The position numbers were made by a program, and so were the translations under genes. Below the pieces are notes generated by a model. The model had not been told where the DNA came from and did not search any database. It saw only the letters and a program-made list of their open reading frames with translations. This document shows positions 1-64,000 of a DNA stretch of 64,000 bases, piece after piece. Origin of the DNA: Henricia sp. BOLD:AAB3569 (taxonomy: Eukaryota > Echinodermata > Asteroidea > Spinulosida > Echinasteridae); assembly GCA_037783545.1 (NCBI GenBank), contig JBBELK010000060.1, positions 992,001-1,056,000 on the forward strand, read 5' to 3'. Numbering within the stretch: the stretch's first letter is position 1; each line of letters begins with the position of its first letter.

Positions 1-300
1 GCACAGATTCATTGGAGAAAACTCAAAGGTATTCATGTTTCAGGGTCGACAGTTATCTTAGAACACACTGAGTAAAGGGGCAGTAATATGGATGTCATAT
101 CATGAAATACGTGCTTTCGTACCTTTGAACAAAAATTCACCCGGATCATCGCATACAACACTGTACAAATTGTATGGGACAGAACATCGCGTGATTGTTG
201 TTGTGAGACAGTGCACTTTGACCTATGTGGGTGATATCTGCTAGCTCTGTTGTGATAGGTCGGCGGGTTCGGTTGATTGACAGGTCGGAACTATACATTG
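1..300 (+). repeat. Dispersed repeat, family R1, copy a
   Basis: Begins gcacagattcattggagaaa. Matching copies lie at 3383-3685 (reverse), 17886-18020 (partial) and 60893-61190. All share the 'ggtcgaca/cgttta' segment, a run of 'cacactgagt' and a closing 'ttggtcggaactatgcattg'-like end. No coding capacity; likely a non-autonomous mobile element. Confidence 0.6.
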
Positions 301-302
301 TT

Positions 303-512
303 GGCCATTGTTGGTTGCACTTGTCCACACGACCTAATATGATCCAATATATCTCGGCAGCGGTTGGCTGCTGCTTTCACATGACAGGCGCTCTCCTCTG
401 CTATTGGCCTGTTTCTCCAACAAGCTCCAACAAAGTCTGGCGATAGCTGCATGCTCCAACATGTTCTAACATGTTAGATGATGTTGGATGTTGTCCGAGG
501 GGCGTCCACACC
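303..512. repeat. Degenerate copy related to the TTAA element at 47408-47745
   Basis: Shares 'tattggcctgtttctccaa' and 'ccaacatgtt/agatgatgttgg' motifs with the 47408-47745 element. The ends are eroded. Confidence 0.45.
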
Positions 513-526
513 ATCCAAACATTTGC

Positions 527-845
527 AGTTTATTTTTATTTATTTACCCAGGGTGTGCCCAAACAGTTTACAAGAACTGGTTTCCATTGGGGCCCTGCAA
601 ACACTCATAAAACAAATATATTAAATTAAACAACTTCACAATCACAAACAAACTGGAATAAGATACAACAACTACAACATCAAAATTCACAAAACATCAA
701 CACTCGCACAATTAGACAAAAATAATGGTTACAGAAGAACAACATCACAAGAAATATTATACATGCACGTGACACTGAAATTTACGCTAATTACGGGAAG
801 GGCGAAAAACCAGCAAAAAACTTCCAGCAAAATTCCCTTCCGGCT
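527..845 (+). repeat. Dispersed repeat, family R2, copy a
   Basis: TTTA-rich start, then ccagggtgtgcccaaacagt, an A-rich middle with 'acatcacaag' and 'tacatgcacgtgacac'. A second copy in the same orientation occupies 1894-2190. Confidence 0.6.
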
Positions 846-1142
846 TCAAAATTAAAGTTTAATTTTATGGCAACCAAGTCATACAACTCCATAAATTAGC
901 ATTTCTCCCTTAAAGTTGATCATGTGAATGTTATGTATATGTTTGGCAGTTAGTTTAACATCTGTGAAGCTCTGATAACCATTTGTATTAGCCAATAGTA
1001 GTGAAAGGAAGCTTAAATAATTCCGAACTGGGGAGAAATGTGTATGAGGTATGGTGAAACATATTGAACATGGTTTTAATATTTCGCGTAGCTACATGTA
1101 GTCGATACTAGCTCCCCTCAGTAGGCCTATTAAAAGTTGAAA

Positions 1143-1602
1143 AACTAAACTCCTCAAAAAAAGTTCGGATGGTCAAGTTTGACTGACGATTTCTCTCTTG
1201 TTACTAAATCATTTCCCTTGAATTTTGTATCACTGGAAAGCCCTGTTATTCCTCTTTACAGTGATGTAGTATAGCGGAATACAGGGGTGGGTGGAAAGTG
1301 AAATGTCACAAAATTCACTGCTATTTTCATGCAGTGCATTCCCCTTTTGCTTGGAGGATGGGAATGTGTCAATGCACTTTTTGACAATAGCAATGCATTT
1401 TGTGACATTTCACTTTACACCCGCCCCCGTATTCAGCTGTGCTGCACATCCCCCAATTGCTTAATCATAACAAATGACACATCATCGTAAAGAGGAATAA
1501 CGGGGCTTTCCAATGATATAAAATTCAAGGAAAATTATTTTGCAACAAGAGAGAAATCGTCAGTCAAACTTGTCTTTCCGAGCTTTTTTTGAGGAGTTTA
1601 GT
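1143..1602. mobile_element. Foldback element (460 bp, arms about 200 bp)
   Basis: The left end aactaaactcctcaaaaaa is the inverse of the right end ttttttgaggagtttagtt; arms share 'tgacatttcac', 'agaggaataac' and 'aattcaaggaaaa'. A small loop lies near 1350. No ORF. It sits about 130 bp before the first ULK4-like exon of the window. Confidence 0.7.
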
Positions 1603-1733
1603 TCCCTTGGCTTCACCTCGGGAACCAGTTTGTCAACAACCTGTTTTAGTGGCCATTTTCCCCCCGTGTCTCTAAGGATGGCCATTATAGACCAGTTTCA
1701 CTGTATGTGTATATTGTTTGTTTTTCCCGACAG

Positions 1734-1873
1734 GCTTGTGATGTATATTGAGCGTGATGGACGGCGTCAGCGGAAGGGCAGTAAAGCAGACAACCAAGCA
1801 CAAACTAGTTATCTTGCCAGTTGCCTGGACCTCATCACCAACTACCTGGTTGATATTGTGCCTCAAATTCTTG
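1734..1873 (+). CDS. ULK4: ULK4-like exon 1 of window
   Basis: The acceptor is a T-rich tract ending in CAG at 1731-1733 and the donor is GTAAGA at 1874. It reads LVMYIERDGRRQRKG, then a helix ending VDIVPQIL, and leaves phase 1. It is internal, so earlier exons lie left of the window. A longer open frame across this exon (1540-2007) runs into flanking repeats and is not coding. Confidence 0.7.
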
Positions 1874-4800
1874 GTAAGACTGAAAGGCCCTATAGATTTA
1901 TTTATTTATTTATTTATTCCATTTATTTACCCAGGGTGTGCCCAAACAGTTTACAAAAACTGGTTTCCATTTGGGCCCTGCAAACACACATAGAACAAAT
2001 ATACTAAATTGAACAGCTTCACAATCACAAACAAACTACAACATCAAAAAACTAATGGTTACAGAAGAACAACATCACAAGTAATTATTATACATGCACG
2101 TGACACAAAAATTTACGCTAATTACGGGAAGGGTGAAAAACCCGCAAAAACCCTTTTTAAGAGGAAAAAAAAAAAAAAAATTTCTCTCCGGCCCTAAAAT
2201 TAAAGTTTTTGAGCGATCTGTTTTTGAGCGATTCTGGTAACGAAACCATTATAAATCAAAAGAACATAAAAAACCCACCTGAAGATGTTTCAGCTCCGTC
2301 AAATGTACCACGTTTTGTTGGAGCTGGACGAGGAATTTCAAAATGATTGTTCTTGACTTAATATTCTAAATTAGTTTCTTCGTTCTTAGTTGATCGTGTA
2401 TACGTACTTTTGCACTCTATGGCTCGCGTCATACTGGTTGTGTGTGCGACCAGTCTTGTGCACATGCACAGTGTAACCTATCTATGGAAAGTGTGCAAAG
2501 CCTGAATCGTGCAGCCTGTACACAGTGCCCATTTCAGACCGCCCAGATGCGAGCAAACTAAGTAATCTCAATCTTATGAGGGCAGGCTTCCAAGTAAATC
2601 ATTTGCAAACGATCTAAATAGATTTCATCTTCATGGATTATTTTCTGGTGAAATTATACCATCTCGGGCGGAAATATTTCATTAGATAGTTGCTACCAAT
2701 TCAATCTTTACTTTGAGGAAGGTTGTCCTTTTCAACTCATTGAGTAACATTTTGGGTCATTGCAATGATACAGTGGGCCTTTAAGGGATGCTTCCAGGTA
2801 TACATATGCATGTCCACATCCACAGTCACACCCCCAAAACAGAAGGTGCCCAAAAGTCTAATAAGGCTGTGCAAAAAAGAGGGAAGGCCACGTAGTAATT
2901 TGACTAGGTGACGAAAGAGGCGAGAGAATTCCCCTAAATTGGGCGCCACGCTAGCCATTTGCACGTGCAAGTTGCTCATCAACCTATTTGAAACTTTACG
3001 TACAGGTTTGTGGATTCGCATACCGTCATTCCATGAAGTTGAGAGACGGTGTCCCTGTTGCGTCCGAGACCTTTTTTACCCTATATTTTTGAATTTATGA
3101 ATTTCATGAGTCAATTATACTAAAAAATACCAGCAGTTGAATGAGAGATATTAAAATTGTCCATCAATTGTAACAAATTATAGAAGCAACAGTCGATTAA
3201 AAAGAATTTTGTGGAAATGCAGGTGTGACATTCAGTGTTTTTCAACACATTTTCGTGAACTACATAAAAAATGCAAGTTAGAATCCTTCAAATTCAGATT
3301 GCAACATATTGTTTAGGTCAAAAACTGTATTCTCATGTCAAATTCAACAAGATCACTTTCGGGATCGGAGTGAAATGAGCTAAATGCATAGTTCTGACCT
3401 GTCAATCAACCGAACCCGCAGACCAATCACAACTGAGCTAGCAGACAGCGCCCACGTAGGTCAAAGTGCATTGCCTCACAAACAACATACAGCATACGTT
3501 GTATGCGGTGTTCCGGGTAAATTTTTGGTTTCAAGGCCGGGCGATTCGCTGTTCAAAAGTAAGAAAGCGAGTTGATATGAATATATGAAATCTCTGTATC
3601 ACTGGCCTTTTACTAAGTGCGTGCTACAGTAACAGTACCCTGAAACATGAATACCTTTGAGTTTTTTCTAATGAATCTGTGCTTTCCGTTGAAAGTCCCA
3701 TTGGTTTGTGCACTGTGTGTGGACATTTTGATGATAGCGTGTGAGGCATAGCAACAATATCCAAGGTCCCAGTTACATCCGCAACCTACATTTCATCAAA
3801 TAACTAAAAATTGCCAGACTCCATCATGTCATGACTGAAGACTAAAAACAAAAAACCAGGCAAAGCAACTATACAAAGCAACATCATGATACAAATGGCG
3901 ACTTGTTTGGCCAATTATTGGCCATTTTGTGAAACTAAAGAAATGTCACACTTTGTTTCTCAACTTTGTGGAATGACCCATAAGGAAGCAAAACGATAGA
4001 ATTGGCAGGGAACCTTTTATTTTTTTTCGGGTGAGGATGCAGACATGAATGAGGATGCAGACACGCATACGTACACATGGTACTTTGCTCAAGTACCCCT
4101 TGACATACTGTACTGTAGTAAAAAAGAAAGAAAAAAAAAAACTACGAGGGGAAAATACTTTTTAAGGCTTTATCCTGACATTTTGAAACCTCCATGAATT
4201 CGGACACAAGAAAACAGCCTATTGAATGCTTGTGTTGTTACCATATTTTTTAGAGGATGCTCTATCATCACTGGATGCAGTTGAAGGGCGCAAACATCCA
4301 TCTAGCCTACAGGCCAAACACCTCAAGACAAGCCTGCCTCTCGTTCCTGTGGCTTTGTATCTTGTCACAAGCCAGGTCAGACTTTAGTGTACATTCCACT
4401 TTACCACTTTACCTCATACACCCTGTTTACACTTGATCCCGAGCTCGGGGGTCGAACACCGAGTTCGAGATCAGCCTGGATCACAAACTGAGTGTAAACA
4501 CTCTCGGAACCAAATTGGCCCCGGATCAGACCCTAAGATTTTGGTCTCGCGTTGGCGGAGGGTTCGATCCCGAGCTCGGGATCAGTTTGCAGTTAGATAA
4601 GCAATTAATCTTTACCGCAACCTGCCACATCCGCTCCACATCCGTAGCGCGGGAAAAGCCTGCGAATTTCAAGTGGCCTTGTACACTGTACAAAGTATGC
4701 ACAACCCATGCACACATTGATCAGTACATGCACACACAGAGCATGACCTTTGACTGCAACTTCTGGCACCGCGCTCGAGATCAACTACAGAATGTAAACG

Positions 4801-7800
4801 CGGCACTCAGGATCATTGCGGTTAACACTGACGCATTCTTATCAGGGGACCAATCTTGATCCCGAGCTCGGGACCAGTGTAAACACGGTGTTACATACTC
4901 CACCGTGTTTACACTGGTCCCGAGCTCGGGATCAAGATTGATCAATGTGTGCATGGGTTGTGCATGTACAGTGTACAAGGCCAGTTGAATTTCGCGGGCT
5001 TTTCCCCCGCTACAGCTGTGGAGCAGATGTGGTAAAGATTAATTGCTTATCTAACCGCAAACTGATCCCGAGCTCGGGATCGAACCCTCTGCCAACGCGA
5101 GACCAAAATCTCGGGGTCTGATCCGGGGCCAATTTGGTCCAGAGAGCGTTTACACTCGGTTTGTGATCCGGGGCTGATCCCGAGCTCGGTGTTCGACCCC
5201 GAGCTCGGGATCAAGTGTAAACAGGGTGTTCATGGTCAAGATCCCAGGCCAATTCTCATTAGTTCATTCGCCACCATGTATTGGTGGCTATTTTTGTTGT
5301 TTACCAAAGCACACAGTGTGTAGGCGTGATAAACTAACACCCGTTTACCTGGGTATCAATTTACTATGCAAATAACGAAACCACCAATTAACTATAAGAT
5401 GTACAAGTGCCATATGCGCTCTTGAGTTACACTTGATAAAACGGCAGCACACGTAAATGCTACTTGGCATTTCATGTGTTCACTGAAGCCAAACTAGAAA
5501 ACTGTACGAGGTACACTACATATCAAAACTTTGGAAACACCTTAAAAGTTTCAGGTTTTTGAGAAAAAAAACGTATAATTTTTTGAATGTTAATTTTTTG
5601 AATGTTAGTTTTTTGAAAGCAAATGTAGGTGTATTCTAACAAAAAGCAATATATACATGTTAATTTTAGTACCATCTTCGGCAGTGGGCTTTATCAACAA
5701 ATTGGAGAGCATGCAAAAAGAAACGGCTAAACTTGATGTACAGTTGTACATGTATATCAAAGAATCCCCCCTTAGCAGCTATGACAGCTACACACAATCT
5801 TTGCATCCTGATTGTCAGTTTCTCCAGACATTCAGTGGAAATACGCCTCTTTTAAGACTCTCCAGAGGTTTTCTTGGCTGGTTGGGCATTTCTTTCTGAC
5901 CTTACGATCCAACTCCTTCCAGAGCAGCTCAATAGGATTGAGATCATGTGACTGGGCAGGGCATTCCATGATGGACAGCACTCCAGATCACTGCTTTCTC
6001 TCCAGATACCCCTTGCACCTCCGTTTGCTTTAATAGCTTGGTTTATTATGAATAAACAAAATAATACTTCCTTCTCAAAAACCTAAAACTTTCAAGGTGT
6101 TTCCAAAGTTTTGATGGGTAGTGTACTGCATGCATGGTACATTTCTGATGAATATTATTGCTATTAGATCCCCTCATAAACTTTTTTATTAATATTGGTT
6201 TATATTAATTCCTGTCATTAAACAATATTGTTATATTTTAACTTTGTGTCTGTAGGTATTTCGGCCCAGGATCATTGGTCAGCAATTGCTCACTGATCTA
6301 GGTACACTCCTGATGCATGTTCAGTCCCTGGACTGCAGAGAAACCAGCATTGAACCTGCAGTAGGTAGGTTAAAGTTCTATTGTCCGTGGTTCTCAGCAA
6401 ATTCAATTTTTGTTTTTTCCCGAACAAATTTTAAAAAAGGCATTTACTTTATTTTAACGAAAAAAAGTTTGTATTTTAAAGGCGGTATACATGGTTGATA
6501 TCTCGAAAATCAGAAATGTTCACAGATTTACGCCTAACTTACACAATATAAACTTGATGACCGTAGAAAACTTCCCCTTAAATGGTTTTGTCTGAAGTGC
6601 TATAGTCTTTGAGAAATGAGTAAAACAATTATTTTTCGTCTCATGAGACAAAAATTCAATTCGCCCCAAAACCATTTCGCCCAAGTGCCATTTCGCCCCA
6701 AACCACTTCACCCGAGTGCCATTTTGCCCCAAATCACTTCGTCCAAACAGTACATTGCCCAAATGCCACTTCGCCCCAAAACCCTTACCGTTGCCTAACA
6801 AACTGGACCAACGGCTTTACATCCCTTCCGAAGGATGAAGCAAGTGTGGTTGAGTGCCTTGCTCAATGATTGCGGGTCAATGACCCAAACCACTCGACCA
6901 CGGTACCCCACAAGTGCTCTACCAGCTGAATGTAGTGGTATGGTAGGGCACAGTGGTATGGTAATTGCAATACAGTTTTATTCCAATAGGCTAAGTTATC
7001 TAATTCACTGTTATTTTCTCTACAGGTGTTTCAGGGACCACAGATTTCACCAACACAGTGCTTTCCATCGTAGAGGCCATAGCCCAACACCCCAGCATCC
7101 TCATGGAGTACCACAGTATCATCATTCAGTACATCCTACCACCACTGGCCTTACTTGTGTCGAGTGATAACGGTAAGGGTGGATTTTTAGTAACCCTTTT
7201 TTATGCGTAACGCGCGTAAAGTATGATGCGCGTGGCCTCACGAAAATGCGACGCAGAAGGAATTTGGTGTGAACCGAAACTGGAAATCACAGAATCACAA
7301 AAAGAGGTTTATGCCCAAGTTAAAAAGAAGTGTGTCCAGATCACATTTTTGCGCCCCCAATTTTTCCATGGGTTATGACATTTTGATACCATATCATTTG
7401 CCATATTTGTCCATTACCATTCTGAAATTTCGCGCTCTCAATCCGTATATTTTCAAGGATATCATCAACGAACCACCGATGTTTTGTAAACTGATTTATT
7501 CATTCTATAAAGCAGTGCAGTGATCACACCAACCTTTTTGCTTCCACATCCAAATTGGAGATTGCAAATTTCCTGTTTTCCCATGGATAGTATTTTGGGG
7601 AGGTATTTTATATGATTGTTAGGTTAGAATGAAATCCATTTTCTGGAAAAATCTGGACAAGCTCCTTTTATTTGATTTGCAGTGTGTGGATTTACACCAA
7701 ATTCTTTCCACGCCGCATTTTCGTGAGTTGATGCGCATCAGAGCTTATTACGCATGTAAGGTGAAAAAGGGTTCATCGTGACTGTTATATCTCAAATTTT

Positions 7801-10800
7801 GACTTTGAGAGTTTGAGTCAGTATAAGAATACATCCAGACTGACATGGTGGTGTGGGGTTAATTTTGTGAAATGTTTCATGTGGTTAGTTTCGTTAAAAT
7901 TTGTTAAATTTAACATATATGTTAAATTATATATATAGCACTGCAATTTATATTTCACTCAAATATATTTCACAATGCACAATATTCTGAGCAAGTAAAA
8001 TCCCCTGTTTGGAAAGGTCTAGATTTGTTTACTCGGGGGGAAAAAAACGAGAGAAAATAAAAACAAAATGTTGAAAGTTTTAAGCATTAGTCTTAATCTA
8101 AATCGTAAACTGGGACATGATCGTAATGAAAAGGTGTCTGCAGTACTGTTTGCCAAAATTGTGTGATCCGACTTTGTAAACCATATTGGTTTAGGCAGAC
8201 ATTTAACATTTTATGAACTTTTTGCTTAATTAACTTTTCTCACAAGTAATAAATGGGATTTTAAGAATTTTGACAGTGGACTCTGAATCGATAGGTGAAA
8301 CTGCTAATTTTGATCTGGTGTCAAAATGGTCAAGAAAAAACGGTCGCTGCACGTGGTCAGGGTCCTATATACGAGGTCTCCATTGCCATTCCCTGTCTGG
8401 TTTCCGGAAGTGTGACCCGACACGAGACTTACACGGTCTATTGTATTTAAATTTTGCCGCAGAACAAAAATTTTGCCTTTTTTATTTATGAAAAAAAGAA
8501 GAAACTTATCGTGATACTGTTTGAATTTTTCTCAGGCGATACACGCATTTTCTGCTTGCGTTTGTATGTGGAGACCACTTCCCTGTACCTAGCACACGAC
8601 CAGCTGACGGAAGAGCGCCCTCTAGAAAACGCCAAGCTCCTGGAGGATAACATAGTGGAGCGGTTCCTGCCGCACTGCGAGCAGATTCTCTTGGATCCTG
8701 ATCCGGTACCAGTCTATGGATTGAAGTTGATACTGGCTCTCATTGAGAAAAGTCCAGGTTATATTAGGTAATGTATAAGAATAAGACAACGGTTCTTATA
8801 GGTCATAGGCAGAACAGTTTTGGGCACTACATACAGTAAGTTATATACACCCAAGTAGATCCTTGTCATCCGATTGGACAATAGCAGGTCAAGTGTCGTT
8901 CAATATTTATTCAATTTAATGCTATGTCACTTACCGTGCAGTTTTGTTCCATTTGTTTTGTGGGTTTTGACCACTTTTGGGGTGACCGTGGGTTTTGGGG
9001 TATAAAATTTCAGACCCAAAACACGGAATGTATTAAAAAACAAAAAAATATCGAGGAATTTAAAACATTTCTTGTCCAATATGAATCCATTTTTTTTCTT
9101 CAGGAAAATAGAGGAGCTGGAATTGTACCCCGTCCTCTTCCAGGTTCTTCTGGACCACCAGAATGCACCAATCAGCAGTGCCGTTAGAAACCTCATAGGG
9201 ATCTTCCATTGTTTGGTTAGTCATAAGGAGACTGACATAAAGGCACTGTGCAACCAAGGTGAGTTGGCTATTGTGATTGGTCAAATAAAAGCATGTGGTA
9301 CATGTACCAGTGATACGCTCTACGAATTGGAGTCAAGTGTTGCACAGACCGAGCTGAGTTTTAGCGCACATAACGAGAAATCAATGGTATATTCAGACTC
9401 ATTAAAATATGAATATACAATTGAAACTCCTGGTGGTACCTACAGATTTCAGGTGGTGTACAGATACTGCTCGGAATTTCTGTATGTTTGCTATTTTCTT
9501 GTCGAATCATGAAGTCATATTTTGGGTCACTGCAAATAATTTATAGAGCTTTTGCACCGTCGGCCATGACAGGGGCAGGTTTTCATATTTAAATGATGTG
9601 ACAATAGATCTACAAAGTGACTACTCGTGCTTGACGTACTGTGACAATGTGACTGCCCCCTGTCGTGGCCGCCGTGCAAAGGCTCTATTGTGGCTTTAAT
9701 ATTACTGTGTTTGTTCATGTAGGTCTTGTAGATCACCTGTGTAACTTACTACAGCAAGGTGTGACTATCAACACGACGAAGGATGATGATTCAGACGCAA
9801 AGAGCGTGCTTCTCTTGCTTACTGGCCTACTGAATACAATTTTTATTCTCCTGAAATATGTTGCAGCTATCGTTAGACAAGTCTTACAGGTACTGTAAAC
9901 AAAAAATTCATCAATCAGTTGTGGCCAAAAGTTTAAGACAACCTTTTAGAAATATTTTTTTGTTTGTTCTGAATGCAGTGATTGCCTCATCATTTTTGAC
10001 GGTTTGCACGATTTCAAGCAAAATTCTTCAAGCAAACGCTGACTCACGGCTCTGTGACTTACATCCGTACATTTTTGCCGACCATATGAGGAACTCATTG
10101 AAGACCGAACAGCTATCCTCTTCGGAGTGGTAGTCTCTCGTCATGGTATTTCGGGTTCCTCCAGACTGCATTCTGTCTAAATAACTTAGTCTCTGAATTC
10201 GCAAATTTCACGATTGCAGTATGAACAGCAGTCTTTAATGCACTTCATCGTCCTAGCAATCTGTCGTTCAGAGTATTCTTCTTGGTAAAGCAGCACAATT
10301 TGAGCCCTCTGAACTTGAATGACATTTTGTTTCCCATTATTACATGTATATGGCTTTCAAATGAGAAAAAAACAAGCGACATGCAGCATAATAAAGTGTT
10401 CAATGCATGGTGGTCAATTAAAAAGTGACCACAAGAAGCCAATATAAGGATGATGCCATCTGATGCAATTATAATTTATGATGATGCAATCACTGCATTC
10501 AGAAGGGGAAAATGTGCTTTTCTCAAAGGTGGTCTCAAACTTTTGGCCACAACTGTACTTCCCCCTCACTAACCATACATAGTACAGTACAATAACCGAG
10601 TATGATATTTTCCTGGGAGTGCAAGCCATTCAAAAGAACATGAAATTTCAAATTTATGCCCTGTAATACCCCCGTCACACCGGAGGCGCGGTGCCACTGC
10701 GGTGCTTGTACGGCATAAACCGCAGTGGCACCGCCATGATCGCCATGGTTCCGCAGTGGTTCCGCCATTGATCGCCGTAGCACCACGAAAAACTGTCAAA

Positions 10801-13800
10801 ACCGCGGACCTTCGTGGTAGCACGGCGGAAACTTTGAACATGTTCAAAACTTCCGCAGTGCCACCGCGGGTTGGGCGGTGTTATTGAGGTGCTTGTACGG
10901 CAATGGCGTTTCCACTCAGGTTGCACTGAGGTGCTTGCACGGTGCTACTGCGGGCATATTTTGTAGTATAAAAGCTTCGGTTTTCTGCTTCAATTTCAGT
11001 GTTCTAAAAGTCTTCAAACAGTTCAGATCGACAGTAGCACCGCGAAGAAAAACACATGTGTGACGGGTAGGGGAAAATTATGGAAAACTACTGGCGGTGT
11101 CACTACGTTGATGGCGGTTTTGACAAAAAACCGTAGTGGCACTGCCAATCCGGTCTGACGGGGGTATAACAGGCTGCTCACATGTTTCATGAAATGTCTT
11201 GTGTGTTGGGCACCAAGCTTATGTGCACCTACAAATGACCCTGCTGAAAAGTACTTTATTTCATCACTGCTTCTCCATAAAGACATGGTGTATGTCATAC
11301 TGGTTTAAAATCTGTGGAGATATCGTTATTTCAAGTCAGTTAAAATCTCTGATTGACAGATTACAGCTTGATAATGATAACATAAAACAAAAACAATTGT
11401 TGATCGTCCCCGCCTGCCCCAACGAAAACTGACCTGTCTGGCACAGTACGTACGAGGACACAGAGCCAATCTAGTACACTAACCCTTGTCTTGAATACGA
11501 TCCACTCTACCATAGCACTCCACACAGTTTTAACTAATTTTTCTCTTTGTATGTTTTCCTTAGGCCAAAAAGTCGGGTGTAGAGTCCGACACGCAGGGAG
11601 CTGAATCTTTGCTGCTGACAAGCAAACCATTCATGGAAGTAACTGAGTGCTTCATGCAGCTGGTAAGAATTTTTACTTTGTGTCAAAATGATACATGCTA
11701 AAAAGGGCTAGAAACTTGGAAAATTCAATAGGGGTAAATTTAAAAACCGTGTCCGCATTTTGGTAAAATTTACGGAGATCGTCATGAATTTTTATGACGA
11801 ATGTGGACAGCCGGAAAACACCCAAAATTTTGAAATGTCGATTGAAAATTTTACACTCCGTCGCTGTAATCTCCCCAACTCATTTTGTCAGTTTTCAGAA
11901 GGAAATTCAAAAAATTATTTGTCTCGGGGCAGGTGCTGACAGGTGCTGACAGGTCCTGTCGAAATTGCCCAAACATTGACTTTTCTGAAAATGTCTCATA
12001 ATGGTCCTAAATAAAAATTTAGCATTTCCCCAACTCATTTTGGCAGTTTTCAAAAGGAATTTGTGAGAAGAAAAAAAGTGTTTTTGTCTCAGGACCGTTT
12101 CACCAGTGCCGATAGGTGATGGTCCTGTCAAAATCGTCACAAAAATTGACTTTTCTGAAAATGTCTTAGAAATAATCCCAAATAAGAATTTAGTATTTCT
12201 CCAACTCATTTTATAGGAAATTTTGAAGAAAAAAAAAGCATTTGTCTCAGGACCAGGGTCACCGGTGGCGACACGTCGGGTCCTGTCAAAATCGTCCAAA
12301 AATTTAATTTTCTGAAAATGTCTCAAAAATGACTGCACTGCTTTATATGAAACCAGATAAATTAGTTTTCAAAACATCGGTGGTTTGTTGACGATATCCC
12401 TGGAAATATATAAAATAAGAGCGCGAAATTTCATAATGGTAATGGGAAAATATGACACCCGATATGGTATCAAAATCTTACCACCCATGGGGGAAAATGG
12501 GGTGGTCAAAAATGTGATCTAGTCACGCTCCTTTAAACTTGTTTCTGGGTTTTTGTTTGTTTTTTTTTATCAATGTTTGTTGATACTCGACAAAATGCCA
12601 AAAAAAAAACAATACAAAGATACAAAAATTGTTAAAAATTGTTTAAAATCTTCTTCTTGTTCAGATTTGCAGTAAGGAACGCGAGATCAAACACACATCG
12701 TGCGAGTGCCTGTCGTTACTTGGGCAGTTGTTTGGTGGTGAACACAGTGACATAATGTCCAGTAGCAATATGGATTGTCTTGCTACAGCACTGCAAAGGT
12801 CTGATGCTAAAAGACAGAAACTACTGCTGAGATTTATCAAGAGAGTGGTAAGTGATATCTATGGCTAGTTTTTTGTTTAAAAAAAAAAACAAATCAAAAA
12901 CAAGAACATAAAATCGGAAAATAGAATTGAGTAACGACAAAGACATGCTAAAGCACTTTTCGACTTGCACTCATCAGAGCAAAACGCAAGAATGGCGTGG
13001 TGACGCTATCGATAATAGTATAAGGCTAAAGGCGGGAATGACGTGTTCAGAATGCCGAGTGTTAAAAGCACAGGCTCGTCAGCAATGCGCGCGTGCCAAA
13101 TTCGTGCCACGAATTACGCAGCTCCATAGAAAAGGCATGGAGCTGCGTATTTCGTGGCATGAATTTGGCGCGCGCGCATTGCTGATGAGCCTGTGCCTTT
13201 AATTGGGCAGCTCGACAACAGCAGGGAGCATGCTGCTGTGCATGCGCAGTTAGATTACATGGACCGTGTGTATAAATTCTTTCTGACAACACAGGTTTTG
13301 TAAATTTAATTAATGTAGCCTCGAGTATGTGCAGATGCATGATACTGCGTGCTCTGGCCAGTACAGTGAACTGCTGTTCGCTGTATTGTTTCAAGCACTC
13401 CGGGTGATCAAGCAAGTGTTGTCCTATAGCAGATGTGCATTCGGCTGTGTGGCAGCTTTGCGAGTGTAAACTTGCAGACACGCGACGGCTGTTTGCAGGA
13501 AGCAGGCAGGTTGCTGCGGATGGAAGATAGAACATGCTGTTTAATGCGATCCGCCAATCTTTTAGACGTACGACCTACGTACCGAGCTTCACATCGTCAC
13601 CGAAATTTATAGATAACATTGTTAAGTTGTGTCGTAGGTAGTACGTCTTTACGGACTGCCGGAAGTAACTTACGCGCAGTGACTATTACACGCGGCTGAA
13701 CGGTGTAGTAGGCGCGCGTCACACCTTTCGTCACTTGTCGAAAGTTTGTGAAACCTTTCCTTTCCACGGTACTGTAAGATACATGGTACATTTGTTCGGT

Positions 13801-16800
13801 CCGTGAATTCGCGGTTTAGAGCGGTTTGCGAGCAAGAGAGATACATGTTTGCTTATTACTGATTCGGGATAGCCGTCCTTGCGCAGGATTGACTTGATAT
13901 GGTTTATTTCGTCATGTAGCTTACACAGGGAACAGATGTTTCCTGCTCTTGACACCAGTACATTGATCAAGCCTATTTTGTACCAAGTAGCTTTATTGGG
14001 ACTCATTTAGTGATTTTTCTCTTACCCCTTGTTTAGTATGTCTGCATGCAGTATTAGTTCAAAATAGTCTGTCTCTGGTAAACATGCACATTATTTCTAG
14101 CTTTGTGCTTCGGCACTTAAAGGGGCAATCAGAGTTTATTTCTCCACTTCACGGAAACATGTGAATCTTTGCGCGATGAGCAGCGCCCACTGTTGTTCAG
14201 CTCCGACATCGGCTGTTTTCATAATGACCGTTTTCGTCTGTGGCTCTGGCCTGGTGTATCCCAGCCAGTAAATTTTTAGCATACAAATATATAGAGGACG
14301 CCTGCTATGCAAAGTTTGCCAAACCAAACACAAACCTTAAATAATAGTTTAAATGCTAGCTTAGTGTCCGTGGTTCTCAGCAAATTCGATTTTGTTTTTC
14401 TCCGAACAAATGTTTAAAGCATTTACAAACTTTATTTCAAAACCACCGTCTTCGTCTGTGGCTCCGGCCTGGTGTATCCCAGCAATACTAATGGATTAAG
14501 AAACATCTTGGGCCAATGCTAATTTGAACGTTCACCCCTCTTGAGCATATTTATTAACACCAAGAGAATTCACGAAGGTAAACTACACCCAAAGGAAGAC
14601 ATCGAATTCAAAATACCGAGCCTGACCGTAAAACACCAAGCGTTTCAAAAACGGCTTTTATGTGGAACAGATTTTGCGCGTACGTCGACACATCCAAACG
14701 TATCACGTGCATAGCTACGCCCTGGTTACTGCTATTTGCATATAAATTGCCCGCCGACCCCGTACTTTTTATTGGGAAAATACTCCAAAATCATAAAGTG
14801 GATGGATCGAAAAAGGTAGGTGGATTGTATTTTTATTCATAGACTATCGACTGGTTCAAATAAATCGTGATTTTTGGCGAGACCCAGTCTTCGGACAGTA
14901 CGGACTCTGATTACCTCTTTAAACAAATGGTGTCACAATGTTGCCACTACCAAAGTGGTATGATTTGTTTGAGGTGGCTTTAAACCAGAACATGTACATG
15001 TAAGTGGGATGGAGGAATATAATGAGGTATCTACTTTGCATGGCCAGGGCTCGACCTTAACGCTAGCCCGGCGTACATTGTCTAGTAAAAACTGCTGTGG
15101 GCAAGTAAAATCCACTTTTCAACTTGCCCGGCGGGCTACTTAAAACATGTGCACATTCCTTGTTTTCCAGATGTGATTATTGAAAATAAAACGAACTCTT
15201 CAAAGCTTTACCTTTTGCGGCATGCAAACGACGATTGCGCATTGCATTTTTCCACGTGCAACACACGGCCACAGCTAGCTTGGGTCTGCATTGTGTCCAA
15301 CACAGCTTGTGTGCAATATACGTGCATAGACATACATGCATCTGGTATCCGACTGCGGCCCCAGACTGGCTCGGCCCCAAACTCGGCCCCAGACCAACTC
15401 GGCCCCCATTGCCTTGTGTACAAACTCGGCCCCAGACTGGCTCGGCCCCAATTGCCTTGTGTACAAACTCGTACCCAGACTGATTCGGCCCCAATTGCCT
15501 TGTGTACAAACTCGGCCCCAGACCAACTCGGCCCCATTGCCTTGTGTACAAACTCGGCCCCAGACTGACTCGGCCCCAAACAGGCTAAACATTTGATTTT
15601 TCCCCAAAAGTCCATATACAGTGTGTTTTCAAAGATTTTAAGGACCTTTTTTTTTCATTAGGAGAGCTATTAGCTCTCCTCGATTATCTCAGAAGAGCAA
15701 TTTAGGGCTCTCCTGACTTTTTTTTAAAATGAAGGACTGAAGAAGAGGAGGAAGAACATCCCGACTCCACTACCAGCGATAGTGATTTCTAGCCATAGGG
15801 GGGATGAACAAAAATCAACGTTCTCAGTAGACAGTGCTAGTCAATATTTTAATGCTTTTTTTTTTTTATTTTTCAAACATTTCATGGGCTAGTAAAAATG
15901 TCTGCGGGCTAGTAAAAAACACAATTTACTAGCCCAGTGGGCTACTCTCTAATTAAGGGCAAGCCCTGATGGCAAAGTCATCATAGAAACATGGAGTTAA
16001 GAAGGATAAAGTTGCTTGTGTGGAGGCTGTTACAACTGTTAACATTGTAACCAACAGATAACGTTCCACCAGCTGATAATTAACCAATACTGTATCCAAA
16101 AAAAGGTAAAGGTAGTTCCATACTCATCCAAATAGCGTTGGGGACGTGCCGGAAAGAGCGGCATTGTTTCCTGAGCCTCGACATAATGTAGTATGGTGGC
16201 CAGTTCCTTTCTCCGCCGCCTGCACCTTCGCTTGATCTATATAATGTACTTGAAGGTTACTACACTATCAGTAGTGCTGTAACGAAGTCCGCAAGTTCGG
16301 GTTCGGCTCGGTTCGGCAAAAGTTCGAAAATGTCTTTCCGAACATTTGTTCGGTTCGGGTTCGGCAAGTATTACCGGCAGTGTGGGTTGAAAGTGATCAC
16401 GCCATGTGCAGCTGGCTTTCTTCATAAAGCATGAATTTTGTTATTGTACTGTCGGAACTTACAGTGTGCATGCATTTTGTGGTTTGTACTTGAGGGCGTT
16501 CGCAATCGAACCGTTCTAATCAATCGACAATTATCAACACATCGTGCAGATGCGTACTGCGCGGTAACTGTATGACTTTGGCACATTGCAGCCATGAAGC
16601 CAATACAATATTTTCAATACAGTCATTTATATGGATGGAGAAAGGAAAGTCATGACATGCATGTCGTCGGGCGCCGGGCTAAAAATATTGGGTCTGATTC
16701 AGCACAGGAATTGCTTTGTACAGTGAATGTGACGTTCGACAGTTAAATTCAAAGCATTTTTGCAATATAGAAAGTCATTTTGAGTGCGTTTTTTACATTC

Positions 16801-17235
16801 GGGAATCCAGCTCTCTTAAATATTTTTCCTTTAAAATACGTAAGATGTGGAATCTAAAGTGAACCACTGAGTGAAACTGAGTGAAATGTTCGGTTCAGTC
16901 CGAAAGTGCCAAGTTCGGTAAAATCCCGTTCAGTTCGTCCGTTGGGTTACATCATTAACTATTAGTCAGTTGTTGTTCTTAAATTTTCGGTCCGAACCAC
17001 AATAATGTAACAAAAATTGATCTATAGATGGAGAAATGTTTTTCCTTTGAGCTTTGGTTGTTCGTGTCAACAGATTTCAACTGAAAAACACCACGCCGAA
17101 ATGCTGCGAGACAAAGGTCAGCGGTTATGCACGGCCCTGCAGGACATAGTGCAGACAGCCAGTTCACATGCAGACGTGGCTGTGTCATCATTAGCAGCTG
17201 ATGTGCTTAAGACGGCTGGAGTCAAAGTGAGATGA
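1734..17235 (+). CDS. ULK4: ULK4-like pseudokinase, C-terminal ARM/HEAT-repeat half (10 exons, 5' end outside window)
   Basis: Join 1734-1873, 4254-4375, 6256-6364, 7026-7172, 8536-8767, 9104-9258, 9723-9889, 11564-11662, 12665-12847, 17074-17235. All junctions are AG/GT and the phases agree throughout, giving about 505 codons and a TGA stop at 17233. The protein is a run of amphipathic helices with no catalytic kinase motifs, as expected for the C-terminal helical-repeat region of ULK4, a pseudokinase linked to cilia and microtubules; the N-terminal kinase-like domain would lie upstream. Recognisable stretches are RIFCLRLY, PVYGLKLILALIE, LYPVLFQVLLDHQ, ESLLLTSKPF and KLLLRFIKRV. The identification rests on my memory of the family, not a search; STK36/Fused, another kinase with C-terminal helical repeats, is the main alternative. 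The first visible exon is internal because it opens with the last base of a split codon. Confidence 0.65.
1894..2190 (+). repeat. Dispersed repeat, family R2, copy b
   Basis: About 300 bp closely matching 527-845, including ccagggtgtgcccaaacagt and the 'ttacgctaattacgggaagg' stretch, with a longer A-run. It lies in the intron right after an ULK4-like exon. Confidence 0.6.
3023..3980. mobile_element. Composite TIR element with a nested R1 copy
   Basis: The left end 'gtcattccatgaagttgaga' is the inverse of the right end 'ttctcaactttgtggaatga'. A reverse-oriented R1 repeat fills 3383-3685, so the outer element was probably its landing site. Related GGGTCATTCCA ends occur at 22297, 23905 and 27892. 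Confidence 0.55.
3383..3685 (-). repeat. Dispersed repeat, family R1, copy b
   Basis: Reverse complement of 1-300: begins near 'agttctgacctgtcaatcaa' and ends 'ctaatgaatctgtgc'. It contains 'gaaacatgaatacctttgag', the inverse of the start of copy a. Confidence 0.6.
4254..4375 (+). CDS. ULK4: ULK4-like exon 2 of window
   Basis: Acceptor TTTTTTAG at 4246-4253, donor GTCAGA at 4376. The split G completes a Glu codon; it reads EDALSSLDAVEGRKH and ends YLVTSQ in phase 0. It is immediately followed by the large foldback element at 4419. Confidence 0.7.
4419..5229. mobile_element. Large foldback element with repeated CCCGAGCTCGGG palindromes
   Basis: Ends caccctgtttacacttgatc and gatcaagtgtaaacagggtg are exact inverses. 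The arms of several hundred bases mirror each other (for example 'ggccccggatcagaccc' with 'gggtctgatccggggcc'); the centre is near 4895-4908 (gtgtaaacacggtg / caccgtgtttacac). The left arm carries an extra segment near 4720-4850. At least eight palindromic ccgagctcgg cores are present. Open frames here are shadows of the palindrome. Confidence 0.8.
5512..6125 (-). mobile_element. Tc1/mariner remnant with TIRs
   Basis: TIRs tacactacatatcaaaactt and the inverse of 'aagttttgatgggtagtgta' delimit 614 bp. On the minus strand around 5830-5960 there is a transposase C-terminal relic with HDLNPIELLWKELDRKV, the third catalytic region of Tc1-like DDE enzymes. The remainder of the transposase is deleted, so it is non-autonomous. 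Confidence 0.8.
6256..6364 (+). CDS. ULK4: ULK4-like exon 3 of window
   Basis: Acceptor CTGTAG at 6250-6255, donor GTAGGT at 6365. It reads VFRPRIIGQQLLTDLG and LLMHVQSLDCRE, ending in phase 1. The tandem GTAGGTAGGT at the donor gives two possible donors 4 bases apart; only the first keeps frame with the next exon. Confidence 0.7.
6483..6796 (+). repeat. Dispersed repeat, family R3 (ttcgcccc element), copy a
   Basis: Starts ggcggtatacatggttgata and carries 'cgtctcatgagac' followed by tandem 'ttcgccc(ca)aa..cca' subunits of roughly 17-34 bp. Fuller copies lie at 28712-29265 and 55585-56055; a reverse tail is at 49495-49655. Confidence 0.65.
6797..6912 (-). mobile_element. Deleted tRNA-Leu-type SINE
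   Basis: Shares 'ctggaccaacggctttacat' and 'cttccgaaggatg' with the full copy at 18420-18757 and then jumps straight to the tRNA-like head 'ccactcgaccacgg', so its middle part is lost. Confidence 0.6.
7026..7172 (+). CDS. ULK4: ULK4-like exon 4 of window
   Basis: Acceptor TCTACAG at 7019-7025, donor GTAAGG at 7173. It reads GVSGTTDFTNTVLSIVEAIA and IIIQYILPPLALLVSS, helical repeat sequence, phase 1 to phase 1. Confidence 0.72.
7290..7710. repeat. Dispersed repeat, family R4, copy a
   Basis: Contains 'ttttccatgggttatgacat', 'caaggatatcatc' and 'aagcagtgcagtgatcac'. A parallel copy covers 25600-25920; partial relatives are at 12340-12536 and in the TTAA element 20551-20917. Confidence 0.55.
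8536..8767 (+). CDS. ULK4: ULK4-like exon 5 of window
   Basis: Acceptor TTTTTCTCAG at 8526-8535, donor GTAATG at 8768. The largest exon of the set, with GDTRIFCLRLYVETTSLYL, LPHCEQILLDPDPVPVYG and LKLILALIEKSPGYI. This is the most family-like stretch: an ARM-type helix pair after a loop rich in Asp and Pro. Ends in phase 2. Confidence 0.75.
9104..9258 (+). CDS. ULK4: ULK4-like exon 6 of window
   Basis: A long T tract and CAG at 9101-9103, donor GTGAGT at 9259. It reads KIEELELYPVLFQVLLDHQN and IFHCLVSHKETDIKALCNQ, phase 2 to phase 1. Confidence 0.75.
9333..9480. repeat. Dispersed repeat, family R5, diverged copy
   Basis: 'gttgcacagaccgagctgag' and 'cagactcattaaaatatgaa' correspond to the palindromic MITEs at 27580-27810 and 55060-55280. 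The right arm is eroded. Confidence 0.45.
9723..9889 (+). CDS. ULK4: ULK4-like exon 7 of window
   Basis: Acceptor TTCATGTAG ends at 9722, donor GTACTG at 9890. It reads GLVDHLCNLLQQGVTIN and VLLLLTGLLNTIFILLKY, ending AIVRQVLQ in phase 0. Confidence 0.75.
10667..11167. mobile_element. TIR MITE rich in inverted subrepeats (TA target)
   Basis: The ends 'aatacccccgtcacaccgga' and 'atccggtctgacgggggtat' are inverses with a flanking TA. The interior is built from short 'accgcagtggcaccgcc' blocks in both orientations. No transposase. Confidence 0.7.
11564..11662 (+). CDS. ULK4: ULK4-like exon 8 of window
   Basis: Acceptor TTTTCCTTAG at 11554-11563, donor GTAAGA at 11663. Exactly 33 codons, phase 0 to 0: AKKSGVESDTQGAESLLL then FMEVTECFMQL. 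Confidence 0.75.
11830..12340. repeat. Three diverged tandem units of about 165 bp
   Basis: Each unit carries 'ttttctgaaaatgtct', 'ccccaactcattttg' and 'gtcctgtcaaaatcgtc'. The long reverse open frame over it is a product of the repeat, not a gene. Confidence 0.55.
12665..12847 (+). CDS. ULK4: ULK4-like exon 9 of window
   Basis: Acceptor TTGTTCAG at 12657-12664, donor GTAAGT at 12848. It encodes 61 codons in phase 0: ICSKEREIKHTSCECLSLLG, GEHSDIMSS and KLLLRFIKRV. Confidence 0.75.
13062..13202. mobile_element. Palindromic TTAA MITE (family T1), copy a
   Basis: TTAA at 13062-13065 and 13199-13202 flanks a near-perfect palindrome of 133 bp whose ends read a(a)ggcacaggctcgtcagca. Other copies: 20192-20331 and 53601-53708. 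TTAA target duplication is the hallmark of piggyBac-type transposition (established), so these are probably piggyBac-mobilised MITEs (inference). Confidence 0.78.
13260..14009 (-). mobile_element. Penelope-like retroelement fragment with GIY-YIG endonuclease
   Basis: Read on the minus strand: KIGLINVLVSRAGNICSLC, ILRKDGYPESVISKHVSLLL, then PRVIVTARKLLP, NVIYKFR, a stop at the position of the usual Cys, RCEARYVGRTSKRLADRIKQ, and in another frame SAIGQHLLDHPECLKQY and LHILEATLIKF. VIYKF...ARYVGRT...RIKQH is the GIY-YIG nuclease of Penelope-like elements. The reverse-transcriptase part is missing apart from its C-terminal edge, and there are frame breaks and an internal stop, so it is dead. Confidence 0.82.
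14117..14922. mobile_element. TTAA-flanked TIR element (family T4)
   Basis: TTAA at 14117-14120 and 14919-14922; ends aggggcaatcagagt and the inverse of actctgattacctct match at most positions. The interior contains an internal repeat 'ggcctggtgtatcccagc' twice and no ORF. Confidence 0.6.
15045..15968. mobile_element. Non-autonomous hAT-like element with CAGGGCT ends
   Basis: The ends CAGGGCT(C)G and C(A)AGCCCTG are inverse and flanked by the 5-bp direct repeat ATGGC (15040-15044 and 15969-15973). Internal 'gggctagtaaa' motifs repeat near both ends. Around 15735-15790 an acidic open end TEEEEEHPDSTTSDSDF with a stop may be the relic of an ORF. CAGGG termini fit hAT-type elements; a 5-bp target duplication is shorter than the usual 8, so the superfamily is uncertain. 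Confidence 0.6.
15358..15585 (+). repeat. Minisatellite of about 43 bp, four to five units
   Basis: Units of 'actcggccccagact/cc' plus 'gccttgtgtacaaactcggc' recur at 15411, 15451, 15496 and 15539. It lies inside the CAGGGCT element. Open frames in both directions are a by-product. Confidence 0.75.
15975..17073. other. ULK4 intron stretch without recognised genes
   Basis: Contains cggttcgg-rich tracts at 16270-16400 and 16880-16935 (forward and reverse orientations, perhaps ends of one element). No exon with consistent splice sites was seen. Confidence 0.4.
17074..17235 (+). CDS. ULK4: ULK4-like terminal exon
   Basis: Acceptor GTCAACAG ends at 17073. It encodes ISTEKHHAEMLRDKGQRLC, QDIVQTASSHADVAVSSLAA and DVLKTAGVKVR, then TGA at 17233-17235. 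AATAAA lies at 17237-17242, almost touching the stop codon, so the true polyadenylation signal is probably further downstream and was not identified. Confidence 0.75.
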   Translation: MSTEKHHAEMLRDKGQRLCTALQDIVQTASSHADVAVSSLAADVLKTAGVKVR

Positions 17236-17287
17236 AAATAAAACAACACCTAAACTTTCACAGACTTCTAGAAAGTATACCACTGTA

Positions 17288-17425
17288 CATCATAGCTCAG
17301 CAGGTAGAGCATCTGCTTGGAGAGTCAGAGGTCCGGGTTTGAATCCTAATGATAGGAGGACTATATGATTTTTCTCCCATCTTATGTTTGGTTGTTTCAT
17401 TTCAATGGTGATTAGGCATCATAAT
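17288..17425 (+). mobile_element. tRNA-derived SINE, family S2, copy a
   Basis: A tRNA-like head with A-box 'tagctcagcaggtagagc' and B-box 'gtttgaatcc', followed by 'ggtgattaggcatcat'. A second copy is at 26098-26240 with the same tail. A functional tRNA is unlikely because the acceptor stem does not close. Confidence 0.65.
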
Positions 17426-17501
17426 GCATTCACAGGCTTTTAGATATATGTGCATACAGGCTTTGACATTCACTGAGGCCACCAATGGACTCATGCCCTT
17501 C

Positions 17502-17716
17502 TGAGTTGGCCCTGATGCCCGGCTGAGTTGGCCCTGATGCCCGGCTGAGTTGGCCCTGATGCCCGGCTGAGTTGGCCCTGATGCCCGGCTGAGTTGGCCC
17601 TGATGCCCGGCTGAGTTGGCCCTGATGCCCGGCTGAGTTGGCCCTGATGCCCGGCTGAGTTGGCCCTGATGCCCGGCTGAGTTGGCCCTGATGCCCGGCT
17701 GAGTTGGCCCTGATGC
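17502..17716. repeat. 22-bp minisatellite, about ten near-identical units
   Basis: Unit ctgagttggccctgatgccc(gg) repeats head to tail with almost no variation. The three minus-strand open frames of 97-135 residues (RANSAGHQGQLSRASGPTQP-type) exist only because 22 is not a multiple of 3. Confidence 0.9.
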
Positions 17717-17885
17717 TGAGTTGGCCCAAGATGCGTATGCCCCTTCAAGATACACACTTTCTGAAGCCAACTTGCACAATTCATAGTTTACCCAATTAAC
17801 CCCACCCACTTAGTTACTTTTGCTGTGCCTAACACGCCATCACAAAACGCGGGCAACAATAAGGACTCTGTGCTTGGACCATGAA

Positions 17886-18020
17886 AAGCACAGATTCATT
17901 GGAGAAAACTCCTTGGTATTTATGTTTCAGGGTCGACGGTTAACTTAGCCCACACTGAGTATATAAAAGGATTACAAATATTCATAAAATATGCACTTTC
18001 TTACCTTTGAACTGTAATTC
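17886..18020 (+). repeat. Dispersed repeat, family R1, partial copy c
   Basis: Starts agcacagattcattggagaa and carries 'tgtttcagggtcgac' and 'tgcactttcttacctttgaa'. Confidence 0.6.
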
Positions 18021-18053
18021 ATTATTGTGTAAGACCTTCGAACTGGCCAATTG

Positions 18054-18175
18054 GCACTGGCATGCTCGGTGGCTAGTATGCAGGAGGTCGTGGGTTCGAG
18101 TCCCATCCAAGCACACTGAGTTTTAGTGTGTTCTTAGGAAAAGTGCTTATATATTGTGATGAATCTTGTCACACA
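18054..18175 (+). mobile_element. tRNA-like SINE, family S3, copy a
   Basis: tRNA-like head 'gctcggtggctagtatgca' with a strong B-box 'gggttcgagtccca', then 'agtgtgttctta..aaaagtg'. A head-to-head double copy lies at 59878-60063. Confidence 0.55.
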
Positions 18176-18419
18176 GTAATATATTCATATATAATATGGA
18201 GAAGGGCTTGATGTGTTGTTTTTGTATGTTTGTCGCCCACAGGGTCAAAACTCGTTTTCTGTGGAAATCCTGTTGTAGGCCTAAATGTTTTATTTAAGTA
18301 CTGTACATGTATATATTTATTGCTGTGCTGTATATGTTTATAAATTTGCATTCAGAATGTACATATTTCCATATGTTTGTAAGTGAAATTGGACTGTATC
18401 AGCAGATATATACTTGTAT

Positions 18420-18757
18420 GTGGGCATTTATATAGCGCTCTTACACGAGGTTTTACAGCGCTTTACATCCAAATACATAGGCAGGCGACGCCAAATTTGG
18501 CAGCCAACGGCCAGAGACACCCGGGAATCCCCTCACTCTTCGTGAAAGAGTGCTCTGGGATCTTTTAAGTGCGACACACAACACACTGGACCAACGGCTT
18601 TACATCCCTTCCGAAGGATGGAGCAATTGTGGTTGAGTGTCTTGCTCAAGGGCACAGGTACCACAACCGGGTTTCGAACCCGCAACACCAAGTATTCACC
18701 CGAACATTGCGAGTCAACGACCCAAACCACTCGGCCACGGACACGGTACCCCAGATA
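18420..18757 (-). mobile_element. Full-length tRNA-Leu-derived SINE, family S1
   Basis: On the minus strand the head reads gtccgtggccgagtggtttg with B-box 'gggttcgaaaccc'. The body has 'ttgagcaagacactcaacca', 'ccatccttcggaagggatgt' and 'aaagccgttggtccagtgtg'; the tail ends 'agcgctatataaatgcc'. Other copies: 39469-39845 (+), 58000-58290 (-), 6797-6912 (deleted). The conserved body may be the Meta-type central domain known from animal SINEs (from memory, untested). Confidence 0.8.
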
Positions 18758-18759
18758 TA

Positions 18760-19740
18760 AAAAAATACTAATAATTTAAAAAGTTCATGGTCATCTTTTA
18801 CTATTTTCTTTGCCTTGTAAGTTGGCAAGTTTTCAACATCTTGCGTCAAAATCCCTAAAAATAATCACTTATTCATACATAAAAATAAACAACCGATAAG
18901 ATTTTTGTGACACAACCTGCAAATACGTCGTTTTCTTTTTGCTGGTCATTCTAGCAAAATAAATTGAATGGTACAATTTAAAGAATAGATTGAATATACC
19001 TGAAATAATTTAAACAGGGCTATTAGTCTGATAAAAACACCAAGGATTTCGTTTTCGTGCCTCATCAAACGATAGTGTACACGTAGTACTTGCTTGGTAC
19101 CAGTACTTTTTTTCAGGTAGAAGATAATAAAATTGCTGTGTCATTTATGCATAGTGTTGTGTAAATAGATAGTATTCAATAAAAGGTTTCTCAAAGATTT
19201 CTAGAAATTGCTTAAAATAGACTTTAGACATAATGATGTAATTCTTTGCTTCTACATGTGTTTTCTTATCATTTAGGGGAACCATAAGAATTATCTACAT
19301 GGACATAGAAAATGATACATGTGAATAAAGAGTGATGTCGTTGTTTTGGTTCTTTTTGCAGCAATTGAGGAGCAGGGGTGAAATAAATTTAAAAGTTGTG
19401 GCACATAATTTTTTTTGGAAGAGAAAATAAACTGTTGTCTCAGTGACGTTTTTGTGACCGCCAAGCCTCAACTACAACAATGCAATCTAGAAGACTTGAA
19501 GATATTTTGGTAAATCCCGTACATGTGGATCTAATGTATTTTATTATTCAAAAAATTGAAACTATCAGTACCATGCAACTCGGGGAAAAGGCATTGTGTT
19601 ATGCATGTATGCAGGAAATACTATGCAGAAGGAAACTATAGACAGTCAGGAATGTTCTCAACTTCATGCAATTGAATGTGAATAGGTCACTGCAGAACTG
19701 AGTGGTAACACAAAGCGGCCAATGGAAAGAATACATGTGC
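18760..19740. other. Intergenic stretch with nothing recognised
   Basis: AT-rich sequence between the ULK4-like gene and the acidic Tg1 gene. I see no exon chain, repeat pair or RNA gene here. Confidence 0.4.
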
Positions 19741-19911
19741 AATTTAGACAGGGTGTCTGCGCTGCGTGGGCTGTGCGCCTACACCAATTGTGGTCTTTTT
19801 GAGAATTCCACAAATATCGGCATTAAAGGTAGTGTACACAATTAAAACACTAGTATATATATGACAGGATTGCCAATTGGAAATTAATGTAGAAACACAA
19901 GAAAATTGCAG

Positions 19912-19984
19912 TGCCCCGACTGGGATTCGAACCCAGGTCCTTGGCATACATGGCCAACTGCTCTACCAACTGAGCTATCTGGGC
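19912..19984 (-). tRNA. tRNA-like sequence, probably a tRNA pseudogene
   Basis: 73 nt on the minus strand: acceptor GCCCAGA/TCGGGGC (one mismatch), D-arm GCTCAGTTGGTAGAGC, perfect T-arm CTGGG-TTCGAAT-CCCAG. The anticodon stem only pairs if shifted by one base and the loop then lacks the invariant U33 (CATGTAT), so a functional tRNA is doubtful. It may also be the head of a SINE, but I see no second copy. Confidence 0.45.
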
Positions 19985-20191
19985 ATCCCGCCGGAGCACC
20001 AAAACAAACTCATGCTTGCCACTCTTTTTCAAACAATGCAGTGGGGTAAATCCATGCCAACCAATTTCGCTACACTGATGGCCTATCGGTAGGCAGTGAG
20101 TGACTCTTTAAAGTGTAAAATGGTACATTTGTGGGAGAAATTGCAAACTTAAAAAAACAATTAATTGCAAACAATTTTTTGTACCATATAT

Positions 20192-20331
20192 TTAAAGGCA
20201 CAGGCTCGTCATCAATGAGCGTGCGCCAAATTCGTGCCATGAATTACGCAGCTCCATAGCAAAGGCATAGAGCTGCGTATTTCGTGGCACGAATTTGGCG
20301 CGCGCGCATTGCTGACGAGCCTTGCCTTTAA
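20192..20331. mobile_element. Palindromic TTAA MITE (family T1), copy b
   Basis: TTAA at 20192-20195 and 20328-20331 around the same palindrome as 13062-13202, including cacgaatttggcgcgcgcgc. The right terminus has lost two bases. Confidence 0.78.
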
Positions 20332-20491
20332 CACAAAAAACATGCATAGATTTTTCAGGTTTTCTGAAGTATCAATGCATCTATGTGGCTGCAATTTCTA
20401 AAAGGCAGTTTATTATCAACATTATTCTTTAGTTTAATATGTAATGCTGTCGTTCCTGGAATTTGTAAAAAGTTTAATCTGCAAATGGCCT

Positions 20492-21412
20492 TTAAAGGGC
20501 CCCTGAAATGATGTTTTTATCAATGAAATCTGTGCTATGGAACTAGTCCATTAAAGGAGCGTGACCAGAGTTTCTGGAAAATAGTTTTCGATGTAACTTA
20601 CCAATATTATCAAGTAACTCCCATACACACCTCCCATGTCCCAAAAACCCGAAAACATTCGCAATTTCCAGTAAAAAATTGAACAAAACTATCGAGTATG
20701 CTTTCAGCGGATAAACGTTGATACTTGAAAATTAGTTTACAAATAATCGGTGGATTTTCGACGATATCCTCGGAAATATGCGGCCTAGAAGCGCGGGAGT
20801 TTCAGTTTCGTAATCAGAAAAATATAACGGATGTTATGATATAAAAATCTCATGACCCATAAGGTAAGTCCCGGGGAGTTATGGGTAAAAAAAAGTGATC
20901 TGGTCACACTCCTTTAATTTACAATCATAAAAACCCTACTTGAAAGTTGTTTAGGGGGTTAAAATCAAGGTTTTTGATTTTTATGCTAATGAAAATTTAC
21001 ATATGCATGATCAAAGTGGTGATGTCACTCATTAAACTGTGCACAAAAGTTTCCACAATTTTCTCCAACTTGCTGAAACTTTTGTAACCCATGATGGTTT
21101 AGGTTTGTTTTACATGTTGCCTGTTGCAAACCATGAAAAAAACCAAGGCTGGAAACTGCAGCATTGTTCCACAATTCCAGTTTAAAGTCTTATGTTTTTC
21201 TTTGCTTTTCTGCTGTGTGTTCCTAAAGTGACATGCCCCAAACAGCCCCCTCTGTCTGTGAGTTTATGTGAAGAAATTTTCAAAGTTGAAAAATGCCACT
21301 TTTTATTCATGGGGCATCAAAATAAACAGTAGTATTATCTTTCTACACAAGTAATCCTTCATATGCAGCAAAAACTGTGCATAAAGTTATTGAGCATTTC
21401 AGGGCCCTTTAA
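20492..21412. mobile_element. TTAA element (family T2), copy a, interrupted by a second TTAA element
   Basis: TTAA at 20492-20495 and 21409-21412; ends agggcccctgaaatg and the inverse of catttcagggccct. Without the insert at 20551-20917 it is about 558 bp and parallels 59285-59850 (reverse orientation, 566 bp) over its whole length. Confidence 0.82.
20551..20917. mobile_element. TTAA element (family T3) nested in T2
   Basis: TTAA at 20551-20554 and 20914-20917; ends aggagcgtgaccaga and the inverse of ctggtcacactcct. The uninterrupted T2 copy at 59788-59791 has a single TTAA at exactly this site, proving the TTAA duplication. The interior shares 'ggatatcctcggaaatat'-type sequence with family R4. 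Confidence 0.85.
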
Positions 21413-21851
21413 TCTTTAACAAATTCAATAGAACAAGACACTCCCCTGCAGGTACAGTACATGATTTTCAGTTCGGAATGCTTTTGTAGTAAAGTTAGTC
21501 TTATGGGTTGATCAACAATAAAACTAGGTGTGCTCAAGAGCCGTTCAAACATAAGCCCACAAGACAAGCTTAACGCAACCAAAGTTTGACAACGAACCAA
21601 AGCAACAGACGGACTTTGATCCGTTAAAGTTTGCTCATTAGCGACAAGCTTCACTGATTGGCCGATAAGCTTAGCAGGCACTTGACGCCGACAAGTTGCT
21701 GGTCAAACTACAAGTGGCTTTTTGTAGAGCTCTACGATACTCGTACAGGAGTTTCATTTTGGTTGTAAGTGCAAACTCGTAGAGGACCATACATGCACAG
21801 CATGTGAAATATTTCTCTGTTAGTTGCAAGTTTGAAATTGATTTTTCTGCC

Positions 21852-21927
21852 ATGGAGTGTCTGTTTAGTTTCTACATATTGGCTTTTTGTACTCTACTGC
21901 TCCAAGTTTCATCAGCACCCATCCAAG
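21852..21927 (+). CDS. Acidic Tg1 protein exon 1: start codon and signal peptide
   Basis: The ATG sits in a good context (TGCCATGG). It encodes MECLFSFYILAFCTLLLQ and then VSSAPIQ, a hydrophobic core followed by small residues, so cleavage after Ala-22 is likely. Donor GTATGA at 21928, phase 1. No clear TATA box was seen upstream. Confidence 0.75.
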
Positions 21928-24900
21928 GTATGAAATCATTTCATTGTTTGGACAATTTAAACAAATATACTGCATTTTCTGCCATTTTCTGCAATTCAAG
22001 AAGTTTTAAAGTTATGTACATGTGCACATCACTGATGAGTGGTTATGAACATCACTGACTAATAATTACTATTATTAGGCCTACTAAAGTGCAAATTACT
22101 ATTTTTTTTCAACAATTAAGTTGAAATAATTTTGTAAAACCAAGATTTTATGCAAAGTACATGTACATGAAATAAATTTTCTGTGAAACCCGTAAACATG
22201 TATGAGATCTAACTTGTTGGTTTCACTTTCATTTCAGAGTCAGAAGCACAACTATCTAAAAAGCACTACTTGAGCAGTGATAAGGTAAAGTACATGTGGG
22301 TCATTCTATAAATTTGGGGTCCAACGTGTGACATTTTTCTGTCCCCGTAACACCTGACATACTGCTATTTGCCATACAAGTATCATTAAAAATGCCTTCA
22401 AAACATGTTTTTATGAATTGTACTTTAAGTAATCACTCTTTGAAATAGAGAGCATTTAAAGAATATGTCCTGAATTTACAAACTACAACATTTTACAAGA
22501 TGTCAGATGTAACGGGGGACAGAAAAATTGGACCCCAAATTTATAGAATGACCCATGCATGTGTAATTTTATTTGCTGTGTCTTATGTCTATCCTACATA
22601 GGGTAACCCAAATGCGCTATGGAATCACAAAATCTCACATTGTTACTATGTTTGTCGGGTGCGTATCCAGCATAAAACGGAGCTGGCGTACGCCACCTGT
22701 TTGCACATTATGCCTCAGACTGCAGGAAATTGGCTTAAATACTTCAATGTCTAGATACGCCACTGTTGGTGGCTGTGACGTAGTTTTTTATCCGTTAAAA
22801 ATACAGTATGCCCTTGAAAAAGTATACCCTTTTTAAAATTAATATTTTGCAAAACTGTGAAATATTTCAGAAAACGACCTATGGGAGTGTTAGTCTTCCA
22901 TTATTTTGAACTATAAAAAGTAACATTTAATCATTGTTCTCATTTGTTTTCCAGGAGTCGCTTTTGAAAAAGGCAAGTATACCTCTTGTTAAAATACATA
23001 TTGTCATATAAATCTTGAAATTAAGCCTGCAAGTTAACTTTCAACCTCATAACCTGTACTCGTACTCAAAGGAAATGCTTGATAACTTGACCACCAGTAT
23101 TACTCAACAGTACCGGCCGTACTTCGGTAAAAGCACCAATACAACATTTGCATTTAATACCTAGGTAATTGTAACTACATGTACAACACTCAATTTTCTT
23201 TTTGTTTTGCCTCAGAACCCATGAAAGAAAATATCAGTTGATACCCAACATTTCTAAGAAATCAAAACCAGATATATGAGCAAAGAAATGTTTCTTGTCT
23301 AATTTTTACCAGTATAATTAAGAAGTGTATAATAATTTTCATGTGAACTGGCTTTGCTGTTGTAATATTTTACTTTGCTCACAGATTAAAAACAAACAAG
23401 TTAATTTTGACAAATTTGTGCCTTTAAACTGTTTGCCGTTATTTGAAGGAAATTATTTTTACTCACAAAATGATGTCAAAATAAAGCATTTTGTTTTTCA
23501 ATTACAGGTGCAAATTTTGGAGAATGAGGTAGGTTTCTTTTATTTGGAAATTGAAATGTTTAATTGCATGTGAAGAGTTGTCTGATGATGAAGTGATGAA
23601 TTTAGAAACAGAAAAGAACATTTCCCCCAATTTAAACTCTGTAGACGAATCTCAAATTAACCAATTTGAGACCGATCTGCGCACTTAACGTGAAATAACA
23701 CGAAGAGCCGCTTCATCAAATTCAGAAGTGAACTAATGTACGCATGTGAATGCTATACATGCCACGCAGAACAACACACGTACACACTCAGTCGATGTAC
23801 ATTACTGTACTTGTAGCGCATGCGTACTGCCAACTTAACACGAAGAGCCTTGGCTTCAATGCGGAAGTGCGCAGAACGGGCTAATGTGAAATTCGTCTAA
23901 ATTAGGGTAATTCCCAAAATTAGGGGTCCAAAACGTTTGGTGTCCTAGTTATACATGTACGAGTCCCTGTGCATCAAAAATCACCACTCGATCATGATCA
24001 TAGATTCTCAGTAATAGATTGTGGCCTGTGATTACAGGGAACAGCACCAATTTCTTGAATATTTTGTTGTGATTACTGACAAATATTTGAAACAAAAGAC
24101 CGTAAAGGCTCATAATTTGTTCCATTATATTGAATAGGAATTTGGTGTCCCGGGTTACCTACGCCAATGAAAATTAGCTGTAGAATGAGTTTGCATTAAC
24201 CTTGGTGCCTTATCCACACACAAACGTTAAATTTACTGAAGTGGCATTTATGGAAATAAAAATAAATATTTTCTACTGGAAAACCACTTTCAATCACTAA
24301 ATACACGAGAAAATCTTAAAAAGCATGTCACACTTTTGGACCCCTAATTTAGGGAATTAACCATTAAACATTTGTGGTATTTGTAGCAATTGATCAATTG
24401 ATTATGGCATACTGAATTACGGGCATTCTTCCATAGGAATATGGTGCTCATATTGTTACACAGTGGAAGTTTTGTGGAATGGGAACGATTGCACTTTAGA
24501 ACAGAATTGTTTTCACTGTTGTAGTCAAAATACAGTAATTGTTTCAAACTTACCAATGGTTAAAAACTTTCCACATTAAAATTCAACTTTCCAAACACTT
24601 CAAGGTTTTATAGAACAAATATTACATGTGCTGTGAGTGTAACATTGTTTTAAGTTGCATCCGTAACTCATTTTCTTGACAGTAAATGTTTTTAAATCAC
24701 TGCATCACACAAAGAGCTCAAACCCATCTTAAAGACATTCAAAAAGTCTTGAAGCATGTTGCTTTTTCATTCTTTCTTTTTGAAAATCGGCAAATGTGAT
24801 TCATATGACTACAGAGTCATGGCTTGATCTTTGTTTTTATTCTTATTTTTATTCAATGGTTTATTTCAATTACAATGACCAACAGCTGCTGCTGCTGACC

Positions 24901-27900
24901 GGGCCACCTTACATGGGGTAAACGATGAATATAAGAGAATATAGGCCTACATAAATAACTTGGGTACGTGTAGTAAAGAATAATATGTGCAAGACCTGTG
25001 AGTTTACAGATTTTGATGGTGGTAGTAACTGTCTATGGCGTTTTGAGTTTAACAATTTCATTCCAAAGTTAAGAAACAAATCATTATTTTCTTCGCTCTG
25101 TCAGAGACTGTAACTTGGTCAATTCAAGGCATTCACTGTAACTGTATTTCTTGCCAAGCATTATACGGAAAGCTCTCTTTTGTACAAATTTGATTTTCTT
25201 TGACTGACTTTGTGTAATGGCAGTATGCCAAACTGGTGAAGCGTACTCCAATGTTGACCTGATATATGTTATATATACAGTGACCATATCGTGGATTGAA
25301 GCACCACACTTTTACTGTCAAGAAAATGAGTTACAGAGGCAACTTAAAACAATGTTACACTCACAGCACATGTAATATTATTTTCTGATCAAACAGTGTT
25401 GCATTAATTTGTTCCTTTATTCCATCTTTTTGTCTTGTTAAACTTTAAGGCATGAACTTGCTTTTAATTCAACCTCTCATAAAAGTGGAAAGCTTTACAA
25501 TGTTTATTTTCATCATTTTTACCAGGTAATTGGTTTTTATTGATTTTGGTGGTGGAAAATGCCCATTTTCAGCAACAGGCTCGTTGCTGTACAAGCTTAT
25601 TTTTTGACGCCCATGGTTGTTTTCCCATGGGTGTTGAAATTTTGATACCGTATCATGAGTCATATTTTTCTCACTACCATTCTGAAATTCTGCGTTCTAA
25701 ATCCATATATTTCCAAGGATATCATCGAAATACCACCACGATATTTAGTAAACTAATTTATCTGGTTCCATAAAGCAGTGCAGTAATACACCAACCCTTT
25801 TGCTTCCACATCCAAATTGGAGATTGCAAATTTCTTGTTTTCTTCCCATGGAAAGTATTTTGGGAAGGTATTTTATTAGAATGCAATCCATCTGGAAAAT
25901 CTGAACAAGCTCTTTCGATATTTTTCATTGCAGCTTGAAGGCAGACAGTTAAATCAGGTACTTGAAGATGATGAACCAGAAGCTACTCAACCAAGAGAGA
26001 AGAAACCTGATGAAGCACCTTCCGACAAAGAGCAAGATCTTGTAGCGGTAAGAAAAAATAAATTAAATTGAGGGAGTATAAAGTGACTATAGTGCCCGTG
26101 CCTCATGGTTCAGCTAGAAGAGCATCTGTGTCTAGTGTCAAGAGGTCTTTAGTTTGAATCCCAGTGATGAGGACCATATTTTTCGTTTTATATCCCATGT
26201 TAGTTATTTCATTTCTGTGGTGATTAGGCACCACACCAAATGTTGCGTTTACTACTCGGTTACAAATATATTGGTCTTTATTTGCTCAATCCAACAGTCA
26301 TTACTGAGAAGAGTGTCAACCGAAAAAGCTGGCAAAGATGCAGATGGTAAGTTTGTGTTAACACTTTGGGCGTGTTTGTTTCATGACAGATCCGAATCCA
26401 GATCGCGATCTGTTTTACCGCGCAGAAACAAACGAAACCGCTCTCAACTCGGATCTCAAATCACGTGAATTGCAATTTATTTACGAAATTTGTCAAATTT
26501 CTGTTAGCATTCTAAATTTGTTTGTGTTGCCTCTGAAAACTGAAACGACACTGTTTTACTCACACAAAATCTCCGCGATGTTTACGTCGCCATTTTGGAT
26601 CTAGCGCTGAACCATCTCTCGAGAAGGATCCCACAGATCACAGATCTCGATCAGGATGTGCGCGAAGTGAATGAGTTCACCTTGGATCTGCGCGGATCTG
26701 AATCTGGATCCGTCCGAAACAAACACGCCCTTTGTAATATGTTGCTAACTTGAACTTAAGTCTGACTCGAGTCTCTAAGGGCCAATGAAAAGATTGGATA
26801 AAATGAATGTGGTATCCTGTAAGAAACCTGCATTGAGAATTCTGCGCCAAGATAGTTCTTTGAATAGACACTATAGGGAAGTGGTATACTAGTAATAATG
26901 CTCTAATATGAAAAAAGGTGCCATGTTCACAAATGTCAAACCAAAAATTTACTTAAGACTGAACTTTGAAAAGATGTCTTGCTACTCAATAACAACACCT
27001 GGGCTGCGTTCCACTTACACAAACATTGCCACTGGTTACAGTGCTTCTGTGCACTTGTCTATGGAAAGCTGTGACTCTCTGATTGTTGGCAAACGTTTGC
27101 AATGCTTACATGTTTGGAATGCAGCCCTGTACTTTGAGTTTCGACAAAGTTTTCCACACCAGTCAGAATTCATGAAAAATTCATTGAAATTTCGGTTGTC
27201 GTTTTTACTGTTGAATCACTATCAGGCCTGAAGTTTCCTGAAAGTATGTAGTTTTTACTGTAGCTACAGGAGAAAGCAAAAAAGCCACCAAAAAAAAAAA
27301 AAAATTCCCCTAGTTGTGCCATGGATTGACAAATGTACAGCATATATATGTAAAATCATGTAATATTCCTGGGAAATAATAACCACTGTTTGATGAGGCC
27401 ATGTGTTGATTTTTCTGGCGTTGAGAGGTGGAGTACGTTCCAAATATGCGAACGTTGCCAACGTTTGCAACTTTCGCTAGCATCTGGTACCCAGCTTTCC
27501 ATGGACAAGTGCACAAAAGCACCAAAACCAGTGGCGAATGTTGGCAACATTCGCGTATACATTGCTTAACTAAAAAAAAGTTCCTTAAGTCGTGCAGGCT
27601 CGGTCTAGTTTTCGCGACCATAAGAAGAAAACAGATCTGCACTTATAAAATACAAAAACACAATAGAAATTCCAGACGGAACACGGCCATTCCAGGCAGA
27701 CTGGAGATGCACCGCCAGGAATTTCAATTGTGTTTTTGTATTTTAATGAGCGTGGATCTGCTGCAGATTTCTTTTTATGGTCACGAAAACTTGACCTAGC
27801 CTGAGCTACTTATGGCCTTTTTTTGCAGAGGGGGTCACAAATGCACAAATACAACAAATCATCCAATGAAATTTGTTGAAAAAGTTGCATGTGGGTCATT

Positions 27901-30900
27901 CCATGAAAACAGGACACAGTATCCCCCTTAATACGTCGTGACACTTTTGGAGTTGATTTTGGCATATTATCCTTGGAAAGAATATATGACCTCATCATGA
28001 ATTGAACACCACCTTGCTTTGTTGATACATTGTACTACCAAAAACATAACGAGAACGATTCAATAAACTAGTGCTATCTTCTAAATGCAAGTGTGACATT
28101 TTGAAACTTTTGCTCGAAATGTAACAAATTTCGCTCATAAGACATGTCTAAATATTCTACATTATTTAGAAATTGCACAGAAATTTCTTTAAACAATTTT
28201 GTTAACTTGAAAAGGCAATTTTTACAAATGCATCAAAATGTTACACTTTGGCTCCTGTTTTTATGGAAATACCCATGTACACTTGTATTCTTTAGACCCG
28301 TATAAGAAGGCACTGGCCCAGCTGTTGGATGAGCAGATTGAGAGTGGGAAGTTTGAAGATGAACCGTTTGATGACGACATGCTTGGGCAGCAACCAGGTC
28401 CGATAAGCATCAATATTAACTCTTTTACTACAGATTTATTTTTAAAAGTTTGTGTTGGAATACTATATCAAATAGTCGCCATCTTGTGGGTCAGTTTCTC
28501 TAAGTGAGGGATGGTTGCACGCTTTGTGCTGATATATTGTTCACCGATTGAAATATCAAAAATTGCCCTTCAAGATGGCAGCTTTTCGATACGGCCTATT
28601 AATTGAAGATAAATTTTGTTGCTGGCAGCGGCTTTTCAGTTGGAGGTAGACATTTTTTCAGCTGCTGCAATCAAGCAGTGGATTGTTGTGAAATAATCAT
28701 TTTACAACTTAACGGCAGTATACATCATTGGTAATCTTGAAAATCAGAAATGTTCCAGATTTACGCCTAACTTGCACAATATAAACATGATGACCGTAGA
28801 AAGCTTCCCCTGAGATGGTTTTGTCTGAAGTGCTCTAGTCTTTGAGAAATGAGTAAAACAATTAGTTTTCGTCTCATGAGACGAAAATTCAATTCGCCCC
28901 AAAACCAATTCGACCAAGTGACATTTCGCCCCAAACCACTTCGCCCGAGTGCCATTTCGCCCCAAATTACTTCGTCCAGACACTACCTCGCCCAAATGCC
29001 ACTTCGCCCCAAAACCACTTCCTCGCCCAAATGCCACTTCGCCCCAAAACCACTTCATGCACAGGCCGTGGTTCAGGGCGAAATGGTTTAGGGCGAAGTG
29101 GTTTTGGGGCGAAATGACTGCAAATCCTTTTTTGACTGTTTTATCAAAAGTTAGACGAAGTACGGAGCTGGTTTTTGCTCAGGTTAGTTTTAATCATGCA
29201 TATCTTCAATCACACGGAGTTAAAACTATTTGTAACAGTTTACCAATCATGTATACGTTCTTTAATACTCTCTGGCTAAAATTGTAAAAGTTAAAATGGT
29301 CACTCAGAGCTGCAGGCTTGTCATAAAATCAAGTATTTAGGCACTGTTGAAGGTGAAGCAAAGTGTATATATAAAACAAAGCTTTTGCGGATACCGTGCG
29401 TTTCTGATACTGTGCGTTTCTGATACTGCATGTGCAGCACAGTGACCCAATCCGATGTGCGCCTGCGCTGGGTGCACCAAATGACACATGTACATGTACA
29501 TGTACATGTACATGTACATGTACATGTACATGTACATGTACATTTGTACACGTGCATCATGCATCGAGTGTACGTGTATACATTATGCATGTGTGCAACG
29601 CGCCGCGTGAGTACAGTATTCGGCGAGTTCGGTATTTTCATGACGAGTGCGGTATATTCTCATATCACCCGAAAAGACATCCAATATTATTATTGTTATA
29701 TAAAATGAAGCTGACACACTTGCAACATTTTTCAAACAGTATAATTTAAAATTCGAAATTGTTGAAAGTTCCACAAGCAACAGTAAACATTTCACCCTGG
29801 CACCATGGAGCTCCTTTTGTAGCTCCATGCTGGCACATATGGAAACTGTTTTTAAATACTTTCGTAATCCCACGTACAGACATGACAGACGTAGGCCTAA
29901 AACTTACGGAGAATCGCATTCAGTTCAATTTTGCTTAAGTCTTCAAAGTCCTCTGACAATTCCTTTTCCCTCAAGTACAGCTTCAAAATGGGTACAATTA
30001 TAGAATGCAGGGCCCACGAGGACAGTATCTGGAGATCCGGCTATGTGGATCTCCGGTCACAGAGTTCACAGGATAATTGACCACAGTGTTTACCATACAC
30101 AGCACAACCTACAGCTCCCGACCTACCGCTAGCTCCCCGCTGTGACTGTCCGCTGTGACTGTTTACACAGCACACACAACAAGCCGTTCGCACTATCCCG
30201 ACTACACAGCTCGTTCGCACTATCCCGACTACAGCTCCCCGCTGTGAAGTGTAAAGAATTAGCGACTACGACTGCTTATTGCAACACGTTTACGACTGCG
30301 ACTGTTTATTCGGCCGGCCTACCACGTGCAATACAAGTACACGCGAGACAATTATGTTGCATGCAGACCACGCTGTTAAATTTACACGCGAGACCATGCC
30401 CGCGTGCAAATATCGTGCAAATTTATCCGGGTCACGCGAGACCATACACAGATTTGGTATGATTTGATATTTACATGGCGGTCAAATTATGGCCGCCTCG
30501 TATACTATTCCAGCTTTCGGAGATTCTTTTTATAAAGGGAAATAAATCCCGAGTGTCTTTCGGTTGCCGATGTCCGCCTCGTTTACTGATCTGGCCCTCG
30601 GAGATTGTTTTAAAAAAGGAAAATGAAACCCGAGTAGCGATCGGCTGCCGATAACCGCCTCGTACACCTTTCGGGCATTCGGAGATTGTTTTAAAAAAGG
30701 AAAATAAAGCCCGAGAGCCCTGGCCTTCGGCAAACACGATCTTTCGGGCCCGAGCGCCGCGTTTGACTGGAGATCCGCAGATCCGGAGATCCACTCGAAA
30801 AAATAGACGGGTTTTGGTTGGGGGTGGGGACAGGGAAATAAAGCCCGATTAGCATACGGTTGCCGATTTTCGTCTCGTTTACTATTCCGGCTTTCCGAGA

Positions 30901-33900
30901 TTGTTTTAATAAAGGGAAATCAAGCCCGATTGCCAGTATAGTAGCATTCGGTTGCCGATGGCAGCCTCGTATACTACTTTCGGAGATTCTTTTCATAAAG
31001 GAAAATAAATCCCGAGTGTCTTTCGGTTGCCGATGTCCGCCTCGTGTACTGATCTGGCCCTCGGAGCTAGATTGTTTTTAAAAAGGAAAATGAAACCCGA
31101 GTACCGATCGGCTGCCGATAACCGCCTCGTACACCTTTCGGGCATTCGGAGATTGTTTTAAAAAAGGAAAATAAAGCCGACGGCCGCCTCGTATACTATT
31201 CCAGCTTTCGGAAATTCTTTTCATAAAGGGAAATAAATCCCGAGTGTCTTTCGGTTGCCGATGTCCGCCTCGTGTACTGATCTGGCCCTCGGAGATTGTT
31301 TTAAAAAAGGAAAATGAAACCCGAGTAGCGATCGGCTGCCGATAACCGCCTCGTACACCTTTCGGGCATTCGGAGATTGTTTTAAAAAAGGAAAATAAAG
31401 CCCGAGAGCCCTTCGGCAAACACGATCTTTCGGGCCCGAGCGCCGCGTTTGACTGGAGATCCGCAGATCCGGAGATCCACTCGAAAAAATAGACCGGGTT
31501 TGGTTGGGGGTGGGGACAGGGAAATTAAGACCGAGTAGCATTCGGTTGCCGATTTCCGTCTCGTTTACTATTCCGGCTTTCGAAGATTGTTTTAATAAAG
31601 GCAAATAAATGCCGAGTAGCTTTCGGGTAACACGATATATCGGGCCCGAGTGACGTGCTCGACTGTTCGGGCCTTCGGAGTTTGTTTTAATAAAGGGCAA
31701 TAAAGCCCGAATGCCATTCAGGTAACACGATCTATCGGGCCCGAGCGCCGCTTTTGACTGGAGATCCGCAGATCCGGAGATCCACTCGAAAAAATAGACC
31801 GGGTTTGGTTGGGGTTGGGGAAAGGGAAATAAAGCCCGATTAGCATACGGTTGCCGATTTTCGTCTCGTTTACTATTCCGGCTTTCCGAGATTGTTTTAA
31901 TAAAAGGGAAATCAAGCCCGATTCGAAAGGTGGTAGTGTTTATTCATTCAACTCATTCGTTGTCCAGAGTGCGCTATTTATTTTTAACTCAACGCAACCT
32001 CAAACTCTCTTTCAAATTACATGTATCCCGCGATTCCAAACCGTCTGCCGTATCCGCGTCTTCGAGTCTACACAGACCCTTCCCCTGCCCACCTCCAAGA
32101 ACGCCCTACCCCCTCCCTCCCCCCTCCCTCCCCCCTCCTTCCCCCCTTCCCCCTCCCTCCACCCCTTCCCCCACCCCCTCCCTACCCCCTTCCCCCACCC
32201 CCTCCCTACCCCCTTCCCCCACCCCCTCCCTACCCCCTTCCCACACAACTCTGTTTTGGTAAACCATTGAAACAGAGTCTTTAGTGAACCCTTTGACGGA
32301 GGGCGCCCTTGTTATAACTTATAAAGATACCACCGTGTACCTTTCCACTGTGCTTCTCTTGGCCTTTCAAAGACAGTGCGTACATGGCACACAAGTACAG
32401 TTGAACTCAGGTCACGTTTTCGTTACGTTTGAAAGGCTCGTTGCGACCGCGACTCCACGATTTTCAAAAAGGGTATAGCTATGTTGGGCCCTGTATTCTA
32501 TAATTGCTCCTCAAAATGTTCACTGCTTTCGTGGTGCTTCTCCGTGTTGCTCCGCCTTCTTTACTTTGGAGGATGTCATCGTATTCATCGTCTTCTATCG
32601 TATCAAATCTGGGCTGTGGCGTCGCCATTTTCTTTTCATTTCGTGGAATTGAAGTACGCGCGCGATCGCGAGCTTGGTTGGTTCCGGTTGTGCATACTAC
32701 TACTGTTACGCACGAAGTGCGCATGCATATGGCGCCCTAGTTTTCCACACAATCTTTCTCCACTCAACTCTGTCGTATGCTAGTTCGCTGGCTCCCTCTA
32801 TTGTTAGGTTCAGTGACTTGAGGTCCTTTTCCAGTATGGAAATCCATGTCGTTTTTTGGCCACCAGGATATTTTTTCACGTTTCTCCTGGCTTCGCGTAG
32901 AGCGATTTTTGCGGGTGTTTCATCATTTAGCCGCATTGCATGCCCAAACCATTTGAGTCTTCTGGTTCTGATGTTTGTACTCCACATTTCTTGTTTTGTT
33001 TTCTCGTACAAGTCATTGCATGAGATTTTCTTGGGCCATCTGACGTTGATTGCTTTTCTCAGTAGTCTCCTTTGATATGAGTCAATCTTTTTTCCAGTGG
33101 TTTTTGTTACTGTCCATAGTTCTGAGTTGTACAGGAAGATGCTTTCCACACAGGCTTTGAAAATCTTGATCTTTGTTGCTGTGTTCAACTTCTTGTTGTT
33201 GAATAAATGTTCTAGTTTCTTCATTGCATTGTTGGCAAGTTGTTTTCTTCTCTTTATGTCTTCATTTGTGTCGAGCAGGCTTCCCAGAATTTTACATTTT
33301 TTCCAGTCTTCGGGTCCGTTCTTTGTTACTAGGTATTCTTCGGTTTTTGCTTCATTTATCTTGAGGCCGCGTTCTTTTAGTTTCAGTATGATGATGTCTT
33401 TGTCCTTCTCTAACTTGAGTTTGTTACTGGCTGCCCATCCAATGTCGTCTGCATATTTTGGTTTGATGACGATGCCGTAGTCAGGTGGTTTGCTGTATGA
33501 ATGGTCTCTCATTTCAGGTGGTAATTCTTTTTCTTCTAATTCTTCACTTGGGACCCTGGCGTAGTTATGTTCCTCCCTTTGTGGGTGGTTTTGCAGGGCC
33601 TTTGCCAGGTAGAGTGTGAACAGAATTGGGCTGAGACAGTCACCTTGTGGGACTCCTATTTTTGTTACGAATGATTCTGACGTTTCTTTTTCTACCCTTA
33701 CTTTAAGACTGACATTTTCCACTAGCACTTTCACGAGATGTAGTTCTGCTTGCTCTAGAATTGTTTTTAGGTCCTGGATCAGAGTGTGACGTCGTACAGT
33801 GTCAAAAGCCTTGCTCATGTCCATGAGTGTTATGTGCAGCTTGTAGTCTTTAGATGTGATGGCCTTTTCTGCTAGGATCTTGTAAGCGAAAGCGTGTTCT

Positions 33901-36900
33901 GTCGTGCCTCTGCGCCTACTCGATATGCAGCCTGTTTGATGGGGATGTTTTCGTTGATTTTGCTCCCAATTCTTTTAATTAGACAAACTGCTAGGATTTT
34001 TCTCAGCAATGATAGAAGTATGATGGGACGTAGGTTTGTTAGTGGCCCTCTTGGTTTGCCGGGTTTCTGTAGTGGCGTTAGGATGCCTTCTTTGATCTCT
34101 CTGGGGTATTCACCTGTTCTTGACAGATCGTTGAGTATTTTGGCGATTTCGGATGATGTTGCTTTTCCTCCACATTTCAACTGCTCTGCTCTTACTTCAT
34201 CTTCACCTGGGCTCTTGTGGTCCTTTAGTGTTTTTATTGCTTTGTCTACTTCGTACGTTGAGAAGGGTGGTGTGATTTCTTTAGGTGGTACTTTTGCAAT
34301 TTCGGCCAAGTTCTCTTCAGTAAAGGTATTTTCAAAATGTTTGGCAATGAGATCTGCCTGCTCTTTAGGGTCTGATGTTAAGCCTTCCTTTCCTTGTACG
34401 AGTAGTGGCTTTTTCTTCTCCTGGTTCGCTATTGCCTTTACTGCTTTGTACATTCTGTAAGAATCTTCGTTGGACTTCTCTATTTCATCGATGTTTTCCA
34501 TGAGTTTCTTGTGTTTCTCTTCTTCGAGGCATTTATGGATCCTATTCAGCCTAATGTTTCTTGACTTTTTGATTTGTTCTCTCTTCGTTGGGTCTTGTTC
34601 AGCATTTAGTTTGTTATTAAGCTCTTTTTGCTCTTCAGAGAGTCTTTTTACTTCTTTGTTCCTGCTCTTCCTTGATCTTTCCTTATATCCAAGTATCTTT
34701 ACCGCTGCCGTTTTATTAGCATGTTTGATGTTGTCCCATCTCTCTTGTTGGGTAAGGTCTTTCTCTTGGCATCTGGTATTAATTATGTTATGGACTTCTT
34801 TTTCATAGTTTCTCCTCGTTTCTGTATCTCTAAGAAGGTCAAAATTGATGGTTTTGGATGTCTTCTTGTTGTTATTGTAGATCTTTATTTTAAGGTTTAT
34901 GTCCATGATGACAGGCCTATGGTCGGAGATTAATGTGTTATTGTGTGGGTACGATCTGCAGTTTGTCACCTGTTTCATGTTCCTATTCTTTACCAGGATG
35001 TAGTCTATTTGATTTCTGTGTGGATTTCTTCTTTCTTCTCCATCTCTCGTGGTGTATTTTCTGTATGCACTCTCCCATGTTGTGCGATGAAGTAACTTGT
35101 GATGGAATTTGGTGTTTGTTAGTACCAAATCGTGTTGATTTGCAAGTTCCAGTAGCGCTTCGCCATTTTCATTTAAGTGACCTTTTCCAAATTTGTGCAT
35201 AGCGCATACATGCAGAATCGATACTGTTGTACAGTATTTTTTGTTACTGTACAGTGTGTGACATTTTCCACCAACAGAGGGCGCTATAACGTACAGTAAC
35301 AGAAATGCACGGTATCGCTCACAGCTTCATTTTATATAATTATAAAATGCTGTACAATAGTAACAAAAGCGCATGCTTTGTACAATGTAAATGTTACAAA
35401 TGAACTGAAGTTTTCAACACCAAACGGATACAAAACTTGTGGAAATCTTAAAAAACAAAGAAGGTATAAGCTTCATTTTATATAACAATAATTATGTCTT
35501 TTCGGGTGATATGAGAATATACCACAATGGTCTTGAAAATTACCAAACTCGCCTTTGGCTCATTCAGTATTTTCATGACTTGTGCGGTATATTCTCGTAT
35601 CACCCTCAAAGCCATCCAATATTATATAATTAATCTCTTTGAAAAGCAGACCATTACTGCATTGTGTGTCATATGTTTCAAATGGCGTACAAATCCAAGG
35701 ATAAAAATTAATGCATAATACTTATTATATACCTCATGCGTAGATTCCTGTCATCTGATTGGTTAAAAGTGGGGGCATTGAATCAGCTAGACCCGGCGCG
35801 TGTAGAATTCTGACCATGCCAATGGGCCTAGTCTTTGCCATGCCCCTGGCATAGTCATTTAGCGGGTTCCGGACGCGCGCATAACATGTTTTAGCATAGC
35901 CATAGCTGTGCACCAACTATGCAGCTGGGCACTTCACGTAAACATTCAGCAGGACGGTAATGGCGGAATATCGACGAAGTTTTGTCGTCTGTCGTAGATG
36001 ATGAAGTCCATAAGAAAGTAAGAGAAGTAGCCTACAGTGAAAACTGTATCAGGTGAAATGTGCTACTAAAGTGCCAGGTGATTATGCTACCATTTTTTGC
36101 TGTAAATATACAACTTTTCCGCCGTAGACCAGCTTCCGAAATCGAAACTCGAAGGACCATGCACTGTCATGACTGAGACTGTGTATCGTTACTTTTAACC
36201 AACCAGATGACAACAATCTACACATTCGGTATATAAAACAATATTTTGACATTTTGCATTATGATGTCTGTGATTGTTGTGCAGAAGTTAGAGAATTTGG
36301 CAAGAATGATTTGATGGCAATGTTGGATTCCATGAGTATAGATGACCTCAAGAAACTACTTAGCGATTTCGATGAAGAAAAAAGAGGTAGGTACACTGTT
36401 AAAAAAAAAAGCTGTGGCGGCAGCCGTGGTGCATGTCTTTCCATTGATGTGCTGTAAAATTGTTGACAGATCCGCGCAAGCCAGTTTTGATAGAAGTCAA
36501 GGTTGAATAAACTGCTGTATCCAACATCATTCGATGTTGTTTACTGTCATGTTTTGTCTTTTTTTTTTTTTTGGGACCGATGAAAATACTCGCCTGGTGA
36601 TATTGATGTTTGACGGCTTAAAAATACGGCAATCGGTGCAAGTTTGAATACAAAATAATGCATCAGGACAACCTGACAGTTGACAAGTACACCACGGCCA
36701 GAATTACTAAAGTATTACAAGGGATGGCTAAGATTGGCTAAGATTGAATACGATATGCAACAGCCGAGACAATTTCCCAGTCATCAGTTCTAAGGATGTA
36801 ATTGTTGTTAACGCATCTCGTACTCCTAACATTTTCATGATCTTTCTCCCCTGTGTAGTGCTGGATGAGGGAGGGGATACCAACACTGATGGAGATGATG

Positions 36901-39900
36901 GTGGGACTGTAGGAAACAATGCTGACGATGACGAGGATGATGATTTTCTGAAAGACATCACCGTGGCAGATCTGAAGGCCTTGCTAGATGAGCTTAGAGG
37001 GAAGCAACAAGGTAGATACAACCAGTTCATCCAAATAATGTGAAGTGAGATAACCTCATCTTACATGCACTCTTACAAAATAGGAATCCAATTGTCTTAA
37101 AATGTAAATTCTCGATCAGAACATGAGTTTGTTGAACACAGTGAACTTGTGGATAACATTAAAACAAAGCAGTGATCGGTCAATCAAGTAGACCTGTTTG
37201 AACAAAGTGATTCCCACAGTGATGGACATTTTCTCTTTCTGGGAGAATCTTATGTATAAAGAGCTGACAGAACGATTTGCTGGAAACCAGTTTTTCGGAA
37301 CGAACGTGCAACAGCGACTCTCGTTTTGCCAATTGTGCATACATGACTGGCATATTTTGGATACAATTTCCGGCAAAGCCGAAATAAAATAGTGAAAAAT
37401 GCATCAAGTGGATAATACACTGCAGCAGAGAGGGTTTTTTTCTTGGTTTTTTTCCGTTGAGAATGTAGGCACCTACAATGCGGTATCCAGAATATGCTGG
37501 TCATGTATATGTATGCACGACCAGCAAAACGAGACTCGCTGTGCGCATTTGCATGTGCGTTCTAGGACCCATGCTCCGGAACACTGTCATGACTGTAACA
37601 GCAGTGTAATACAGCAGTGTTTATTTCCTGGCATTTTGTCAGTAAAACTCACCAATTTCTGACGATGTCCTGTTAAATGAATAAACAATCAACGGCGGTA
37701 TTAATTTTACCAGATTGTGGCAAGATTTACCGGCTGCATGTCATCTTATTTCAAGTCAAGTTTGCTGTATAGTGTATACGTTCCTCTTCGTTCGGATCCA
37801 TCGGCAACTTCAAACCAGTCACATTTCCCAAAATCGTAACTCCACTGCTTGAATTTATCATTGCAGTTTGGAAACGTTCCAGCTTTCAGAGTCGAACAAC
37901 ACGTTTTAACTCACTATTTTGACGAAATTTCATGGCGAGTACATGTTTCAGCATGTTCAGTTTACCATGCAATTTCGAGTGGTCCAGCTTAAAAATACAT
38001 AGAGTAATGTGCGAGGTATTCTAGGTACCGTACAGACTTTTGCGCCGGCTAACATGTATTGGTCTGCACCACCTGCAGCAGCTCGACTTGCCAGTTAATC
38101 TGGTGCTTGACTCACTCATACGCAAGCGCCATAGCACGAAGGCGAGACTCTAGGATTTATACAAATGTAACAATGCAACTGGTCTATTGGGGTTATAATT
38201 TTCAAATTATCACTAAAAAGTTGCAGTAGTTTCATTCGCTTTGGCCGTCATCGAAAATTGTTTGCAGTCATCGGTGAGTTTATCCAAGATCGGTGCATGT
38301 CATCGAGTGTATGGCACACTTTAAATTCTCCTAAAAATGGGGTGGGGGAGGGGGGGGGGGGGGGGGGGAACAGGCAACACATCTTTCCAAAATACATATG
38401 GGTCTTTCCACAGTAAAGGGGGAATTTTGGCAACTAAGACCTTATTTTCCAGAAAATACCTTTGTCATCTGGTCTCAGTTTCAGTTGTTCTGAAGAGATA
38501 ACTTAAGCCCAAAAAGTTTACAAATAGTGTGACAACATGCCTTGTTAAAACCCTGTGTGCAAATTTCCAATATACGCTCGTAACTGGGACTGCCTAAAAT
38601 GTGTCCGTCCTGGTTACGAGCGCATATTGGAAATTTGTACACCGGGTTTTTAGAAAGGCATGTTGTCACACTATTTGTAACCCTTTTTGAGCCTAAGTTA
38701 TCTCTTGATGCAGAACAATTGAAACTTGATTCTTTTATTTTGAGACCAGACAAAGGTATTTTCTGGAAAATATGGTCTGTGTTGCCAAAATGCCCCCAAA
38801 GAAACTCCCAAATACTTGTATCAACAAATCACCCATGTTGTGCCCTTGCCTTGTAGGTGGCGGATCACTAACACCAGGGGATCTAGGCAAAGCTGTGAGC
38901 TACTTGCTAGATCATCTGAGTGTCGATGATCTGCAGACACTGCTGGCTGCTGTCAGGGAAAGGAAACGAGGTATATGCTTCTGCTCAGTGTGACCCGGTC
39001 TTCAAAAATGAGTCGGATGTTGTTATTTTGTGTGTCAATTCTGTTTAATTTTGTTCAACATGAAAGTGAACCAACCCCCATTTTGCACCTCAATTTCAAG
39101 ACAATGAAACTCAGTAATGTGTGACCCTAGAAAAGTAACCAAGGTATCGTTGGAACGCACATACCCTCTGCTTTAAGATGCTGCCATGATTTTTACTGGT
39201 AAATTTATAGTCTGGTCAAAACAACCAAAGTTGGATTACACCCAGAGTCTTGCTATGAAATAGGAACACTCTTGGCAAGGATTTTACTCATACGTTTTGT
39301 GGGTTGCCTTTTATTCATGCGTTTTGTGGGTTGCTTGTTACTCATGCGTTTTGTGGGTTGCTTTTTACTCATGCGTTTTGTGGGTTGCTTTTTACTCATG
39401 CGTTTTGTGGGTTGCTTTTTACTCATGCGTTTTGTGGGTTGCTTTTTACTCATGAATGCGTTTTGTGGGTGTTATGGCCAAGTAGTCTAGTGCGTTGAAC
39501 TCAAGTTCCTGTGCCAGTACTAGAATGTGGGTTCGATTCCGGGCCGTGACAGGTTGTGGCACTTGTGCTCTTGAGCAAGGCACTTAATCACACTTGTTCC
39601 GTCCTTCGGAAGGGATGTAAAGCCGTTGGTCCAGTGTGTTAGGTTTCGGTAACGCACTTTAAAGATCCCAGAGCATTCTTTCGTAAAGAGCAAGGGGAGG
39701 GATTCCCCAGTGTCTCTGGCCGTTTCTAATTCAACTTAGAAGTTGATAGTTATTCGAATATCTATGTTAATTGATCCCATTCCTGTAATTGACGGTCCTT
39801 CTGCTGTTGGATGTGGTGAATAAATAAATAAATAAATAAATAAATTTTCTTCCACGTAGAACTTGACGAAGATAAAATGTCTGATAAGGAGCTGGCTGAA

Positions 39901-42900
39901 GCAATTGAGAGTTTACTTAAACACATCAGTGTAGATGAGCTGCAGAGGATTTTATCTGCCGTAAAGACAAGAAAAAAAGGTACATGCTTGTTATTAAAAA
40001 TAAATTACGAGATTGGAAAAACTATTAAAAACGGCGTTATCTCCATGTGTGATTGAAGATGTGTAGGATAAAAAAGAAACCCCCAAAAAAGACTTGTGTA
40101 TATACCATTCTCAGGACTCCTTCCCTGTACACGTCCACCATAGCTGAGACGCAGCTTTCTCCAGTGCATGGACTGTGTGTTTTGTGTTGTTGTTAACCAA
40201 ACAGCGCGCTTCCATGACTCGCGCAATGCCCTCTTCACACACACAAATTTACACTGAGCCTCTTTGTGCGTGATTGCCACGCGCGTCGCTTTGAGAAAAA
40301 GCATTGTGGAAGGAATTTTGAGCGAAACGATGCACTGAAAATCACTGAATTATGAAAACACTTTCCGTCCAAGCTGTGGAAGGAATTTGGGGTGAAACAA
40401 CGCACCGAAAACCACAGAATTAGCTTGGACATGTTGAACGGAAAGTCTTTTCGTAATTCAGTGATTTTCAGTGCATCGTTTCACTCAAAATTCCCTGCAC
40501 ATCACTTATTGTTAAAGCGACGCACGTTGCAATTACGTGTGCGCGAAAAGGCTCAGTGTGAATTCACCATTACAACAAACGTGCAAATTGTTCGAAGTGA
40601 CGACACAATGAACATCATCACATAACGCATGCACTGCCGTGTCCCAGCTATGGCGGACATACAGGGAAGGTTTCCATAGTTACGGGAATGGTCTATAAGT
40701 TAAAACATGAACACTGTGTTTTTTTGTACATCATGTCACAGCATTCTGATTTTGTGTTCAAACTTTATATATATATTTGATTTTAGAACTAGACACAGAA
40801 GCTGATGATGGACTGAATAACAGAGGTGAGCATTTTTATCCAACCATCTGATTAATCATATTAATTTTTCTGTCAATCAGACAATGACATTTCTGTCCAC
40901 TGTTTTTTATTTTGTTTTCCTTTTCAAATTCCTAAAAAGAAACGCTGTGCTGTCGCCTAGTGAAATGAGAACGTTCCAACGTAGGTGGCGCTATCGTGTC
41001 CATCTCCCCTTGGGCATTTCTGTGTCTGACAGACTAATATGGCTGCTTAGTAATTAGGTGATCGGGCCAACAGCCCGATCACCTATTACTCTCGTACGAT
41101 TTCTTTGTCTTTTTTTTTTTTTTTTTTTTTTTTTCTTTTTCTTTTTCCACTCAAACGTTTCCAGAGCTTTTCTTCAAAACGGTTCAAGCTATCAACTTGA
41201 AACTTTGTAGGAACATCAACCCCAATGTGAAGGTGTGCATACAAGTGTGACGTCATTGTGACGTCATTGGGTATCAAATTACAACCCAAAAATGACTAAA
41301 ATATGCATGTTTTAAAATGCTTCCGTCTGGAAAACCACGTGACCCATGATTTTCGTATTTAGCCGGTTTATAGATAAGATCATGGCCTACGATTTTCTTC
41401 GTGTGGGCATTTTCATCTGACCCTTCCTTCTGGGGTCAATCTGAGGTCAAAGTTCAACGAAAACGAAAATCGCAATTTTTGCACTTATTGAGCAACAATG
41501 CCCATCAAACCAAGCTGAATCTTTTTAAGTAACTAAGTACAGGCATAGGTCCTATGGCAGACTTTCACCAGCGTGTATAATATTATGATGGCATCAAGCG
41601 TGACGTCATCGTGACGTCATCAAGTATCAAATTACACCCCCCAAAAAAACAAAATATGCATATTTTAAAATGCTTCCGTCTTGAAAACCACGTGACCCAG
41701 GATCTTCGTATTTGGCAGGTTTACAGATGACATTCTGTGCTACAATTTTCTTTGTGTGGGCATTTTCATCTGACCCTTCCTTCTGGGGTCAATTGGAGGT
41801 CAAAGTTCAACGAAACTGAGAATCTCAGTTTTTACACTTACCAGCAACAATGCCTATCAAACCAAGCTGAATCGTTAGTAAATTAGATACAGACATAGGC
41901 CCTACGGCAGACTTTCACCAGAATGTATAGTATCACGATGGCATCAAGTGTGACGTAATCATGACGTCATCAGGTGTCAAATTACAAAAATTCAAAGGTT
42001 ATTATTTCCAAAATTCATATCTCAAGAACCGTAATAGATACTTGAACAATTCTTTCACAACATGATAAGTCTAAATGAACTGAACAAATCATACGATGTC
42101 ATGACCCCTGTGTGACGCCTACTTCCGGTCCAAACCGGAAGTTGTTCGAAAATGTGCATTTTGTAAGCGTTTTGAATGCAAATAGATTCAAAGTGGTAGT
42201 GAATTTGACCATATTTCTACGGAACGAAATGTTTCCACACATGTAGACTTTTTGACTATACCATTTGTGACGTCATCACATGGACGGTGGTTACGTAATG
42301 TGGCGTCAAAATACGCAAATTTGGAGCTGAATTGTTTTAAAATGCTGTATCTTGAGAACTACAGCAGATATTTGCATGATTCTTTCGCCACATCTAAGAA
42401 CTTGATGTTTATCAAATTGTTGAACAATTTGTGCACAACATTGTGACGTCATGATATCGTCACAGGTGTCAAATTACAAAAATTCAAAGGTTATTATTTT
42501 CAAAATTCATATCTCAAGAACCGTAATAGATACTTGAACAATTCTTTCACAACATGATAAGTCTAAATGAACTGAACAAATCATACGATGTCATGACCCC
42601 TGTGTGACGCCTACTTCCGGTCCAAACCGGAAGTTGTTCGAAAATGTGCAATTTTTTAGCATTTTGAATGCAAATAGATTCAAAGTGGTAGTGAATTTGA
42701 CCATATTTCTACGGAACGAAATGTTTCCACACATGTGGACCTTTTGACTATACCATTGGTGACGTCATTACATGGACGGTGGTTACGTAATGTGGTGTCA
42801 AATCACGCAAATTTGGAGCTGAGATGTTTTAAAATGCTGTATCTTGAGAACTACAGCAGATATTTGCATGATTCTTTCGCCACATTTAAGAACTTGATGT

Positions 42901-45900
42901 TTATCAAATTGTTGAACAATTTGTGCACAAAATTGTGACGTCATGATGTCGTCACAGGTGTCACATTACAAGATTTCAAAGGTTATTATTTCAACAATTC
43001 ATATCTCAAAACGGTGCAAGCTATCAACCCCCAGCTATGGCGGATATGCAGGGAGGAGATATTAGTTACCGGATTAGTGTATACAGCAGCCGATTTCACG
43101 AAACTTTACGCAATTGCGCAAGTCCACTTACGCCATAAGTTATTGCGCAAGTAATGGCGTAAGTGGACTTGCGCAATTGCGTAAAGTTTCGTGAAATCGG
43201 CTGCTGAACTTCCATTTTTGCCATTCCACAGGTGATAACAACGTCTGAAATTCATCACAAAATGTTCATTTAACCCGATCACCTGGCGTTTGTAACAACA
43301 AACGTCATACCTCTAGTTTTATTTTTGTATTTATGAAAGTTGATAAATTATACCTTGCCTGTTAACATTTTAGCCTGCCAATGGTTTCCATCAGACTGGC
43401 CGAAATAACAAACACGGGGTGTTTTATTGGATTTTGTTTCCTTTAATTATAATGTGTCTTGATTTACTTGAAGGTCTTGAAGATCATGTAACTGAGGCTG
43501 ACGTGATGGATGACCTGATGGACTTTCTGGCTGGACTCAGCATTGAGGATCTACAGACAACCATCTTGGCTGTACACAGGAAGAAGCAAGGTACATTCAT
43601 GTTTCAATTAAATGCATCACCTACATCAATACTGTACTTTCTTAACAAATCATTTTTAGTACATATGATGTGATCACTACGGTTCGTGGTTACTTGCTGA
43701 ACACGATTTGGCACGGAATCAATCAGATTTCAATCAATCAAATACGTTGCAGCTGATGCGCGTCACAAACATTTATGCTCAAGATTCTGATGCACGAGTC
43801 AGTTTGTAGGCAGTGATGTCATTTGAGAGAGGTTAATTAATGCTTTGGGCATTTTCAAGGTTAGTAACATTATTACGTCAGATACTGTGAAAATGCTTTT
43901 GTAATGACCCGGTAAGCTACATGTAACGTATCATCATGTAGCGTATGAAATGACATATACTGCATCCTATGACATGCAACATGTAGCTCTCTAGGTCATT
44001 ATAAGAGCATTTTCACAGTAACTGTAACGGTAACTTTCACGGCGTTACATGTTATGTCAGTTTCTGTGAAAATGCCAATTTGTCTTCATTCTTTTCCATT
44101 TCAGCAATGAAAGAAGCCGTGGGCAAAGTAGCAAATGAATATTTGAATGATAAAGCATCTAAAGATGAAGATGGTGGTCATGAACGTGAAAATGATGATG
44201 CAACTACTGGACTGGGACCGTGTGCGCAAGAGAAACAGGATATCTTTGAGCAAATAACCACTGCTAGACTGGCCAACAAGTACCATGTGGGCGGTGATGT
44301 TCCCAACTGCAATGACGATGGCTACTATGCTCCCATTCAGTGCTCGGGATCGATGTAAGTCTATACGCTGGTGCACACACAGTTCTAATTTATTTCCTTC
44401 CTACAAGACACTGTATTGCTTTTGCTCTTCAGTTAAAGTTGCACTGTCCGTGTTTGGGTGAAAGGATTAAAAAAATTAATTCACACAAGCTATCGAATTT
44501 AGAAAGCTTACGTGTCTCTGTAACGAACAATATAAAACAATTAAATTTCCGACGTCGGAAATTGGAGATACAAGCCTTTTTCTTGAAACGGGCTTCACAT
44601 GTTGTACATGTGCGCGTAGCTCATATGTACATAGTATGTGTACAATGTATACAGTCTTCCCCACCCCCCCCCCCCCCCATACTCTATGCAGACTTTTTCT
44701 TTTCGTGCCGAAAATATTTTTTTCCTCAAAATCAAAACGCAGGTTTTCGCTCTAACTTTACAATTAGCCTAAGGGCATCATTACACACCTTACCCTTTTT
44801 TTTTAACCCCCTTGTCCCTTTTTTAATGCTTATAGGCAACTCGTCTGCGGACATGTGCAAGTCAACACAGTTAAGGTGCTACCTGGTTTATGCAGACCTC
44901 TGTTGTCCAAACGTTCGCATAGTGTATGTAATGCTCGTACACATGTACATTTGCGTCATGACCCTGTCGATTAAAAGACGGGGCCTGTCTTTTATTATTT
45001 CTTGTTTTTAATTGACTGGCATTAATCTTTGACGTGATTTTACGTTCTTGGTACCAAATGAAAGCTGGTAACTTTTTCTAATTTAGAAAAATAGCAATTT
45101 AGCTTTTACAAAATTGTTGATGCTCAAATCGGCCTAAAACTGGACAGTGCAACTTTTAAATCAATGTGATTGACTACTTGGGATTGATGTACATTCTGTA
45201 GACTGGCAAATGTTATACTTTAATGAGGTGGTATTTATGTGATAAAAGCTACCTAATTCCCTTATTTCCATGAGATAACTTCTAGGGATAGTATAATGGC
45301 GTTCAAGACTTTGAAAAAAAAATGGAAAGGATTAGAAAAACCAAAAAAGGTAATTCGAGGTATAGTAGACCATTTTTGAGGAAATACCTTTGTCTGGTCT
45401 CAAAATAAAATAAATAAGTTTAAGTTGTTCTGAAGAGATACCTTAGGCTCAAAAAGGGTTACAAATAGTGTGACAACATGCCTTTCTAAAAACCCTGCGT
45501 ACAAATTTCCAATATACGCTCGTAATCGGGACAGACACTTGTGTCACATTTTAGGCCTGAGAAGCAGTGTGCTCGGGTGGTATTTCAACCCATGAACTCC
45601 TGCAGACTAGGCAGGTGTTGTAATAACCACTCATCCATCAAGCTGGCCAACTTGAATAGTTTGTTTGGATCATTTAGCAGCGGGAACCGCAATTAAAAGG
45701 AAGGTGATTTCACTTCAGAAACCATTTCTACATAATGTCTTGACATTGTAGGTGTTACTGTGTGGACATCAATGGAGCAACTACAGGGGAAGAAACAACA
45801 ATCTGGCAAGCAGGATCGCTGAAATGCTCCCAAGAAGACGGTAAAGATCACTCCACTCTTTCTTACCATGATAAAATAAACTGCACTGCGTTTGACATGT

Positions 45901-47051
45901 CCAGCAGTATGTGCTGAAGGAAACAATTTAGACTTTTTGTACATTATTGGGTCATATGGCATAGAGAAAAGCACAAGGCTGTAGTCGAGTCCCCACTTTC
46001 CGTGTCCGAGTCCAGCAAACATCCGAGTCCTCGGCAGGCCGAGTCCTTATTTCAATTTCAAGTGCAAGTGTCATTGATCGTGCCTGTGATCTTTTAGCAG
46101 CTCGTAAGTTTGCTTTTAGGCCGAGAAAAATGTTTCTTTGGGAGGTGAAATACATTTCGAGTGCTTAACATTATTTTAAGCGGTAGAAAAAAATTATTTT
46201 ACATTCTCAGAATTTTATTTCACATGTTCGAAATACTTTCGGTCCCAAAATAAATTACAATAGACACTTCAAATAATTTCCGGCGCCTGTATAATGTAGT
46301 TTTTGTAAAATAGTGTATATTTATTTTTTTCACTGGACTCTGATGGACTCGGCCCAAATCTCCGAGTCCTTACCGCCCGAGTCCGAGTCCGAATCAATGT
46401 CCTTAAAAATCAGGACTCAAGTCCGGACTCGAGTCCTACAGCGTTAAGCACTACATGTACCAGCAAAATTTGAGTCGGTGTTCGTAAAAGATTTCTGAAT
46501 TTTGGTAGACGCTGAACCCATAAAATATCAAATTGAATTGGTATTTACCAATTTCTAGTCAATTGATTAGTCAATGATCAGAACCATTACCATGGCAAAT
46601 GGCGTCACACTCATTTTTGTTGCACAATAGACCTTTATCACGGTGCATCCATCTTTGTCTTGTTCACCCATACGTGTCGGGCACGATCAGTCCGTCTGCG
46701 CGTCCGCACGATAGCGCGTGTATCTCCTGTTGGAATTCTCTGTCCACATTGCGCACTCTTTTGATCGCGCAACGCCTGTGCCATTGTGATGCACACAATG
46801 AACAATTTCAAAACTGACCAAACTACTTTTTTGTAATTCATTTACCGGTATTTTATTTTATTTTTGCAGCCAATCCAGGAGTTACTAAGTTGCCACCCGA
46901 TTCACCAACAGATGATACACAAGATGAGAATGATGATGCAGAAAACGAAGATGAAAATCCTGACCTTGAACAACTTGAGCGCAGTCTCCTGGAGATGCTT
47001 AAAGAAGAAAAGCGCCATCAGGAAGCCAAAGTTAGGGGTCTTAATATGTAA
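21852..47051 (+). CDS. Secreted acidic multi-module protein with thyroglobulin type-1 domain (16 exons, complete, unrecognised)
   Basis: Join 21852-21927, 22238-22284, 22955-22972, 23508-23528, 25934-26047, 26298-26346, 28296-28397, 36285-36386, 36859-37011, 38857-38970, 39860-39979, 40787-40825, 43474-43590, 44105-44354, 45752-45840, 46870-47051. The sum is 1593 nt, that is 530 residues plus TAA, with phases consistent throughout. Order: signal peptide (1 to about 22), acidic linker with micro-exons (26-108), Asp/Glu-rich segment (109-142), five related modules (143-176, 177-227, 228-265, 266-305, 319-357), acidic spacer, thyroglobulin type-1 domain with six Cys (about 390-467), acidic tail with a Lys/Arg-rich end. 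Residues 109-357 come from phase 1-1 exons, so modules could be duplicated without breaking frame. Thyroglobulin type-1 domains often inhibit cysteine proteases or bind ligands, but the repeats match no family I know. Inferred role: secreted matrix, granule or prohormone-like protein. Confidence 0.72.
22238..22284 (+). CDS. Acidic Tg1 protein exon 2
   Basis: Acceptor CATTTCAG ends at 22237, donor GTAAAG at 22285. Encodes ESEAQLSKKHYLSSDK with one dibasic KK. A palindromic MITE starts 12 bases after the exon. Confidence 0.65.
22297..22555. mobile_element. Palindromic MITE with GGGTCATTC ends
   Basis: Left tgggtcattctataaatttg and right 'aaatttatagaatgaccca' are exact inverses; further in, 'ggggtccaa' pairs with 'ttggacccc'. 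About 260 bp, no ORF. Confidence 0.75.
22955..22972 (+). CDS. Acidic Tg1 protein exon 3: 18-nt micro-exon with GC donor
   Basis: Acceptor TTTTCCAG ends at 22954. Six codons, ESLLKK. The donor is AAG|GCAAGT, a GC-AG intron with otherwise perfect consensus. Phase 0 on both sides, so skipping would preserve the frame. Confidence 0.55.
23508..23528 (+). CDS. Acidic Tg1 protein exon 4: 21-nt micro-exon
   Basis: Acceptor AATTACAG ends at 23507, donor GTAGGT at 23529. Seven codons, VQILENE, phase 0-0. Its extent is supported by strong splice sites and by the coil-like sequence that continues into exon 5 (LEGRQLNQVLEDD). Confidence 0.55.
23688..23850 (+). repeat. Dispersed repeat, family R6, copy a
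   Basis: 'aacacgaagagcc', 'gtacacactcagtc' and 'cttgtag(c/t)gca(t/c)gcgtactgcc' recur at 58495-58665 in the same order. Confidence 0.55.
23905..24362. mobile_element. TIR MITE with GGTAATTCCC ends
   Basis: Left 'ggtaattcccaaaattaggg' and the inverse of right 'ctaatttagggaattaacc' match over about 30 bp, including 'ggggtccaaaa'. The unit is about 460 bp in an intron of the acidic Tg1 gene. Confidence 0.65.
24618..25380. mobile_element. Inverted arms flanking a LINE fragment
   Basis: Arms of about 65 bp: 'attacatgtgctgtgagtgt' at the left and its inverse 'acactcacagcacatgtaat' at the right, both continuing into 'gttttaagttgc' and 'actcattttcttgacagta'. The middle holds the LINE relic at 25020-25320. 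Confidence 0.6.
25020..25320 (-). mobile_element. LINE reverse-transcriptase C-terminal fragment
   Basis: Minus-strand peptide YITYIRSTLEYASPVWH, then KIKFVQKRAFRIMLGKKY and CLELTKLQSLTERR. This is the thumb-proximal part of Jockey/CR1-like reverse transcriptases (SxLEYxxPVW...QKRAxRxIxG). It is truncated on both sides. Confidence 0.8.
25600..25920. repeat. Dispersed repeat, family R4, copy b
   Basis: Parallels 7360-7700: 'ttttcccatgggtgttgaaa', 'tttccaaggatatcatcga', 'gcttccacatccaaattgga'. It ends about 15 bases before exon 5 of the acidic Tg1 gene. Confidence 0.6.
25934..26047 (+). CDS. Acidic Tg1 protein exon 5
   Basis: Acceptor CATTGCAG ends at 25933, donor GTAAGA at 26048. 38 codons, phase 0-0: LEGRQLNQVLEDDEPEATQ, then EKKPDEAPSDKEQDLVA. 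Highly charged and probably disordered. Confidence 0.7.
26098..26240 (+). mobile_element. tRNA-derived SINE, family S2, copy b
   Basis: 'gttcagctagaagagcatct', B-box 'gtttgaatccca', tail 'ggtgattaggcacca', colinear with 17288-17425. Confidence 0.6.
26298..26346 (+). CDS. Acidic Tg1 protein exon 6
   Basis: Acceptor ATCCAACAG ends at 26297, donor GTAAGT at 26347. Reads SLLRRVSTEKAGKDAD; SLLRR is a dibasic site. From here on, introns are in phase 1 until the thyroglobulin domain. Confidence 0.65.
26368..26730. mobile_element. TIR MITE with GGGCGTGTTTGTTTC ends
   Basis: Left gggcgtgtttgtttc is the exact inverse of right gaaacaaacacgccc; the arms continue with 'agatccgaatccagatc' against 'gatctgaatctggatcc'. 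It begins 20 bases after exon 6 of the acidic Tg1 gene. Confidence 0.75.
27001..27126. mobile_element. Short palindromic MITE
   Basis: 'ggctgcgttccacttacaca' pairs with 'catgtttggaatgcagcc'. Related sequence ('acgttgccaacgtttgcaac', 'ccatggacaagtgcac') lies at 27425-27562. Confidence 0.55.
27580..27810. mobile_element. Palindromic MITE, family R5
   Basis: 'caggctcggtctagttttcg' pairs with 'cgaaaacttgacctagcctg'; 'atacaaaaacacaatagaaa' pairs with 'caattgtgtttttgtatttt'. Copies: 55060-55280 and a diverged one at 9333-9480. Confidence 0.7.
27892..28275. mobile_element. TIR MITE with GGGTCATTCCA ends
   Basis: Left 'tgggtcattccatgaaaaca' and the inverse of right 'tttttatggaaataccca' match except for a few bases. 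It ends 20 bases before exon 7 of the acidic Tg1 gene. Confidence 0.6.
28296..28397 (+). CDS. Acidic Tg1 protein exon 7
   Basis: Acceptor GTATTCTTTAG ends at 28295. It encodes DPYKKALAQLLDEQIESG and KFEDEPFDDDMLGQQP. The donor GTCCGA at 28398 is weak. Phase 1-1, same length (102 nt) as exon 8, possibly a diverged module. Confidence 0.65.
28712..29265 (+). repeat. Dispersed repeat, family R3, long copy
   Basis: Includes 'tttacgcctaacttgcacaa', 'cgtctcatgagacg', four or five tandem 'ccacttcgccccaaa' units, then the reverse 'ggcgaaatggtttagggcga' and the tail 'gaagtacggagctggttttt'. It parallels 55585-56055. Confidence 0.7.
29484..29541. repeat. (TACATG)n microsatellite, about nine units
   Basis: Perfect hexamer repeat that is its own near-complement (tacatgtacatg), hence open frames on both strands (VHVHVH, CTCTCT, MYMYMY) with no coding value. 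Confidence 0.95.
29612..29715. mobile_element. Half copy of the 35455-35637 MITE
   Basis: 'gcggtatattctcatatcac' and 'ttgttatataaaatgaagc' match one arm of 35455-35637. Confidence 0.5.
30480..31925. repeat. Satellite array of about 80-bp units with higher-order order
   Basis: A core 'cggagattgttttaaaaaag' recurs roughly every 80 bp (30519, 30598, 30680, 30980, 31147, 31290, 31371 and others), joined by 'gttgccgatgtccgcctcgt'. Longer blocks repeat: 30480-30860 resembles 31190-31545, and the segment with 'actggagatccgcagatccg' recurs near 30769, 31452 and 31758. The long minus-strand frames are repeat artefacts. Confidence 0.85.
32086..32245. repeat. C-rich pyrimidine tract (ccctccctaccccctt)n
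   Basis: A strongly strand-asymmetric polypyrimidine run with a roughly 27-bp period in its right half (ccctccctacccccttcccc). Proline-rich open frames there are artefacts. Confidence 0.85.
32706..35200 (-). mobile_element. 5'-truncated, frameshifted non-LTR retrotransposon
   Basis: Minus-strand frame 35200-33872 encodes the C-terminal part of an APE-type endonuclease (RNQIDYILVKNRNMKQ, SDHRPVIMDINL), a charged linker and the first reverse-transcriptase motifs (LTPLQKPGKPRGPLTNLRPI). Frame 33824-32706 continues with LMDMSKAFDTV, GVPQGDCLSPILFTLYLA, the YADD box (PKYADDIGWAAS) and a tail with RRLLRKAINVRWPKK and RRLKWFGHAMRL. A single frameshift near 33905-33915 separates them. The endonuclease N-terminus is missing. 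The clade is uncertain. It sits in the 7.9-kb intron of the acidic Tg1 gene. Confidence 0.9.
35455..35637. mobile_element. Palindromic MITE
   Basis: 'gggtgatatgagaatatacc' pairs with 'ggtatattctcgtatcaccc'; outer 'ttcattttatataa' pairs with 'ttatataatt'. One arm recurs at 29612-29715. Confidence 0.65.
35725..36236. mobile_element. TIR element
   Basis: 'tgtcatctgattggttaaaa' is the inverse of 'ttttaaccaaccagatgaca', and the outer 'tatataccNNatgNgtaga' also pairs with 'tctacacattcggtatata'. About 510 bp, ending 48 bases before exon 8 of the acidic Tg1 gene. Confidence 0.7.
36285..36386 (+). CDS. Acidic Tg1 protein exon 8: repeat module 1
   Basis: Acceptor TGTTGTGCAG ends at 36284, donor GTAGGT at 36387. 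Module core MLDSMSIDDLKKLLSDF followed by DEEKR-G. Phase 1-1. The intron before it is 7.9 kb and carries the satellite and LINE. Confidence 0.72.
36859..37011 (+). CDS. Acidic Tg1 protein exon 9: repeat module 2 with acidic insert
   Basis: Acceptor CCCCTGTGTAG ends at 36858, donor GTAGAT at 37012. A long Asp/Gly/Asn-rich leader (TDGDDGG, NNADDDEDDD) precedes the module core DITVADLKALLDELRGKQQ-G. Phase 1-1. Confidence 0.72.
37080..38245. other. Intron stretch, no exon found
   Basis: Contains an inverted pair 'gagtctcgttttgc'-type at 37315-37330 and 37520-37540 (agcgactctcgttttgcca / gcaaaacgagactcgctgt), so part of it is another degenerate foldback. Nothing else is recognisable. Confidence 0.4.
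38399..38805. mobile_element. Foldback element, family F1, copy a
   Basis: The arms mirror each other around 38600: 'caaatttccaatatacgctc' pairs with 'gagcgcatattggaaatttg', 'gtgtgacaacatgcctt' pairs with 'aaggcatgttgtcacac'. Copies: 45360-45560 (one arm) and 50157-50590. Confidence 0.8.
38857..38970 (+). CDS. Acidic Tg1 protein exon 10: repeat module 3
   Basis: Acceptor GCCTTGTAG ends at 38856, donor GTATAT at 38971. Module core LLDHLSVDDLQTLLAAV followed by RERKR-G. Phase 1-1. It begins about 50 bases after a 400-bp foldback element. Confidence 0.75.
39284..39473. repeat. 27-bp minisatellite, six to seven units
   Basis: Unit 'atgcgttttgtgggttgctt' plus 'tttactc'. Since 27 is a multiple of 3, open frames persist on both strands (RFVGCFLLM and KKQPTKRMS) but there is no splice or start context. 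Confidence 0.9.
39469..39845 (+). mobile_element. tRNA-Leu-derived SINE, family S1, full copy
   Basis: Head gttatggccaagtagtctag with a CTCAAGT anticodon loop (CAA, Leu) and B-box 'gggttcgattcc'. The body has 'ttgagcaaggcacttaatca', 'ccttcggaagggatgtaaag' and 'agatcccagagca'; the tail is five TAAA repeats. It inserted just before exon 11 of the acidic Tg1 gene. Confidence 0.82.
39860..39979 (+). CDS. Acidic Tg1 protein exon 11: repeat module 4
   Basis: Acceptor TTCCACGTAG ends at 39859, donor GTACAT at 39980. Module core LLKHISVDELQRILSAV followed by KTRKK-G. Phase 1-1. A SINE tail of TAAA repeats ends only about 15 bases before this acceptor. Confidence 0.75.
40099..40698. mobile_element. 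TIR element with internal palindromes
   Basis: 'ccttccctgtacacgtccac' / 'catagctgagac' at the left pairs with 'gtcccagctatggcggacat' / 'acagggaagg' at the right; the outer 'tataccatt' pairs with 'aatggtctata'. A second inverted pair 'aaaatcactgaattatgaaa' / 'ttcgtaattcagtgattttc' lies in the middle. Confidence 0.65.
40787..40825 (+). CDS. Acidic Tg1 protein exon 12: 39-nt linker
   Basis: Acceptor TTGATTTTAG ends at 40786, donor GTGAGC at 40826. ELDTEADDGLNNR-G; its start resembles the ELDEDK opening of exon 11, so it may be a truncated module. Phase 1-1. Confidence 0.6.
41055..43290. repeat. Complex repeat block with GATCACCT ends and tandem duplication
   Basis: Left end 'aggtgatcgggccaacagcc', right end 'taacccgatcacct'. 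Inside are two approximately 365-bp units (near 41280 and 41645: 'cttccgtctNgaaaaccacg', 'tgacccttccttctggggtc') and two 492-bp units (41971-42462, 42463-42954) of high similarity. TGACGTCA occurs about nine times. The poly-T run at 41110-41134 is an A-tail on the other strand. Confidence 0.8.
43084..43206. mobile_element. Near-perfect 123-bp palindrome
   Basis: cagcagccgatttcacgaaa reads back exactly as tttcgtgaaatcggctgctg, with 'cgcaattgcgcaagtccact' against 'agtggacttgcgcaattgcg'. A diverged relative starts at 55295 (gcagttgatttcacgaatcc). Likely a small MITE. Confidence 0.82.
43474..43590 (+). CDS. Acidic Tg1 protein exon 13: repeat module 5
   Basis: Acceptor TTACTTGAAG ends at 43473, donor GTACAT at 43591. 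Module core FLAGLSIEDLQTTILAV followed by HRKKQ-G. Phase 1-1. Confidence 0.73.
44105..44354 (+). CDS. Acidic Tg1 protein exon 14: acidic spacer and first part of thyroglobulin type-1 domain
   Basis: Acceptor TTCCATTTCAG ends at 44104, donor GTAAGT at 44355. After AMKEAVGKVANEYLND and an acidic spacer comes the domain: PCAQEK, an IFEQITTARL helix, VPNCNDDGYYAPIQC. The spacing of Cys and the aromatic-x-P-x-Q-C motif are typical of thyroglobulin type-1. Ends in phase 2. Confidence 0.8.
44433..45159. mobile_element. TTAA-flanked TIR element (family T5)
   Basis: TTAA at 44433-44436 and 45156-45159; ends agttgcactgtcc and the inverse of ggacagtgcaact. It contains a C15 run at 44665-44680. The 223-residue frame at 44340-45011 is a by-product of exon 14 reading into it. 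Confidence 0.65.
45360..45560. mobile_element. Foldback family F1, single arm
   Basis: 'aaatacctttgtctggtctc', 'gtgtgacaacatgcctttct', 'caatatacgctcgtaatcgg', matching the left arm of 50157-50590. The second arm is absent. Confidence 0.65.
45752..45840 (+). CDS. Acidic Tg1 protein exon 15: second part of thyroglobulin type-1 domain
   Basis: Acceptor GACATTGTAG ends at 45751, donor GTAAAG at 45841. It supplies CYCVDINGATTGEE and LKCSQED, giving the C-x-C-V signature (Tyr in place of the usual Trp) and the sixth Cys. The phase 2 to phase 1 junction matches exon 14. Confidence 0.8.
45975..46450. mobile_element. Foldback of GAGTCC-rich arms
   Basis: 'ggctgtagtcgagtcc' and 'tccgagtcctcggcNggccg' near 45975-46045 pair with 'ggactcggcc' and 'ggactcgagtcctacagc' near 46330-46445. 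Confidence 0.55.
46870..47051 (+). CDS. Acidic Tg1 protein terminal exon
   Basis: Acceptor TTTTTGCAG ends at 46869. It encodes an Asp/Glu-rich tail (DDTQDENDDAENEDENPD), then a helix LEQLERSLLEMLKEEKRHQE and AKVRGLNM before TAA at 47049-47051. The final helix with its basic end loosely resembles the repeat modules. Confidence 0.75.
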
Positions 47052-47407
47052 AAACAGCTGCCATTAGAAGGGTCACAAAATTAATTTATCACTGAAATCG
47101 AGTGCAAATTAAGTAGAAACCAAGCTAATTAGACACGCTTTTGAGTTCTATGCACCAAACCGCTCGGCCATATGGTACTCCTTATGTGAGTGTTCATCCT
47201 TTGCTTCTTGTTACTGGACTTGTTTTATTTAAGCAACAAAAAAAAGAGATTAAATATGCAACAGTGTTGCGTGCAAATACTGACTTAGGAATACGAAATT
47301 TGCACTTTTTAAGCTGAAATTTTGTACCACCTGGGAGATTTTTGTTAACTCTGTGCTGCACTGACGTACTTTTATGATCAGTCTTTGTTTTGTTTTTTTA
47401 ATCACTG

Positions 47408-47745
47408 TTAAGGCCCGTCTACACGAACCAACATATGTTGGCTAACAAGGTCCAACATCTGTCTGACGATGTCGGACGTCAGAAAGTTGGATGGTGTGGA
47501 CACCACTCCAGACAACATCCAACAAGTTGGTCCATGTTGGAACTATCGCCTGACTTCGTTAGAGCTTGCTGGAGAAACAGGCCAATAGCAGATTAGAACG
47601 CTTATCGCATTAAGGCAGCAAACAACTGCAGACGAGATATGCTGGTTCGTACGGTCGAGCACATCCATGTACCGCCCAACAAGTTTCAACTTCGTGTTGG
47701 TCCTTGTTGACCAACAAATGTTGGCTCGTGTAAACAGGCCTTTAA
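47408..47745. mobile_element. TTAA-flanked TIR MITE (family T6)
   Basis: TTAA at 47408-47411 and 47742-47745; left 'ggcccgtctacacgaaccaa' pairs with right 'tggctcgtgtaaacaggcc'. Many 'ccaacatNtgttgg' palindromes lie inside. 303-512 is an eroded relative. Confidence 0.7.
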
Positions 47746-47947
47746 GTTTTTTGGCAAAATAATTTCCAACTCAGCTTTCCATTTCAGACAGAGCCAACAA
47801 ACATGGCGAGTGCACTTAAGCCCCTATAAAAGTTTGATTTACATTTTCCAGGGCAACCACAAAGCAAATGCCATTTATTCAATATCCTTTTACCGCAGGA
47901 ATTCAACTATCCTGTCATTGCTCTTTGATAAAAGCATTGTGCTCACC

Positions 47948-48452
47948 TAGCCCAGGTTGGACTCCGTACCGCATACTACATACGGGGACGGAGTCCAGTG
48001 TATGAAGTTCCAAAAACAGGGCAAAAGTTTGTGTAACGAATAAATTCAATATTTCTACCTTGTGCTGGAAGCCGGTAATGTGCTAACAAAGTTCCACGTG
48101 TCCTAATCTCTAGGATTGCCGGGTTTAGAAATCCTCTACACAGCACCGAACTGCATAATCCGGAATAAAATGGCGAAGAGTCACGCTAATTAGCTATTAT
48201 ATTTGTGCACAAAAAATCGCAACACATGCGCAGTGCATTTTTTTGTTTTCACCACGTTCGCGCGCGTGTGACTTGCCTAGCAACGGAGATGTGCACGTGA
48301 ATGAAATTGCGTGGCGCGCGCTTATCCAAAGTTGATGATACCGACAGCTTTCCCTGCTCATATTCTGTGCAAGTTTCAGTCCCCCCTATTTAGAGACATC
48401 GTCACCTGGCCGTCACTCATAATGCAATGAAGGCGACGTCCAACCTGGGCTA
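47948..48452. mobile_element. TIR MITE with TAGCCCAGGTTGGAC ends
   Basis: Left tagcccaggttggac is the exact inverse of right gtccaacctgggcta. About 505 bp, no ORF. Confidence 0.7.
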
Positions 48453-49173
48453 TGTGTGCTCACCCAACATGATTATTCCACCCAATTTCGACATGCTGTT
48501 AAAAACAGTACCTTTGTGCAATGATGTATGGTTTTTTACTCAGTGCAGTGCAGGGTTAAGAAATATTTCTTGCTGGTCAAACGTAGTTCTTAACTAGTGC
48601 AAAATAACGTAATTGGGTGTAGGCAAAATTTTCTTTTTAATACAAAGTACCAAAGACCAGTAGTTCTGTTAACTGTAAAAGTTGCATATTTTAGAAGTAC
48701 ATGTACATAGTTTTGTACATAAATTTAAGCAGCCAGCGATATTACTGCCCCGATTCGTATTAATTGTGGCTGTAGTTGTGAAAATAATTAACAGCTTGTT
48801 TAAATGATTATACAAGAACCAAGTTCTTTTCTATTTGTAGCAAATTAAAATGCCAAATTTTAGCTTTGTTTTCTTTAAATTTGAATTTTAAAATTCAAAA
48901 ATTAGAATTGTGTTCATCTATTAAGCATTTTATTCATCTCTCTAGCCCCCCGACTCATAATAAATCTTGGTACAAAATTATAATGTACATTCTTTGGCTT
49001 GAGACTTTCAGTTAGATTTGTTTGCTGCTGAATATTATTAATATCATTTTAATTTAAACATAAGTGACTTTAACACATTTATTTTCTATGATATTGCATC
49101 CTTTAGTATTGTATTAGCCAAACGGTAGTACCAATGGGAGATTTTTTTTTTTTTAAAGTAGAAACAATCTAAC

Positions 49174-49340
49174 GTAGGCCTCCCACTGTGCAATTTTTGC
49201 TATGAATTTCCCACGATCAGTTAAAAGATTTGTTGAGAATACCCAAGACTATAGTCTCTATACACATTGTCGGGTAATCTCAAAAAATCTTACCTAAATG
49301 TGGAAAAATCGTACCAAAAATTGCACAGTGGGATGTCTGC
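49174..49340. mobile_element. Palindromic MITE
   Basis: 'cctcccactgtgcaattttt' pairs with 'aaaaattgcacagtgggatg'; a loop lies near 49250. Confidence 0.65.
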
Positions 49341-49494
49341 TTAACTTGATCATGAATACAAGGAACATAATATTTTGACCATGTGCTTTAAAATTACAAT
49401 AGTACTGGGTATGATCAAACATGTAAATTCAGGTAATTTTAAATGTAAACATAAGGGCGAAGAAATGTACTCCTTGGAAAGACTGTATTCAATT

Positions 49495-49655
49495 CAACAA
49501 GTATAACCGTCCCTGAATCTAACCTTAAACATGATTGGTAAACTATTACAAATAGTTTTATCCCCCTGTGATTGAAGATATGCATGATTTGATTAAAACC
49601 AACCTGAGCAACAACCAGCTCCGTACTTCGTCTAACTTTTGAGAAAACAGTCAAA
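49495..49655 (-). repeat. Tail of dispersed repeat R3, reverse
   Basis: 'aaccagctccgtacttcgtc' and 'attggtaaactattacaaat' are inverse to the ends of 28712-29265 and 55585-56055. Confidence 0.6.
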
Positions 49656-50153
49656 GGATTTGCAAAGCTTTGCTAGATCAAAGGACCTGAAACGTCATGG
49701 TTTGTTTTATACAATACATATTTTTCCATGGCCCTAAGTTGTCTAGTACTCCGAGACGCTTCCATAGATTTGTGCGAGACGAATTCCATGCAATCAGGAC
49801 GAATTAGAATGCATGTTAATTTGAATTATACTGCACAGCAAATGAAATCCATTGGTGACGAAATCATTCTAGGGAATTTGCTTGATATAAGTGCTAACCA
49901 GGAAATCCTATATTATTAACTAAATATCAGAATCTGTGGAGTTTAATACGAAATTCCGTTAGGATTTGATACATTTAACATATTAATAATCTGCTAAAAA
50001 TATCTTATTTCATTTCAGTTGAAAGAGCCAACTCCATAAAAGTTAAAAAATAAGCTGCTTATATGTTGTCACGTGTGCCAATCTACACAATCAATGTAAA
50101 ATATTTACCATTCATTAATTATTTTTTGGCAGTGAATAAGAAATCGCACTTGT

Positions 50154-51203
50154 AACTGGGTCTTTCCACGATAAAGGGGGCATTTTGGCAACACAGACCA
50201 TATTTTCCAGAAAATACCTTTGTCTGGTCTCAAAATAAAAAAATACAATTAAGTTGTTCTGAAGAGATAAACCTAGTCCCAAAAAGGGTTACAAATAGTG
50301 TGACAACATGCCTTTCTAAAAACCCTGTGTACAAATTTCCAATATAACGCTCGTAACCGGGACGGCCTAAAATGTAAAACAAGTGTCCGTCCCGGTTACA
50401 AGCGTATATTGGAAATTTGTACACAGGGTTATTAGAAAGGCATGTTGTCACACTATTTGTAACCCTTTTTGAGCCTAAGTTATCTCTTCCGAACAACTTA
50501 AACTTATTTCTTTTATTTTGAGACCAGACAAAGGTATTTTCTCAAAAATTTGGTCTGTATGTTGCCAAAATGCCCCCTTTACTGCATCCTGAGATATCAG
50601 GGAATTTCCACTCTGCAAAGCGACGTAACAATACCCTGAGGAAACACACGCAAATCTGTGGAGTGAGCCGGCTGTTGTCTTGAGCCAACTCACGACCGAG
50701 TCATTTCGATGTAATTTAATCAATTTGGTCATGTTATGCCGAAAAGAAACGATTTATATACTTTCCAGAAATTGTATTGGGTTCCGTTTCTTATGACTGT
50801 CCCATTCCTACCAAACTTTCAAACAACGATCTTAATTTACTCCGCAGTTTTTAAAATTAATAACAGGGATGCATGCTGACGAATGTAATGGAACGGATTC
50901 CCCAGTATGCTTTAAATAGCAACCAATCGCCGACGCGGACAACAGCCAGCATTACCGAGTACATGTATCACATGCATGCACGGTGTTTACAATCTGCGCA
51001 CGTTACATTTGAATGCCTGCAATCATGCTGCAATGCACTGCCAAGCGTCCTGATTGGTCCAGCAGAGGTGACAAGATTTATGTCGCTAGTCCCACCGCGA
51101 AATGGGGCCTTTTTCAACAGGGCCACTGTACGCAGGAGTTAGGGAGTGCGTTAAAGGGGCACTGTTGCAAGAGGATGCCTTTACTGTGGAAAGACCCAAC
51201 TAC
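50154..51203. mobile_element. TIR element containing foldback F1 copy b
   Basis: Outer ends 'tgggtctttccacgataaag' and the inverse of 'ctttactgtggaaagaccca' pair over about 35 bp. The left 430 bp (50157-50590) is a complete F1 foldback similar to 38399-38805. 50590-51160 is unrelated unique sequence. Confidence 0.65.
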
Positions 51204-51351
51204 ATATTTAAAGAATTTTTGCAGGAATTAACGCCAAAATCAAAACTTTCTTAATTTTCCTAAAAATGTGTACTTCCATTTTGTACTTTGCATAGAGATT
51301 GGCAAGTGACCCTATATCACGTCAGATAAGTACTTTCAGATTGTTAACATT

Positions 51352-51563
51352 CTAAGCATCAGTTGTAGAATGATCAAAACTGACGTCTCCTTCATTGGAT
51401 GAATATGTTACATTATCAAACCCATGTTTTGTGATATCAACATCGACATCCAGCGGTTTCTTTCCCGTGCGTTTTTGCATCAAGAAGTATCCAAGTCCGA
51501 GAGACAGCACAATAACAATAAGTACACCAATGACGATGCCAGCTATAGCGCCACCACCCATAC
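51352..51563 (-). CDS. C-type lectin receptor terminal exon (transmembrane helix and tail)
   Basis: Acceptor TTTTAACAG above 51563. Encodes GGGAIAG, a hydrophobic helix of about 22 residues, a stop-transfer QKRTGKK, an acidic segment DVDVDITKHG, FDNVTYSSNEGDVSF and DHSTTDA, then TAG at 51354-51352. The topology is type I by order relative to the lectin domains. Confidence 0.82.
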
Positions 51564-54500
51564 CTGTTAAAAGCGTTAAGAGGACTTATATTAGGAGATT
51601 TAAAAGCCATACGAAAAAAATTCGCCACTTTCGACTGAGTTTTTTCCAATGTCAATACAAACCATCTTGATCAAAGGGACCTCAGACATAGGGGAGAGGC
51701 TATAAGCCAGGCACTCCGTGCATGACGTAAACATCAATTGGGTACATTTCCTTCCATACCATGATGGTTTGTACACGGGCTGTGCACGGGAAAGCTTACG
51801 TCATGCACGGAGTGCCTGGCTTATAGCCTCTCCCTCAGACATAAACAATTTCCTTGACAATGGAGGATGCCAAGTCGTTGGTGGTCAAAATTTTGCCTGA
51901 AATATCAGGAACTTTGCCGGAAATGTGCATTTAAACATATGCAGTTATGCACAGACGAACAAAATGAAAAAGCCTGAAATCAGGCAATTGCCTGAACTCT
52001 GACATCCCTGCGGTTTTTTTCGTATGGCTTTTAAAACCAACCCTCTTGGACAAAACTGATAAAACTCAATAAAATTTGTCAGGCCTTGTTTACATGATTT
52101 TGGTTTAAATCCGTTGGAAAATGAAGATCAAAAGTAGGACATGCAGTACAAATGCTCAATGGTGTTCAGATCCGTACTCATCGCAGGCCATGGGAGAACA
52201 TCAACATCAGCATTTTCCAAGAAGTCCCTGCAGATGCGTGCCACATGGGGACGTGCATTGTCTTGTTGGAATACTGAATTATCACCCACTCTCTGCAGAA
52301 ATGGAACAACTATGGGTTCCAAGATCTCATCACGGTATCTCTGGCCGTTCAGGTTCCCGTCAATGAAATGAAGCTCTGTGCAATCATTGGCATATACGGC
52401 AGCCCATACCATCGTGACGATCGATACATTATTTTTTGCCATGGAACTTGAGGCGTAGGATAACTGCAGTTTTGGCAGCTAAACGGTGGACACACTCAGT
52501 ATTAACTGTCCATCCATTTGATGAAAACTGAAGTTTCAGGGTACCTTGTTATTTGGTTTCAATGTTAGTGCATTTATAACATGGGTTTTTTTTTGTTTTT
52601 TATACTGACAACACCTTTACATAAGTTATTGTTGGCCAAAAATAGAACATGGGATCAATATTAATAAAATATTGAAACTGTAGTAAGTGGTGCGTTTCTT
52701 TTTTCCATGAGTATAAAATACTAAAAAATATAAAAGAACATGTAATGCTACTATACTTACCGCTCGTTTGGGGATTTTTTGAGGGACGTGTGAGAGGATT
52801 ACCTGGTGGAAAAATAAAGGAAAAAATACTCTTTTTTTTATGCTCGTTATGGACTTTTATAAAACAAACTCTCATCGTGCTACTAAAGTTTGTATACATG
52901 TACATCTGACCTATTTTCATTAAACCACATGTAAGAGCACACTTAACACTAGCCTCCATTCAAGACTGGGACAAGTTCCCAAATTTAAGCACGATTCTTT
53001 CAGCGCTCTGAGTCACCTCTAGGCACTGCAACTTGATTGTCTTGATTAAATTAGCCTGAATAGCGTTTGGTGTTCTGACATACTGCCTTTCACATGCCAA
53101 ACAGACGTCGAAAACACTACGTTATTATGACGTCTCTTTTACGTCTTTTTACAGTCGTTTTCTAGTCGTGTGTCATAAAGTGGTCGGGACCAAAAAAGTG
53201 ACGTCGTATAGATGTCCTTTTTTTTCCCTCTGTCTGAATCATCATTCTCACTCTGCAAAAATTGCATAAAAACATGACGTCTTTATGACGGTGTTTTACA
53301 GTCGTTATTTAGTAAAGTGTCTTAAAGACGTCTTTTTCTCCACCTGAATTATCATCATCACCCGCCGAAAATACCACGTCATTATGACGTCTCTTTTACG
53401 TAATTTTACAGTCGTTTTTTCGTCGTGTGTCATGAAGTGGTCGTGACCAAAAAATGACATCTTGTGTGTCTTTTTTTCTCTGTCTAAATCATCATCCTCA
53501 CCAGCTAAAAATTGCATAAAAACATGATGTCTTTATGACGTCGTTTTACAGTCGTTATCTAGTCGAGTGTCCCACAATGCTCATGACCAAAAGCAAAGTC
53601 TTAAAGTGACATGCTCGTCAGCAATGCGCATGCGCCAAATTCGTGCCTTTACTATGGAGCTGCGTATTTCGTGGCACACGCGCATTGGTGACGAGCCTGT
53701 GCCTTTAAAGACATCCGTTTCTTCATCTGAATTATCATCCTCACATGCCAAACAGATGTCGAAAAGACCATGTTTTTATGACGTCTTCTTTTACGTCATT
53801 TTACAGTCGTTTTCTCGTCGTGCGTCATGAAGTGATCGTGACCAAAAAAGGATGTTTTCTGTCTCAATAATCATCTTCGCCCCCCAAAAAGTTTAAAAAG
53901 ACAGTTTTTATGATGTCGTTTTACAGACTTAATCAAGTCGTGTGTCCCACAACGGTCGTGACTAAGGGAAAAAATTACATCTTAAAGACATCTTTTTAAC
54001 TTTCTTTATAATCATCTTCACTCACCGAAAAACTATGACGTCTTTGACCAAACAGTCATGACTTTTTCTAGCTCTTCGAATCATCATCCTATTTATTTGA
54101 CGTTTATACTCAAACAAATTGGGTTGCTTTCACAAAATATCTTTTAGTCACCGAGAAAAGACGTCTTTTAGTCGTCGGTAGAAGACATCTTTTAATCGTC
54201 AGTAAAAGACGTCTTTTAGTCGTCAGTAAAAGACGTCTTTTAGTCGTCTGGAAAAGACGTCTTTTAGTCGTCTGGAAAAGACGTCTTTTAGTCGTCTGGA
54301 AAAGACGTCTTTTAGTCGTCTGGAAAAGACGTCTTTTAGTCGTCAGGAAAATACGTCTTTTAGTCGTCAGGAAAATACGTATTTTAGTCATCATGGAAAA
54401 AAACATGTCCCTTTCGTACCTACCATTGATCGTTCCTGTCTCATCTGTAACTGGTAGGGGCTCTGAAAGCACAAGCATATGTAATTTAATTTATTTGGAT

Positions 54501-57500
54501 AGACTCATTTGACCATACATTTGATTGCAATTTTAGATTATCGTTCAATTTTTTAAAATTCCATACGCGCACTGGTTAGCGCCTATGGAACACGCACACG
54601 CACACAGAAACTGCACGCTCCCGAAAGCAGAATGTGCACTGTGACAAGTATCCTGTCATGTGCGTGCATGTACAACACGCTTGCTTTACGCGTAACGTGC
54701 ACGATGGAACAAAAACAACTTGACGCACACCTAGCAGTTCATACGAACGCTGTGTAGGAAAGTGAATGCAAAACGACAAGCTAATTTTGTTGAGTTTTAC
54801 CGATTTACACAAAAAGGTATTTATGAATGGGAATAAAAGTAGGTTTGGCCAGTCTTAAACAATCCGTTCAAAACCGGCTAGGGTCCTGGGCGCTGATAAT
54901 GGCCCTCGCCTGGTGGCTCGGGATTATTAGTGCGCCCAGGACCCTAGCCGGTTTTAAACGTATGTTTAAGACTGGCCAAACCTACTTTTAATCACTAATT
55001 AAATTCCGATTTCGTGATTTGGGCATTTGGAAAGCATTCTTTATTTGTGCACTAAAAAAAATGAGTTGGATGTTGCACAGACTGGCCCGAGTTTTAGAGA
55101 GCATAACTGGAAATTAGCCAGAGATCCAGACTCATTAAAATACAAAAACACAATGGAAATTCCGAGTATCTGTTACCGCTTAGATTTTCCATTGTGTTTT
55201 TGTATTTTAATGAGACTTGATCCACCACTGATTTCTAGTTATGGTCGCAAAAACTTGGGCCAGTCTGTGCAACGGTCAGGCTTATTTTTGTACAGCAGCA
55301 GTTGATTTCACGAATCCTTACGCAATGCGTTAGCCCTCTTGCGCAACATTCCTGTGATAATTACACGCAAGCCTATAGGGCTTATGCCATTTTCAAAAAC
55401 TGTGCAAGCTACGCAGATTTTCCTGAAATGACTGCTGGTCTCATTGGCCCGTATTCTGGTTCAATTCATGTCTAGTTTAAACCCGACCTTAAGTCCAGTT
55501 TAAACTAGAGTTTGAAATTTACTTTCTTAAGTCGGGTTTATCTTAAACTCGAGTCTACATCAAGTTTTAGTCTGGTCTAACTTAAAGGCAGTATACATCA
55601 TTGGTATCTCGAAAATCAGAAATGTTCACAGATTTACGCCTAACTTACACAATATAAACATGATGACCGTAGAAAACTTCCCCTGAAATGGTTTTGTCTG
55701 AAGTGCTATAGTCTTTGAGAAATGAGTAAAACAATTAGTTTTCGTCTCATGAGACAAAATTCAATTCGCCCCAAAACCATTTCGCCCAAGTGCCATTTCG
55801 CCCCAAATTACTTCGTCCGAACACTACATCGCCCAAATGCCACTTTGCCCCAAAACCACTCCATGCACAGGCCGTGGTTCAGGGCGAAGTGGTTTTGGGG
55901 CGAAATGACTGCAAACCTTATTTTGACTGTTTTCTCAAAAGTTAGACGAAGTACGGAGCTGGTTTTTGCTCAGGTTGGTTTTAATCATGCATATTTTCAA
56001 TCACACAGGGGGATAAAACTATTTGTAACAGTTTACCAATCATGTATACTATCTTTAAACTTGAGCAGGGGGTAGTATAAGGCTAAAAATGGCTGAATTG
56101 TTGGAGCATCTACAGCAAGCATAGAGCTGTAGAAAGAGCTGCTTCAAAGACAACAACACAGAAAAGCCATTGGTTGAGAAGAACTCTATTCTATGCCGGA
56201 TAGGAGACGTCTTTATGATGATAAGAAATCATTTGTAGATGTGGGTCAAATTGTGTGGGACCGAGTTAATAGTGCGTGTATTTCGGAGTGGTGATAAGGA
56301 AATGTTTGTGCGGTGAAAACAACTGTACGAGACGTAAATTATGCTTACGAAGCAGCTGACAATCTTGGTCTATGCCTACACATTGCAAAACCCTTTTAAG
56401 CCTTTCATGTGTCAGAGGGCAAGTTGGCCAGGGGACGAGTTGGCCAGGGGACTAGTTTACAACGTTTACGTGTACGAAGCGCTGGACTAGCACTAAACTG
56501 ACCCGTTTCCTCTCAATTATATCGACTTATCTTTGCCTAATTCAACCAAGAAGTGCTATCTCACTTGATTCCCAGGTAGCAAGCATCAGATTTGTTTGTT
56601 TTCCCCTTTCTTTTCAGACTCAGTCATTTAGACTGCAGCCTGCTGCACAAAGTAAGCCCAGTGCTATGTTTGTGCATGTTCAGTGTGCATGAAGGATGTG
56701 AGACTGAGCATGTGCAGTAGATCTCCATAGCAAATAAAGTAGAGTTTAACTTTTAAACCACAGTTTAAGGGTTAAACTAGACCTAGACAGGACTTAGACT
56801 CGAGTTTAATTAATGAAAGCCGACTCAGACTGGAGTTCAGGTTTAAGTCCGATTTAGTTAAACTTGAATCTAACTTTAGACTCGAGTTTAGCTAAACCAG
56901 ACTTCAGAATACGGGTGTTTATTTCAGACGATAATAACATACCTATTTCACAGATAAAGTTGTGCTTGGTGTCACAGGAAACCGTTTCCCATTTCTTCCT
57001 ATTGGTAATGCGCACACAGTCTCCACTGGTTCCCTCTTTCCCACCGTTCCAGTTCTTGTATTTATAACCGTCTCCACTTTGCCAGGCAAAGTTGCCATCT
57101 GCCTGTTTTATCAAATAAAATAGGAACAAAAAGCAATCTGTCAGTGGCCATTTTAGCAATACCATAAATTTCTGGGGGGATAAATTTCTGGTGAGCCCAC
57201 AATATTCTACTTTGCATACTGAGGTCAAAATTGGAATTGTAGTGTACTGTATTAAAAAGGGAACAACATTTCTTTGAAATACCATTTGTGCCACTTGAAT
57301 TAGGCCTGCGTCAAACGTCGCGCTTATGCTGTGTCGAATTAAATTCAACTTGGCACGGCATTGGTACGACGTTAGCACAGCAGTGGTTTCAAACGTCGAA
57401 CTTAATTGCAAACTCCCAGTCGAGCTTAAATACATCCAACATGGCGGATGAGTATTGTGCACGTCATAGACGTTGTGCACGTGCGTTTTCCATTCTGTCC

Positions 57501-60500
57501 ATTGTACGTCGCCATTTAATTATTTTGATGCACTTGTTTGTTGGTTATTTCTTTACTCACATACGCGCTGCGAGCATGCGCATTCCTATTCGGAACAAAA
57601 TTGCGGACCAACTTCGAACTGGAATTAAATTTGACATGGCAGAAGCACGACGTTTAAAGCCAAGCTGTGCTTGTGTCGCACTAAATTGAGTTAGCACGGC
57701 AGACCTTGTCGAGCTAAAATCTTCTGCCGTGTCGAACTCATTTTGCCGAGCCAAATGGCTTCAAACGTCGTGCTTGTGCCGTGTCGAATTAAAAAAATCA
57801 AGTTAAATTTAATTTGACATGGCATAAGCGCGACGTTTGAAGCGGGCCTAAGGCATTTCAATTGTAAGTTATGGTATTTTATGATCCCAGCTATGGAGAA
57901 CAAAACAAAATAAATTGTGAAATGAGCTGCCAATTAAAGGGACCACCAGTTTTTATTTACCAAAATACCACTTTTATTTAATATAATTTTGGCATTTTTA
58001 TAACGCTCTTACACAAGGTATCACAGTGATTACGATCCATTATATATTCCACCTGTACACCGAGATACATAAGCGGGCGGCGCCTTTGGCAGCCAAGCCA
58101 GAGACATTGGAGAGATTCTCCTTATTCTTCATGAAAGAGTGCTCTGGGATCTTTTAAGTGTGTTACACAACACACTGGACCAACGGCTTTGTATCCCTTG
58201 CGAAGGATGGAGCAATTGTGGTCGAGTGCCTTGCTCAAGGGCTCAGGTACTACGGCCGAGTTTCAAACCCGCAACATCAAGTTTCACCCATGTCAACTCG
58301 AAAATACATTTTTCATATCAATATTAAAATATTCTATAGAACGTATTCTAAGCATATTAAAAACATTGGTAAAAACAAAAGAAAAAAATCCCACAACAGT
58401 CCCCCTAAAAAAAAACCCATTCAGGTTTGTGCATTTTTCTCTTTGTATAGACGAACCCCAAATTAAAAAATTTGAGACTTTGTGTAAAGCACTTACGTTG
58501 CTTAACACGAAGAGCCTCTTTATCAAACCCGCAAGTGAACTAATGTATGCACAAGAATGCACAATCACTCCTAATAAAATGCCACACAGAACAGCACACG
58601 TACACACTCAGTCACTGTACAATATTGTACTTGTAGTGCACGCGTACTGCCGACTTGACACGATGAGCCTGATCGGTTTCAATGCAAAATTTGTCTACTG
58701 TGCCAAAGCAGCTCTTTAATATCCAACGCAACTTACCCCCTTTTTAAGTCCAATCCATGCATCCTTGATTTTATAGTAGAACAGGAGTGTTTCAGCGAAC
58801 GCTTCATAGAAACCGTTGGTGATGGAGGACAGTGTGCCCCCATCCCCCTCGCACTGTGCCTCTGCTTCCTGGAAGGTTTTCATCTGGTCGGCTGTGCCGT
58901 AGACTTTGAAGCAATTGAATGAGAACTTGAAGTAACCGGGCTGGGAGCAGGTGTCTCCAGAGATGTCCAAGGGCAGATTGGGATCTGTTCCAGAGAAGGT
59001 ATTAGTGTAAAGGCTCGTTGTATTTTTTGAAGATTTTTTTTTATTTTACGAATTCTTGTTAGAATGGCATTACATACCTAAAGAAGAATGTTGGTTAACT
59101 AAACCAGGGATATGAGCAGTAAAGAATATTTTAAAAAACAGGAAAATAGGAATCTAGTAAAATAAAAAACTTCAGGGAAAAAAAGCGGAGGCACACAAAT
59201 ACAATGGTCAGCTCATCAAAATTAGGTTGTTATTAATTAATCAGATTGTTTTTCTGAGATCCATTAAGCACATAGTATCAATTGTTAAAGGGCTCCTGAA
59301 ATGCTTAATAACTTTATGCACAGTTTTTGCTGCATATGAAGGATTACTTGTGTAGAAAGACTATACTACTGTTCATTTTGATGCCCCATTTTTCAACTTT
59401 GAAAATTTCTTCACATAAACTCACAGAAAGAGGGCGCTGTTTGGGGCATGTCACTTTAGGAACACACAGCAGAAAAGCAAAGAAAAAACATCAGACTTCA
59501 AACTGGAATTGTGGAAAAATGCTGCAGTTTCCAGCTTCAGTTTTTTCATGGTTTGCAACAGGCAACATGTATAAAAACAAACCTAAACTGTCATGGGTTA
59601 CAAAAGTTTCAGCAAGTTGGAGAAAATTGTGGAAACGTTTGTGCACAGTTGAATGAGATTTTCCTGTTTTCCTAATGTGACATCACCACTTTGCTCATGC
59701 ATATGTAAATTTGCATTAGCATAAAAATCAAAAACCTTGATTTTAACCCCCCAAACAACTTCCAAGTAGGGTTTTTATGATTGTAAATTAATGGACTAGT
59801 TCCACAGCACAGATTTCATTGATAAAAACACCATTTCAGGGACCCTTTAAGCATTAGTAATTTTTGCCCATCCACGACACGGTATGCACTATATACTAAG
59901 TGCGTTTCCCGAGAACACACTAAAAACTCATAGTGTGCTCGGGCAGGACTTGGACCCACGACCTCATGCACACCAGGAGGTCATGGGTTCAAGTCCCGTC
60001 AGAGCACGCTATAAGTGTGTTCTCTGGAAACGCACTTAGTATATAGTGTATACCGGTCGTGAATGGGCAAAGTTACTTCTACTTAACATTGTTTGGACAC
60101 ACGCAATAATTTCTTCAATAAACAAATTAATTAAAAAATAATAATAAAAAATATTCACCTGAGGGCTTCTGACAGAAATATCCTCCATTAGGTGGTCTAC
60201 CCGCAGTAGTTGAATCACCACATAACTGGCTTTTCCACAGTCCAGGCTCAGACGGATGGTTCTCAATCAAAACACACTTTTTGTCTTTGTTCTAGTGAGA
60301 TAAAAAACCACGAAAATATAACATTTTCAACCCTGGTCGCAAGCAGGATCGAATCCACGGCCGATAATGGCCATGAAAGTTGCATGCATCTGTTTTGAAC
60401 AGTATCCTCACGCAGCAAACAGGGGGTTGGTTAGCCTTTAATAGTCTAGGCTTTTATGGCGAGGTTTTATTTTCCCGCCGGGTTTTGTTTGCGCAAAAAA

Positions 60501-63500
60501 GCTAGCACGCACATGCTTGAGGAAAGACTAGCGCGCGCACACTGCAGACGTCCGCCACAGTCGCCTTTACCACAGCATTTCTGTGGGGAATCTTGACCTT
60601 ATGCATTATGCAAGAAAAACATAAGCCTTCAAAAGCGGTCTGGTAAAAGGCGGTCGTGGAGAACAGTCCATGCATGCTAGTCTTTCCTCGTGCGCACTAG
60701 TCTCGTGCGCACTAGTCTCGTGCGCGAAATAAAACTCATCACGGACGCCTTGACTGAAGGCTAGGGGTTGGTCAGTGCAAATTTCCGAGATTGCCCAATT
60801 AAAACCGCCCCCTTGGATATTGTTGCTATGCCTCACAAGCTATCACAAAAATGGCAACACACAATGCACAAAGCAATAGGACTTGGCATGGAAAGAACAG
60901 ATTCGTTGGAGGAAACTCAAAGGTATTTATGTTTTAGAATCGACAGTTATCGTAGCACACACTGAGTGAAGAACTAGTAAAACAGGGATGTCATATATTC
61001 GTAAAATACGCACTTTCTTACCTTTGAACAGCGAATCACACGACATTGAAATCAAAATTCACTCGGAATTGCTGCATACAACTGTATGCTACCGCACACG
61101 GCTAAAAGCATACTGTTGTGAATAATATGCTAATACAATGTCTGCATAGCTTTTTTGTGATTGGTCGGAACTATGCATTGTCGACTACTGGAGAACACTC
61201 CTGTCTGAGGTCAACCGTTTAACAGGCCCAAATCAATACTCACCGTGTCCTCGACACCGTCCTTCCAGTGGCTGAAGCCATAAGGCGTCCCATCTGACCA
61301 TTCATAGAAACCAGTTGACATCTTGTTCAGCCCAATCCAGGCACTGGTTCGTTTCATTTCATACATCATTGCTTCCAGCAAAGCTGCAATGTATTATTCG
61401 AAATTAGCAAAGCTGCAATGTATTATTCGAAATTAGCAAAGCTGCAATGTATTATTCGAAATTAGCAAAGCTGCAATGTATTATTCGAAATTACACGACA
61501 TATGGGCTATTTCACAATAAGTGGTCATTTGAGTAAATTACAGTATAACCCATCCTGGATAACTTTATCAGTGCAAATACATGTTATGAGTGATTTTATA
61601 TGATGGATAATATGAAGGACAAGCTACAGAACTATTTTTACATAATTCTACGAGTTATTCGTTTTGAATTTCTCTATTTACATGCACTTTTAACACCATT
61701 TTGGAGTCTCATTTCAAGTTTTACATTAGTTTAAGTGGAATCATTTGTTGATGATGCATTATTGTGGTGAATTTGGTGATCAATCACCGATATATAGTGT
61801 TTAACAATTTTGTGAAACTTGGGTTGGTGTAATTCGGTCGAAAAATGTTAATTTTATGAACATTTCAAATTAAAGTGGATTTCCCGTTAAATAAAATATG
61901 GTAATGTCCTCTCCAGGACAAGGTATTCATGACAATGGAATAGTTTGGAAATATGTACTCACAAGTATGTTTGTATCATCTACAGGACACATTTGATGGA
62001 GTAAATATGACAATTTGATCGTGGGAGAGATTTGAGTAAATATTATCAAGATCATATTCAGGGTTGTGGAAAATCCGTTAAAAATTTGTCCTCTCCAGGA
62101 CAGCAGTTAATTGTAATATAACATGTGAACCATGATTGAAATATTTTATGTTATGTTTGTAAAATTAACAGTACCATTCCTTCTAACAGGACATTGCATG
62201 GCATTACCATTTTAACATTTAGTCTGGCTATTATACTGTGATATTCTGTGTTTAACAAAATGTCCTCTCCAGACAACCAATTACAAATCATTATTTCATT
62301 GGAAAAAATAAACATGTTAATCATAATGCCACGCTCTGATATTTTAGGAATTATTAGTATACATCCTGAAGTTTTTAGATCAACAGAGTTTTTGTGAGTT
62401 GGACAAGTTTGAAATTTGACCCCCATTTGCCAGTGAGACTGAAAGTGTACACTTATTGTGAAATAGCCCATATATAGTAAGGCAAATTTAAAATACATCG
62501 AGTTAGGGCGGGTTCCCACTGCACTATTTTCATCCGTTACATCCGTCCGTCGCGTTGCCACACGTCAAAACGGATGAGTTGAATTTGTTCCAGGAGCTAG
62601 CTGTGCGTTCTGTACGTTTTCACCAGCAGTTCACACTGGACGCATCCAACCACGTAGGAAATTGAACAAAATGCGTGTGAGCGCAGGAAATTCACTTGCG
62701 TCACAGCGCCACGTGTTGTTTCATCCGTCGATTTCAGCCACCTGAGTAAAGCTAGCTTCGATTCTGACACCCATTTACACACATTGAAAAACAAAAAATA
62801 CATCCACCACAGGATCTTTCATTCAGTGAACCATCCTATGTTGGGTGTATTTTGATTGCACTGTTGTACGTACAACGGACGCGAGGGATGAAAATCCGAC
62901 GGACAAGTAGACTTCGAATCAACTCTTCCGTCATCTGTCAATTTGACGTTTGAAACCTTCGGATACGTTGATTTTTCTACTTGACGTACGTAAATGAAGC
63001 TGATCTTTAGACGGTTCACATTGAAAACGTATCAACGGACCAAAAACTGACGGACCGGAGACGACGTACGTGGATTTTATGTGCGTCTGACGGATGAAAA
63101 TAGTGCAGTGGGAACCCGCCCTTTTTTTTTTTCTTCTTTTTTTGGCTCAAATTCAAAGCCCCATTCTATCATTTGCAGTTACCCAAATGTTTACTTCATG
63201 AGTTGACAAGAAAAACCTGGCTAAAAGTGTTGATAGCAATAGTAGCAAACGCCACATGATTTGTTTTCCTCGTGTAAAATTGTACCCTTTTGGGGAGAAA
63301 TTGCCAACTGAAGGTGCTTTTAAAAAAAATAATAATAATTTAGTATTATTCTTAGTATTATTGCATGTGGCTGAAATTTCTACAAGGTAGTTTATGAACA
63401 TTATTCAGTTACATATATGAATTGCTGCTGTTCGCATTGGGGGGGTGGGGGGGGGGGGGGGGGGGGGGGGGGGTTGGGGGGGGGGTTGGGAATGCAAATA

Positions 63501-64000
63501 CAGGCGCCACCAAGAGTTTGACAAGGAAAGGCTACATTTGATTTGTGTGTGTTGCGCGCACACGTCTACGTCATGCATTGCTAAACGTGTGATAAAGTAT
63601 ATTATTATGCCGATTATTCTTGAGAAAAAGCCACTAATTAAACCTTTTATTCTTCGCAAACGTTATCCATGTTTTAAAAATCTAGGCTTCCTAAATAAAC
63701 TTTAACCTCTAAATCAGGCATTCATTTTCAAACCAAATCTCAATTGTTTGTGCAGTAAACGAATACACCGATGTCGACAGCTCTGTAAGAAAATGCCCTC
63801 TCTAACAGAAACACTTGGTGGCGCTCTTATTGTGAAACGCCCGAGTCAACGATTTCTACTCACACTGGACACTCTGGCTGTAAACCGTAGCCAAATTTCC
63901 ACCTATGTCATTGCAAGCTTTCTCCGCAGCAATCCAAGTTTTTGATTGGGGTTCAAGAGCTCCAAACGCTCCGTAGCACCAATTTTTCATCCTGAACCAG
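51352..64000 (-). CDS. Type I membrane receptor with C-type lectin domains (3' eight exons; 5' end outside window)
   Basis: Minus-strand join 64000-63864, 61383-61244, 60291-60159, 58984-58737, 57102-56943, 54462-54424, 52802-52761, 51563-51352; all junctions GT-AG and all phases agree. It encodes the end of at least one C-type lectin domain and a complete second one, then a Thr/Pro/Ser-rich stalk, a transmembrane helix (IAGIVIGVLIVIVLSLGLGY) and a 40-odd-residue tail ending in DHSTTDA and TAG. The arrangement resembles mannose-receptor or PLA2-receptor tails; more lectin domains may lie right of the window. Domain 2 lacks EPN/QPD and WND motifs, so classical calcium-dependent sugar binding is unlikely. 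The tail contains GFDNVTY, similar to the endocytosis motif of the mannose receptor (inference). Confidence 0.78.
51691..51834. mobile_element. Palindromic MITE with perfect 9-bp target duplication (MULE-like)
   Basis: TCAGACATA flanks it on both sides (51682-51690 and 51835-51843). The TIRs 'gg(g)gagaggctataagccagg' and 'cctggcttatagcctctccc' extend over about 45 bp. A 9-bp duplication with long TIRs is typical of Mutator-like elements (established); the assignment is an inference. It lies just upstream of the receptor's transmembrane exon in an intron. Confidence 0.78.
52128..52442 (-). pseudogene. Tc1-like transposase fragment
   Basis: Minus-strand frame with SIVTMVWAAVYANDCTELHF, NGQRYRDEILEPIVVPFLQ, SVFQQDNARPHVARICRDFL and LPWPAMSTDLNTIEHL. 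The FQQDNARPH and DLNxIEH regions are the second and third catalytic segments of Tc1-type DDE transposases. Its N-terminal part and TIRs are not evident. Confidence 0.85.
52761..52802 (-). CDS. C-type lectin receptor exon (stalk, 42 nt)
   Basis: Acceptor TTCCACCAG, donor GTAAGT. Encodes GNPLTRPSKNPQTS-G, a Pro/Ser/Thr-rich stalk with possible O-glycosylation; phase 1-1, so it may be alternatively included. Confidence 0.7.
53090..54110. repeat. ACGT-rich satellite, units of about 125 bp in pairs of about 255 bp
   Basis: 'tttacagtcgtt' recurs at about 53150, 53296, 53408, 53546 and 53801, alternating with 'tgacgtctttttacg', 'gtgtgtcatgaagtggtcgt' and 'ctgaatNatcatcctcac'. Odd and even units are more alike than neighbours. 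A TTAA MITE is nested in it at 53601-53708. Confidence 0.75.
53601..53708. mobile_element. Palindromic TTAA MITE (family T1), copy c, nested in the satellite
   Basis: TTAA at 53601-53604 and 53705-53708 around a shortened palindrome with 'catgctcgtcagcaatgcgc' and 'gcgcattggtgacgagcctg'. The neighbouring satellite units show the empty site 'tcttaaagac'. Confidence 0.8.
54130..54405. repeat. 24-bp minisatellite, about ten units
   Basis: Unit 'gacgtcttttagtcgtctgg' plus 'aaaa'; variants with 'cagt' or 'cagg'. It adjoins the satellite at 53090 and shares its 'gacgtctttt' words, so it may be an amplified piece of it. A minus-strand frame of TTKRRLFQ repeats is an artefact. Confidence 0.9.
54424..54462 (-). 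CDS. C-type lectin receptor exon (stalk, 39 nt)
   Basis: Acceptor CTTTCAG, donor GTAGGT. Encodes EPLPVTDETGTIN-G, a Thr/Pro/acidic linker in a phase 1-1 exon. It sits just beyond the 24-bp minisatellite at 54130-54405. Confidence 0.7.
54834..54991. mobile_element. Palindromic MITE
   Basis: 'aaaagtaggtttggccagtc' pairs with 'gactggccaaacctactttt'; 'ccggctagggtcctgggcgc' pairs with 'gcgcccaggaccctagccgg'. The loop contains 'ggccctcgcctggtggc'. Confidence 0.8.
55060..55280. mobile_element. Palindromic MITE, family R5, copy
   Basis: 'gttgcacagactggcccgag' pairs with 'ttgggccagtctgtgcaac'; 'atacaaaaacacaatggaaa' pairs with 'ttccattgtgtttttgtatt'. Confidence 0.75.
55585..56055 (+). repeat. Dispersed repeat, family R3, copy c
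   Basis: Colinear with 28712-29265: 'ggcagtatacatcattggta', 'cgtctcatgagac', 'aattcgccccaaaaccattt', then 'ggccgtggttcagggcgaag' and 'gaagtacggagctggttttt'. Confidence 0.7.
56943..57102 (-). CDS. C-type lectin receptor exon (domain 2, C-terminal half)
   Basis: Acceptor GATAAAACAG above 57102, donor GTATGT below 56943. Reads ADGNFAWQSGDGYKYKNW, GDCVRITNRKKWETVSC and KHNFICEI. The last disulfide pattern is intact, but the positions that normally carry EPN/QPD and WND read differently, so metal-dependent sugar binding is doubtful. A TIR element occupies 57301-57850 in the adjoining intron. Confidence 0.82.
57301..57850. mobile_element. TIR element
   Basis: 'taggcctgcgtcaaacgtcg' pairs with 'cgacgtttgaagcgggccta'; several 'cgtgtcgaattaa' blocks in both orientations lie inside. 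550 bp, in an intron of the lectin receptor. Confidence 0.72.
58000..58290 (-). mobile_element. tRNA-Leu-type SINE, family S1, 5'-eroded copy
   Basis: Contains 'cacactggaccaacggcttt', 'cgaaggatggagcaattgtg', 'cttgctcaagggctcaggta' and the inverse tail 'tttttataacgctcttacac'. The tRNA-like head is mostly missing. Confidence 0.7.
58495..58665 (+). repeat. Dispersed repeat, family R6, copy b
   Basis: 'cttaacacgaagagcctctt', 'cacgtacacactcagtcact', 'cttgtagtgcacgcgtactg', colinear with 23688-23850. Confidence 0.55.
58737..58984 (-). CDS. C-type lectin receptor exon (domain 2, N-terminal half)
   Basis: Acceptor GGAACAG above 58984, donor GTAAGT after GGG at 58737. Reads CSQPGYFKFSFNCFKVYG, FQEAEAQCEGDGGTLSSI and DAWIGLKKG. 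Phase 1 to 0. The neighbouring exon resumes at ADGNFAWQ, fixing the junction. Confidence 0.82.
59285..59850. mobile_element. TTAA element (family T2), uninterrupted copy b
   Basis: TTAA at 59285-59288 and 59847-59850, reverse orientation relative to 20492-21412. It keeps the single TTAA at 59788-59791 where copy a carries the T3 insertion. Confidence 0.82.
59878..60063. mobile_element. Palindromic head-to-head pair of tRNA-like SINE S3
   Basis: 'actatatactaagtgcgttt' pairs with 'aaacgcacttagtatatagt'. Each half holds a B-box: 'cttggacccacgacctc' (reverse) and 'gaggtcatgggttcaagtcc' (forward). One arm matches 18054-18175. Confidence 0.7.
60159..60291 (-). CDS. C-type lectin receptor exon (domain 1, C-terminal part)
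   Basis: Acceptor TTCTCACTAG-type site above 60291, donor GTGAAT below 60159. Reads NKDKKCVLIENHPSEPGLW, KSQLCGDS and GGYFCQKPS, with the last conserved Cys pair of the fold. Phase 0 to phase 1. Confidence 0.75.
60893..61190 (+). repeat. Dispersed repeat, family R1, copy d
   Basis: 'gaacagattcgttggaggaa' through 'attggtcggaactatgcatt', colinear with copy a over about 300 bp. Confidence 0.65.
61244..61383 (-). CDS. C-type lectin receptor exon (domain 1, middle)
   Basis: Reads SLLEAMMYEMKRTSAWIGLN, then GFYEWSDGTPYGFSHW; WIGLN and EWSDG are lectin-fold signatures. The donor is GTGAGT. The acceptor CATTGCAG is part of a 29-bp unit repeated four times in tandem; only the proximal copy leaves the reading frame open. 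Confidence 0.8.
61377..61492. repeat. Four tandem 29-bp units that include a splice acceptor
   Basis: Units start at 61377, 61406, 61435 and 61464. On the minus strand each contains 'atacattgcag|ctttgc', that is a pyrimidine-poor acceptor plus the first six exon bases. The unit at 61377 is the working acceptor of the lectin exon 61244-61383. Confidence 0.92.
61499..62473. mobile_element. TIR element of about 975 bp
   Basis: 'tatgggctatttcacaataa' is the exact inverse of 'ttattgtgaaatagcccata'. Inside, 'tcctctccaggaca' recurs three to four times. No intact transposase was seen; the 136-residue minus frame at 62151-62561 has no recognisable motif. Confidence 0.78.
62505..63122. mobile_element. 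TIR element with AGGGCGGGTTCCCACTGCAC ends
   Basis: Left 'agggcgggttcccactgcac' is the exact inverse of right 'gtgcagtgggaacccgccct', continuing through 'tattttcatccgt'. 618 bp, no ORF. It lies 30 bp from the previous element. Confidence 0.82.
63438..63490 (+). repeat. Poly-G tract, possible G-quadruplex former
   Basis: About 50 bases almost entirely G with three T interruptions. It lies in the lectin-receptor intron; on the transcribed (minus-strand RNA) side this reads as poly-C. A shorter G run is at 38340-38368. Confidence 0.9.
63864..64000 (-). CDS. C-type lectin receptor exon (domain 1, N-terminal part, cut by window edge)
   Basis: Donor GTGAGT (minus strand) just below 63864. Reads WFRMKNWCYGAFG, KTWIAAEKACNDIGGNL, ATVYSQSVQ: the standard opening of a lectin domain (Cys-Tyr, W-x-x-A-x-x-x-C, G-x-L-A). 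The Met here is internal. The upper end is set by the window, not by a splice site. Confidence 0.75.

Follow-up and report, generated by a model that had tools for sequence, protein, structure and literature searches.

A gene model from the sea star Henricia for an acidic, probably secreted protein that combines a new-looking helical repeat with a thyroglobulin type-1 domain

Introduction

Testicans (SPOCK) and SMOC are secreted proteins that carry a thyroglobulin type-1 (Tg-1) domain, with acidic tails being present in the testicans. The proteins 7B2 and proSAAS restrain convertases. The chromogranins and secretogranin II (SgII) are treated as vertebrate proteins, and no granin is known to carry a Tg-1 domain.

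Thyropins are described as proteins with Tg-1 domains that occupy the cathepsin cleft by means of three loops, with subtype 1A of the domain having six cysteines in three disulphides and with several functions having been acquired by Tg-1 domains (PMC10889554). Reports of 7B2 (secretogranin V) extend to sea urchin (PMC6209648) and starfish (PMC9971248), as well as to nemerteans, brachiopods and phoronids (PMC8557429). A search of the open-licence literature found no paper linking granin and thyroglobulin type-1 in invertebrates, none joining a thyroglobulin type domain with a neuropeptide precursor and none on the evolution of amphioxus granins in the secretory granule.

The locus described here lies in a 64,000-nt stretch of Henricia DNA that was analysed as a whole (the window). 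The gene model that it yields is well supported and describes an acidic, apparently secreted protein in which a new-looking repeat occurs together with a Tg-1 domain; from this model we infer a function. Judged by profile libraries, solved structures and the open-licence literature, this make-up looks to be without a match to a named family.

Gene structure and splicing

Sixteen exons at positions 21852-47051 (+) of the window join into a single open frame of 530 residues, as follows (splice scores and profile E-values are explained below).

21852..21927, + strand: exon 1, start codon; its hydrophobic leader MECLFSFYILAFCTLLLQVSSA is taken for a signal peptide (open frame, splice join; leader by eye)
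22238..22284, + strand: exon 2 (splice join; acceptor 6.9, donor 3.9)
22955..22972, + strand: exon 3, 18-nt micro-exon with GC donor (rank 2 of 14 micro-exon candidates)
23508..23528, + strand: exon 4, 21-nt micro-exon (rank 1 of 14 micro-exon candidates)
25934..26047, + strand: exon 5, acidic (splice join)
26298..26346, + strand: exon 6 (splice join; acceptor weak, -0.2)
28296..28397, + strand: exon 7, acidic, phase 1-1 (splice join; donor weak, -0.2)
36285..36386, + strand: exon 8, helical unit 1, end EEKR (join; profile E 0.00036)
36859..37011, + strand: exon 9, acidic stretch and helical unit 2, end GKQQ (join; profile E 1.0, marginal)
38857..38970, + strand: exon 10, helical unit 3, end RERKR (join; profile E 1.2e-9)
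39860..39979, + strand: exon 11, helical unit 4, end KTRKK (join; profile E 2.1e-6; two-helix model)
40787..40825, + strand: exon 12, short acidic spacer, phase 1-1 (splice join)
43474..43590, + strand: exon 13, helical unit 5, end HRKKQ (join; profile E 0.0028)
44105..44354, + strand: exon 14, acidic linker and first part of Tg-1 (Cys 397, 426, 437) (join; Pfam; cysteines)
45752..45840, + strand: exon 15, second part of Tg-1 (CYCV; Cys 442, 444, 466) (join; Pfam; cysteines)
46870..47051, + strand: exon 16, acidic tail at the C-terminus, where a final stretch looks helical by eye; stop codon (splice join)

Around each proposed exon, the AG acceptors and the GT or GC donors lying no more than a few bases away were tried in turn, and only stop-free joins were kept. 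Eight such joins were left, of 527-530 residues and with one-residue differences at three places, and the 530-residue join was adopted. This enumeration bears out the claim of the initial annotation that sixteen exons join in one frame into 530 residues. In the adopted join, 14 of the 15 introns are GT-AG, with a GC-AG intron after exon 3 (AAG/GCAAGT). Intervals of similar size between an AG and a GT, taken from the rest of the window, were open in the required frame at frequencies from 0.03 (for exon 14) to 0.77 (for exon 3). Multiplied across all 14 internal exons, these frequencies come to approximately 10^-8.7, which is not a strict probability because the exons had been chosen by a reader; with all of them open, the exon set is far from chance.

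Ranked by a crude splice-site score with approximate weights, micro-exons 3 and 4 came second and first among the 14 candidates that lie between exons 2 and 5. The lowest values of this score were those of the exon 7 donor and the exon 6 and exon 15 acceptors (-0.2 each). Phase 1-1, which had been claimed for the five unit exons, was recovered for these in the join and likewise for exons 7 and 12, so that all exons from 7 to 13 share it. Exons of phase 1-1 can duplicate without a break of frame.

Several introns of the gene hold repeats or mobile elements. Intron 7 contains a retroelement (32706-35326, -), in which an RVT_1 frame (66.7 bits) overlaps with another long frame that has no Pfam match. 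Direct repeats of 300 nt (97%, spacing 492) and 246 nt (86%, spacing 353) lie in intron 12 (41242-43009, +), while introns 9 and 14 hold the copies of an inverted repeat (38418-38797 and 45372-45538) with 106-nt arms that are 93% complementary and 6726 nt apart.

Upstream of the gene, HEAT repeats of ULK4-like kinases were detected at 8451-8768 (+; HEAT_ULK4, 80.2 bits against 27), and three further regions (9006-9509, 9653-9895 and 12647-12865, +) have by eye the look of helical-repeat exons, with no Pfam match at E<=0.1. Apart from a tRNA match at 19912-19984 (-; 55.3 bits against 29), nothing in the window reached an Rfam gathering score. Downstream, a DDE_3 endonuclease-like frame at 52131-52478 (-; 29.1 bits against 28.6) is perhaps the remnant of a DNA transposon, and two frames with C-type lectin parts at 56857-59045 (-; 41.1 and 22.5 bits, cut-off 22.6) are possibly exons of one gene.

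Composition of the precursor

The predicted protein begins with a hydrophobic leader, as judged by eye. With this leader ending at residue 22 (also by eye), 508 residues remain, with a pI of 4.3, a mass of 56.4 kDa and 126 Asp/Glu against 60 Lys/Arg. The six cysteines after the leader all lie within residues 397-466. No N-glycosylation site and no amidation site (G[KR][KR]) was found in the chain.

Searching Pfam with the whole protein returned 13 families at E<=10, of which Thyroglobulin_1 alone was above its cut-off. Separate queries with the N-terminal segment, the units and the C-terminal tail returned 4, 24 and 2 families respectively, with none above cut-off; it should be noted that the HMMER filters remove most matches above E ~0.1. 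A weak N-terminal zinc-finger match (zf-C2H2_13, 17.2 bits against a cut-off of 27) was set aside. The sole match of EF-hand type (Wolframin WEF-hand), at 12.2 bits, was far below its cut-off of 27. The one NCBIfam match at E<=1 was to a bacterial family (14.5 bits against 90) and was also discounted. Taken together, the join, composition, unit profile, helix model and Pfam result support the initial description of an acidic chain with a leader, single-exon helical units and a Tg-1 domain.

Helical units

The five units are encoded by exons 8, 9, 10, 11 and 13. All five had been described as variants of one motif. In a relaxed form, this motif has four matches in a six-frame reading of the window, and these fall in exons 8, 9, 10 and 11; exon 13 (LSIEDLQTTIL) does not conform to it. 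A profile was built on four units at a time and the fifth sought among 2786 six-frame peptides of the window. The left-out unit was recovered for exon 8 (E 0.00036), exon 10 (1.2e-9), exon 11 (2.1e-6) and exon 13 (0.0028). Exon 9 was returned at E 1.0, just after a chance peptide at 0.99, and by this comparison its membership is marginal. No sixth copy was detected by the unit profile among the six-frame peptides of the window.

The units are 25-41% identical to that of exon 11. Pooled pN/pS among them was 0.57 over 27 core codon columns, with the ten pairs lying between 0.38 and 0.86. A shuffled-pairing control gave 0.96 (sd 0.06), and none of 500 shuffles was as low as 0.57; the ratio points to shared protein-level descent or constraint and is not a clean rate, because shuffling also breaks the alignment.

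Structure prediction of one module had been proposed as a check. With the other four units supplied as the alignment, the model of the exon-11 unit has two helices, at residues 8-21 and 24-38, with a mean pLDDT of 85.8 and a pTM of 0.43. On the strength of this model, the units appear to be of a diverged helix-turn-helix type.

Placement of the units inside a named family would have told against their novelty. None was placed, with no Pfam model above cut-off in the profile libraries and with unit queries against the sequences of solved structures giving two weak matches (E 0.16 and 0.85). Foldseek with the exon-11 model returned no solved match at E<=10, this being a weak test for a 39-residue hairpin. 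A search of viral contigs for related loci gave 75 pattern matches, with none confirmed. For the second helix of the exon-8 unit, the SAP domain (18.7 bits against 23.9, 16 of 37 SAP positions) and the C-terminal domain of MANF (ARMET_C, 14.5 bits against 23.5) were rejected. The likeness in both cases is to a part of the fold profile, with the whole profile falling below cut-off, and is likely due to chance or convergence.

A basic cluster had been claimed at the end of the units and does recur: the ends are EEKR, RERKR, KTRKK and HRKKQ in exons 8, 10, 11 and 13, so that a dibasic cluster lies at the exon end or one residue earlier in four of the five, while exon 9 ends in the non-dibasic GKQQ. 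Some dibasic pairs are internal to a unit, for example DLKKLL in exon 8. The Gly that was said to close each unit exon proved mistaken, because the last exon base had been read together with the intron. That base is the first of a split codon completed by the next exon, and the spliced residues are V, G, E, E and A following exons 8, 9, 10, 11 and 13 respectively.

Thyroglobulin type-1 domain

The Tg-1 domain (PF00086) scored 39.6 bits against the Pfam cut-off of 20.6, with residues 397-453 aligned to profile positions 1-56 of 67. Its six cysteines (Cys 397, 426, 437, 442, 444 and 466) agree in number with subtype 1A. The region matched 14 distinct solved sequences at E<=0.01, and the solved Tg-1 matches comprise thyroglobulin, saxiphilin, the p41 invariant-chain fragment (26.9 bits), a tick thyropin (8r6t), the HLA gamma chain and IGFBP-2. 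A longer query also met chains without a Tg-1 domain, namely DspB (E 0.00075) and protein G (E 0.34), and these matches are taken as a composition effect of the acidic flanks.

Tg-1 domain proteins, among them thyropins such as the p41 fragment, saxiphilin and Ir-thyropin, resemble the Henricia protein in the six cysteines and the CxCV core of a Tg-1 domain, and probably also in having a leader. What sets the Henricia protein apart is a long stretch, acidic and free of cysteines, towards the end of which its single Tg-1 domain is placed; the stretch contains repeats, for which no Pfam model was above cut-off. With the testicans and SMOC it has in common that it is a predicted secreted Tg-1 protein, and with the testicans also the acidic tail. 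It differs from both in that no Kazal-type or SPARC-type calcium-binding model was found in Pfam at E<=10 with the whole protein. The domain is perhaps a cathepsin inhibitor, although Tg-1 domains have taken on several functions (PMC10889554).

Comparison with granins

The Henricia protein has traits of the granin type, with its pI of 4.3 and 14 dibasic positions in 11 places, and it is like chromogranin A/B and secretogranin II in its putative leader, strong acidity, many dibasic sites and helical stretches. Granin, 7B2, SgIII and proSAAS models were absent from the Pfam matches at E<=10, both for the whole protein and for its three parts. The granin signatures 1 (near the C-terminus) and 2 (a cysteine loop), in approximate patterns, gave no match each. 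Further differences from the granins are the presence of a Tg-1 domain and of repeats on separate phase 1-1 exons.

Five short granin segments, with their letters likewise approximate, were compared with the protein against 2000 shuffles on a background of biased composition. The score of the SgII C-terminal segment was reached by 10 of the 2000 shuffles; it aligns with residues 87-118 (exons 5-7), which is outside the Henricia protein's own C-terminus. A second SgII segment was reached by 79 of 2000. The other three were no better than chance (1000, 1077 and 1486 of 2000). The likeness to the two SgII segments is weak, because it comes from five tests with approximate letters and biased composition, and is treated as a lead only. 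Neither Pfam nor the signature patterns place the protein among the granins, so that at most it works like a granin and it is not classed as one.

Discussion

The putative leader, the extreme acidity, the confinement of the cysteines to the Tg-1 domain, the helices and the dibasic sites at unit ends together favour a precursor of the regulated secretory pathway. We tentatively prefer the reading of a granin-like precursor that includes a Tg-1 domain of its own, at somewhat under even confidence. Consistent with it are the unit-end dibasic sites, the lack of an N-glycosylation site, the two-helix unit, the protein-level constraint and a Tg-1 domain above cut-off. Speaking against it are the absence of a granin model or signature and of an amidation site, the non-dibasic end of exon 9 and the internal dibasic pairs.

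From these features we infer the following course, along with the expressing cell type. A signal peptide would lead the precursor into the secretory route, where the acidic chain could bind calcium and condense in granules, with the helix-turn-helix units aiding sorting or packing. Prohormone convertases may then cut after the dibasic clusters at unit ends and so release helical peptides; the one from exon 11, for example, would span 37 residues (266-302). The Tg-1 domain, presumably knit by disulphides, would remain as a stable piece and may restrain cysteine cathepsins of the granule, a role modelled on that of 7B2 and proSAAS towards convertases.

It is possible, if somewhat less probable, that the locus encodes an uncut secreted or matrix protein of thyropin type, whose Tg-1 domain inhibits cysteine cathepsins or binds extracellular partners and whose acidic units form a calcium-binding spacer, for which the acidic tails of testicans are the likeness invoked. 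The complete six-cysteine Tg-1 domain and its sequence similarity to p41, saxiphilin and tick thyropin 8r6t would suit such a protein. The spacer, however, finds no Kazal or SPARC-type model in its favour, with the WEF-hand match being far under cut-off, and the basic clusters at unit ends (dibasic in four of five) would be superfluous for a mere spacer.

Taken further, the granin-like reading would make this gene product an animal prohormone with two components: a body of granin type, composed of helical peptide units multiplied by exon duplication, and an inhibitor of cysteine cathepsins in the form of the Tg-1 domain. Such a prohormone might stand to secretogranin II as a sister or forerunner from outside the vertebrates. 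We regard this extended reading as doubtful.

Alternatively, the protein could be a peptide-hormone precursor of the multi-copy kind, with each unit acting as a hormone and the Tg-1 domain as a carrier, as neurophysin is the carrier of vasopressin. Repeated units on separate exons of the same phase, four of five with a dibasic end, are what such a precursor might show, but the strong divergence of the units (25-41% identity to exon 11), the absence of an amidation motif (Gly followed by a dibasic pair) and the lack of a dibasic end site in exon 9 make this quite unlikely. Least probable of all is that the model fuses a leader gene (exons 1-7) with a unit and Tg-1 gene (exons 8-16) across the 7.9-kb retroelement-bearing intron, as the weak exon 7 donor (-0.2) and the reverse-transcriptase frame on the opposite strand of intron 7 might suggest, since phase 1 agrees at the join of exons 7 and 8 and a scan of intron 7 for extra phase 1-1 exons gave one candidate, which is an extension of exon 8.

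If the locus encodes simply a new Tg-1 protein, the gene model would still be a useful annotation. If the reading as a prohormone with a Tg-1 domain is true, a single gene would give the granule matrix, the peptides and a brake on the processing protease. A granin-like precursor with a Tg-1 domain outside vertebrates would then offer a handle on the origin of granule proteins and of their protease control.
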